Below are positions 1-40,984 of a stretch of DNA of 40,984 nucleotides, in pieces (the stretch's first letter is position 1; every line of letters starts with the position of its first letter). Source of the DNA: Dongia deserti (lineage in GTDB: Bacteria > Pseudomonadota > Alphaproteobacteria > Dongiales > Dongiaceae). The notes beneath the pieces are model-generated. The model was given only the letters and a program-made list of their open reading frames with translations. It did not search any database and was not told the DNA's origin. The translations under genes were made by a program, and so were the position numbers. The stretch lies in assembly GCF_003574735.1 (NCBI RefSeq), contig NZ_QORW01000032.1, forward strand, positions 1 to 40,984, given 5' to 3'.

Positions 1-1
1 C

Positions 2-216
2 CGGCTCGATGAGCACCCGGAGAAGATGCGTCAGCGGCGCGAAACCGTCGAACATCCATTCGGCACGATCAAGGCCCGGATGGGAGCCACCCACTTCTTG
101 ATGAAGACCCTGCCGAAGTCGCCACCGAGATGGCACTCTCCGTGCTCGCCTACAATCTGACGCGGGTGATGAACATCGTCGGCGTCAAACCGCTCATCGC
201 AACGATCGTGGCATAG
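2..216 (+). pseudogene. 3' end of an IS1182-like DDE transposase, frameshifted
   Basis: Reading from base 2 gives a transposase C-terminal signature (RRETVEHPFGTIKARMG, then THFLMKTLPK). The frame then breaks at about 117-120, where one G appears to be missing. In the next frame the expected tail continues (ATEMALSVLAYNLTRVMNI) to a TAG at 214-216. The HPFG-KARMG region and the AYNL-R tail are typical of IS1182-family transposases, as known for that family. The 5' part lies outside the window. The single-base loss makes the copy inactive. It lies beside a partial tRNA gene, so it may mark decay at an island edge. Confidence 0.75.
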
Positions 217-590
217 CTGGCTCTCTACGCCACCCTCTGGCCGACTGGACGGCCCAGATGCCTTACAGTGGCTCTCACACGCCAATGGCGGCTGTTCGCG
301 CCGAAAATCCCCAAATCCTCTGATAACCACGACCGCCTGAGACCTTGCGGCAGCGTTTCCACACGACCAAGACCCATAGATGACAGTCCGATCGAGTCTT
401 TTCGGCCCAGCTTAGAATCGCAGTTGAGTCGGAATTCGAATCAGAGATTTTCGGGCGGATAGATTTCAACCGGCAAGGAAATTGACTGGGGCGGAAAATC
501 CGGACCGCCGTCGAGTGCGCGGATCATAACCGCGATGGCTTCGCCGCGCTGTCCAGGCCAGGGCGGGGGAAGCAAGTCGACGATCTTTAA
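217..590. other. Non-coding stretch between transposase remnant and tRNA-Gly fragment
   Basis: I see no convincing gene here. The first 100-150 bases probably include the right end of the insertion sequence; an exact terminal inverted repeat cannot be set without the left end. The short frames on both strands have no recognisable protein content. Confidence 0.4.
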
Positions 591-634
591 TGGAGCGGGC
601 GAAGGGATTCGAAACCTTGACCCCAACCTTGGCA
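591..634 (-). repeat. Partial tRNA-Gly(GCC) 3' half, attachment-site-like
   Basis: Read on the minus strand, these 44 bases match the 3' part of a bacterial tRNA-Gly. They run from the GCC anticodon through the 3' anticodon stem, variable loop, T-arm (TTCGAATCCC) and acceptor strand (CGCCCGC), then U73 and an encoded CCA. U73 and the CGCCCGC acceptor are glycine features. The 5' half is absent: bases beyond 638 do not make a D-arm or the matching GCGGGCG strand. A 3' half-copy is what integration of an island at a tRNA gene leaves at its distal end. No integrase and no second copy were found in the window. Confidence 0.7.
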
Positions 635-671
635 GAAAGGCACCCTTTCGTCCGCATCAAGGCGCCTGCGG

Positions 672-1544
672 CTAGAGCCGGATGGTTCCGCGCATCACGA
701 CAACGCCGGTACCTGACAGTTCGGGATCGGGCGTAAGTTGGATCTTCAGGATGCTCTTGCGGCCCATTTTCGTGCCTTGCTCAATCGCGAGTTTGCCTTT
801 TGGGAGCACGCCCTCCTGCGCGAGGTAAGCCGCAAGCGGCCCCGCAGCAGTCCCAGTGGCTGCGTCTTCCCAAAGGCCAACGGTCGGATTGAAGAACCGC
901 GCATATGCTTCTTCTGGCGAGGCGGGATCGTGAGAATAAATGTAGCAGCCTTCGGCGCCTGCGGCGCGGAGAATGCTCAGAAGTGCGTCGGCCGCCGGTT
1001 TAGCACTGTCCACCGAGGTGATATCGCGTACCCGCACCAGCAAGTGGGCAACTCCCGTGTCTGCCGGGCGTGGTGGCGGCGATGTCAGTATGTCGCTCAC
1101 CGGAAGGCTGAGCGCTTGAGCGAGGGGCACGACGTCATTCAGCGCTGGCAATAGTGTGAGGGGCGCCTGCCGCATTACGCCAACGATGCGTCCGCCGACG
1201 GTCATCATTGCGATGGGCAAGACATCGGCGCCGATCTCCTGCCGGAATGTGCTCGGAGAGTGCAATGTGCCGAGCTTGCCCTGCTCGGCGAGCCAGAGCC
1301 AAGCGCCGAGAGCATTATGGCCAGCCCCGACTACCTCCGCGCCGCTAGTGGTGAAGGAACGTAGTTTTCGATCGGCTCTGTGGCTGCGCATGATAAAGGT
1401 CGTTTCTGCCTGATTGAACTCGCCGGCGATCCGCCGCATCTGAGTCTCGGAGAGATCATCAGCATCCTCTACAACGGCAAGTGGATTGCCGGTCAGGGGT
1501 TCATCCGCAAATACGTCGATCAGGCCGGCCACCAACTCCAACAT
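672..1544 (-). CDS. PhzF family isomerase/epimerase-like protein
   Basis: This 290-residue protein has the length and motifs of the PhzF family (phenazine biosynthesis PhzF and diaminopimelate-epimerase-fold proteins). The N-terminus has IDVFADEPLTGNPLAVV. The conserved acidic residue is Glu47 in NQAETTF. GHNALGAW follows in the middle, and WEDAATGTAAGPLAAYL near residue 225 is the second-half glycine motif. The start is supported by AAGGAG about 8 bases upstream. PhzF itself isomerises trans-2,3-dihydro-3-hydroxyanthranilate, but most family members have no known substrate and no phenazine genes are nearby. It is probably a single-gene unit, cytoplasmic, role unknown. Confidence 0.85.
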   Translation of the reverse strand: MLELVAGLIDVFADEPLTGNPLAVVEDADDLSETQMRRIAGEFNQAETTFIMRSHRADRKLRSFTTSGAEVVGAGHNALGAWLWLAEQGKLGTLHSPSTFRQEIGADVLPIAMMTVGGRIVGVMRQAPLTLLPALNDVVPLAQALSLPVSDILTSPPPRPADTGVAHLLVRVRDITSVDSAKPAADALLSILRAAGAEGCYIYSHDPASPEEAYARFFNPTVGLWEDAATGTAAGPLAAYLAQEGVLPKGKLAIEQGTKMGRKSILKIQLTPDPELSGTGVVVMRGTIRL

Positions 1545-1577
1545 TCGCCTTTTCTCCTTCTTCGAGTGTAACTCTGC

Positions 1578-1785
1578 CTACGTGACGGGACTAGGAACGC
1601 GCGTCTCAATTTGGTCGGCTATGCGATCGTCGTGATGCTCGACGTTGCGCAGCAGGACGATGGCGAACACTGCGGCGCCAATGATACCGCGGCGCAAACA
1701 ACTTGAGGACTTGTGCTCCATCAAGCCCAAAGGCTGCATTCATCCAGGCAAGCCAAGATGTACCACCGATCAAGAGTTTGGTGCC
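1578..1785 (-). pseudogene. Possible decayed C-terminal tail of a membrane transporter
   Basis: On the minus strand a hydrophobic segment (LLIGGTSWLAWMNAAFGLDG) shifts frame into a second one (IIGAAVFAIVLLRNVEHHDD) that ends at a TAG (complement of 1578-1580). The pattern of hydrophobic helix, frameshift, hydrophobic helix and charged tail resembles the end of a multi-pass transporter, possibly MFS. No start or upstream body remains. The family call is weak. Confidence 0.25.
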
Positions 1786-1864
1786 CTTACCTCAATATCC
1801 ACGAACTTCAGACCATCGTTGAGAGAGCCGTGCTAGCCCGGCCAGTATGCAGCGGAGTCGCTCA

Positions 1865-3973
1865 TCATTCGATCTCAATGATGAGATTGGCGGATTTGTC
1901 GATGTGAGCCTTTGAGCCAGGACCGATAACGCAGGTCGATTCCCGTTCCTCCACCAGCGCCGGGCCGATGAAGACGCATCCAGTTGGAAGCTTGTATCGG
2001 TCATAAACCGCGCACGCCAACCAGCCCTTCTCCTCGAACAGCACGTCGCGCTCGCCGCGCCGAGCGAGTTCAAGGCTCTGTTCGGTCCGTTCTCTGCCCT
2101 CGCCGATATCGATGTTCACGCTCGGCGCTGTGCACGCCAAACGCCAATTCACCACCTCGATCGGACTGCCTTCGAGGGCTCGGCCGAATTGTGCCTTGTA
2201 GACCTCGAAGAATTTTGCGCGGATCGTATCGAGGTCGCTGTCTGAAAGAACCAGGCTCGGCAGGCTGACCGAGATCTCGAAGCCCTGGCCCCGGTGTCGC
2301 ATGTCGGCGGTCGGCCGGTAGGCAACTTGGTCGGGATCGGCGCCGGCGTCAGACAGCAGCCGCAGCCCCGCGGCTCTCATGTCCGCGAACAGGGAATTGA
2401 TTTCGGACCAGTTGACCTTATCGAGAGCAGAGATTTGCGTGCGCACCATGTCCGTGGCCGGGGGCGCAACCAAGAAGCCGAGGGCCGACGCCACGCCTGC
2501 TCCGAGGGGCACCACGATCCTCTTGACCTTGAGCAGACGGGCGAGGTTGAAAGCATGCACCGGACCTGCGCCGCCGAACGCGATCATTGTGTAGTCGCGG
2601 GGATCCTTGCCCTTTTCAGCAAGATGCATGCGGGTGGCAGCCGCCATCATCTCGTCGACGATGCGTTGGACGCCCAGGGCCGCCTCCTGATCTCCAAGCC
2701 CGACCGAAGGGGCGATCTTATCCGCGAAAGCGCGGCGAACGTGATCGAGGTCAAGTTTCATCTCGCCGCCAAGGAAATAGCCGGGATCAAGACGGCCAAG
2801 GACGAGATCCGAGTCGGTCACCGTAGGCTCCTCGCCGCCGCGCCCGTAGCAGACCGGCCCGGGAACTGACCCGGCACTGCGGGGCCCCACTTTGAGCAGC
2901 TTCGATGCGGGATCCACCCGCGCCAAGGAGCCACCGCCTGCTCCAATCTCGATCATGTCGACCACTGAAACCTTTAACGGCATGCCCGACCCCTTCTGGA
3001 ACCGGCGTACGCGTCCTGCCTCAAAATCGAACTTGTGATCAGGCATGCAATTCTCGATCAGGCAGATCTTCGCAGTCGTTCCGCCCATATCGTAGGAGAT
3101 CACGCGATTGAGGCCAGCAACCTTGGATATGAACGAAGCCGCCATCGCGCCCGCTGCCGGGCCAGATTCGATGAGGCGAATTGGATAGGCCTTCGCTTCC
3201 TGGGGCGTCGTGATGCCGCCGCTCGACAGCATGATGTAGAGGCGTCCCCTGAAACCGAGCTGTTCCAGCTTTGCCTCGAGCTTATCGAGGTATTTGTGCA
3301 TTAACGGCTGTACGTAGGCATTCGCGCAGGTCGTTGTCGTCCGCTCGAACTCCCGGATCTCGGGCGCGACCTCGCATGACAGACTAAGAGGCAACGTCGG
3401 ATAGAGCTCCCGAATGATCTGCGCGGCCCGGCGCTCGTGGTTCGGAGCCCGATAGGCGTGCATGAACGAAACCGCCAAGGCCTCGGCACCGCTCTCCTCG
3501 ACCAGCCGGCGCGATGCCTCCACCAATCCGCGTTCGTCGAGTTCAACAAGCGTGTCGCCATCGGCGGTCACGCGCTCGGCCACCTCCAAACGCCGAGACC
3601 GTGGAACGATCACGGGCGGCAGTTCGAGGAACAGGTCGTAGAGATCGTAGCGGGTTTCGCGCCCGATCTCGATTGTATCTCGAAATCCGGCGGTCGTGAT
3701 GAGGCCGACCGTTGCGCCAGTCCGCTCGATGATGGTGTTGGTGACAAGCGTTGTGCCGTGGACGATGCTGTGGAGATCGGCAGGTTGCAATCCTGCCTCT
3801 GTGAGAATCCTGGAAATGCCGGCGACGATGGCGATACTAGGATCTTCCGGCGTCGTCAGGAGCTTGCCCGTGCGCGCAAGCTTGCGAACAGGGTCGTGCA
3901 GCACCAGGTCGGTAAAGGTGCCGCCGACATCAACGCCGATGCGGGCGGAGCGCTGCCTCGTCGTCGCCATCAC
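1865..3973 (-). CDS. hyuA: Hydantoinase/oxoprolinase family protein, subunit A
   Basis: A 702-residue protein of the HyuA/5-oxoprolinase N-terminal family, close to the usual length of about 690. It shows the actin-like ATPase-fold phosphate motifs: DVGGTFTDLVL near residue 15, SYDMGGTTAKICLI near 294, and AFGGAGPVHAF near 465. HIVHGTT- and ESGPAAGA-type segments complete the set. With HyuB it performs ATP-dependent opening of a cyclic amide (hydantoin, 5-oxoproline or a related lactam). The start overlaps the hyuB stop by 4 bases (ATGA type), so the two are translationally coupled. The substrate cannot be read from sequence. The neighbouring LysR gene is the likely regulator. Cytoplasmic. 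Confidence 0.93.
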   Translation of the reverse strand: MMATTRQRSARIGVDVGGTFTDLVLHDPVRKLARTGKLLTTPEDPSIAIVAGISRILTEAGLQPADLHSIVHGTTLVTNTIIERTGATVGLITTAGFRDTIEIGRETRYDLYDLFLELPPVIVPRSRRLEVAERVTADGDTLVELDERGLVEASRRLVEESGAEALAVSFMHAYRAPNHERRAAQIIRELYPTLPLSLSCEVAPEIREFERTTTTCANAYVQPLMHKYLDKLEAKLEQLGFRGRLYIMLSSGGITTPQEAKAYPIRLIESGPAAGAMAASFISKVAGLNRVISYDMGGTTAKICLIENCMPDHKFDFEAGRVRRFQKGSGMPLKVSVVDMIEIGAGGGSLARVDPASKLLKVGPRSAGSVPGPVCYGRGGEEPTVTDSDLVLGRLDPGYFLGGEMKLDLDHVRRAFADKIAPSVGLGDQEAALGVQRIVDEMMAAATRMHLAEKGKDPRDYTMIAFGGAGPVHAFNLARLLKVKRIVVPLGAGVASALGFLVAPPATDMVRTQISALDKVNWSEINSLFADMRAAGLRLLSDAGADPDQVAYRPTADMRHRGQGFEISVSLPSLVLSDSDLDTIRAKFFEVYKAQFGRALEGSPIEVVNWRLACTAPSVNIDIGEGRERTEQSLELARRGERDVLFEEKGWLACAVYDRYKLPTGCVFIGPALVEERESTCVIGPGSKAHIDKSANLIIEIE

Positions 3974-5631
3974 GCGATCTCCTGTCCGTAAATCTGCCGT
4001 GCGGCATCGACCGAGATGTAGCCGTTCTCCAGATCGGCGAGAACGGCGGCCCGATCGCGGGACCGGGGATCACCGTATCCACCACCACCGGCGTAGCGCA
4101 GCGTCACCTTGCGACCGGCGGCAACCGTGGTTCGCGACTTCGGATGCGGTTTCGTGCCATCTTCGAACAGGATTTCGGATGGGCCGCCGCATTGACCACC
4201 CAGCAATCCGCTGGCCGGATACTTGGTCCTGTCCGCCAGCAGCGACATTCGGACGGGGGTGTCGGTGCGCAATTCCACCTCGATCTCTTGGCCGAGACCT
4301 CCACGAAATTTTCCGGCGCCGCCACTGTCGGTCCGCAGCAGCTTTTTCCACACCAGGAGGGGAGCGACGTTCTCATATGCCTCGATGCTGCCCGCCCCGA
4401 CGTTGGTTGGAAAAGCCGTCGTCGAGAGGCCGTCTTTATGCGGCGCCGCGCCCATGCCACCGCTCGCGAACAGGACTTGCGAGAAAGCCTGACGCTCCCG
4501 ATTGAGGCCGCTGAACACGGCACGCATGCTCGGGGCGCCGCCAGAATCGGCGATGACCTTCTCCGGCAGCACCTCAGCCAGCGCCCTGTAGATGACCCCG
4601 GCAAGGAGGTGCCCCGTCAGTTGCCGCGCGTTGCAGGGTGCCGGAAATACCGGATTTAGGATCGACCGTCCCGGTGCGCTGACCGTGATGGCGCGGTACG
4701 AGCCTTCGTTCCTCGGCGACAACGGGTCGAGCGCGCACTTGATGGGATAGACAGAGTAGGCGTGGGTGTAGTTGAGAACGCAATTGATGCCGCGGTTAAC
4801 CTGCGGCGAGGTTCCTTCGTAGTCGATATGCATGCGGTCACCGTTGATGGCGACTGAGCATACGATCCTGGTGGTCTGGTCATCGAAGCCGTCTGCTTCC
4901 AAAATGGCGCTATAGACGCCATCGGGAACTCCAGCGATCGCGCGCCGCATCGCGTCGTCGGAGCGGCTGTGAAACGCGTTTGACAGCGTCTGCAGGTCGC
5001 GCAGCTTGGTGTCGCTGAGGAAATCACCGACGCGCCGCGCCGCTACGTCGTTCGCGACGACCTGTGCGCCCAGATCGCCGAACACCTGTTCGGGTAGCCG
5101 CACATTCCCCAGCAACAGGTCGAGAAATTCCTCGTTCCACGCGCCGCCACGCAACAGATGGGCAGGCCGGATGCGAATGCCTTCCTCGAAAATCTCCTGG
5201 CAATCCGCCGACCACAGCGACCCTCCGACATCGGGGGAGTGGGAGATCGACCCGGCGAAACCTACAAGGCGGTCGTCGTGGAAGATGGGAGACACGATCG
5301 TGAAATCCGGCAGATGACCGGTCGCCAGCCAAGGGTCGTTGGTGATCACGGCATCGCCCGGACGCCAGGTCTCCGCCGGAAACTTCGCGAGGAACGCCTT
5401 GGTCGTGCGCGGCAGAATGCACGAGAAGGACGCGATGCCGCCGGTGTTCTCGCTGATGCTGTCGCCGTTCCGGTCCATGACGACCGTGCCATAGTCGTTC
5501 GATTCCCGGACAATGGTCGAGAAGGCGGTCCGCACCAGGCTGGTGGCCGCCTCATCGGCAATGGAAATCAGCCGGCTCCAGTAAATCTCCAGGGAGATCG
5601 GGTCGAAGTTTTCGATGGAATGGTCGGTCAT
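3970..5631 (-). CDS. hyuB: Hydantoinase B/oxoprolinase family protein, subunit B
   Basis: A 553-residue HyuB family protein, normal in length. The N-terminus (DPISLEIYWSRLISIADEAA, then TSLVRTAFSTIVRESNDYG) is the family hallmark. NDPWLATGHLPD, the glycine-rich GGGGYGDP near the C-terminus and the short tail of the B subunit are also present. It forms the catalytic partner of HyuA in ATP-dependent hydrolysis of cyclic amides. It is the first gene of the leftward hyuBA operon and its 3' end overlaps hyuA. A GGAGCG sequence lies just upstream of the ATG. A 127-base region with an AT-rich palindrome separates it from the divergent lysR. Confidence 0.93.
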   Translation of the reverse strand: MTDHSIENFDPISLEIYWSRLISIADEAATSLVRTAFSTIVRESNDYGTVVMDRNGDSISENTGGIASFSCILPRTTKAFLAKFPAETWRPGDAVITNDPWLATGHLPDFTIVSPIFHDDRLVGFAGSISHSPDVGGSLWSADCQEIFEEGIRIRPAHLLRGGAWNEEFLDLLLGNVRLPEQVFGDLGAQVVANDVAARRVGDFLSDTKLRDLQTLSNAFHSRSDDAMRRAIAGVPDGVYSAILEADGFDDQTTRIVCSVAINGDRMHIDYEGTSPQVNRGINCVLNYTHAYSVYPIKCALDPLSPRNEGSYRAITVSAPGRSILNPVFPAPCNARQLTGHLLAGVIYRALAEVLPEKVIADSGGAPSMRAVFSGLNRERQAFSQVLFASGGMGAAPHKDGLSTTAFPTNVGAGSIEAYENVAPLLVWKKLLRTDSGGAGKFRGGLGQEIEVELRTDTPVRMSLLADRTKYPASGLLGGQCGGPSEILFEDGTKPHPKSRTTVAAGRKVTLRYAGGGGYGDPRSRDRAAVLADLENGYISVDAARQIYGQEIA

Positions 5632-5720
5632 GCAGCGCTCCGCGGATCGCGGGTTGGGCTGTGGCGCGATATGGCTTATCCCAACCCCTACGGTGAGATT
5701 GCTGCTCCCGATTGATATTG

Positions 5721-5735
5721 TATAATACTTATTAT
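5721..5735. promoter_or_regulatory. Divergent hyuBA/lysR control region with palindrome and -10 element
   Basis: This 127-base gap holds the perfect palindrome ATAATACTTATTAT (5722-5735), in much AT-richer DNA than its surroundings. TATAAT at 5721-5726 sits 16 bases after TTGCTG (5699-5704), a plausible promoter for lysR. The overlap of palindrome and -10 fits LysR autoregulation, which is inference. Confidence 0.45.
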
Positions 5736-5758
5736 GTCAGATTTGATATGATTGACGA

Positions 5759-6640
5759 ATGGACCTTCGTCACCTCAGATATTTCATCGCCGTCGCGGAA
5801 GAGCTGCATTTCCGACGCGCGGCTGAGCGCCTGAATATCTCGCAGCCACCGCTCAGCCAGCAGATCAGGTTGCTGGAGCTTGAGCTTGGCACCACATTGT
5901 TCGAGCGGACCAATAGGCGCGTGACCCTGACGCAGGCAGGACGGCTGTTCCTTCCGGAGGCACGGGCAGTGATACGCCAGGCGGAGCGGGCAGGAGAGGT
6001 CGCGCGGAAAGCCCACCGGGGCGAGCTTGGCGAGCTGCGAATTGGCTTCTTTCCATCGGCCCCGCTGGTGCCGGAAGTATCCCGGGCCATCCGCGCGTTT
6101 CGTGAAACCTATCCGGGCGTGCAGCTTGTCTTGAACGAGGTCGAAAGCAGCGAGCAGCCGGTGGCCCTGCTGGAGGAACGCGAGGACATCGCCCTCGTCC
6201 GGAGCATGGCGAGCCCTGTCGTTCCTACCGGCCTGATGTCGCGCGTTTTGGTGAACGAGCCCTTGGTCGTCGCGCTAAGGCATGACCACCGATTGAATCG
6301 CGTCAAGGGCCCACTTCCGATCCAGGCGTTGGCGGAAGAGCAATTCGTATTCTATGGGGACAGGATGGGCACGACCCTGCCACGCCTGGTCGTGGAGCTT
6401 TGCAACAAGGCAGGTTTCGAGCCCCGTATCGGACAGCTGGCGAACGCAAACACCACCATGATCGGACTCGTTGCGGCGGGGCTTGGCATCGCCATCGTTC
6501 CCAACGCGCTGGGTCGTCTGGTGCATGCCGATGTCCGCGTACGCGCGCTCGCGCGGTGCAAGGCCACCGTGGCCGTTGCGGTGTTGACCCGGGCGCCCAA
6601 ACCCACCAAGCTGGTCAAGGCTTTTCTCGACTTGCTCTAG
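5759..6640 (+). CDS. LysR family transcriptional regulator
   Basis: A 293-residue LysR-type regulator, normal in length. The N-terminal winged helix-turn-helix covers residues 1-60 (MDLRHLRYFIAVAEELHFRR, then SQPPLSQQIRLLELELGTTLFER). A linker helix follows, then a periplasmic-binding-protein-like effector domain from about residue 90 (GELRIGFFPSAPLVPEV). It is divergent from hyuBA across a short AT-rich intergenic region, the classic arrangement for a LysR activator and its target. It may sense a hydantoinase substrate or product. It ends 9 bases before the stop of the convergent amidase gene. Confidence 0.93.
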   Translation: MDLRHLRYFIAVAEELHFRRAAERLNISQPPLSQQIRLLELELGTTLFERTNRRVTLTQAGRLFLPEARAVIRQAERAGEVARKAHRGELGELRIGFFPSAPLVPEVSRAIRAFRETYPGVQLVLNEVESSEQPVALLEEREDIALVRSMASPVVPTGLMSRVLVNEPLVVALRHDHRLNRVKGPLPIQALAEEQFVFYGDRMGTTLPRLVVELCNKAGFEPRIGQLANANTTMIGLVAAGLGIAIVPNALGRLVHADVRVRALARCKATVAVAVLTRAPKPTKLVKAFLDLL

Positions 6641-6649
6641 CGGCAAGCG

Positions 6650-8053
6650 CTAAGTGCTCGCCGGCGGCTGACGGCGATGCCAGTCGGTCTCCTGTTGATA
6701 CCAGTGCGCGGCAGCAAGAAGGCGCGCTTCCTCGAAATGACGCGCGACCAGCTGGAAACTCGCCGGCAAGCCGCTCGACGTGAAGCCTGCGGGAATGCTG
6801 ATGGCTGGAACGCCCAGGTAATTCATAGCTCTGGTAAAGTCCATGATGTCAGCGCTGCCTGTCCCGCTGACACCTTCCGGATCAGATGCAATCGCGGGAA
6901 CCGGGATTGGCAGGCACGGCATGAACACTAGGTCGACTGTCGCAAACGCCCGCTCGACGAATTGCCGCGCCAGCTTTCCGCGCAACGTGATCGCTTCCAG
7001 ATATCGGGTCGCTGGCAGGAACAAGCCAGTCTGGAGCCGACTCCGTACATGACCCGAGAAATCGTTCGGCCGCTCCGCGAGGTCGCGCCGGTGCAATGTC
7101 GCGGCTTCAATCACCAGTACCGTGCGGTTGAGGACGTTGAGAGTATCGAAGCCATCGATGTCGATTTCTTCAATACGCATACCGAGGCGGCGAAAGACAG
7201 CCAGCGTCTGGTCGAGGGCTTGCACCACCTCGCTATCCACCCCACGCAGCAGGCGCGACGGCAAGACCCCGATCCGGTAGGCCTTGCGGGCCATCCCAAT
7301 CGCCTTCGAATAGTTGACGCGCGGAGCGTTCGTGGTTGCGGGATCGGCGGCACGCGGGCCGGCAATCACATCGAGCAGCAGCGCACAATCTGCTGCCGAG
7401 CGGGCGATCGGACTGACGCAATCGAGCGAAGGGGCGAGGGGCGTCACGCCGTCCTTCGCAACCAGGGAATAGGTCGGCTTCAGGCCCGTGACCCCGCACG
7501 CGGCCGCTGGTATCCGGGCCGATCCTCCGGTATCGGAACCAAGGGAGGCTGGAATGAGCCGCGCTGCAACGGCCGCGGCCGATCCGCTCGATGATCCCCC
7601 GGTGACGAAATCCGGGTTCCAGGGATTCCGGCAGGGACCGAGATGCTGATTGTATCCGGTCGGGCTGAGCGCCAGTTCCGACATGTGCAGCGCGCCCACG
7701 TTGATCGCGCCAGCTTCCGCAAGGCTGCGGATCGCGCTTGCCGTGCTTCCCGCCCGATAGCTCTTTCGAATCTTCGAACCGGCAGCAACAACGCGGCCGG
7801 CGACGTCGAACAGATCCTTGTGGGCCATCGGCACGCCATGGAGGCGGCCGTGGTTTCGACCACGCACCAGATCCTGGTCGGCGGCTTCCGCGGCGGCGAT
7901 CGCTTCTTCGGCATAAATCTCCACGGTGCAGTTGAGCGCACGGCCGGCCCGGTCGAGCGCCTCGAGGGAGGCCAGCGTCGCAGCGCGCGCGCTTATGTCT
8001 CCGGCGGAGATGCGAGCCGCCAGCTCGCCGAGCTCAAGATCCAGAATCTGCAT
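6650..8053 (-). CDS. Amidase signature family hydrolase (AtzE/GatA-like)
   Basis: A 467-residue amidase-signature enzyme. The Ser-cisSer-Lys triad is visible: Lys79 in HKDLFDV, the cis-Ser in GGSSSGS (about 154-156), and the nucleophile Ser178 in GSDTGGSAR. It hydrolyses a carboxamide in the cytoplasm; the substrate is unknown. I start it at MQILDLELG because the preceding codons belong to another gene read in a different frame. It overlaps the upstream 77-residue gene by 20 bases, the layout seen for AtzG-AtzE and GatC-GatA pairs. It is the last gene of an amino-acid ABC transporter operon, so it probably acts on an imported amide. It could equally be an indoleacetamide- or 1-carboxybiuret-hydrolase-like enzyme. 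Confidence 0.9.
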   Translation of the reverse strand: MQILDLELGELAARISAGDISARAATLASLEALDRAGRALNCTVEIYAEEAIAAAEAADQDLVRGRNHGRLHGVPMAHKDLFDVAGRVVAAGSKIRKSYRAGSTASAIRSLAEAGAINVGALHMSELALSPTGYNQHLGPCRNPWNPDFVTGGSSSGSAAAVAARLIPASLGSDTGGSARIPAAACGVTGLKPTYSLVAKDGVTPLAPSLDCVSPIARSAADCALLLDVIAGPRAADPATTNAPRVNYSKAIGMARKAYRIGVLPSRLLRGVDSEVVQALDQTLAVFRRLGMRIEEIDIDGFDTLNVLNRTVLVIEAATLHRRDLAERPNDFSGHVRSRLQTGLFLPATRYLEAITLRGKLARQFVERAFATVDLVFMPCLPIPVPAIASDPEGVSGTGSADIMDFTRAMNYLGVPAISIPAGFTSSGLPASFQLVARHFEEARLLAAAHWYQQETDWHRRQPPAST

Positions 8054-8267
8054 CGGACTGCGCCCTCTGCGCCGCTTCCAACAGCAAGCCGGCGAAGTCG
8101 CCGGGCGCTTGGCCGAGCTCAAGTTCCCGCGCCGCGATCGCGCGCACCAGGTCGTTCGTGTCCCGGGCGAGTGTCGCAACGCGATCGGTAAGCCACTGAT
8201 CCTGCGTCAGCCCCTGCAGCCTGGCGATGGCGTGAAGGTCATTTTGCATATCAGGCGCACTTTCCAT
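8034..8267 (-). CDS. Small AtzG/DUF4089-like (GatC-like) amidase partner
   Basis: A 77-residue acidic, mostly helical protein placed between the ABC ATPase (6-base gap) and the amidase (20-base overlap). Size, helical pattern and position match DUF4089/AtzG proteins, which wrap around AtzE-type amidases as GatC does around GatA. This follows from published work on the AtzE-AtzG complex. Residues 15-40 (RLQGLTQDQWLTDRVATL) resemble the family's opening helices, but identity is weak and the call rests largely on context. If right, the amidase needs this partner for folding or solubility. Alternatively it is a lineage-specific small protein. Confidence 0.6.
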   Translation of the reverse strand: MESAPDMQNDLHAIARLQGLTQDQWLTDRVATLARDTNDLVRAIAARELELGQAPGDFAGLLLEAAQRAQSDADSGS

Positions 8268-8273
8268 GGCCGG

Positions 8274-9044
8274 TCATGCCTGACGCACGGCGGTCAGGAA
8301 CGCGCGCGTGCGATCGTTGGTCGGGCAGTTGAACACCTTCTCGGGCGTCCCTTCCTCCGCAATCCGGCCATGCTCGAAGAACAGAATACGGTCCGAGATT
8401 TCGCGGGCGAATCCCATCTGGTGCGTTACCATGATCATGGTCAGGTCATGTTCATGGGCCAGCATGCGCAGAACATTCAGCACCTCGCCGACCAGTTCAG
8501 GATCGAGCGCCGACGTCACTTCGTCGAACAGCATTACTTTTGGCCTGAACGCCAGCGCACGCGCGATCGCGACTCGCTGCTGCTGTCCACCTGAGAGCCG
8601 CCCAGGATACTGATTGACCTTATCCTGCAGGCCGACGAGTGCGATCAGTTCCTCGGCGCGCGCCCGCGCCTCCGGCTCCGGCAGGCCAAGCACCGTCCGC
8701 ACGGGATTCATGACATTCTTGAGCACGGTCCAGTGCGGAAACAGATTGAACTGCTGAAAAACCATGCCGACCTTCGAGCGCATCCGTCGGAGGTGCGCCT
8801 CGTTGGCCGGTACGACTCGGCTCCCCCGCTTCATGTGCCAGAGCGACTCGCCGTCGATCTCGATCTCACCGCCATCGATCGTCTCCAGCGTCATGATCGT
8901 CCGGAGCACGGTCGACTTGCCGGAGCCGCTAGGCCCGATCAGCGCCACCTTCTCTCCGCGCTGGACCTCCATGTTGAGGCCGTCCAGGACAACCAGCGGG
9001 CCGAAGGTCTTCCGTACATCCCGGAGCGTTATGATCGGGCTCAT
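8274..9044 (-). CDS. Polar amino acid ABC transporter ATP-binding protein
   Basis: A 256-residue ABC ATPase of the polar amino acid (HisP/GlnQ/EhuA) group. Walker [10 protein letters not shown] is at residues 37-45, Q-loop FQQFNLFPH near 98, signature LSGGQQQR near 155, Walker [14 protein letters not shown] near 175 and switch His in MVTHQMGFA near 210. The start ATG overlaps the stop of the upstream permease (ATGA). Longer readings in this frame run back through both permease genes and are not supported. It energises the importer formed with the two permeases and the SBP at 10495-11379. Confidence 0.95.
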
Positions 9045-9691
9045 CGCACCAATCTCCCCTCGATCAGACGCACACCGAAGGACGCAACGAGGCTCAGCGC
9101 GAGGAAGATGAGGCCGACGAGGGTCATCGGCTCGACATACAGGAATCGCTCCGATGCGATGATGTTCGCCGTTTGCATGAGTTCGATGACGGTAATGGAA
9201 GCCATGACGGGGGTATCCTTGAACATCGTGATCATGTAGTTGGCGAGCACGGGAATCATCGGGGGAATCGCCTGCGGAAGGATGATCTCGGTCATCGCTC
9301 GGGACCTGCCGTAGTTCAGGGCGACGGCGGCTTCCCACTGTCCCTTGGGAACCGATTCGAGCCCCGCACGATAGACTTCGGCGATGTAGCAGCTGTAGTG
9401 CGCGCCAAGGCCGATCACCCCCGTCAGGAACGGCGGCATGGTGATGCCGATCTCGGGCAGTACAAAGAAAAGGAAATAGAGTTGGACCAGGAGCGGGGTC
9501 GAACGGATGAACTGCGTGGCGCCCCAGATGCCCCGGCGCACGAGCGCGAACCTGGAGCGCAACCCTAGGGCAAGGAAGAGGCCAATCACCAGCGCGATTG
9601 CAAAGGACACGAAGGTTGCTGCGATCGTGATCACCGAAGCTTCGAGCAGGTGCGGCAGGATGGATTTCGCGAACTCGAAATCGAACGGCAT
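9041..9691 (-). CDS. Amino acid ABC transporter permease (EhuD-like)
   Basis: A 216-residue HisM/EhuD-type inner-membrane permease. Five or so hydrophobic helices are visible. The EAA-type loop is at [20 protein letters not shown], followed by [22 protein letters not shown], the contact site for the ATPase. It overlaps the next gene by 4 bases at each side (ATGA junctions), so synthesis with its partner permease and ATPase is tightly coupled. It pairs with the permease at 9691-10353 to form the translocation pore. Confidence 0.95.
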
Positions 9692-10353
9692 CAGCGCAAG
9701 CCTCCCCGATCGAGCCCGACTCCTGCACGCCGCTCAGCAAGACGGAAGATGCCGGTTATGACGAGGGCGATCAGGAAATAGCCGACCAGGACAGCGGTAA
9801 AGGGTGCCGCCGTCTGCATGGTGGTCTGCTGTAGGGTAAGGGCTTGGAACGACAGGTCATGAACGGTGATCAGCGACACTAGGGCAGTCACCTTGAGCAA
9901 CTCAATCATCAGGTTGCCGAAGGGCGGCAACATCATCGGAATGGCCTGCGGCACGACGATCCGCCAAAGCGTCTGCAGCCGCGTGTAATTGAGCGCGCAC
10001 GCCGCTTCCCGTTGGCCACGTGGCACTGCGGAGATCGCGCTTCGCACGATTTCGGCGCCGTAGGCTCCATTGCACAGACCAATGGCGAGGATCGCGGTTG
10101 TGATCGGCTCCAGATGGATATCGAAGAACGGCAGCACGAAGAACATCCAGAACAACTGAACCAGCAAGGCGACGCCTCTGAACACCTCGATGTAAACAAG
10201 GGCGATACACCGGACGGCTGCGATGCTGGAGAGGCGCGCCAGCCCCGCTGAAAATGCCATTGCACCCGCGAGCAGGCTTGCCGCCAGCGTGATGATGATC
10301 GTATTCAAGGCGCCTTCGAGGAGGACCCAGCGCGCTTCATAAATCAGTGACAT
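9691..10353 (-). CDS. Amino acid ABC transporter permease (EhuC-like)
   Basis: A 220-residue polar amino acid permease with the EAA loop at [20 protein letters not shown] and the following [20 protein letters not shown]. The start chosen is MSLIYEARW, because GGGAGG lies 8 bases upstream; an in-frame ATG 48 bases earlier has no such site. With its partner it makes the heterodimeric channel of an Ehu-type importer. It lies 141 bases downstream of the SBP gene, a gap usual where the SBP is expressed at a higher level. Confidence 0.93.
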
Positions 10354-10494
10354 TGGGCAGGCCTCCCGCCGTCCATACAGGGCGGCTCCAGTATAGGGCA
10401 CTCTCGCTATTGGCGGTCACCTCTATACGAATGAACCGGCACTCGAAAGGCGAAGCGATGTTTCAGCCTTCCGAGCGCCCGCAGGTTCAATGGG

Positions 10495-11379
10495 CTATTC
10501 GGCGCACGCCTTCTCGGTGGTCATGCCGGGCTTCACTGCGTCGTCCGGGGTGAGCGCGTATTTGTCCATGAGTCGGGCATATGCCGGCGTGTCACGGAAC
10601 GCCACAAGACGCTTGTTCAACTCGGCGAGAAGGTTGACGTCCTCGCGGCGCACGGCAAAGCTGGCAACGCCATAACGCGGCTTGCCGTCGACCATAGGCT
10701 GCTCGAATGGTGTGGCGCGTTCCAGGCTCTGGTCGTTCAGATTTCGCAGCTGGGTCTCGAGAATGATTGCGACGTTGACATAGGCGTCGGCGCGGCCGGT
10801 CTTGACGGCGGTGTAACCGCTGGTGTCATCGGGAATAATGACGATCTGCTCATCCTTGACGCCGAGCGCCTTGGCGTTGTCCCGGAGACCGGTGCCGCCG
10901 GCGGTATTCGCGAGCTTGATCGACGGATCAGCCGCGATATCGGCGTAGCTGTGTAGCTTCTTCGGATTCCCGGCTTTCACCGCAATCGCGTCGCCTAGCA
11001 CATAGAGCGGTTCGCCGAACGCCACCTGCTTACAACGATCCGGTCGGATGTAGATGGCCGAGGTGACGAGATCGAAGCGCTTGGCGACCAGGCCTGGAAT
11101 GAGCCCGCCAAAAGTGGTCAGGCCTCCGTCCAGATCTTTGATACCCATGTCGCCGAGGATGTGCCGGAGTACTTCGATATCGAACCCGGTGAGCTCTCCG
11201 TCTGGCGTCGCGTAGGCGAACGGAGTTTCGTTGGCGAATCCGACCCGCAGCGTGCCGGTCTCTTTCGCTTTAGCCAAGGTGTCATCCGCCAGTGCCGAAC
11301 CTGAGACAGACGCAAGGGCCAGCGTTGCGCTCATCGCTGCGGCGACCATTCCGGCTTTCGTGAAGAATGTTTTAGACAT
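10495..11379 (-). CDS. EhuB-like extracytoplasmic substrate-binding protein (copy 1)
   Basis: A 294-residue family 3 SBP with an N-terminal signal peptide ending near ASVSGSALA. The mature part has LRVGFANETPFAYATPDGEL, FGGLIPGLVAKRFDLVTSAI and the PDRC segment typical of EhuB (ectoine/hydroxyectoine binding) proteins. The start is set by GGGGAGG just upstream. It is the first gene of the leftward transporter-amidase operon and is preceded by operator-like palindromes. A paralogue of identical length lies at 18127-19011. Ectoine itself is not implied, since the rest of the ectoine pathway is missing. The cargo is probably a zwitterionic amino-acid-like solute. Confidence 0.92.
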   Translation of the reverse strand: MSKTFFTKAGMVAAAMSATLALASVSGSALADDTLAKAKETGTLRVGFANETPFAYATPDGELTGFDIEVLRHILGDMGIKDLDGGLTTFGGLIPGLVAKRFDLVTSAIYIRPDRCKQVAFGEPLYVLGDAIAVKAGNPKKLHSYADIAADPSIKLANTAGGTGLRDNAKALGVKDEQIVIIPDDTSGYTAVKTGRADAYVNVAIILETQLRNLNDQSLERATPFEQPMVDGKPRYGVASFAVRREDVNLLAELNKRLVAFRDTPAYARLMDKYALTPDDAVKPGMTTEKACAE

Positions 11380-11452
11380 CAACCTCCCCTTTCCTGTTGG
11401 CGTCGCGTCCGCTGGTTCTCTGCGCGGATCGTTCGACGACTTGTGGTGCAAT

Positions 11453-11471
11453 ATTGATAACAATGTTGTCA
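11453..11471. promoter_or_regulatory. Operator-like palindrome upstream of SBP copy 1
   Basis: ATTGATAACAAT (11453-11464) overlaps a second inverted repeat, TGATAAC-AAT-GTTGTCA (11455-11471). It lies about 75 bases before the SBP start, in the divergent gap with the aminotransferase gene. The same core recurs at 18024, 18048 and 23268. It fits FadR/GntR-type operators (TTG-N4-ACAA). Binding by the regulator at 24232 is inferred. Confidence 0.6.
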
Positions 11472-11594
11472 CCTTTGTCAAGCCACGTCACAAATCTGAA
11501 CCGCGATCTCTGCTTATATACTTGATATATAACATGATATCTCTGCTTATGGATTGCTGTCCACTGCCGGCGTCATTTGACCGTGATGCAAAAA

Positions 11595-11606
11595 ATTGTT
11601 GACAAA
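11595..11606. promoter_or_regulatory. Operator-like palindrome upstream of the aminotransferase operon
   Basis: ATTGTTGACAAA contains the palindromic TTGT-TG-ACAA, 56 bases before the aminotransferase start. It is the same half-site pair as the other operator-like sites in this locus, and it probably controls the rightward seven-gene operon. Confidence 0.55.
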
Positions 11607-11660
11607 AATGATGACTGACTTCAAACCATGCCCATACGAAGCGCAGGCACGGAGGATCGA

Positions 11661-12812
11661 ATGGCCCGAGAACGCTCGATTGCGCATCGCGTGTCCTCGT
11701 TGCGCCCGTCCGCGACCGTCGAAATGACAGAGAAGGTGCGGGCGGCACGGGCTGCGGGCCGGCGTATTCTCTCCCTGGCCAGTGGCGATCCGGGCATTCC
11801 AACGGATCCTCGGATCATCGAGGCTGCCCATGGTGCGCTGAAAGCCGGAAACACCCGCTACGGCCCGGTGCTCGGTGACGCGCACCTGCGGCAGGCTCTC
11901 GCCTTGCACGAAAACAGGCGTTCCGGCGCCAGTTACGAGGACGCGGACATCATTGTGACGCCGGGAGGCAAGTTCGCCCTTCTCACCGCGCTCATGAGTA
12001 TCGTTGGACCGGAGTGCGAGGTGTTGGTTCCGGAACCGGGCTGGGTCAGCTACGGTCCATGCGTCCAGCTTTGCGGCGGGACGCCCGTCCTTCTGCCCAT
12101 GCTGGACCAACTCGACCTGGCGGCCATGGAGACGGCGCTCACGGATCGCACCGTTGCCGTCATCGTGAATTCGCCCGTCAATCCGACCGGCCGCGTCCTG
12201 CAGCGGAGCGAGATTGATGGATTAGTCGCGCTCGCAGAACGTCATAATCTCTGGATCGTGTTCGACCAGGTCTATTCCGATCTGGTCCATGCTGGCGCCT
12301 TCCCCACGCCGCAGGCGACGGCCAAGGGCCGCCCGATTACGTTTGTGGTCGACAGCTTCTCCAAGACATTCGGGATGACCGGATGGCGTCTCGGATATCT
12401 CGCCGTCCCACCTCAACTGGCCAAGCCGGTCAGCCGCTTCATCCAACATTCAATCTATTGTGTCCCCGGCGCGGTGCAGGCCGCCGGGCTAAAGGCACTG
12501 CAGATCTACGACGACGTGATTCCGGGCTACCGCGCCGTGTTTCGGCGTCGCCAGCAGGAAGCCGCAGCGCGTCTGAACGCCGTTCCTGGCATTGAATGCA
12601 AGGCGCCAGGAGCATCCTTCTATCTCTTCCCGCATGTCGATGCGGACGACCGCGCTCTCGCTGCCCGGTGGCTCGATGAACACGACATCGCAACGGTGCC
12701 GGGATCCGCCTTCGGCAAGGCAGGGAGCGGGCATCTGCGCCTCACCGTGACGGCTCCGGATGCCGAGATCGACGAAGCGCTTCGTCGAATCGAAACCATG
12801 GGCGTGCGCTGA
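11661..12812 (+). CDS. PLP-dependent class I/II aminotransferase
   Basis: A 383-residue fold-type I aminotransferase of the aspartate/aromatic group. Substrate-side GDPGIPTDP is near residue 43 and NSPVNPTGR near 170. The PLP lysine lies in SFSKTFGMTGWRLGY near residue 240, and the carboxylate-binding arginine is probably in SGHLRLTV near 360. The start is MARERS, with GGAGG 5 bases upstream; an ATG 33 bases earlier is less likely. It heads a seven-gene operon and should turn an imported amino acid into its 2-oxo acid, which the downstream tautomerase/hydratase/aldolase or decarboxylase could use. Amino donor and substrate are unknown. Confidence 0.92.
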   Translation: MARERSIAHRVSSLRPSATVEMTEKVRAARAAGRRILSLASGDPGIPTDPRIIEAAHGALKAGNTRYGPVLGDAHLRQALALHENRRSGASYEDADIIVTPGGKFALLTALMSIVGPECEVLVPEPGWVSYGPCVQLCGGTPVLLPMLDQLDLAAMETALTDRTVAVIVNSPVNPTGRVLQRSEIDGLVALAERHNLWIVFDQVYSDLVHAGAFPTPQATAKGRPITFVVDSFSKTFGMTGWRLGYLAVPPQLAKPVSRFIQHSIYCVPGAVQAAGLKALQIYDDVIPGYRAVFRRRQQEAAARLNAVPGIECKAPGASFYLFPHVDADDRALAARWLDEHDIATVPGSAFGKAGSGHLRLTVTAPDAEIDEALRRIETMGVR

Positions 12813-12819
12813 GGCTTTC

Positions 12820-13917
12820 ATGACTGCAGGCCTGATCGAAATTCCATGCACTTTGATGCGAGGCGGAACCTCGAAGGGCCCGTTCTTCGTCGCGTCAGAC
12901 CTTCCATCCCACGTTCCAACCCGGGACGCGGTGCTGCTCGCGGCACTTGGTTCGCCGGACATCCGTCAGATCGACGGCGTCGGCGGCGCCGATCCGCTTA
13001 CCAGCAAGGTCGGAATCGTCACGCAATCGAAGCGCGATGACGTGGATCTCGAGTTCCAGTTCGCTCAGGTCAGCATCGACAAGGCGCTGGTCGACACCAC
13101 ACCCAACTGCGGCAACTTGCTGGCGGCAGTCGTCCCCTTCGCGATCGAGCGAGGTCTCATCGCTCCGGCGTCCGGCACAACGAAGGCGCGGGTCCTCACC
13201 ATCAATACCGGGACGATTGCCGACATCACTGTGGAGACACCGGCCGGCGAACTAACTTACAATGGAACGGCCCGGATTGACGGCGTCCCCGGTGCGTACG
13301 CTCCAATCCTGATTTCCTTCCGCGATACCGCCGGCTCCGTGTGCGGGTCGCTCCTGCCGAGCGGCAGATCAGTGGATGTCGTCGACGGCATTCCTTGCAC
13401 GCTCATCGACAACGGAATGCCGGTGGTGGTCCTCCGCGCCGATGCGCTGGGCATCTCGGGTTATGAGACGAGGGACGAACTGAATGCCGATCTCGTCCTC
13501 GCTGCCAGGCTGGAGCGCATCCGCCTCGCAGCGGGACCGAAGATGAATTTGGGAGACGTCTCTTCCAAGCCGGTGCCAAAAATGACGCTGATAGCGCCGG
13601 CGCGCCACGGCGGCGCCATCTCCACACGCACCTTTATCCCGCATGTTTGTCACGCCAGCATCGGCGTTCTCGGAGCGGTCACCGTCGCCACCGCCTGCGC
13701 GCTGAAGGGCTCGATCGCCGACGGCATGGCAGTGGTGCCTGCGAACGGCAGGCTGTCGATCGAACATCCCAGCGGCGAATTCACTGTAGAGCTCGATATC
13801 CACATGACGGAAAGCGGCCCCGAAGTTCTCAAAGCCGCCCTGCTTCGGACCGCGCGGCGGCTTTTCGCCGGAACGGTCGCCGTTCCGGGATCGGCCTGGC
13901 CCCAGCGGCACAGATGA
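12820..13917 (+). CDS. galD: PrpF family isomerase, 4-oxalomesaconate tautomerase-like
   Basis: A 365-residue PrpF-family protein (diaminopimelate-epimerase fold). The N-terminal IPCTLMRGGTSKGPFF is the signature of 4-oxalomesaconate tautomerases (GalD/LigU) and related aconitate isomerases. TTPNCGNLLAAVVPFAIERG holds the catalytic cysteine region near residue 90. GalD/LigU moves a double bond between forms of 4-oxalomesaconate in gallate and protocatechuate 4,5-cleavage pathways; PrpF itself isomerises methylaconitate. It starts 7 bases after the aminotransferase stop. The next two genes are the following two steps of the same lower pathway, which supports the specific call. Confidence 0.88.
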   Translation: MTAGLIEIPCTLMRGGTSKGPFFVASDLPSHVPTRDAVLLAALGSPDIRQIDGVGGADPLTSKVGIVTQSKRDDVDLEFQFAQVSIDKALVDTTPNCGNLLAAVVPFAIERGLIAPASGTTKARVLTINTGTIADITVETPAGELTYNGTARIDGVPGAYAPILISFRDTAGSVCGSLLPSGRSVDVVDGIPCTLIDNGMPVVVLRADALGISGYETRDELNADLVLAARLERIRLAAGPKMNLGDVSSKPVPKMTLIAPARHGGAISTRTFIPHVCHASIGVLGAVTVATACALKGSIADGMAVVPANGRLSIEHPSGEFTVELDIHMTESGPEVLKAALLRTARRLFAGTVAVPGSAWPQRHR

Positions 13918-13950
13918 AACAGAACATCAAAGCTTGAAAGGAGAGGCCGC

Positions 13951-14667
13951 ATGGCGGCAAAGACTGGAATTGTCGTGAGCGCCCATTCAGCGGACTTCGT
14001 CTGGCGCGCGGGTGGTGCGATCGCACTGCATGCGGCCATGGGGTACCACGTCCGTGTCGTTTGCCTTTCCTACGGCGAGCGTGGTGAATCCGCCAAGCTT
14101 TGGCGTGAGCAGGGTATGACGGAGGACCGGGTCAAGTCATCGCGTCGCAAGGAAGCGCAGATGGCCGCGGAGATTCTGGGTTGCGAAGCCGTATTCCTTG
14201 ATTGCGGCGACTATCCGCTGACTGCCGGCCGAGAGGTGGTTTTCACGCTAGTCGACCATTTCCGCGAACTGCAGCCAACCTTCGTGCTCTCGCACTCGCT
14301 GGAAGATCCTTACAATTTTGACCATCCGCTCGCATCGCATATCGCGCAGGAGGCGCGTATCGTTGCGCAGGCGCATGGCCACAAGCCCGGTGAAAAAGTC
14401 TTGGGGGCGCCGCCTGTCTATCTGTTCGAGCCTCATCAGCCGGAACAGTGCAAGTGGCGTCCGGAAGTCTTTCTCGACATCGGGTCGGTCTGGGAGAAGA
14501 AGCGCGCGGCATTCGAGTGCATGTCGGCGCAGGAGCATCTTTGGGAATACTATACGCGCGTTGCCCTGCAGCGCGGCAACCAGGCCGCCCGCAACACCGG
14601 CCGCAAGGTGACCTACGGCGAAGCCTATCAGCGCGTCTTCCCTGATCTGGTGGAGCAGCTGGGATGA
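13951..14667 (+). CDS. galB: PIG-L/LmbE family 4-oxalomesaconate hydratase-like protein
   Basis: A 238-residue PIG-L superfamily protein. In place of the deacetylase AHPDD motif it has VVSAHSADFVWRAGGAIALH (His12, Asp15), the form seen in GalB-type 4-oxalomesaconate hydratases. DPYNFDHPLASHIAQEAR near residue 120 supplies further metal-ligand histidines, and EPHQPEQCKWRP and QEHLWEYYTRVALQRG are strongly GalB-like. The Zn-dependent enzyme hydrates 4-oxalomesaconate to 4-carboxy-4-hydroxy-2-oxoadipate. A good AAGGAGAGG precedes the start. It overlaps the aldolase gene by 4 bases, so product and next enzyme are coupled. No ring-cleavage dioxygenase is in the window, so the supply of its substrate must differ from gallate degradation or come from elsewhere. 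Confidence 0.88.
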   Translation: MAAKTGIVVSAHSADFVWRAGGAIALHAAMGYHVRVVCLSYGERGESAKLWREQGMTEDRVKSSRRKEAQMAAEILGCEAVFLDCGDYPLTAGREVVFTLVDHFRELQPTFVLSHSLEDPYNFDHPLASHIAQEARIVAQAHGHKPGEKVLGAPPVYLFEPHQPEQCKWRPEVFLDIGSVWEKKRAAFECMSAQEHLWEYYTRVALQRGNQAARNTGRKVTYGEAYQRVFPDLVEQLG

Positions 14668-15371
14668 GGCCGGTCGCAATCAGGAACATTGAGAGGGCCG
14701 ATGCCGCAGTGCTCGCGCGCCTCGGTGCTGCCGGCGTCTCGACCGTCCATGAGGCCCAGGGCCGGACGGGCCTCGCCAAGACCTATCTTCGTCCGGCCTG
14801 GTCCGGCGCATCCGCGCATGGGAGTGCCGTGACGGTCCTGGCACGGCCCGGTGACAACTGGATGATCCACGTCGCAGTCGAGTTGTGTCAGCCCGGCGAC
14901 ATGCTGGTGGTCGCTGTCAGTTCGGACAATTACGACGGCATGTTCGGTGAGCTGCTTGCGACGTCGTTGCGGGCGCGTGGTGTTCGGGGCCTCATTATCG
15001 ATGCGGGCTGCCGCGACGTGGCCGCGCTGAAGGAACTTGGCTTTCCCGTCTGGTCGCGCTGCATCAGCGGACAGGGCACCGTGAAAGCGACGCTCGGGGC
15101 CGTGAACGTGCCCGTGGTGGTTGCCGGGGTCGCTGTCAGTCCGGGTGACGCGGTTGTTGCCGACGATGACGGAGTCGTCTTTGTTTCCCGCGCCATGGCG
15201 GCGGATGTCGCCGGCAAGTGCGACGCGCGCATCGCCAAGGAGAAGGGGGTCCGGCGGCGCCTTGCCGCCGGGGAACTCGGGCTCGACATCTACGGCATGC
15301 GGGATGCGCTCGCCAAGGCGGGTCTCGTCTACCTCGACGATGCGGGCGAGCTTGGCGACATGCCGCAGTAG
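14664..15371 (+). CDS. ligK: 4-carboxy-4-hydroxy-2-oxoadipate aldolase (LigK/GalC)
   Basis: A 235-residue class II pyruvate aldolase of the HMG/CHA aldolase (RraA-like fold) family. Diagnostic segments are RPGDNWMIHVAVELCQPGDM (61-80), LLATSLRARGVRGLIIDAGCRD with Arg117 and Asp118 as base/metal-site residues, ISGQGTVKATLGAVNVPVVV, and the LAAGELGLDIYGMR tail. It splits 4-carboxy-4-hydroxy-2-oxoadipate into pyruvate and oxaloacetate. Family members also cleave 4-hydroxy-4-methyl-2-oxoglutarate to two pyruvates and decarboxylate oxaloacetate. It overlaps galB by 4 bases. With galD and galB it makes a complete three-step sequence from 4-oxalomesaconate to central metabolism. Confidence 0.92.
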   Translation: MRPVAIRNIERADAAVLARLGAAGVSTVHEAQGRTGLAKTYLRPAWSGASAHGSAVTVLARPGDNWMIHVAVELCQPGDMLVVAVSSDNYDGMFGELLATSLRARGVRGLIIDAGCRDVAALKELGFPVWSRCISGQGTVKATLGAVNVPVVVAGVAVSPGDAVVADDDGVVFVSRAMAADVAGKCDARIAKEKGVRRRLAAGELGLDIYGMRDALAKAGLVYLDDAGELGDMPQ

Positions 15372-15395
15372 ATTGGAAACATCAGGAGAGCAAGC

Positions 15396-15911
15396 GTGGC
15401 CCGCTGGTTTGACACCGTCGCCGCCGTCCTGAAACGCAACGAGGTCCGGCTCGTGACTTACGTGCCGGACAAGGTCCTCGCGCCGCTGATCCGCGCGCTG
15501 GAGGCGGACAGCTATTTCACGACCTTCTGCCCCACCCGCGAGGAAGAGGCCGCCGGCATCGTGTGCGGCGGATGGATGGGTGGGATGCGCGGCATCGTGC
15601 TCATGCAGACCAGCGGGTTCGCGACCCTCGCCAACGTGCTCGCCTCGCTGGCGCTGCCCTACAGAATCCCCTTGCTCATGATGATTTCGGAGCGGGGAAC
15701 GCTGGGTGAGTTCAATGTGGGCCAGGCCATGGTATGCCGCAGCATGCGGCCAATGTTGACTGCCCTCGGCATCGAGCACCATACGCTTTCTCGTCGCGAT
15801 GAGATCGACTTCATCGTCGATCGCACGGTCAATCAGGCAATTGCGACGCAGGAACCCGCAGCCTTCATTCTCTCTCCGCTGCTGACACACGCCAAACGCC
15901 AGGAGGCCTGA
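15396..15911 (+). CDS. ThDP-dependent 2-oxo acid decarboxylase, alpha (PYR) subunit
   Basis: A 171-residue protein matching the pyrimidine-binding half of ThDP decarboxylases in the sulfopyruvate/phosphonopyruvate decarboxylase group (ComD-like). TYVPDKVLAPLIRALEAD, then CPTREEEAAGIVCGGWMGG, carries the catalytic Glu that activates ThDP near residue 50. VLMQTSGFATLANVLASLAL and PLLMMISERG follow. A GTG start is set by AGGAGAG 5 bases upstream. The beta half is the next gene, 1 base apart. Together they should decarboxylate a 2-oxo acid to an aldehyde, probably the product of the aminotransferase at 11661. A sulfopyruvate substrate is possible but not indicated by other genes. Confidence 0.88.
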   Translation: MARWFDTVAAVLKRNEVRLVTYVPDKVLAPLIRALEADSYFTTFCPTREEEAAGIVCGGWMGGMRGIVLMQTSGFATLANVLASLALPYRIPLLMMISERGTLGEFNVGQAMVCRSMRPMLTALGIEHHTLSRRDEIDFIVDRTVNQAIATQEPAAFILSPLLTHAKRQEA

Positions 15912-15912
15912 G

Positions 15913-16524
15913 ATGACGGCACGCCAGACCGCCGCGAGTGGCGCGCAGGAAGTACTCATGAGCCGCTTCGATCTGACTTCACGGCTGGTTGCCAGGCTGC
16001 GAAGCGACGAGGCTGTGGTCGGCGGCATCGGTAACAACAATTTCGATCTGTGGGCTACCGGGCGCCGTCCACAGAATTTCTACATGCTGGGAAGCATGGG
16101 TCTCTGCTTCCCCATCGCCCTCGGCCTGGCACTGACCCAGCCTCGGCGTCGCGTCGTCGCGATCGAGGGTGATGGATCGCTGCTGATGCAGCTCGGCTGC
16201 CTTGCGACCATCGCGGAGCGGCGCCCTGCTAACCTGACGCTGCTAGTGATGGACAACGGTTCTTATCAAATTACCGGCGGACAGAAGGCCGCAACGCATC
16301 ACGGCGCAGATCTGGTGACGATCGCCCGTGGTTGTGGCCTTAACGAAAGCCGCTGGGCGGAGAACACCGCCCACTTCGAGGAGCTCCTGGACAACGCCCT
16401 GATCGGAGACCGGCCGCATCTTATCGCGGCGAAGATCGACGAAGCGCCAGGACGGGCAACTACTGACCGCGATCCCGCCTGGATCCGCGACACCTTCATG
16501 CGGGGACTTGGCACCCGTTCCTGA
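15913..16524 (+). CDS. ThDP-dependent 2-oxo acid decarboxylase, beta (PP) subunit
   Basis: A 203-residue partner carrying the diphosphate-binding half (ComE-like). GIGNNNFDLW is near residue 37. The ThDP/Mg motif runs from GDGSLLMQLG to NGSYQITGG near residues 92-120 (GDG-X25-N type). LGSMGLCFPIALGLAL is the usual substrate-side loop. AGGAGG lies 7 bases before this ATG, favouring it over an internal Met at codon 16. It is translationally linked to the alpha subunit. The split into two chains is usual for sulfopyruvate decarboxylases and rarer for other family members. Confidence 0.88.
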   Translation: MTARQTAASGAQEVLMSRFDLTSRLVARLRSDEAVVGGIGNNNFDLWATGRRPQNFYMLGSMGLCFPIALGLALTQPRRRVVAIEGDGSLLMQLGCLATIAERRPANLTLLVMDNGSYQITGGQKAATHHGADLVTIARGCGLNESRWAENTAHFEELLDNALIGDRPHLIAAKIDEAPGRATTDRDPAWIRDTFMRGLGTRS

Positions 16525-16547
16525 TCTCTCATGCAGTTGGACGGGCG

Positions 16548-17975
16548 ATGGCAATAGAATCCCGGATCCGATCTCTCATTGATGGCCAGGACGAGCCGGG
16601 CGGCAGCGTTTTCACGCTCCGCGACAAATATCTGGGCACCGAGCTCGCCGAGGTCGAAACGGCGAATGCCCACAATGTCACTCAAGCGGTCGCCGCTGCC
16701 AGGCGCGCTTTCGCCGGCACGGTGCCGCCGCCGCATCGGCGATTTGCCATTCTGTCAGATGCAGCGCGCCTGCTGGAGGCACGCCGTCCGCTGTTTTCCG
16801 ACACGCTGGTCGCGGAAGCGGGCTTTACCCTTTCGGATGCGGCAAGCGAGATCGACCGGGCGATCTTGACCCTTGGTCTTTGCGCCGAGCAGGCGCGCCA
16901 GCTGCATGGCGACATGGTTGCCCTCGATGCCTCGCCCGGCCAGGAGAAACGGATCGCCTTTACGATGAGGACGCCGATCGGCATCGTGTGCGCCATCACG
17001 CCGTTCAATTCGCCGCTGAATGTCGTGCTGCACAAGATCGCGCCCGCGCTCGCGGCCGGAAACGCCGTCATCGTGAAGCCATCCGGCCACACGCCGAAAA
17101 CCGCGGTGCTGCTGGCTCGCCTGCTGATCGATGCGGGATTGCCGCCGGGACTCATCGGCGTGCTGCACGACCAGAATGGCGAAGCCGCGCAGGCGCTGCT
17201 GGCCGAGCAGGATATTGGTTTCTATACGTTCACCGGAAGCACCAGGGTCGGACGGCTCATTCAGAACGCGGCAGGTCTGCGGCGCACTCAGCTCGAGCTC
17301 GGTAGCATCGCAAGCACCATCGTCTGCGGCGATGCAGATCTCGATCTGGCCCTTCCCAAAATCGCGAACGCCGCATTTCGGAAGGCCGGCCAAGTTTGCA
17401 CATCGGTGCAGCGCCTCTACGTCCAGGCGCCAATTTATGAGGATGTCCTGGAGCGGATCATCGCGATCGCAGCCGCGATGCCGGCTGGCGACCCGCGCGA
17501 TGCAAAAACGCGGGTCGGTCCGATGATTTCAGAGGACGCCGCTGTCCGGGTCGAAAGCGTGGTACGGCAAGCCGCGCTAGCCGGGGCTGAGATTCGGTGC
17601 GGCGGGCAAAGGTCTGGCGCGGTTCATGCTCCGACCATCTTGGTAGGGACCGTGGCGGGAATGCGGGTGATGGACGAAGAGATATTCGGTCCAGTCCTGT
17701 CGGTCATTCCGTTCACAGTGCTCGAAGAAGCGGTCCACGGTGCCAACGACACCCCCTATGGCCTTTCTGTCGGCGTCTTCACCAGAGATATCGGACATGC
17801 GCTGAAGGCAGCCCGGACGCTCCGGTTCGGGGCGGTCCATATCAACGAAACCTCCAGCGCCCGCGCCGATGCCATGCCGTTCGGCGGAGTGAAGGACAGC
17901 GGTTTCGGCCGGGAAGGGCCGGCATACGCGATCCGCGAATACACCGAAGAGCGCCTCATTACCGTCACCTGCTGA
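16548..17975 (+). CDS. NAD(P)-dependent aldehyde dehydrogenase
   Basis: A 475-residue ALDH-superfamily enzyme. Cofactor segment ITPFNSPLNVVLHKIAPALA is near residue 145, KPSGHTPKTA near 178, FTGSTRVG near 227, catalytic Glu in ELGSIAST near 250, and catalytic Cys in KAGQVCTSVQRLYV near 285. A PFGGVKDSGFGREGP tail completes it. The family oxidises aldehydes to acids or acyl derivatives. Sitting 23 bases after the decarboxylase beta gene, it most likely oxidises the aldehyde made by that enzyme. It closes the seven-gene operon. The Shine-Dalgarno sequence is weak. Specific substrate not readable. Confidence 0.92.
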   Translation: MAIESRIRSLIDGQDEPGGSVFTLRDKYLGTELAEVETANAHNVTQAVAAARRAFAGTVPPPHRRFAILSDAARLLEARRPLFSDTLVAEAGFTLSDAASEIDRAILTLGLCAEQARQLHGDMVALDASPGQEKRIAFTMRTPIGIVCAITPFNSPLNVVLHKIAPALAAGNAVIVKPSGHTPKTAVLLARLLIDAGLPPGLIGVLHDQNGEAAQALLAEQDIGFYTFTGSTRVGRLIQNAAGLRRTQLELGSIASTIVCGDADLDLALPKIANAAFRKAGQVCTSVQRLYVQAPIYEDVLERIIAIAAAMPAGDPRDAKTRVGPMISEDAAVRVESVVRQAALAGAEIRCGGQRSGAVHAPTILVGTVAGMRVMDEEIFGPVLSVIPFTVLEEAVHGANDTPYGLSVGVFTRDIGHALKAARTLRFGAVHINETSSARADAMPFGGVKDSGFGREGPAYAIREYTEERLITVTC

Positions 17976-18015
17976 ACTCGCCCTGCCGCCAAACGTTCAA
18001 ACAGCCTTGACTCGG

Positions 18016-18059
18016 CCAACAATATTGCTAACAATCTAGATATCATAATTGATAACAAA
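18016..18059. promoter_or_regulatory. Tandem operator-like sites upstream of SBP copy 2
   Basis: Two copies of the core, ATTGCTAACAAT (18024-18035) and ATTGATAACAAA (18048-18059), sit 24 bases apart, about 68-100 bases before the SBP start. The flank CCAACAATATTG (18016-18027) adds a further inverted half-site. The spacing would put two dimers about two helical turns apart. Confidence 0.6.
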
Positions 18060-18126
18060 GAGCGCCGTGAATGCGACGACGCTCCGGACCCGGACTAAGG
18101 GCCGGACACAACGGTCGGGAGGACCC

Positions 18127-19011
18127 ATGACTGCCAAGTTTCGCCTGCAGTGCGGTGCCGCGGTGGCGTGCATCGCGATCCTTTGCACTGGCGCAATGGA
18201 TCGCGCAGCGAACGCCGAAACCACTCTGGAGAAGATTAAGGCACAAGGCGTCATCCGCCTCGGCTTCACAAACGAGGCACCGTTTGCATATGCCACGCCC
18301 GACGGCCAGCTGACGGGCGTCGTGATCGAAGTGCTCCATCACATCTTCGACCAGATGGGGGTCAAGGATTTTGATGGCGGATTGACGACGTTCGGCGGCC
18401 TCATTCCCGGTCTGAAGGCCAAGCGCTTCGATCTCGTCACGTCGTCCATCTACATCAAGCCGGACCGGTGCACCCAGGTTGCTTTCGCGGAGCCGCTGTA
18501 CATTCTTGGTGACGGAGTTGCGGTCAAAGTCGGAAACCCGCGCAACATCCACAGCTACGCCGACGTGGCCAAAGACCAGTCAATCAAGCTCGCCTACACG
18601 GTTGGCGGAACCGGCATCACCGAGAATGCCCAAGCGCTTGGCGTCAGACCGGAGCAGCTCGTTCCGGTACCCGACGACCGGAGCGGCTATGCGGCGGTCC
18701 AGGCTGGCCGCGTCGACGGCTTCGCCAACCCGGCCTCGATCCTGGAAAGCGAGCTCCAAGCACTGGGCGCTAATTCTGGTCTGGAGCGCGCCTCTCCGTT
18801 CGAGCAGCCGGTCGAGAACGGAAAGCCCCGCTATGGCTTTGCAAGCTTTGCGGTCAGGCTGGAGGACCAGGACTTGCTCCAGGAAATCAACCAGCACCTC
18901 AGCGTATTTCGGGCTTCGCCCGAGTTCACGGCGATCATGTCCAAATACGGGTTCTCGAAGGACGACATGATTCCCGAAGGGGTGACCACCTCCAAGATCT
19001 GCGCTGGATGA
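18127..19011 (+). CDS. EhuB-like extracytoplasmic substrate-binding protein (copy 2)
   Basis: A 294-residue family 3 SBP, the same length as the protein at 10495-11379. It is clearly its paralogue: long shared runs include PFAYATPDG, LTTFGGLIPGL and AKRFDLVTS, and I estimate well over half of the residues identical. A signal peptide ends near RAANA. GGGAGGA precedes the ATG. It heads the second transporter operon (DUF1989, ATPase, permease, third SBP). Differences cluster after residue 170, where ligand contacts would lie, so the two copies may bind related but distinct solutes. Confidence 0.92.
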   Translation: MTAKFRLQCGAAVACIAILCTGAMDRAANAETTLEKIKAQGVIRLGFTNEAPFAYATPDGQLTGVVIEVLHHIFDQMGVKDFDGGLTTFGGLIPGLKAKRFDLVTSSIYIKPDRCTQVAFAEPLYILGDGVAVKVGNPRNIHSYADVAKDQSIKLAYTVGGTGITENAQALGVRPEQLVPVPDDRSGYAAVQAGRVDGFANPASILESELQALGANSGLERASPFEQPVENGKPRYGFASFAVRLEDQDLLQEINQHLSVFRASPEFTAIMSKYGFSKDDMIPEGVTTSKICAG

Positions 19012-19021
19012 GGTGGGACCG

Positions 19022-19630
19022 ATGACTGATCTGTCAGGGCTCATTCCCGCACGCCATGGCAAGGCCGTACCGCTTCGCCGGGGCGAAGTGATCGAGGTGA
19101 TCAACACCCACGGCAACCAGGTGCTCGACACCTGGGCCTTCAATGCCGACGACATCTCCGAAGCCATGTCCATGGAGCACACGCGCTCGGTGAATAGCCG
19201 CATCTATGTAAAGGCCGGTGACCGGCTGTATAGCAGCCAGCGGCGACCGATCCTGCGGTTCCTCAAGGACACCTCGCCCGGCCGCCACGATATCCTGCTC
19301 TGCGCCTGCAACCAGGCGGTCTACACCGAACTTGGCTGCACAAGCTATCACCGGAATTGCCAGGACAATCTGTTGGAAGCGCTGAAGGAGCATGGTGCGG
19401 TTCCATCCGGCGTGCCGAGCCCACTTAACCTGTTTATGAACGTGCGGGTCGGTCCCGACGGCGAGGTTCTCCGCAGCGCGCCGGTGTCCAGGCCAAAGGA
19501 TTCCGTCCAGCTTGCCGCCGAAATGGACCTGTTGATGGTGTTCTCCAGCTGCCCGCAGGACATCACACCGATCAACGGACCCACACTGACGCCAAGCGAT
19601 GCCCATTACCGGGTTCTCGCGGGCGCATAG
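19022..19630 (+). CDS. DUF1989 (urea carboxylase-associated / carboxyguanidine deiminase-like) protein
   Basis: A 202-residue DUF1989 protein. Typical features are IPARHGKAVPLRRGEVIEVI, NTHGNQVLDTWAF, the SMEHTR segment near residue 57, the cysteine-rich LLCACNQAVYTELGCTSYH and the C-terminal SSCPQDITPING. Two family members form carboxyguanidine deiminase (CgdAB), a C-N hydrolase in guanidine breakdown; others are unassigned. ATG at 19022 is preferred because AGGTGGG lies just before it; a GTG 9 bases earlier is possible. There is no urea carboxylase or allophanate hydrolase here. It probably acts on an amidino or carbamoyl group of the imported solute, which is inference. Confidence 0.85.
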   Translation: MTDLSGLIPARHGKAVPLRRGEVIEVINTHGNQVLDTWAFNADDISEAMSMEHTRSVNSRIYVKAGDRLYSSQRRPILRFLKDTSPGRHDILLCACNQAVYTELGCTSYHRNCQDNLLEALKEHGAVPSGVPSPLNLFMNVRVGPDGEVLRSAPVSRPKDSVQLAAEMDLLMVFSSCPQDITPINGPTLTPSDAHYRVLAGA

Positions 19631-19632
19631 CG

Positions 19633-20469
19633 ATGCAGCCGCTCCTACAGGTCCGCAATCTGCGGAAGTCTTACGGCTCTCTCGAGGTCCTGCACGGCAT
19701 CTCGATCGATATCGCGCCGGGTGAAGTAGTCGCGATCATCGGTGCCAGCGGTTCGGGCAAGAGCACTTTCCTGCGCTGCCTCAACCTGCTGGAAACGCCG
19801 ACAAGCGGAGAACTCTGTTTCGACGGAAAGCCAGTCGAGTACGGCGAGGAGGGCTGGGGCTGGCGACGCGAGAAGCAATTACAATGGCTGCGCTCCCAGA
19901 TCGGCATGGTGTTCCAGAGCTTTAATCTCTGGCCCCACAAGACGGTCATCGAGAACATTATCGAAGCACCGATGATCGTGAAGAACGTTCCGCGCTACGA
20001 GGCCGTTGCTGAGGCCGAGGACCTCCTGCGGCGGATTGGTCTCGCGGAAAAGCGGGACGCCTTTCCCTCGCGCCTCTCTGGTGGCCAGCAGCAGCGGGTC
20101 GCAATCATCCGATCCCTCGCCATGAAGCCGAAGCTGATGCTGTTTGACGAGGTGACATCTTCCCTGGATCCCCAACTCGTCGGGGAAGTTCTGAACCTGA
20201 TGGCGAGTCTCGCCGCGGAAGGCATGACAATGCTGGCGGTGACGCACGAGATGTCTTTTGCCCGGTCGGTCAGCACCCGCACCATCTTCTTTGACGGCGG
20301 GGTGATCGCCGAGGAGGGACCCTCGCACGTCGTCCTCAACCACCCGCGGCAGGCGCGCACACAACGGTTCCTCAGTCGGACACTGCCCGTTATTGGGCCG
20401 GCGGTCACGGTTGCCGAGATACAGTCAGGGCAAGCTCGCGTCGCTCAAGATCTAAGTGCGGGAGCGTAG
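19633..20469 (+). CDS. Amino acid ABC transporter ATP-binding protein (second system)
   Basis: A 278-residue polar amino acid ABC ATPase. Walker A GASGSGKST is at residues 37-45, Q-loop FQSFNLWPH near 98, signature LSGGQQQR near 150, Walker [14 protein letters not shown] near 172 and switch His in VTHEMSFA near 207. A C-terminal extension of about 25 residues beyond the usual end has no known motif. It starts 3 bases after the DUF1989 stop, so it belongs to that operon. It energises the permease encoded next. Confidence 0.95.
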   Translation: MQPLLQVRNLRKSYGSLEVLHGISIDIAPGEVVAIIGASGSGKSTFLRCLNLLETPTSGELCFDGKPVEYGEEGWGWRREKQLQWLRSQIGMVFQSFNLWPHKTVIENIIEAPMIVKNVPRYEAVAEAEDLLRRIGLAEKRDAFPSRLSGGQQQRVAIIRSLAMKPKLMLFDEVTSSLDPQLVGEVLNLMASLAAEGMTMLAVTHEMSFARSVSTRTIFFDGGVIAEEGPSHVVLNHPRQARTQRFLSRTLPVIGPAVTVAEIQSGQARVAQDLSAGA

Positions 20470-20473
20470 GTCG

Positions 20474-21118
20474 GTGCAGTCAGTATTCGCCTCGCTCCCT
20501 GGATTCCTGTATGCGACCTGGCTCACGATCGAGATCGCCGTTCTGGTTATTCTGCTCAGCTGGGGGTTCGGATTGGTGGCCGCGTTGGGTAAGCGGTCTC
20601 GTATCGCAATCCTGCGGGTACCTTGCGACCTCTACATCTGGTTCGTACGCGGCACGCCAGCGATGATCCAGATCTTCGCGGTCTATTTCGGGCTTCCGCA
20701 GTTCGGCATTTCGATGTCGCCCTTCGTGGCTGGTGTCATCACTCTCAGCCTTAACAGCGGCGCTTATGTCGCGGAGATCATCCGCGGGGGTCTGATGGCG
20801 ATACCAAAAGGGCAATACGAATCGCCTATCGCTCTCGGCCTCAGCCACGCGCAGTCCTTCCGGCGGATCATCCTTCCGCAGGTCGCCCGCATCATCCTGC
20901 CCGCCATTACAAACGAGGCGGTCGCCACACTTAAGAACACGTCGCTCCTGTCAGTAATCACGGTGGTGGAGCTGACGTTTCACGCTCAGATCGTCATCGC
21001 CAAGACGTTCCAACCGTTCCAGTTCTACATCCTTGCGGCGCTCATCTATCTGCTGCTGACCACCTTGCTGACCCGCGCTTCCGCACTCTTGGAGGCACGA
21101 AACGCAGTGAGAAGCTGA
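20474..21118 (+). CDS. Amino acid ABC transporter permease (second system)
   Basis: A 214-residue HisM-type permease with VRGTPAMIQIFAVYFGLPQF near residue 65 and the EAA-type loop around SPIALGLSHAQSFRRIILPQ near 125. The GTG at 20474 has GGAGCG 7 bases upstream; an earlier GTG at 20456 lies inside the ATPase gene without a clear ribosome site. Only one permease is present in this system, so it must work as a homodimer or borrow a partner from the first transporter. Confidence 0.92.
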   Translation: MQSVFASLPGFLYATWLTIEIAVLVILLSWGFGLVAALGKRSRIAILRVPCDLYIWFVRGTPAMIQIFAVYFGLPQFGISMSPFVAGVITLSLNSGAYVAEIIRGGLMAIPKGQYESPIALGLSHAQSFRRIILPQVARIILPAITNEAVATLKNTSLLSVITVVELTFHAQIVIAKTFQPFQFYILAALIYLLLTTLLTRASALLEARNAVRS

Positions 21119-21141
21119 CACTCATGAGAGGGAGGAAGACC

Positions 21142-21942
21142 ATGCGTTTCCAAAGAATGCTGAAGCATTGTGTCATTGCGTCGAGCTTAATTCTGGCCAT
21201 AGCGCAAGGTCAGTCCCGCGCCGACGATCTCGAACTCCTGGTGCCAGGCCAGCTTTCGGCCGCAACCGAAGGCACCTATCCGCCTTTCAGCATGCAAAAC
21301 GATCAAGGCCAGCTCGACGGCATCGACGTTCGGCTCATGCGCGAGATCGCACGACGTCTCGGCCTCGAATACAAACCCGTCCTTCTCAAGTTCGATTCGC
21401 TGCTGATCGGGCTGGAAGCGAACCAGTTCGACGTCATCGGATCTCCGCTCGACATCACGGAGGAGCGCAAGCAGCGCGTGACTTTCTCCGATGGATGGAT
21501 CGAATCCGGCGCGCGATTGGTGGTGCCCAACGACTCTCCCGTGAAGGCACCAGGCGACATCGCGGGAAAAACGGTCGGCGTGCTCGCCGCTTCCACGTGG
21601 GGCGATCTTGCCAAGCCCCTCAATCCCGGTGAACTCAAGACCTACAAGTCGGAGTCGGATGCATTTCAGGACCTGGTCAATGGCAATATTGACGCAATCG
21701 TGACCGACGGAATCTCCGCCTCCTACAACATAAAGCAGTCGAGCGCGCCTCTTCGGCTGGTTGAAACGCCGTTGAGCACGCTGCAGAAGGCGTGGACCAT
21801 CAAGAAAGGAAAGCCAGGCCTCGTCAAGGCGATCAACCAAGCCATCGCCGACATGATAGCAGATGGCACCTATGCGAAGTTGACATCAGACTTTCTGAGC
21901 TTCGATGCCGCGCCGAAGAATCCCATCAGAAGCAATCTGTGA
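21142..21942 (+). CDS. Family 3 amino acid ABC transporter substrate-binding protein
   Basis: A 266-residue periplasmic SBP (HisJ/GlnH family) with a signal peptide ending near GQSRADD. ATEGTYPPFSMQNDQGQLDG is the ligand-site strand, then GIDVRLMREIARRLG and FDVIGSPLDITEERKQRVTFS (the ITxER motif). It is not close to the two EhuB-like copies. ATG at 21142 is chosen because GGGAGGA lies just upstream, over one 18 bases earlier. Last gene of the operon, so this system has an SBP at each end. Confidence 0.92.
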   Translation: MRFQRMLKHCVIASSLILAIAQGQSRADDLELLVPGQLSAATEGTYPPFSMQNDQGQLDGIDVRLMREIARRLGLEYKPVLLKFDSLLIGLEANQFDVIGSPLDITEERKQRVTFSDGWIESGARLVVPNDSPVKAPGDIAGKTVGVLAASTWGDLAKPLNPGELKTYKSESDAFQDLVNGNIDAIVTDGISASYNIKQSSAPLRLVETPLSTLQKAWTIKKGKPGLVKAINQAIADMIADGTYAKLTSDFLSFDAAPKNPIRSNL

Positions 21943-21951
21943 GATGGGGAG

Positions 21952-21976
21952 CGGGGAGGGTGACGTGTCCTCCCCG
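21952..21976. terminator. Hairpin between convergent SBP and M24 genes
   Basis: CGGGGAGG (21952-21959) pairs with CCTCCCCG (21969-21976) across a 9-base loop, in the 39-base gap between two convergent stops. No T-tract follows on either strand, so termination may be weak or Rho-assisted. Confidence 0.45.
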
Positions 21977-21981
21977 CCGGC

Positions 21982-23133
21982 TCAGCTCTCCGTGGCGTTG
22001 GTGATTGCAGACTTTCCAAGTCGCTCGCATCCGGATTCCGTCACAAGGAATGTCTCGCCGGGAACAGCGGTGACGCCTTTGTCGTCGGTGATCGCGAGAA
22101 ACATGAAGAACACCATGCCTGGCTCGGCGATCACCGGATTGTCGCGATAGAGCATCGGCCAATCCATCCAGTTGGGCGAGAAGGTCGTGCCGAGACTGTA
22201 ACCGCAGGCGTTGAGGTTGTTCTTTGTGAAACCCGCCCGTTCAAGCGTCCCGATATAGGCATTGTAGACATTGCCAACGGGCTCTCCGGGACGCAGGGCA
22301 TTCGAGCTGGCTTCCAGCGCGTCCATGGCCCTGTGATGGATCTCGTTCTGCCGGGCGGTCGCCTTGCCGATGGTGATCACCCGCATCAGACATGAGTGGT
22401 AGTGACGGAAGACACCGGCGAACTCCAGCGTCAACTGCTCTCCGGCCGCGACATGCCGCCGCCCCGCGAAGTAGCGCCCGAGATGCGCCGCGGGTCCGGA
22501 CACGATGATGAACTCGTTACCGGGATAGTCCCCGTCATCGCGGAAAATCGATCCCTGCAGCGCGGCGAGAATATCGCCTTCGAAGACACCGGGCCGCGCC
22601 AGCGCTAGTGCCTGGTCAAGCGCCCGGTCAGCCAGCACGGCCGCCTTGCGGACATAGACGATTTCTTCGGGTCGCTTGACGACCCGCTGCCGGGTGACCA
22701 GAAGCGATGCATCCTCTAGGTGGCAGAAGCCTTCGAGGGCCGCGGTCAACAAGCGGCCGTTATGCGCGGTGAGGCCATAGGCGTCCCACTCGACGCCCAG
22801 TCGCTTCCCCGAGCAGCCCTGTGCGCGCAGGATTTCACGCAGCTCACCTGTCGGATTGGCATCCACCCGGTCCACCCAGATGCGAATGTCTTCGATATTG
22901 GACGTGTAGCGGGCGACACGAGCATCGGGTGCACGCGTCAGGAGCGTCATGCGGCCGTCTGACTTGAGGAACAGGCATTGGAAGAACACGTAACCGAACG
23001 TGTCGTAGCCCGTCAGGTAGTACATGCTCTCCTGACGGAACATCAGCAGTCCATCCAGACCATCTGCTGCCATTCGACGAAGCGTCTCCGCCTTGCGGGC
23101 GGCGAATTCCGTAGCCGTAAAGTGGAGCGGCAT
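21982..23133 (-). CDS. M24-fold creatinase/ectoine-hydrolase-like protein
   Basis: A 383-residue two-domain pita-bread protein. The N-terminal creatinase-type domain covers about 1-150 (ADGLDGLLMFRQESMYYLTG), and the M24 fold about 160-380. The metal ligands of aminopeptidases are missing: LTLEFAGVFRHYHSC replaces the D-X10-D motif, GYSLGTTFSPNW replaces the GHGIG histidine, and PGMVFFMF lacks the Glu. This is the pattern of metal-free family members such as creatinase and ectoine hydrolase (DoeA/EutD). It probably opens a ring or cleaves a C-N bond in a small imported solute. It is divergent from the dehydrogenase-gntR operon, with a perfect 16-base palindrome 45 bases upstream. Confidence 0.88.
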   Translation of the reverse strand: MPLHFTATEFAARKAETLRRMAADGLDGLLMFRQESMYYLTGYDTFGYVFFQCLFLKSDGRMTLLTRAPDARVARYTSNIEDIRIWVDRVDANPTGELREILRAQGCSGKRLGVEWDAYGLTAHNGRLLTAALEGFCHLEDASLLVTRQRVVKRPEEIVYVRKAAVLADRALDQALALARPGVFEGDILAALQGSIFRDDGDYPGNEFIIVSGPAAHLGRYFAGRRHVAAGEQLTLEFAGVFRHYHSCLMRVITIGKATARQNEIHHRAMDALEASSNALRPGEPVGNVYNAYIGTLERAGFTKNNLNACGYSLGTTFSPNWMDWPMLYRDNPVIAEPGMVFFMFLAITDDKGVTAVPGETFLVTESGCERLGKSAITNATES

Positions 23134-23177
23134 CCGAACCTCCTCAGTTCAAGACGCTATCCAAACTTTAGTTGGCA

Positions 23178-23193
23178 AAATTGTCAACAATTT
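23178..23193. promoter_or_regulatory. Perfect 16-bp operator palindrome upstream of the M24 gene
   Basis: AAATTGTCAACAATTT has two perfect 7-base arms around CA. It is the best-formed member of the motif set and lies 45 bases before the M24 start, where it could overlap a promoter. It matches the TTGT-NN-ACAA pattern of FadR-type GntR operators. Confidence 0.65.
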
Positions 23194-23267
23194 ATTGCGA
23201 AGAATCTCAAAGCTTAGAGGCAAAAAGACCCGGCTTGTTCAATGGAAGATTTGACTTTGTGCTCCAA

Positions 23268-23279
23268 ATTGATAACAAT
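23268..23279. promoter_or_regulatory. Operator-like site upstream of the dehydrogenase-gntR operon
   Basis: ATTGATAACAAT, identical to the site at 11453, lies 30 bases before the dehydrogenase start. TTTGTCAA follows at 23283. Position next to the start suggests repression, and therefore autoregulation of the downstream GntR gene. Confidence 0.6.
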
Positions 23280-23308
23280 CTGTTTGTCAATCCATCCCTA
23301 TCAGAATC

Positions 23309-24235
23309 ATGGTCAACCGAGACAATACAGTCTGCCTGATCGGCCTTGGAGAGGCAGGATCCATCTTCGCGAGAGCGATGTCTGAAAAGGCGGCGGTCCG
23401 CGCCTATGACAGCGCGTGGCAGAGTGACGAATTCAGAAAGCGAACAGCCTGGACCGGCGATGCAGGCATCTGCTTGGCGGGTTCTGCCGCCGAGGCTTCG
23501 ACCGGCGCGAAGCTAGTGCTGTCACTGGTGACCGCGGCCGCCTCCCTCGATGTGGCGCGCGAGGCCGGCACCTACCTACGGCCAGGGCAGATTCTTGTCG
23601 ACCTCAACTCAGTTTCACCTGGCACCAAATCGAGAAGTGCGGCGTTGGTCGAGCGCGGCGGAGCTGCCTACGTCGATGGCGCGATCATGGCGCCGGTGCC
23701 GCCTCGCGGACTTGGTGTTCCAATTCTCCTCGCTGGCGCACAGTCGAAGGCGGTCATCGATTCGCTCGCCCGATTTCCGATGAACCTTGAGATCGTTTCG
23801 GAGCGAATCGGACTCGCATCGGCGACCAAGATGTGCCGGAGCGTCATTATCAAGGGCATCGAGGCATTGTGCGCGGAGGCATTCCTGTCGGCGCGTGCGC
23901 ACGGCGTGGAAGAACGGGTGTTATCCTCGCTCCACGACACGTTTCCCGGAACCGACTGGAACAGGTTTGCCGCCTATCAGATTGGCCGTTCGCTCGTGCA
24001 TGGGCGCCGCCGGGCGGCGGAGATGCGCGAAGTGGCGCGCACGATCCAGGAGACCGGATTAGAGCCATCCATGGCGCATGCAACCGCGCATCGGCAGGAC
24101 TGGGCTGCGGACCTTTCTGACGCGCATCCAGAGCTCAAGAAGAGAAGCGACGAAGACTGGCTTCGCACGCTTGATCTCATTCTGGCGGCATCCGCTCATG
24201 GCGACGGCATGCCTGGCCGCGACAAACTACAATGA
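23309..24235 (+). CDS. NAD(P)-dependent dehydrogenase with DUF1932 C-terminal domain
   Basis: A 308-residue beta-hydroxyacid-dehydrogenase-like protein. The N-terminal Rossmann motif is CLIGLGEAGSIFARAM (residues 9-24). LVDLNSVSPGTKSRSA near 103 is the substrate loop. ASATKMCRSVIIKGIEALC near 180 includes the likely catalytic lysine, and the C-terminal helical DUF1932 domain follows. Related enzymes oxidise 3-hydroxy acids or 6-phosphogluconate-like substrates; the exact reaction is unknown. It overlaps the gntR gene by 4 bases. The start has no obvious Shine-Dalgarno sequence. Confidence 0.85.
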   Translation: MVNRDNTVCLIGLGEAGSIFARAMSEKAAVRAYDSAWQSDEFRKRTAWTGDAGICLAGSAAEASTGAKLVLSLVTAAASLDVAREAGTYLRPGQILVDLNSVSPGTKSRSAALVERGGAAYVDGAIMAPVPPRGLGVPILLAGAQSKAVIDSLARFPMNLEIVSERIGLASATKMCRSVIIKGIEALCAEAFLSARAHGVEERVLSSLHDTFPGTDWNRFAAYQIGRSLVHGRRRAAEMREVARTIQETGLEPSMAHATAHRQDWAADLSDAHPELKKRSDEDWLRTLDLILAASAHGDGMPGRDKLQ

Positions 24236-24960
24236 ACGTCATCAAAGAAACGGGAAACCGAATGAAAAGCTACGAGGGGCGCTCGGCGCGCGGGGCAAAG
24301 GAGAAGACTGCCAAGGAGAGGGTTGACCCGACGGCCGAGCTGCGGAGGGCGATCGAGACCGGCCATTTCATGCCGAGCCAGCGGCTGGTCGAGGCCGAGT
24401 TGGCGGCCTGGCTCGGTGTGAACCGCGCCAAGGTGAAACTCGCGCTTGGCAAGCTGGAACAGGAGGGTTTGGTTGTTTCGGAACCGAATCGCGGCGCGCG
24501 TGTGCGTGTCATCAGCGAGCAGGAAGCTCTGGAAATCTTGCAGGTCCGCACTGCGCTCGAATCGTTGATCGCGCGTCAGGCAGCCCAGCGTGCGACGCCG
24601 GCGGATCGCAAGCGCCTGCGTGAAATCCTGCAGAGCCTGCGGGATGCGATCGACAAGGAAGACTTCATGACCTATTCCGGCCAGAATGGCGTGCTGCACG
24701 CCGAGGTTCGCCGGATTTCTGGGCATGCGACCGCCAGCCGGGTGCTGTCGAACCTCAATTCGCAGATTGTCAGATTTCAGTTCCGGACGATTCTCTATCC
24801 TGGCCGCATTCACCAGTCGATCAGCGAGCATACGGAGATCGTCGAGGCAATCTGCGCGGGAGACGCGGATCGTGCCGAGAAAGCAACGCGCGATCACCTT
24901 GCCCATGTCACGGAGACGCTGGAGAAGAGCCTCGCTGCCCTGGCGCGGCACGCGGTCTGA
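24232..24960 (+). CDS. GntR family regulator, FCD (FadR) subgroup
   Basis: A 242-residue regulator. The N-terminal winged helix covers about 30-95 (SQRLVEAELAAWLGVNRAKV, then KLALGKLEQEGLVVSEPNRGARVRVIS). A helical FCD effector domain follows from about 100 (ALEILQVRTALESLIARQAA; EHTEIVEAICAGDADRAEKA holds a ligand/metal His). FCD regulators usually sense organic acids and repress until bound. It is translationally coupled to the dehydrogenase gene. The FadR-type palindromes in three intergenic regions of this locus, including its own promoter, make it the best candidate for their regulator. Confidence 0.92.
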   Translation: MNVIKETGNRMKSYEGRSARGAKEKTAKERVDPTAELRRAIETGHFMPSQRLVEAELAAWLGVNRAKVKLALGKLEQEGLVVSEPNRGARVRVISEQEALEILQVRTALESLIARQAAQRATPADRKRLREILQSLRDAIDKEDFMTYSGQNGVLHAEVRRISGHATASRVLSNLNSQIVRFQFRTILYPGRIHQSISEHTEIVEAICAGDADRAEKATRDHLAHVTETLEKSLAALARHAV

Positions 24961-24997
24961 CCACCACGTCGATGTGCTAGCAGCGTCAGGCAGTTCC

Positions 24998-25612
24998 ATG
25001 AAGATCTATGGCGATATGATTTCCCCCTATGTGCGCATGTGCTTTGTCACCGCGCATGAAGCTGGAATCGGCGGTGATGTCTCTCTTGTCGCGACCGGCG
25101 TCACAGTCGCGACGGCCAATGCCGACCTCGTCGCGCTCTCGCCAATCGGCCAGATCCCGGTACTCGTCACGCAAGCCGATGATGCCGTGCACGATTCGCG
25201 GGTGATCATCGACTATCTTTGCGACATCGCAGGCAAGGAGGATTTACTTGCCCGCCGCGGGCTCGTCCGCACGCGCGTGCTGACTCTTCAGGCGGTTGGT
25301 CACGGTATTGCCGATGCGGCGGTCGGATACCGCAATGAAGTCGCGCAACGGCCACCAGAGCTGCACTGGCATGCGTGGCTTGAGCGGATGAAATTGAGAG
25401 TGGTTACTGCCCTCGACACGCTGGAAGGTCGCTGGCAACCGGAGCTTGCCAAGGTGACAGTCGGCTCGATCACTGTCGCGGTGGTACTGAGTTATCTCGA
25501 CTATCGGTTCCCGGATTGGACGTGGCGTCGGTCACGTCCGCAGCTGGGCCGGTTCCATGAAGCATTTAGCAGCCGCGATTCGATGCAACAGACCGCGCTG
25601 CCGGCGGCATAG
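24998..25612 (+). CDS. Glutathione S-transferase family protein
   Basis: A 204-residue GST-like protein. The N-terminal thioredoxin-fold domain (MKIYGDMISPYVRMCFVTAH) has a Ser-Pro-Tyr active-site turn, then LSPIGQIPVLV (cis-Pro) and DSRVIIDYL (glutathione-contacting Asp-Ser). The helical C-terminal domain has TVGSITVAVVLSYLDYRFPDW. It may be a glutathione-dependent isomerase or hydrolase in the catabolic route, or a stress enzyme. It begins 37 bases after gntR and ends 26 bases before the flavoprotein gene, so it lies in the same operon. Confidence 0.87.
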   Translation: MKIYGDMISPYVRMCFVTAHEAGIGGDVSLVATGVTVATANADLVALSPIGQIPVLVTQADDAVHDSRVIIDYLCDIAGKEDLLARRGLVRTRVLTLQAVGHGIADAAVGYRNEVAQRPPELHWHAWLERMKLRVVTALDTLEGRWQPELAKVTVGSITVAVVLSYLDYRFPDWTWRRSRPQLGRFHEAFSSRDSMQQTALPAA

Positions 25613-25638
25613 CCGCGCACAACCGGTGAGGTAGACAG

Positions 25639-27114
25639 ATGGATGGGAGATACGACGTCGTCGTCGTCGGAGCGGGAAACGCTGCGTTGTGTGCAGCGCT
25701 TGCCGCCCGGGAAAGCGGCAAGCAGGTGCTGCTTCTTGAGGCTGCGCCGATCGAGCAGAGTGGCGGCAATAGCCGTTTCACCGCCGGTGCCATGCGCGTA
25801 GTTTATGACGGCGTGGATGATCTGGCGACGCTGATGCCCGATCTCACAGAGGATGAGAAGGCGCGTACGGATTTCGGCCACTATAGCGCTGGCGACTTTC
25901 TGGACGACATGGGGCGCGTCACTCACTATCGCACCAACCCGGAGTTGGCCGAGTTGTTAGTCAATCGTAGCCTCCCAACGTTGCTTTGGATGCAGAGCAA
26001 AGGCGTGCGGTTCGCTCCCATCTATGGCCGGCAGGCATTCAAGGTCGATGGTCGTTTCAAGTTCTGGGGCGGACTTACCGTAGAGGCGTGGGGCGGTGGG
26101 CCGGGCCTGGTTACCGCGCTCACCCAGGCCTGCGGAAAGGCCGGCATTGACGTTCTCTACGAGTGCCGCGCAGAACGATTGGTGCGCAAGAACGATGCCG
26201 TGGTTGGACTGGTGGCGCGTCACCGTGGCCAGGTGACCCGCATCGCCGCGCGCTCGGTGATTCTCGCTGCCGGAGGTTTCGAAGCCAATCCTGAGTGGCG
26301 CACGCGCTACTTGGGTCCCGGATGGGATCTCGCGAAAGTGCGCGGCAGTCGGTTCAACCAGGGCGACGGCATACGCATGGCGCTCGAAGCCGGGGCGGCG
26401 TCATGCGGCCATTGGTCGGGATGCCACGCAGTTGGCTGGGAACGAAACGCGCCCGAGTTCGGGGACCTCGACGTAGGCGACGGATTTCAGAAGCACAGCT
26501 ATCCCTTCGGTATCATGCTTAATGCGAAGGGCCGGCGGTTTGTCGACGAAGGGGCTGACTTCAGAAATTACACATACGCGAAATACGGCCGGGTCATCCT
26601 GGAGCAGCCGGGACAGTTCGCCTGGCAGATCTTCGATCGCAAGGTCACCCATTTGCTGCGTGACGAGTATCGTATCCGGCAGGTCACGAAAGTGACCGCG
26701 GCGACGATCGAAGAACTCATACGGAGGCTCGAAGATGTGGATGCCGACGCGGCGCTAGCGGAAATTCGGGCGTTTAACGAGGCAGTGGATACCGACACGC
26801 CTTTCAATCCGAACGTCAAGGACGGCCGATCGGCGCCGGGACTCGACGTTCCCAAATCGAACTGGGCCAACCGGATCGATGAACCACCGTTCGAGGCGTA
26901 CTCGGTCACCTGCGGCATCACCTTTACATTCGGCGGACTGTCGATCGACGAGTCCGCGCGCGTACTCGACATCAATCGCGCGCCGATCCCGGGCCTGTAT
27001 GCCGCGGGCGAAATGGTTGGGGGGCTGTTCTACTTCAATTATCCGGGTGGAACAGGCCTGACGTCTGGCGCTGTCTTTGGCCGGATCGCAGGAGAAACGG
27101 CAACGCGTCATTAG
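25639..27114 (+). CDS. tcuA: FAD-dependent tricarballylate dehydrogenase-like flavoprotein
   Basis: A 491-residue flavoprotein of the fumarate reductase/succinate dehydrogenase superfamily, TcuA type. The FAD dinucleotide motif VVVVGAGNAALCAALAARES starts at residue 8, followed by LLEAAPIEQSGGNSRFTAGA. The active-site region near 410-430 is CGITFTFGGLSI, and the C-terminal FAD-binding tail is GLYAAGEMVGGLFYFNYPGG. TcuA oxidises tricarballylate to cis-aconitate and normally hands electrons to TcuB. No tcuB or tcuC transporter is present. Last gene of the regulator operon. It may act on tricarballylate made in this pathway or on a larger homologue. Confidence 0.87.
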   Translation: MDGRYDVVVVGAGNAALCAALAARESGKQVLLLEAAPIEQSGGNSRFTAGAMRVVYDGVDDLATLMPDLTEDEKARTDFGHYSAGDFLDDMGRVTHYRTNPELAELLVNRSLPTLLWMQSKGVRFAPIYGRQAFKVDGRFKFWGGLTVEAWGGGPGLVTALTQACGKAGIDVLYECRAERLVRKNDAVVGLVARHRGQVTRIAARSVILAAGGFEANPEWRTRYLGPGWDLAKVRGSRFNQGDGIRMALEAGAASCGHWSGCHAVGWERNAPEFGDLDVGDGFQKHSYPFGIMLNAKGRRFVDEGADFRNYTYAKYGRVILEQPGQFAWQIFDRKVTHLLRDEYRIRQVTKVTAATIEELIRRLEDVDADAALAEIRAFNEAVDTDTPFNPNVKDGRSAPGLDVPKSNWANRIDEPPFEAYSVTCGITFTFGGLSIDESARVLDINRAPIPGLYAAGEMVGGLFYFNYPGGTGLTSGAVFGRIAGETATRH

Positions 27115-27173
27115 ACACCGAAAGTAAGTTCGCCGACTGTGCGTCATGCAGTTGGATGAGACTGACAAGTTCT

Positions 27174-27198
27174 GAGCGCGAGGCTACTCGCCGCGCTC
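27174..27198. terminator. Possible terminator hairpin after tcuA
   Basis: GAGCGCG (27174-27180) pairs with CGCGCTC (27192-27198) over an 11-base loop, 60 bases after the tcuA stop. No T-tract follows, so this is tentative. Confidence 0.3.
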
Positions 27199-27258
27199 CG
27201 GAACAGGAGCGATAAAACCTCCCCATGGGGAACTGGGCGAAGCTGAAGACGTGCCGCT

Positions 27259-27422
27259 ATGGCGGCATTCCTGGCAGGTGAGGGCGCCCCGTCCATCTCC
27301 TGCACGAGATCAGACGCAGTGGCCAGCGCCGCCGGTTGGCGGCTTATGTCTGCTCCACTTACATGCCGTGGTTGCCTAGGCGGAAGCTAAGGGCGGTGCG
27401 AAATTCGAAGTCACTCGTTGCG
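27259..27422. repeat. Diverged direct repeat, copy 1
   Basis: About 164 bases that recur, diverged, at 28024-28190 in the same orientation. Shared blocks include GGTGAGGGCGCC, the ACATCAGACG/AGATCAGACG stretch, GCCACCGGTTGGC-like and TTACATGCCGT. The pair flanks a 600-base block of gene fragments. It is perhaps an old insertion sequence or duplicated gene piece; neither copy encodes a recognisable protein. Confidence 0.6.
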
Positions 27423-27458
27423 GATCTCCATGGCCAAATGTCGCGCGACGGATATCGC

Positions 27459-27650
27459 TCAGCGATTGGCCAACACGATGAGAGTATTGGTGAGAACCTG
27501 AGCTCCAGCGGCGACGTCATGCGAGGTCGCGTTCTCCGCCTCGTTGTGGCTGAGGCCCCGCCAACACGGAATGAAAATCATTCCAGTGGGGGCAATTTCA
27601 GCAATGTAGCGGGCATCGTGCCCGGCGCCGGAAGGGATATGGATATAGGG
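27459..27650 (-). pseudogene. C-terminal fragment of an M20 hydantoinase/carbamoylase-family amidase
   Basis: The minus strand reads HIPSGAGHDARYIAEIAPTG, then FIPCWRGLSHNEAENATSHD, and ends at a TGA (complement of 27459-27461). SGAGHDA plus SHNEAE is the metal- and substrate-binding end of N-carbamoyl-amino-acid hydrolase/allantoate amidohydrolase proteins. Only about 60 of the expected 410 residues remain. The upstream end runs straight into a metallo-beta-lactamase fragment on the opposite strand. Confidence 0.8.
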
Positions 27651-27932
27651 ATACCCGGCCATTCACCCGGATCCGTAGCATTCTGGGACGCGAAACATGG
27701 ATCGTTGTTCTCAGGCGACGTTGTGCACGATGGCCCGAACGGGATCGGTACGTTGCGCCTGTATCACTCGGACATGGATTTATTTCTGGCGAGTGTGGAG
27801 CGCCTTTACGATTGGCCTGTCAAGATCGTTCATGCCGGTCATTTCGGAAGTTTTGGGAGGGGTAGATTTAGAGAAATATTGCGCGAGTTCATCGCCCGCC
27901 AGCGAATCTCCGCCTGCCCGCTGAACAGCTAG
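27648..27932 (+). pseudogene. C-terminal half of a metallo-beta-lactamase-fold hydrolase
   Basis: PGHSPGSVAFWDAKHGSLFS, then GDVVHDGP and IVHAGHFGSFGR, form the second half of an MBL-fold protein with the late metal ligands (His in PGHSPG, Asp in SGDVV, His in HAGH). The first half with HXHXDH is missing. Upstream sequence in this frame is the antisense of the M20 fragment, so it has no valid start. Confidence 0.8.
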
Positions 27933-28023
27933 GGCGGGCCCGTACGACGAGTTAGGCCGGCAATTTTTCTCGCTAAATCCCGCAAAACTCTTGTCGAAGC
28001 CTGTAATGGGGATTCCGCCTCTC

Positions 28024-28190
28024 ATGGCCGCATTCCTCGAGGTGAGGGCGCCTAGTGCAGTTCCTCCACGACATCAGACGGAGTGGTCAGTGCCACCGGT
28101 TGGCAACTTGTGACCGCCGCATTTACATGCCGTTCTTGCTCAGGCGGAGGTTTGAGGGCTGTATAAAATTTGAGGTCGCTCGTGCAAGGA
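28024..28190. repeat. Diverged direct repeat, copy 2
   Basis: Second copy of the repeat at 27259-27422, same orientation, many point differences and small indels. It closes the block that holds the back-to-back M20 and MBL fragments. Confidence 0.6.
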
Positions 28191-28370
28191 GAATTCAAAA
28201 GCGAAGCGTGACACATAGTGATCGAGAGTACCCGTGGGGTAGCAAGCGGGATCCTTGTGCGCGAGGCCATTTGTGCGGCCTAGAGATTGAATGAAAACAC
28301 AAAAGCGAACATCTGGGCAGGGCAATGGTGACGGCTATGGGATCGGTTTTGGATGCTCAGGCGGTGACCA

Positions 28371-28601
28371 TCATTCTTCTTCACTGGAGCCCATGGCGAG
28401 TCGGTTTGACGCACCGCATGTCACTGTATTCTTTCGATCCCAGGCGTCGAGTGCCTCGATTGGATACAATACTGCCTTGCCGATTTTGACAAAGTCTGGT
28501 CCGACCCTCATGGCTCGCCAGTTTCTCAACGTGCCTACGGAGATGCCTCCCCGATAACGTTCCGAAACCTCCTCCGCCGTTAGATACTTGGTCTTGTCCA
28601 T
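28371..28601 (-). CDS. Excisionase-like helix-turn-helix protein
   Basis: A 76-residue protein with a MerR-like/excisionase (HTH_17) domain: KYLTAEEVSERYRGGISVGT, then LRNWRAMRVGPDFVKIGKAV and LYPIEALDAW. Such proteins act as recombination directionality factors or small regulators on islands and plasmids. The start MDKTKYL has a weak GGTGAG upstream; a start 24 bases earlier is possible. No integrase is next to it. Surrounding fragments and a tRNA-like sequence suggest a leftover of an integrative element. Confidence 0.75.
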   Translation of the reverse strand: MDKTKYLTAEEVSERYRGGISVGTLRNWRAMRVGPDFVKIGKAVLYPIEALDAWDRKNTVTCGASNRLAMGSSEEE

Positions 28602-28715
28602 CGAACTCACCATCTCGGCCGTCACCTATCGAGCGCTCGGAACGTTGCGCAGCAGCTGTTCTAGAAATGGCCTTGCAGAGATAACTGATCAACGAGAGCG
28701 CATCTAAATGGGAAG

Positions 28716-29111
28716 CTATGGTGCACGTGGTCGCATTTCGTGCTGCACACTGCTGCGGAAATGATAGGTCGTCGACGATGCCGCTGCGTCGGGCCTGCCG
28801 CATTCTGCGAGGTCACCGCGCCTCGACTTGATCTGCCTGACAGCGAGTCTCATCAGTATCGAAAGTGCAGCACCGCTCCCTAATCCCAGCTCTAAGTTAT
28901 GCTGCGTCCACCACCTAAGGCACTCAAAAAGTCTCAGAGTTCTTTCATGGACTTTCGTGGCCCGATCGTAGCAAGTCCCCAGCAGGCACATGGTCATCAC
29001 TCGAAATCGTATTCGCGTTGAGTTTTTTAAATCCTTGAGCGCGGATACAGCAGAAACATACTGGTCAAATTCGCGTCGTTCGAAAAATGGCTGTTTGGAT
29101 CCGCGCGGCAT
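28716..29111 (-). CDS. Hypothetical protein
   Basis: An open frame of 131 codons starting MPRGSKQPFFERREFDQYVS, basic and predicted mostly helical. I recognise no family. The composition (TRIRFRVMTMCLLGTCYDRA) looks protein-like rather than random, but the last 40 residues are less convincing and there is no clear ribosome site. It lies in a degraded region, so it may be a remnant. Confidence 0.35.
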   Translation of the reverse strand: MPRGSKQPFFERREFDQYVSAVSALKDLKNSTRIRFRVMTMCLLGTCYDRATKVHERTLRLFECLRWWTQHNLELGLGSGAALSILMRLAVRQIKSRRGDLAECGRPDAAASSTTYHFRSSVQHEMRPRAP

Positions 29112-29304
29112 CGCCCATCAGAATCCAGCGATGATGACGCGAACACGCTTTCTAAGAGGTCTTGAACTTGGAAGACTATGCCGCACGAGCGGGATAGTCC
29201 TGGGTGCTTGTCGAGAGCACTCGCGGTCCATTGATTGGAATGGGGCGCGTGCGCAGGACGGGCGTCAGCCAAATGACCCGTTCTGGGTTATTCACGACAG
29301 AGGG

Positions 29305-29351
29305 TCTGCTAACCCGACGGCTCAGAGGTTCAAATCCTCTCCCCGCAGCCA
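29305..29351 (+). repeat. tRNA-like 3' end, attachment-site-like
   Basis: Reads as the 3' half of a tRNA: anticodon-loop-like CTGCTAA, a T-arm AGAGG-TTCAAAT-CCTCT, acceptor CCCCGCA, G73 and an encoded CCA. The matching 5' half (TGCGGGG and D-arm) is not found upstream. Identity is unresolved: the apparent GCT would be serine, but the variable region is too short for that. It ends exactly where an SRAP gene fragment begins. Confidence 0.5.
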
Positions 29352-29560
29352 ACATTGCCATCTTATTGCGCAGCTCTTCGGCGCGCGCATTGAAGGTGGT
29401 GAAGCTGCGAGCGCCGTCCTTGCTGAAGAACGGGATCAGGCCCCATTCCATCATCGCCAGTTCGCGGCCGCTATCGACCGGCCGGACCACCGGCATGATA
29501 TGCGTCGGCGCGACGTTGTAGTTCGGCGGCCAATCGGCATCGGCTCGGCCTGAAGGTACA
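29352..29560 (-). pseudogene. Internal fragment of an SRAP (YedK/HMCES) family gene
   Basis: The minus strand encodes WPPNYNVAPTHIMPVVRP, then MMEWGLIPFFSKDGA and FNARAEELRNKMA, the early part of an SRAP abasic-site DNA-crosslinking protein. The essential N-terminal Met-Cys-Gly start is missing and upstream residues appear frameshifted. After NKMA the protein breaks off at the tRNA-like CCA end, so the remaining half, with the RCLIPADGFYEW-type motif, is absent. Confidence 0.75.
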
Positions 29561-29565
29561 GCGCG

Positions 29566-29754
29566 GTGCCGGATGGGCCACAGACCCGGCCAGGCGCGCG
29601 CAACCGAATCAATCAGCGCGCCACCACTGACGCGACTAAGGGCCGCGGGCTTCGCGCCATCATCCTCTTCGCGATCATCCTGGCCGTCGTCGCCTACGTA
29701 AACGTGGATGAAAAACGCCCGCCAGAGCGCAGGCGAAGTACAAGGCATCTGTAA
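29566..29754 (+). CDS. Possible small membrane protein
   Basis: A 62-codon frame with one strong hydrophobic helix (LRAIILFAIILAVVAYVNV) flanked by basic residues. No family or clear ribosome site. It may be chance in a degraded region. Confidence 0.22.
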   Translation: MPDGPQTRPGARNRINQRATTDATKGRGLRAIILFAIILAVVAYVNVDEKRPPERRRSTRHL

Positions 29755-29771
29755 AGCTGCACGGAGAGCGA

Positions 29772-30083
29772 CTACCGAGCAATCAGCATCAGGCCCCAGC
29801 TAACCAGGCCGCCTATCGCGATGGCGTCCACTGTAGGAACGCCCATCTTCACGGCTAAGTAGCACGCGGCGACCCCAACGAGGATACCTCCGTATACCTT
29901 CTGCCATGTTCGTTGCCGGGCAGCGTGTATTGCCAATTTGCGTTCTTTGACCGCCTCGCTATCACCGCGCTCAATGCCAGCGTCCGCTTCGAAATCCAGC
30001 TCAAGAAAACCGTCGGGATGCTCGTAGCTCCCGCCCATGAGGCTCAACCGCCGCTTAATGCGTTGCCATGGAGAAAGGGTCAT
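29772..30083 (-). CDS. Hypothetical protein with two C-terminal membrane helices
   Basis: A protein of about 103 residues from MTLSPWQRIKRRLSLMGG; a start 45 bases earlier is also open. The N-terminal half is charged (ELDFEADAGIERGDSEAVKE), followed by two hydrophobic segments (VYGGILVGVAACYLAVKMGV and AIAIGGLVSWGLMLIA). This suggests a cytoplasmic head and a membrane hairpin. No known family recognised. Confidence 0.5.
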   Translation of the reverse strand: MTLSPWQRIKRRLSLMGGSYEHPDGFLELDFEADAGIERGDSEAVKERKLAIHAARQRTWQKVYGGILVGVAACYLAVKMGVPTVDAIAIGGLVSWGLMLIAR

Positions 30084-30218
30084 TTTTGGCAGGCTCCCTT
30101 GGATCCTGGCGAGCGGGCAGTCGCTCATCTAGTTATCGCTACTCGTCCCTCAGGAACAGGCTGCCACAGCCCTTGACGGTCCGCAACCGCGGCGCGAGGA
30201 TCACGACGGGAGGGCCAG

Positions 30219-31067
30219 TTGGGGGACCTACAAGACTTTGCACAGTGGCAGCGGCGCCAGCGGTCGTTGAGCGCAGGCCACCGTGCTACTCGCAAACACG
30301 CGTGGCTGCCGACGCCAATGGAATTGGCCTTGGCGTGCGTTGTCGCCGTCATAGCAGTGACAGCCTGGTTTGCTGCGAACTCGGAGAGATCATCAACCCC
30401 GGTTGCTGCCGCCACCCCCGCGGGGGCTTCAGTTGGGCGCGCTTCCGTGATCGATGGCGACACGCTAGAGATTCGTGGTGAGCGCGTGCGCCTCGTCGGC
30501 ATCGACGCGCCGGAGAGCGAGCAGACCTGCCTGGACGCGGCGGGGCAAACTTGGCGCTGCGGCCAACGAGCGGCGTTGGCGCTGGCCGACAGGATCGGCT
30601 CGGCGACCGTGCGGTGCGAGGGTGACGAGCTCGACGGCTATGAACGGCTGCTGGCGGTCTGCCGAGCCGGCGGCGAGGATCTGGGCGCTTGGCTGGTCAG
30701 CGAGGGCCTTGCGCTCGCCTATCGGCGATACAGCACGGCCTATATCGGGCAAGAGAATGCCGCCCGTGCGGCTGGGCGAGGCATATGGGCCGGCACATTC
30801 GTGCCGCCTTGGGATTGGCGCACGCAAGAACGCGAACACCAGCGAGCCCAAGCCCAGCCTCAAACACCCGTTCTAGCACCAGCAGACACGCAGGATGCCG
30901 GGAGCTGCTTGATCAAGGGCAACATCAATTCCAAGGGCGAGCGCATCTATCACGTGCCCGGTGGGCAATGGTACGACGAAACCAAGATTTCCGAGAGCAA
31001 AGGCGAGCGATGGTTTTGCAGCGAGACTGAAGCGCGAGCGGCGGGCTGGCGCCGGTCAAAGCGGTAG
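30219..31067 (+). CDS. Thermonuclease (SNase-like) family protein
   Basis: A 282-residue protein with an N-terminal membrane anchor or uncleaved signal (LALACVVAVIAVTAWFAA, about 37-54) and an SNase-like domain (about 70-195). VIDGDTLEIRGERVRLVGID carries the calcium-site Asp and first Arg, APESEQTC follows, and DELDGYERLLAVC carries the second catalytic region. The C-terminal domain (GSCLIKGNINSKGERIYHVP, WFCSETEARAAGWRRSKR) is a common partner of this family. It probably cuts nucleic acid outside the inner membrane. A TTG start is favoured by the GGGAGG just upstream. Confidence 0.87.
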   Translation: MGDLQDFAQWQRRQRSLSAGHRATRKHAWLPTPMELALACVVAVIAVTAWFAANSERSSTPVAAATPAGASVGRASVIDGDTLEIRGERVRLVGIDAPESEQTCLDAAGQTWRCGQRAALALADRIGSATVRCEGDELDGYERLLAVCRAGGEDLGAWLVSEGLALAYRRYSTAYIGQENAARAAGRGIWAGTFVPPWDWRTQEREHQRAQAQPQTPVLAPADTQDAGSCLIKGNINSKGERIYHVPGGQWYDETKISESKGERWFCSETEARAAGWRRSKR

Positions 31068-31115
31068 GCGGCACCGCGTCTGAGGGGGCATGCGTGGGCG
31101 TTAGGGGAGTTGCGG

Positions 31116-32075
31116 GTGGGGCTGCAGATCGCGTCAGAGGCGGAGTTTCTCAAGTTGATGGAGGGCGTCAACGCCGAACTACAGCGACAAGACATTCCAA
31201 TCCACCATCGGCCGATCAAGGGTTGGTTCTTGATCTCGAGCCGATACGGTCTGGGACTGAGAATGCCCCCGAGCGGGGCAAAGCCGGTCGACGACTCCTA
31301 CGAGGGGGACGACCTGGCTATTCGGATTTTCGACTGGTTTGATACCAGGTGCGGTGACAGGCTGAAGGCGGATTGGGGGCCCGGCAATTCAGTCATCGTC
31401 ATTCGAGGGGACGCATATCGGCTAGTGCTGCCCCGTGTGTCGGGAACTGTCCACGCGATTTGCGATCGCAGTAAGCACGGCCAACCGAACTCCCTCCCAA
31501 ACAACGTATTAAACGTTCTCGATTGTGTTGACGGGCTTCAGCGAGGGCTTTGCGCCGTTCTATCGCCTCATGAGCTCTTCCAGATTACGAGTGAGGTGGT
31601 CAAGGCGACACATCAATTCGTGGCAATAGAGGTTCTCTTCAAAGCTCGATTTGGCCCCGAAGCGCGCGGCGATTTGTTTACAAGTGTTGAATGCATTGTG
31701 GGGCAGAGCCCCAGCTACCTGCGTGAGTACGGACTATCCCGCTGGCACTCACTCCACGCCACTGAGAAGATCATAAAGGCTTATTGCAAGCTCAAGCGGA
31801 TTTCCTTCACGAATACTCATGATATCGTGAAGCTTTCGGATCTGGTCACCGGGCACGGTCTGACCGGGATCGTCAAAAAGCATGTTCGGGATGCTAACTG
31901 CGACGCGAAGGTAAGGTACGGAGACGTGCCCTCATCCTTTGATCAAGCCTGTAATGCCCACTGGGCCGCCAGATCCATCTGCGCGGTCGTTGGAAAGGCG
32001 GCGGTTGCAGATGGGCTGGTTCCTTCACCTCGAGTTCCATGCGACCTGCGACTGCAGTCGCTGAGAATCGTTTGA
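31116..32075 (+). CDS. Hypothetical protein with a C-terminal HEPN-like segment
   Basis: A 319-residue protein of unknown family. The N-terminal half (about 1-160) is mixed alpha/beta. The segment around residue 215-240 (SLHATEKIIKAYCKLKRISF, then NTHDIVKLSDL) resembles HEPN helices, where a helix with E-K-LLKA is followed by H-D-L near the next helix. The RNase-type RX4-6H motif is not obvious. The GTG at 31116 has GGGGAG 6 bases upstream and is preferred over a TTG 6 bases earlier. GC content is lower than in the catabolic locus. It could be a defence or toxin-related gene, but no partner is evident. Confidence 0.6.
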   Translation: MGLQIASEAEFLKLMEGVNAELQRQDIPIHHRPIKGWFLISSRYGLGLRMPPSGAKPVDDSYEGDDLAIRIFDWFDTRCGDRLKADWGPGNSVIVIRGDAYRLVLPRVSGTVHAICDRSKHGQPNSLPNNVLNVLDCVDGLQRGLCAVLSPHELFQITSEVVKATHQFVAIEVLFKARFGPEARGDLFTSVECIVGQSPSYLREYGLSRWHSLHATEKIIKAYCKLKRISFTNTHDIVKLSDLVTGHGLTGIVKKHVRDANCDAKVRYGDVPSSFDQACNAHWAARSICAVVGKAAVADGLVPSPRVPCDLRLQSLRIV

Positions 32076-32098
32076 GGATCAGGCGCTTACGAGCGAGA

Positions 32099-32115
32099 CC
32101 CCGCGCGTGGCGGGG
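32099..32115. terminator. Hairpin after the HEPN-like gene
   Basis: CCCCGC (32099-32104) pairs with GCGGGG (32110-32115) over a 5-base loop, 24 bases after the stop. No T-tract is present. Confidence 0.3.
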
Positions 32116-32356
32116 GCTCACACCGATACCACCGACCGTGCGCGGTGTCAGACCCGCAACAGAACGGATGGTTGGTTCGGCGCTTCAGACCGCCTCCCCT
32201 CAAGGGACATGGCCTCAGAAGAGCGGCGTTCGGATGTCGCCCCAGCGGACATTGGGACCGGTTTGAAAGGCACGACTGCTATTGCCTCTTTGTTAAAGGC
32301 GCAGAGCCGCGAAGGAATGGGCTCTGCAGAGCCCTAAAAAAGGCAAGGAGCACCCT

Positions 32357-32731
32357 ATGACTTTCACTGAACTACTACGCGCGGCCGCGTTCGCCGCGAT
32401 TGTCGCCGCCGGCGTGACCTTTGCAGCCGCCCCGCAAACGAACGCGGCCGATCCGCACCATCCCGATGCCATGATCGCACAGGCGACGCCGCCTTCCGAG
32501 CCCGAAGACGCGGCGGAACAAGGTCAGGGAGCACAGCCCGGTCAACCCGGCATGATGGGTCAGGACATGATGATGCAGCACGGCATGATGGGCGCGAGGT
32601 CGATGATGGGTCACGATATGATGGGCATGCGCCGGTATCCTTGCCGCGCCTGCTACACCAGGACGGTCCTTGCACAAACACGCCTGCCCGAAACGAGCCG
32701 AAACGAGCCATTCCGAAAGAAGCCTTGCTGA
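32357..32731 (+). CDS. Exported Met/His-rich small protein, 3' end possibly replaced
   Basis: A 124-codon frame with AAGGAG upstream and a good signal peptide (LLRAAAFAAIVAAGVTFAAA, then PQTNAAD). The mature part is acidic/Gln-rich (EPEDAAEQGQGAQPGQPG), then Met-rich with histidines (MMGQDMMMQHGMMGARSMMG). That composition recalls periplasmic copper-binding or pentapeptide-type small proteins of rhizobia. From about residue 92 the sequence turns into Arg/Thr-rich text that belongs to the low-complexity tract starting near 32640, so the native C-terminus seems lost. Confidence 0.6.
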   Translation: MTFTELLRAAAFAAIVAAGVTFAAAPQTNAADPHHPDAMIAQATPPSEPEDAAEQGQGAQPGQPGMMGQDMMMQHGMMGARSMMGHDMMGMRRYPCRACYTRTVLAQTRLPETSRNEPFRKKPC

Positions 32732-33440
32732 GCCTGCCGTACCTCGCCAATCAGCCCTAGCCATCTCAGGCCCAATGCTGCCGATCCAATCGAAGCCTGC
32801 CGAGCACGACCTCGATGCTCCGCACCAGGCTGTGCTTCGCCACCGATCGCCTCGCCGGCCACGCCTTGACAGGCCTAATGATGCAGCTCCGCACATCGCT
32901 CACCTCGCATCGACAGTCGATGACGGGCCTCGCATCGCCGGCCTTGCCTCTCCCGGACGCACCTCGCCGTCGATCGCCAATCCATTCCGACCGAGTCCGG
33001 GCTCGACCCAGCCTGCTGCACCATCCCAGGCCGGTTCGCACTTCGCCTTGCGTGCCTATCCCGTCCGCGCCTCGCCACCGATGCGGGTCTACACCACGCC
33101 TTGCCGCCGATGGCGGTCCCGGTCATCACCACGCCATGCCGGCCTCTCCAAGCCTTGCCGAGCACTTCACATGAAATGCCGTGCTGAGATGATCCGCTCT
33201 CAACCCAGCCTGCCGTGCTCGTCCTTTCCACCACTCGCCCAGGCGCAGCTTCTCTCCGACACGCGAGACCACGCCTGCGTTGCAGGGCCATGCTCCGCCT
33301 TCGATGCAGAGCCGTAACGGTCTATGCGGAGCCGTGCCGGCCTTGCTGAGCCAATCCATGCCTTCGAGGCCTGTCGACGCCGAACGGATCTCAACCGCGC
33401 CAGCGTCGCCGAGCCTGGCCGAGTCAAGCATGATCAAATG
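32640..33440. repeat. Degenerate GC-rich low-complexity tract (GCCTTGCC-like units)
   Basis: About 800 bases built from imperfect short units such as GCCTTGCCGA, GCCGTGCTGA and TCGCCTTGCG, with no clean period. All six frames give similar Arg/Gly/Ser/Ala-rich text without stable domains, so the long frames here are not genes. It lies between two convergent genes whose 3' ends both dissolve into it. Confidence 0.6.
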
Positions 33441-33449
33441 CATGAGAGG

Positions 33450-33746
33450 CCGGCGCTCCATCACACATTGTCGGTAATGCCCATCAATGAGGCGGCCATA
33501 TTCACTGGGCTTCAAATCGCGCGGCGCCAGGCCAGTAAGCTCGGTACCGTGCACGTCGGCGATTGCTGTCCCACTGAGACGATATCGGAAGTCCAATGGA
33601 TCAGGAATCACATCTGCAAGCATGATGCGCGGCAGGATTGGAACGAGATCCAATGGCTCTATATCGGACCGGCTTGGTGCGAACCGGCCTTGCCGCTTGC
33701 CCGTCGTGTTTGACCTCGTGCAGCCGCGATCATCTATTCGATCCAT
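33450..33746 (-). pseudogene. PAS_5 domain protein, truncated
   Basis: The minus strand encodes GRFAPSRSDIEPLDLVPILP, RIMLADVIPDPLDFRYRLSG and TELTGLAPRDLKPSEYGRLI. This is the core of the PAS_5 family common in Rhizobiales and Rhodospirillales. The usual N-terminal W-X-L helix is missing, and after about MHLIMLDSARLG the reading passes into the low-complexity tract. Probably non-functional. Confidence 0.7.
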
Positions 33747-33904
33747 GCACCAACATTTCAGTGGGGGTGTGGATCTTGCGACAGGAGATCAACCAGCATG
33801 GCGCGACTTGGAAGGCGATCGGCCGCTATAATTTCAAAACGCCAATACAGGCGCGATTACATGGAAGCAAAGTCTTTGCCATGTGGAAGCGCCTTAATAA
33901 GTAA
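33735..33904 (+). pseudogene. C-terminal fragment of a lytic transglycosylase
   Basis: DPCTNISVGVWILRQEINQH, then GATWKAIGRYNF and KVFAMWKRLNK, match the last 55 residues of VirB1/IpgF-type lytic transglycosylases linked with secretion or conjugation systems. The catalytic Glu region is absent. It overlaps the start of the opposite-strand PAS_5 remnant. Confidence 0.65.
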
Positions 33905-34360
33905 GCCGTCATCCGAAGATGAATGCCAGATGAACGAACTGACCGTCGATTAACGTACGTGACACTGAAAAGAAAAATACAGCCTAAGGTCGCATCAATG
34001 TTGCAGACGACCATAGATTGAAGTACTGTTGGATGGGAATTGACAGGGGGCTCTTTCTCGCTCGTTGGGCAGAGCGAGCTTCGCAGATCAAACGCAATTT
34101 GGCCGCTATTCGTGCCGATGCTCAAGGGCGTGGCGAACTCGTCCGCTCAACTGCGCATCGAATGAGTGGTGTTGCGCGTTTGCGCCGACATCAGCAGTGG
34201 CGCCACTTCTGACAGTTGTCGTCGATTGATAGGCTAGCAAAGACAATCGTCGGGAGTTTGTTACATGGGAAGGTAGCACGTTTCTCCAAATGAGTTAGGG
34301 GCGAACTTCACGTTGTGACAACGATCGCTTCTTCAAGGAGACGGAGGCTACGAAGCTGTC
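33905..34360. other. Intergenic, nothing recognised
   Basis: About 456 bases, AT-richer than the left half of the window, with only short frames. Promoters for the following secreted gene pair probably lie here, but I see no clear -35/-10 pair or hairpin. Confidence 0.4.
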
Positions 34361-35149
34361 ATGTCCGGTGTTGTTTCTTATCGACTCCTATGGGTGGCCG
34401 CCATTCTCGCCACCATTACGGCACTTCGAGAGCCAAAAGCCGACGAAGGATCTCTCGCCCAAGACGCCGTCACTGTTGAGCAAATTGTGGCCCATGGTCG
34501 CCCTGCGAACCTATTCGCTCTCGCTTACGGTGCGACAGACGATCAGTGTGAGGCAATACTTACGGAATTCGAGAAGCCATTCGATCCGAAGGGTAAAGCG
34601 CTCGATTATTTTGAGATCCTTTCGCACTCGTCAGATCAAGCACATTGGACACCACTTCGCCGCTCGACGGGCTTTCTCGCCGGACTTGCCGAGATTGCTC
34701 AAGTTGACTTGTTCAACAATGGCTCTAATAGGCCTGTGTTTCGGGCGCATAGTATGTCAGCAGGCAGAGATTCTACGGTCCTTGCAGCGGATGGTCCGTT
34801 CGACCCTAGCAGCAATCTGAAGGATCCCTCTCAATCGGCGGCATGGCGCGCGCTAGCTGCAGGTGAGCTTGACGACCGTTTGGTTGTTCCTCGCACGAAG
34901 GATCGTGAGCGCTTCTCTCGAATTCTAGAAGGTCTTGGGTTGACGAAACTTGGCTCAGGTTATCCGAGGCATGAGATTTTTAGCGTGCAGGGCAGGACCT
35001 ATGTAGTCGAGGGCAACGCGTACGAGTTTGCGCCAGACGACTTCCTGTTTGTTTTCTCCGGTCGTCCAGACGGGTCCTTCTCGCTGGACTGTGTTCTTGA
35101 TCCACAAGTTCACATCCCTACCAACCCCCGTGATATCTACAAGGAGTAG
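34361..35149 (+). CDS. Exported protein of unknown function, upstream of RTX gene
   Basis: A 262-residue protein with an N-terminal hydrophobic segment (YRLLWVAAILATITAL) that looks like a signal peptide or anchor. The rest is soluble with a mixed alpha/beta pattern; no motif is recognised. AAGGAG lies about 20 bases before the ATG, rather far. The stop is only 5 bases before the start of the giant RTX gene, so the two are almost certainly co-transcribed. An immunity or chaperone role for the lysozyme-like RTX protein is a reasonable guess from position only. Confidence 0.7.
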   Translation: MSGVVSYRLLWVAAILATITALREPKADEGSLAQDAVTVEQIVAHGRPANLFALAYGATDDQCEAILTEFEKPFDPKGKALDYFEILSHSSDQAHWTPLRRSTGFLAGLAEIAQVDLFNNGSNRPVFRAHSMSAGRDSTVLAADGPFDPSSNLKDPSQSAAWRALAAGELDDRLVVPRTKDRERFSRILEGLGLTKLGSGYPRHEIFSVQGRTYVVEGNAYEFAPDDFLFVFSGRPDGSFSLDCVLDPQVHIPTNPRDIYKE

Positions 35150-35154
35150 GTCAA

Positions 35155-38100
35155 ATGGCACTCTCCAATTACAGCACTAACTGGCTCTGGGGCAGTTATA
35201 CTGCGGATCGTTCACGGCTGATCAAGGTTGCGGAAAATAGCTACCTGCTCAACGGAACAGGAGCGGTAATCGACGGAGTAAATCACCCTGCAGCTGACTT
35301 TCACCGCATTCATGATGATAGTGCAGGCATCCCAACACTGGGTTATGGCCTCAACTTACAAAGCACTTCGTTCACAACAATTCAGAATTCGATTTCAGCT
35401 GCGTTTGGCGGGTCGATCCCCGCTGACGTACAGAAGGCACTCGATATCATTTACTTTTGGAAGGAAGATACGCCAGTCACATTCGAAGATGGAACGACAA
35501 GGCCGCTTACAACAGCCGACATATTTAGTGGAAGCGGCTGGAACGACAATCTTGACCCTCTGCAAGACACGTTTTCCTTTCCTGGAGCAACGTACCACCT
35601 TTCAGATCTCCAAGCGGTTTATCTAACGGAGCCGCAGGCAGATGCGATGCTCCAGTACACGCTCGACACGATTTATGAGGCGCGTCTAACGAACTACCTA
35701 ACATCTCTTGGTCTCCCGGATATGCCGCAATCTAGTGAACGCGCGGCATTTGTTTCACTCTCTTACAACGGTCAACTATCCAATACGAATCACCCAGAAC
35801 TGGGGGCGGCTCTGCTGCTGGCCGACCCGGATGCGGCCCGCGCAGAGACCTGGTATGTGATCCGATATAATCTCAACACGTACAACTTAGGCGGAATCGT
35901 CAATCGCAGACTGGCCGAGAGCACTATGTTCGGCCTGTACGGTGACAGCGGTCCTGATCTCGATGCGGCAAAAGCTGTCTTCGCGATGTTCGGCAAACAT
36001 GCACTCGAATCGGGTGCTAATAAGCATGGCCAAACTATACTGGAATTCGACCAGGCCAATGCCTCACGGATCAACCAAGCAACGAACATCTATGGCATGG
36101 AGATTCCGACACGCCGTGAAGCTTTTCAGCTCGCTTTTGAGCAAGTCTTCGCCGCGTATCAAATTGATGGCGCTTACCCTGAGAGTACAGAAGTCGTAGT
36201 CGATCCCTTGCGAAACCAGAGCGGTACCTATGATGCCTCAAAGATATCAAAGCTCCCGGCGAGCACCACAGTACTAATAATCGGCGAAGGTGGAGCAGAT
36301 ACCCTGACGGGCGCTTCAGGCAATGATGTGATCTTCGGGGATTTTAGTGCATCAGATAGAGATGAAAGCAAGGAGGGAAAGGACGTACTGTCAGGTGGGC
36401 AAGGAAATGATCAGCTTTATGGGGGGTCTCAGGACGATATCTTTGTAGGCGGCGAGGGCGACGACCTACTTCACGGCGGGGGTGCAGGTCTGCAGACCGG
36501 ACTCGCGGATGGATTTGACACTGCTGATTACTCAACATCCACGAATCCCGTAAAGGTCGATTTGATAGCAGGGACCGCGTCAGACGGCCTAGGCGGCACG
36601 GACAAGCTAATTTCCATCGAGGGAGTTATCGGTACAACCGGTGATGATGAATTTAGAGCGACACAAGGTTTCCACCGTATCGATGGTGGGGGCGGCAGGG
36701 ACACTATCGACTGGTCTGGCGTAAACGGTCCAGTGCTTGTCGACCTTGGCGCCGGCACCGCGGTGATGTCCAATGACGATGGCACCGTACAGGAAATTCT
36801 AAACATCGAAAACGCGAGTGGCTCAAAAGAGAACGACCAGATTAGAGGCGATCACAACGACAACGAACTCGTCGGTAACGCCGGCGATGATGTCCTGGAC
36901 GGCTGTGGTGGAAAGGACACTCTTACCGGTGGGGCTGGTGGCGACACTTTCATAGCTTATGCCGGCACTATCATTACAGATCCCGACCGATACGATCGCG
37001 TCAAAATCGGCGGAAAGTTCTACACAGGCGGCGAAGAGCTGCTCGATGAAGACGGATTTCCGACTGGTGATTACAAGGGCGCCAACGGAGAGATCTATAG
37101 AGAATCAGGCGGCGGCTTGGTAATAGAACTTCCGGACGGCGGTAAAGTCACGCTTAAGAACTGGTCGCCTGGCGACGCAGGTATCAACCTAGGCCCCGGC
37201 GTACCGAACTACTTCGATCCGATTGTTTTCGACCTTGATGGTGATGGTTTCGAGCTCTATCAGCTGACGCGATTCGTGGACCTCAATAACAAGGTCATTA
37301 CAGGTGGGCGTGATTCAGGTGCCTACTTTGATATGGACGTCGACGGGTTTAAGGAGCTTACGGGGTGGGTGAAGCCGGACGATGCGCTCCTTGTCATAGA
37401 TAAGAACGCGAATGGCATAATTGATGATGCAACTGAACTCGTCGGTGCTGGTTGGTTCATTGGAAAGGAAAATGAAACCGCGAACGCTGGTCTAGCCGAA
37501 CTTAAGTTGTTTGACAGCAATCAAGACGGAATTATCGACAGCCAAGACGCGGGATTTACCTCCTTCCGGCTATGGGTAGACGGTGATTCCGACGGCTTCA
37601 CCGATCAAGGCGAGCTCCGAACTCTTGCAGAGCTCGGTATCACGAGCCTCGGAACTGCAACAAAATCGGGATATCAGTACTTTGGCGATTCCTACATCGC
37701 TAAGACAGCCATCTTCACCATGGCGGATGGATCATCTTCTCAGATGGGAGAAGCCTGGTTCCGCTATGATCCCAGGCTAACGTGGGACGATTCAGCACCG
37801 ATCACCGATCCGGTATTGTTGAGCTTGCCGGACCTGAACGGCAGGGGAGAGGTAAGGGATCTTCGTGTAGCGATGGCAGGAGATCCTGTTCTCCAGTCGC
37901 TCGTTTCTGATCTCGCTGCATTTACTACTGCCGAGCTTCCGCTCCTCATGCAGCAGGTTGACTCAATACTTTTGCGGTGGTGGGGGGCGGCCGCTGTTGA
38001 TCCACTCGCAGGCGGTGGCATTCATAACGCTCAGTGGACTGCTGCTTTAGAGAATGACAGGGGACAGGACTATGTCAATGGTTGGCCCCTCTCAGCGGAA

Positions 38101-40984
38101 TACCTCAGAGAACGCGCCGTTGTTCTCACGCAGTTGGTGGCACAAATACCCGTCGGGCAAGAACTGTTTCCAGGGCTTGAGCTTAAGCTCGGCGCATTCT
38201 TATCTTTGCCTGATAATATAAGCTTATCGTCAGTTTTGGACTCTCTTGTTAGTCATGCGCCAACTGGGGAAATCGCCAAGCTCCAGTACTGGAATGCGAT
38301 GTGCTCAGTGCTGCAGGTCCTTCGGGCGGAATTTGGAATGACGCCGGCCACATTTGAAGCAGCCATCAATTCCGTCCTGTCTTCTAGTGGCATACAATTC
38401 ACTCACGATGACCTGCTGAGTGCAATGATCGGGGGATCCGGAGATGATTACCTACTTGATAACGGCGGCAATCGTGGGGCCTTTGACGGCGAGACGCTTA
38501 TTGTAGGGGGGGCTGGAGCCGACATCCTCGTAGGCGGTTATGAAGGAGATACCTACGTCTTTGGTACAGGCTGTGGTTCCGACGAGATTAGAGAGGTAGG
38601 AGAGGCGGTAGGTCTTGAAACAGACTACGAAGGTTGGGGTGGCACAAACACTGTGCGTTTTACATCGGAGCTATCGCTTCAGGATGTAACCTTCAGTCGA
38701 GAAGCAGGTACGAACAATCTACTCGTCACGATCAACGGGACAGGCGAACAGCTTCGGATTCTGGACCAGTTCGTCTACGCGGCACCTGCCATTGAACTTT
38801 TCGTCTTCGCTGATGGAACGATCGTCCCTTGGGGCGACATCCAAATGCAATTCTTTCCCGTATCGACCGGCGATGATTACGTGGTCGGTGCGAACGATCG
38901 CGATGACACACTCGATGGCGGAGCGGGTAATGACAAGCTTGAAGGGGGCACAGGCGCCGATACTTACGTCTTTGATCGCGGTTACGGCGTCGACAATATC
39001 GTGGAATTTTCCTGGTGGGTGTACACCGGTGTTGAAGATGTTGATCGCGTTCAATTTGGACCTGGTATTGCGACGATCGATCTAGAATGGTCCCTTGGCG
39101 GCTCTTCGCTTGAGGATCTCATTGTAAAGGTGGCGGGTACCTCGGATCAGCTGATGATCTCAGGGCAGTTCGGGCAGTATCCACGACGTCCTGTAGAGGA
39201 ATTTGAGTTCACAGACGGAACTGTTCTGAGCATTTCCGATATAACCCAAAGCTTCTTGAAGAGTACTGCCGGGGCGGACACGCTGGTAGGCTTTTACGAT
39301 CTCGACGACACGCTAGATGGCGGTGCTGGAAATGATTACCTTGAGGGAAAGAGTGGTTCCGATACTTATGTCTTCGGTTATGGGTACGGACAGGACATTG
39401 TTCTGGACTATGCCCCTCAAGCGTCTGCGTCTGGCGATCAGGATGTTGTCCAGTTTGCAGCGGACGTTTCAATCTCCAACGTCTCGTTTTCCCGCGCCGG
39501 CACTAACTACAACGATCTCGTAATCAAGCTCACCGGTACCAGCGAGTCCCTCGTAATCCAGAATCAATTTATGAATGGGTATGGGATGTACGGGATCGAG
39601 GAATTTCGGTTCGCGGACGGGGCGGTGATCACATTTGAGCAGCTAAAGAGTTCTCTGCTGATCGGGAGTCCGGGAGACGACACGCTTGCGGGGTATGGCT
39701 CAGACGATGTTCTGGACGGTGGTGCGGGCAATGACTGGCTGGATGGTTGGACTGGTGCGGACACGCTGATCGGGGGAGCCGGCAACGACATATACGTGGT
39801 CGACAGTGTCAATGACGTTGTTGTTGAGAATGAAAACGACGGAATAGACACTGTCCGAACTTCGTCGGCAGTACATTCGTTGTCATGGACGCTCGGTGCC
39901 AATCTTGAAAATCTAGTCCTGACCCGGTTTGGTACTGGCATAGGAAACGCTCTGAACAACACGATTACCAGAGAAGACGGCTATTCCGGTATCAGCATGG
40001 GCCTCGAGGGAGATGATTATCTTGGCGGTGGCAATGGCAAAGACACGCTCGACGGCGGCGTGGGGGTCGATACACTTGTCGGCGGTCGTGGAGACGACCT
40101 TTATGTCGTAGACAATCCGGATGATGTCATCATTGAAGATAACCCTTTTGATAGAGAGGACACCGTTGAAGCCAGTCTAAGTTGGACGCTCACCGCTGGA
40201 ACCGAGAACCTCGTATTAACGGGATCTGCTGACATCAATGGCAGCGGAAATACAGCCAGCAATGTGCTTACCGGTAACAGTGGGGCAAACCAGCTGAGTG
40301 GCGGAGCGGGTAATGACACGCTCGACGGCGGGGCGGGCGCCGACACCCTAATCGGCGGTACGGGAAACGACACTTACATAGTCGATAGCATCGATGATCT
40401 CGTAACAGAGAATAGCAACGAGGGCACCGATACCATCGCGACCACGGTCACCTGGACGTTGGGAGCAAACATTGAGAACCTGACGCTGACCGGTACGCTG
40501 GACATCAATGGCACAGGTAATTCGCTAAACAATGTACTCACGGGCAATTCCGTCACAAACATACTCATCGGTGGTTCCGGAAACGATACGCTGAACGGCG
40601 GGGCCGGGGCGGACACCCTGATCGGCGGGACCGGCAACGACACCTATGTGGTCGACAACGCCGGCGACGTAACGACGGAGAACGAAGGCGAGGGGGCCGA
40701 CACCGTCCAGTCGTCTGTGACGTATGGGTTGTCGGCAAATGTCGAGAATTTGACCCTGACCGGTAGTGGGGCAATCAACGGCACCGGTAATGAACTGGAC
40801 AACGTTCTCACGGGCAACACAGGTGCCAACCAGCTTTCGGGTGGCGACGGAACCGACACGCTGAACGGCGGGACCGGGTCGGACACTCTGATCGGCGGGA
40901 CCGGCAACGACACCTATGTGGTCGACAATGTCGGCGACGTGACGACCGAAAGCGAAGGGGAGGGCACCGACACGGTCCAGTCCT
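35155..40984 (+). CDS. Giant RTX protein with GH24 lysozyme-like N-terminus, open at window end
   Basis: Open for at least 1943 codons to the window edge. Start ATG at 35155, with AAGGAG 8 bases upstream. Residues about 15-270 resemble a GH24 (T4-type) lysozyme: IHDDSAGIPTLGYGLNL gives Asp55 and Thr61 in the D-X5-T spacing, and AAFVSLSYNGQ near 200 matches the family's internal helix. Glu27 is the best catalytic acid candidate, but its spacing is longer than in T4 lysozyme. RTX nonapeptides occupy about 380-620. Residues 689-840 resemble the FrpC self-processing module with five EF-hand-like loops. A helical spacer covers about 850-1095, then RTX modules to the end. No Sec signal peptide, as expected for type I secretion; the secretion signal would lie at the missing C-terminus. 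GC is lower than in the catabolic locus. Confidence 0.9.
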   Translation, partial: MALSNYSTNWLWGSYTADRSRLIKVAENSYLLNGTGAVIDGVNHPAADFHRIHDDSAGIPTLGYGLNLQSTSFTTIQNSISAAFGGSIPADVQKALDIIYFWKEDTPVTFEDGTTRPLTTADIFSGSGWNDNLDPLQDTFSFPGATYHLSDLQAVYLTEPQADAMLQYTLDTIYEARLTNYLTSLGLPDMPQSSERAAFVSLSYNGQLSNTNHPELGAALLLADPDAARAETWYVIRYNLNTYNLGGIVNRRLAESTMFGLYGDSGPDLDAAKAVFAMFGKHALESGANKHGQTILEFDQANASRINQATNIYGMEIPTRREAFQLAFEQVFAAYQIDGAYPESTEVVVDPLRNQSGTYDASKISKLPASTTVLIIGEGGADTLTGASGNDVIFGDFSASDRDESKEGKDVLSGGQGNDQLYGGSQDDIFVGGEGDDLLHGGGAGLQTGLADGFDTADYSTSTNPVKVDLIAGTASDGLGGTDKLISIEGVIGTTGDDEFRATQGFHRIDGGGGRDTIDWSGVNGPVLVDLGAGTAVMSNDDGTVQEILNIENASGSKENDQIRGDHNDNELVGNAGDDVLDGCGGKDTLTGGAGGDTFIAYAGTIITDPDRYDRVKIGGKFYTGGEELLDEDGFPTGDYKGANGEIYRESGGGLVIELPDGGKVTLKNWSPGDAGINLGPGVPNYFDPIVFDLDGDGFELYQLTRFVDLNNKVITGGRDSGAYFDMDVDGFKELTGWVKPDDALLVIDKNANGIIDDATELVGAGWFIGKENETANAGLAELKLFDSNQDGIIDSQDAGFTSFRLWVDGDSDGFTDQGELRTLAELGITSLGTATKSGYQYFGDSYIAKTAIFTMADGSSSQMGEAWFRYDPRLTWDDSAPITDPVLLSLPDLNGRGEVRDLRVAMAGDPVLQSLVSDLAAFTTAELPLLMQQVDSILLRWWGAAAVDPLAGGGIHNAQWTAALENDRGQDYVNGWPLSAEYLRERAVVLTQLVAQIPVGQELFPGLELKLGAFLSLPDNISLSSVLDSLVSHAPTGEIAKLQYWNAMCSVLQVLRAEFGMTPATFEAAINSVLSSSGIQFTHDDLLSAMIGGSGDDYLLDNGGNRGAFDGETLIVGGAGADILVGGYEGDTYVFGTGCGSDEIREVGEAVGLETDYEGWGGTNTVRFTSELSLQDVTFSREAGTNNLLVTINGTGEQLRILDQFVYAAPAIELFVFADGTIVPWGDIQMQFFPVSTGDDYVVGANDRDDTLDGGAGNDKLEGGTGADTYVFDRGYGVDNIVEFSWWVYTGVEDVDRVQFGPGIATIDLEWSLGGSSLEDLIVKVAGTSDQLMISGQFGQYPRRPVEEFEFTDGTVLSISDITQSFLKSTAGADTLVGFYDLDDTLDGGAGNDYLEGKSGSDTYVFGYGYGQDIVLDYAPQASASGDQDVVQFAADVSISNVSFSRAGTNYNDLVIKLTGTSESLVIQNQFMNGYGMYGIEEFRFADGAVITFEQLKSSLLIGSPGDDTLAGYGSDDVLDGGAGNDWLDGWTGADTLIGGAGNDIYVVDSVNDVVVENENDGIDTVRTSSAVHSLSWTLGANLENLVLTRFGTGIGNALNNTITREDGYSGISMGLEGDDYLGGGNGKDTLDGGVGVDTLVGGRGDDLYVVDNPDDVIIEDNPFDREDTVEASLSWTLTAGTENLVLTGSADINGSGNTASNVLTGNSGANQLSGGAGNDTLDGGAGADTLIGGTGNDTYIVDSIDDLVTENSNEGTDTIATTVTWTLGANIENLTLTGTLDINGTGNSLNNVLTGNSVTNILIGGSGNDTLNGGAGADTLIGGTGNDTYVVDNAGDVTTENEGEGADTVQSSVTYGLSANVENLTLTGSGAINGTGNELDNVLTGNTGANQLSGGDGTDTLNGGTGSDTLIGGTGNDTYVVDNVGDVTTESEGEGTDTVQS
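37216..37680 (+). other. FrpC-like self-processing module within the RTX protein
   Basis: FDPIVFDLDGDGFEL puts an Asp688-Pro689 bond directly before a run of EF-hand-like DXDXDG loops, starting at residues 693, 726, 749, 787 and 809. In FrpC of Neisseria, calcium triggers cleavage of the equivalent Asp-Pro bond and can link the new end to a lysine. The match is to motif order and spacing; activity is inferred. Confidence 0.65.
39772..40984 (+). repeat. Tandem RTX modules with 270-bp period
   Basis: GGTGNDTYVVD-type units start near 39772, 40081, 40354, 40624 and 40894. The last three are exactly 270 bases (90 residues) apart; earlier spacings are 309 and 273. Each unit holds LTGN, GGAGNDTLDGGAGADTLIGG, a TVDSI/VVDN beta hairpin and the GANIENLTLTG strand. 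Regularity rises toward the window end, which suggests recent duplication. Confidence 0.85.

Follow-up and report, generated by a model that had tools for sequence, protein, structure and literature searches.

Genes for GalD, GalB and LigK are usually read as signs of aromatic breakdown, and the best-described systems with such enzymes are the lower pathways of gallate and protocatechuate 4,5-cleavage (GalD-GalB-GalC in Pseudomonas putida; LigU and LigK in Sphingobium). Other systems with related components are caprolactam degradation, in which the CapAB caprolactamase is followed by an aminotransferase, ectoine uptake and degradation (EhuABCD, DoeA/EutD) and tricarballylate use (TcuABC). HMG/CHA aldolases are also common in species without protocatechuate and gallate clusters, where their role is unknown according to PMC5065237. 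In the window analysed here (a stretch of 40,984 nucleotides from Dongia deserti), homologues of GalD, GalB and LigK span 12760-15371 within an island whose food is probably an unusual amino acid or a ring-closed form thereof, since importers and an aminotransferase (AT) stand in place of a ring-cutting enzyme.

Gene content and layout of the island

AT is the first gene of an operon that also carries GalD, GalB, LigK, a ThDP decarboxylase, an aldehyde dehydrogenase (ALDH) and importers (Table 1). Its closest solved structure is an aspartate aminotransferase, its GGK motif, which we take to bind the distal carboxylate, is kept in 12 of 12 aligned family members, and at E<=1e-70 it was found in its own genome alone among 398 genomes. 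From AT through SBP3 the genes are spaced by -53 to +73 bp, in agreement with a preliminary description of this DNA, which had placed galD-galB-ligK in one operon with the aminotransferase, decarboxylase and ALDH. The range proposed there, 11661-27114, needed widening on its left: by its first ATG the AT reading frame begins at 11628, and the conserved set extends leftward to HyuAB (1865-5631).

Table 1. Features of the island and the evidence for each (bits are family-model or structure scores; percentages are identities).
Feature	Coordinates	Strand	Basis
HyuA, caprolactamase/oxoprolinase-type ATPase subunit	1865..3973	-	Pfam; closest NCBIfam model CapA at 499 bits (cut-off 1000); 77% in Mesorhizobium
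HyuB, partner subunit	3970..5631	-	Pfam; CapB at 217 bits (cut-off 1000); 71-78% in three genomes with AT
LysR-type regulator, putatively of HyuAB	5759..6640	+	Pfam; adjoins HyuAB and AT in loci L114, L121, L122
Amidase	6650..8179	-	Pfam; 66% in Mesorhizobium
Ectoine-type importer: EhuA-like ATPase (8274-about 9035), permease (9041-9691), EhuC-like permease (9691-10401)	8274..10401	-	EhuA 389 bits over 345; EhuC 254 over 197; permease 9041-9691: position and 77% match from Mesorhizobium comparison
SBP1, EhuB-like binding protein	10495..11481	-	TIGR02995 252 bits over 191; aligned to EhuB 2q88
Operator pair	11453-11464 + 11595-11606	.	1 mismatch each to ATTGTYRACAAT
Aminotransferase (AT), aspartate type, rare subfamily	11628..12812	+	Family searches, nearest solved structure, rarity across genomes
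GalD/LigU-type 4-oxalomesaconate isomerase (tautomerase)	12760..13917	+	NF033377 509 bits, cut-off 440; LigU 6P3J 417 bits
GalB-type (PIG-L) hydratase	13951..14667	+	P. putida GalB 5CGZ 371 bits
LigK, HMG/CHA aldolase	14664..15371	+	TIGR02798 312 bits, cut-off 304.5; 3NOJ 258 bits
Two-subunit ThDP decarboxylase, substrate not assigned	15396..16524 (15396-15911 + 15913-16524)	+	Family searches
Aldehyde dehydrogenase, substrate not assigned	16548..17975	+	Family searches
Operator sites	18024-18035 + 18048-18059	.	1 and 2 mismatches
SBP2, second EhuB-like binding protein	18049..19011	+	TIGR02995 242 bits over 191; 56% identical to SBP1
DUF1989 protein	19013..19630	+	Pfam; 3oru 166 bits
Polar-amino-acid-type importer: ATPase, permease, SBP3	19633..21942	+	Family searches
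M24 hydrolase, nearest ectoine hydrolase DoeA	21982..23133	-	163 bits vs cut-off 575; 6twk 116 bits
Operator pair	23180-23191 + 23268-23279	.	0 and 1 mismatch
DUF1932 dehydrogenase	23309..24235	+	Pfam; 4ezb 165 bits
GntR/FCD regulator	24232..24960	+	Family search; 80% in Mesorhizobium
Glutathione S-transferase family protein	24989..25612	+	Family searches
TcuA-type FAD dehydrogenase	25639..27114	+	NF006130 595 bits over 369

Judged by sequence alone, the GalD, GalB and LigK enzymes of 4,5-cleavage are all represented, at or near equivalog level. Five residues that are catalytic in the P. putida F1 HMG/CHA aldolase (Arg-123, Asp-124, His-75, Asn-71 and Lys-147; PMC5065237) are identical in the aligned window LigK. 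The decarboxylase and ALDH are less readily placed: the alpha subunit scores 102 bits against the sulfopyruvate decarboxylase model (cut-off 148), and the beta subunit exceeds the uncharacterised PRK06163 (319 bits over 240) and scores 143 bits against sulfopyruvate beta (cut-off 221.5), the ComDE equivalog cut-offs being reached by neither; the ALDH exceeds none of 25 cut-offs among its best 25 of 45 matches.

The putative ectoine-type importer, with SBP1, exceeds the NCBIfam cut-offs for EhuA, EhuB and EhuC, and where the EhuB-like binding proteins align with the ectoine box of EhuB, its aromatic residues and arginine are retained. The ectoine-type character of two importers had escaped the preliminary description, as had the caprolactamase-like HyuAB, for which CapAB is still the closest characterised family although neither cut-off is reached. 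An alpha-amino-binding residue was also sought in the binding proteins and set aside, being inconsistent across AT-linked SBPs. The M24 protein falls below the cut-offs of both DoeA ectoine hydrolase models (163 vs 575 and 152 vs 613 bits), and the TcuA-type dehydrogenase lies under the TcuA model TIGR02485 (272 bits vs 372.6) but above NF006130. Together, the caprolactamase-like HyuAB and the ectoine-type importers suggest that the precursor is a lactam or another N-blocked compound.

With up to two mismatches allowed, ATTGTYRACAAT has 11 matches in the window against 2.78 expected, a count reached by none of 100 shuffles. The promoters of SBP1/AT, SBP2 and M24/DUF1932 carry matches, in Mesorhizobium as well as here. 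These matches support a common operator that would tie the AT operon and importers to the M24, DUF1932, GntR and TcuA genes, much as the preliminary description had supposed in placing the TcuA-type dehydrogenase and the importers in one regulon; we infer that the GntR/FCD protein is a candidate reader of this operator.

Ring-cleavage searches and comparison across genomes

None of the 30 window reading frames scanned against Pfam (small ones excluded) was named as a ring-cleavage dioxygenase, pyrone hydrolase or LigC-type dehydrogenase, as the preliminary description had noted for the window. It had also raised the case of a dioxygenase elsewhere in the genome, which is in 51 contigs and rated 100% complete. 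Two LigB-family proteins are present there, one DODA-like (192 bits, cut-off 233) and one HpaD-like (144 bits, cut-off 316), and neither is a LigB-type dioxygenase for gallate or protocatechuate; ring cleavage encoded elsewhere in this genome is not supported. A catechol 2,3-dioxygenase-type query of the genome gave no match, a result that is weak alone, the query having been run without a positive control.

The decarboxylase was tried as a marker of the system and abandoned: NF004813 is over its cut-off in 5 of 385 genomes of the class, and the four loci of the other genomes show it in differing contexts, so that the aminotransferase was taken as marker. A scan for AT gave 14 loci, and with two dropped at 24 and 26% identity there were 12 relatives of 52-78% identity (of the two dropped, L126 entered the AT tree purely as its outgroup); several of these genomes are MAGs. 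GalD-GalB-LigK stand in line with AT in four of the 12 (Mesorhizobium, Bosea, Agaricicola and a Gemmatimonad), and these four genomes gave no LigB match and no further GalD above 36% identity. The Gemmatimonad locus consists of TetR-AT-GalD-GalB-LigK and nothing more, and Mesorhizobium sp. Root102 conserves almost the entire 25-kb island, in which a RidA-family gene is also present. Comparing the gene set across genomes, a check proposed in the preliminary description, thus recovers the pairing of AT and triad in four other genomes from two phyla.

The preliminary description had also included a decarboxylase-ALDH branch in its proposed pathway. This branch is not part of the core: neither gene is present in the DNA examined around L115, L116 and L120, three of the four triad loci in other genomes, and decarboxylase homologues of 59-67% identity occur in other gene contexts too. 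The pair would be a side branch, in some hosts only. HyuA/HyuB lie near only 4 of the 12 AT loci, and just one of the four other triad loci has them nearby.

In the DNA examined around AT, 7 of the 12 loci hold none of the three triad genes and one holds GalB only, so that at these eight loci AT may have other outlets, or the assemblies may be incomplete. GalD at E<=1e-40 is absent from 4 of the 12 AT genomes, and in two more, G763 and G765, it reaches just 39-49% identity; LigK over its cut-off is absent from five. The AT tree omits L124, whose AT match is split between two frames; on this tree the triad label is dispersed, with 4 changes against a shuffled mean of 4.2. No dioxygenase of the queried types occurs at any of the 12 AT loci, and Rhodobium orientis has AT plus ordinary LigAB clusters. 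We also surveyed the best 40 of 59 other GalD places: at the 25 loci with LigK and/or GalB, LigB is present in 15 and a catechol 2,3-dioxygenase-family protein in two, and DUF1932 homologues adjoin the triad in 18. The dioxygenase check covered L073-L100 and L114-L125, leaving aside L101-L112, where neither LigK nor GalB adjoins GalD. In trees that omit stop-containing translations (7 of 45 GalD; 1 of 25 LigK, that of Agaricicola), GalD and GalB of Bosea and Agaricicola fall among LigB-linked ones, and those of the window group with Mesorhizobium and the Gemmatimonad; with this split placement, the AT-triad pairing probably arose more than once. Plasmid records matching AT at E<=1e-40 number 435, all below 60% identity (34-38% among the 20 matches listed), and plasmid searches with the decarboxylase and LigK gave no informative context.

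Substrate and alternative readings

Most likely, and with good support, AT supplies the 4-oxalomesaconate arm with no ring cleavage involved: the absence of a gallate/protocatechuate-type LigB from this genome and the recurrence of the pairing in four genomes without LigB matches, in two phyla, both point to entry by transamination, as the preliminary description had suggested. The sequences show what the genes are, that they are tightly spaced and share an operator, that distant genera retain them and that no LigB dioxygenase fits them. With moderate confidence we read the island as serving the breakdown of an acidic amino acid that resembles glutamate and is substituted at position 4. The amino acid, or its lactam, amide or other N-blocked form, would be imported, and HyuAB, the amidase or the M24 hydrolase would open the blocked form. 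AT would then yield a 4-ylidene-2-oxoglutarate for GalD to tautomerise, GalB to hydrate and LigK to cleave. If the substituent is a carboxymethylene group, the 2-oxo acid would be 4-oxalomesaconate and the products oxaloacetate and pyruvate; a methylene substituent would instead lead to two pyruvates. Either 2-amino-4-carboxyadipate or 4-methyleneglutamate would give something that GalD could take, and we lean slightly, on weak grounds, to 4-oxalomesaconate itself over its des-carboxy, methylene analogue. Its source may be a 2-amino-4-carboxyadipate-type amino acid, desaturable by TcuA, for which we know of no common natural source. More broadly, we propose tentatively, at a little under an even chance, that Pseudomonadota and Gemmatimonadota have a ring-cleavage-independent amino-acid/lactam pathway. 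A dedicated AT would make 4-oxalomesaconate or its analogue from an acidic, branched amino acid whose use as food by bacteria has so far gone unrecognised, and some of the GalD-GalB-LigK genes currently taken for aromatic degradation would serve this pathway instead; among the matches listed from open-licence titles and abstracts, none describes an amino-acid route into this arm.

4-Methyleneglutamate occurs in plants, for example peanut. It could be the substrate, with the amidase opening its amide and HyuAB its lactam, and the minimal Gemmatimonad gene set would suffice for it; LigK-type aldolases, moreover, cleave both HMG and CHA according to PMC5065237. We nevertheless consider this unlikely, if still a serious candidate, since TcuA, the decarboxylase and the ALDH would be superfluous, bacterial breakdown of the compound was not found among the matches listed from the open-licence literature, and ring-cleavage-type invariant positions are altered in the window clade at just 7 of 106 sites in GalD, 5 of 71 in GalB and 7 of 67 in LigK, so that there is no sign that a third-carboxylate site has been lost. 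Breakdown of an N-heterocycle, for instance a pyridone dicarboxylate, is improbable; on such a route HyuAB would open the ring lactam, the imino or amino product would proceed to 4-oxalomesaconate and AT would merely scavenge the amino form. The caprolactamase-like HyuAB, the retained ectoine-box residues and the RidA-family gene of Mesorhizobium fit this idea, but neither a ring hydroxylase nor a reductase was recognised in the window reading frames that were scanned, and the scarcity of HyuA/HyuB at other AT and triad loci also counts against it.

Slightly less probable still is the usual lower pathway for gallate or protocatechuate, with its dioxygenase encoded elsewhere or belonging to another family. 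In the surveyed genomes most close GalD homologues do have a LigB or a catechol 2,3-dioxygenase-type gene nearby; against this, the genome's two LigB proteins are of other types, the uncontrolled catechol 2,3-dioxygenase query found nothing, the assembly is rated complete despite its many contigs, and the four other AT-triad genomes have no LigB match. We give least credence to cysteate or phosphonate catabolism by the aminotransferase, a sulfopyruvate (phosphonopyruvate) decarboxylase and a sulfoacetaldehyde dehydrogenase, with GalD-GalB-LigK serving a separate function: the decarboxylase, ALDH and GntR protein show family resemblance, but all are under the relevant equivalog cut-offs, and decarboxylase and ALDH are missing around three other AT-triad loci.

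Relation to described systems

If AT is the entry point, taking GalD, GalB and LigK as aromatic-breakdown signs would mislead in dioxygenase-free genomes, and the system would offer one role for HMG/CHA aldolases in species without protocatechuate and gallate clusters. It points to a not yet recognised amino acid or lactam in soil or plant settings, for which three binding proteins and one aminotransferase are reagents. Of tricarballylate use, the island shares a TcuA-type FAD dehydrogenase, TcuB and TcuC being unrecognised among the scanned window reading frames. It shares with ectoine uptake and degradation proteins that exceed the EhuA, EhuB and EhuC models and an M24 hydrolase nearest DoeA, but that hydrolase is far from the DoeA cut-off and other ectoine-catabolic genes are unrecognised in the window. 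Like caprolactam degradation, it pairs a lactamase-type HyuAB with an aminotransferase; however, HyuAB is far under the CapA/CapB cut-offs, AT is of aspartate type and a different lower pathway is entered. GalD, GalB and LigK are highly similar to the enzymes of the gallate/protocatechuate lower pathway, from which the locus differs in that the genome has no gallate/protocatechuate-type LigB and the operon is led by an aminotransferase.

Gene content and shared operators

Family searches bore out the gene identities named in the preliminary description. In the window, which makes up all of contig G000:C26 in a 51-contig, 6.13-Mb genome, GalD reaches equivalog level and is matched by the solved LigU at 417 bits, LigK lies above the TIGR02798 cut-off, and the PIG-L protein matches the solved P. 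putida GalB at 371 bits. TcuA passed one of two NCBIfam TcuA cut-offs; among the matches listed, the decarboxylase and ALDH had no characterised equivalog above cut-off, and the decarboxylase beta subunit exceeds that of the uncharacterised family PRK06163. Intergenic spacings from the aspartate-type aminotransferase (AT) to the binding protein SBP3 run from -53 to +73 bp.

Features of the window and of loci in other genomes
Feature	Position	Strand	Observation
PhzF	672-1544		no counterpart in Mesorhizobium L114 or L141
HyuAB, caprolactamase-like	1865-5631
AT	11628-12812	+
Decarboxylase alpha	15396-15911
TcuA	25639-27114	+
Very long open frame	35155-40983		RTX/calcium-binding-looking repeats by eye; extends past contig end
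ATTGTYRACAAT, 0-1 mismatch	11453, 11595, 18024, 23180, 23268		at SBP1/AT, SBP2 and M24/DUF1932 promoters
Catechol 2,3-dioxygenase family	L085:7888-8856		335 bits (cut-off 320)
Catechol 2,3-dioxygenase family	L089:11628-12653		303 bits (cut-off 320)
TcuA homologue, Mesorhizobium	L140:4739-6198		split over two frames
ThDP decarboxylase homologues near HyuA/HyuB-type genes	L040; L114:13707-18512; L123:91-7819		two of three are AT loci

The operator ATTGTYRACAAT, at up to two mismatches, occurs 11 times in the window against 2.78 expected, a count equalled in none of 100 shuffles; six of these matches carry two mismatches each, four of them outside the island. Site 11453 overlaps SBP1 when its ORF is taken at full length, but the gene may really start further inside. 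In Mesorhizobium sp. Root102, locus L114 contains eight matches (1.21 expected; none of 100 shuffles had as many) and L140 six (1.73 expected; 2 of 200 shuffles). These counts support the regulon of TcuA and importers suspected earlier, but are not an independent test of it, because the pattern itself was taken from these promoters. The HyuB/LysR promoter gave no match to the operator. We infer that the GntR protein reads the operator.

Recurrence of the aminotransferase and the triad

The AT defines a system. Among 398 genomes searched in the phylum it was found at E<=1e-70 in its own genome only, and a genome-collection scan, which finds close relatives only, yielded 12 relatives at 52-78% identity (two further matches, at 24-26%, were dropped). 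An amino-acid-type importer adjoins the AT in 11 of these 12 loci, and HyuA/HyuB lie near it in four. The GalD-GalB-LigK triad is in line with the AT in four: Mesorhizobium sp. Root102, Bosea caraganae, Agaricicola taiwanensis and a Gemmatimonadaceae MAG (order TetR-AT-GalD-GalB-LigK). In these four genomes the AT-linked GalD is the sole GalD above 36% identity, and genome searches gave no LigB-family match. L119 has GalB but neither GalD nor LigK near the AT, and the other seven loci have none of the three within the retrieved DNA.

Several results speak against a system in which the AT feeds the triad: GalD at E<=1e-40 is absent from 4 of the 12 AT genomes and no closer than 39-49% identity in G763 and G765, LigK exceeds its cut-off in seven, and the triad lies apart from the AT in Rhodoplanes Cfx2-03 (G764) and in Rhodobium orientis (G767), in the latter inside LigAB clusters. 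Mapped onto the AT tree, an adjacent triad requires four changes, where shuffled labels average 4.2, and therefore does not follow AT phylogeny. These results reflect either other outlets for the AT or parts missing from the assemblies, several of which are MAGs. In quick trees of GalD, GalB and LigK, the window's copies join those of Mesorhizobium and the Gemmatimonad in supported clades; since all three Bosea proteins and Agaricicola GalD and GalB (its LigK, with a stop in translation, was left out) group among LigB-linked copies, the pairing probably has more than one origin. Most positions that do not vary among the ring-cleavage reference rows (16 GalD, 13 GalB and 16 LigK, including L075, L081 and L090, where a dioxygenase is unproven) are kept: 99/106, 66/71 and 60/67, respectively, in the window clade, and 103/106, 68/71 and 66/67 in other AT-linked rows. 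The window LigK retains the residues called catalytic in PMC5065237.

In Mesorhizobium sp. Root102 the listed island genes from HyuA to TcuA are present at 62-82% identity, in partly changed order, with an additional HyuAB between LigK and the decarboxylase and extra RidA- and VOC-family proteins; its two-frame TcuA is either a broken gene or a sequencing error. The Dongia island may have been acquired, because a search of 16 further genomes of the order gave no close relative of decarboxylase alpha (38% identity at best) and GalD at E<=1e-50 was not found in four same-family genomes. Elsewhere, in L100 and L108, a GalD relative of lower identity (46-47%) has a TcuA homologue nearby (67% and 64%, respectively), perhaps as a tricarboxylate pathway.

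Ring-cleavage dioxygenases

The Dongia genome encodes two LigB-family proteins, one DODA-like and one HpaD-like, the latter adjoining HpaE- and HpaG-like genes; all four fall under their own equivalog cut-offs. A catechol 2,3-dioxygenase-type query of this genome, run without a positive control, gave no match. GalD matched at E<=1e-50 in 54 of 385 class genomes, Dongia's own included, and we examined the neighbourhoods of the best 40 of 59 other places listed. LigK and/or GalB adjoin GalD in 25 of the 40, and the retrieved DNA of these includes LigB in 15, a catechol 2,3-dioxygenase-family protein in two (L085, L089) and a single-domain VOC protein in two (L081, L090). Because the retrieved DNA of six (L075, L080, L093-L095, L098) lacks every queried dioxygenase type, a triad without a nearby dioxygenase is uncommon, yet not unique to AT loci; L075 and L080 are short or contig-end stretches, and L093-L095 come from a single genus.

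At L085 and L089 the catechol 2,3-dioxygenase-family genes lie beside GalD-GalB-LigK, with LigB absent, and such proteins are possibly another route into 4-oxalomesaconate. Of the 25 loci in which LigK and/or GalB adjoin GalD, 18 (L073-L078, L080-L087, L089, L090, L092, L096) also have a DUF1932 dehydrogenase there, with 38-47% identity to that of the window. In Rhodoplanes Cfx2-03 a GalD-GalB-LigK-DUF1932 set (L142) lies apart from the AT locus, and its retrieved stretch contains neither LigA nor LigB.

A predicted entry into the lower pathway

In the minimal operon, the AT product would be a 4-ylidene-2-oxoglutarate acceptable to GalD, with 4-oxalomesaconate and its des-carboxy analogue 4-methylene-2-oxoglutarate as candidates; both end products, CHA and HMG, are cleaved by the LigK-type aldolase, according to PMC5065237. 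An aspartate-type AT fits an acidic amino acid as substrate, and HyuAB, the amidase, the DoeA-like M24 protein and two EhuB-type binding proteins suggest that the precursor is cyclic or N-blocked. TcuA could desaturate a saturated precursor, and the decarboxylase-ALDH pair would form a side branch. The catabolic island is real and conserved, is probably co-regulated, and is predicted to open a new way into a lower pathway that is already known.
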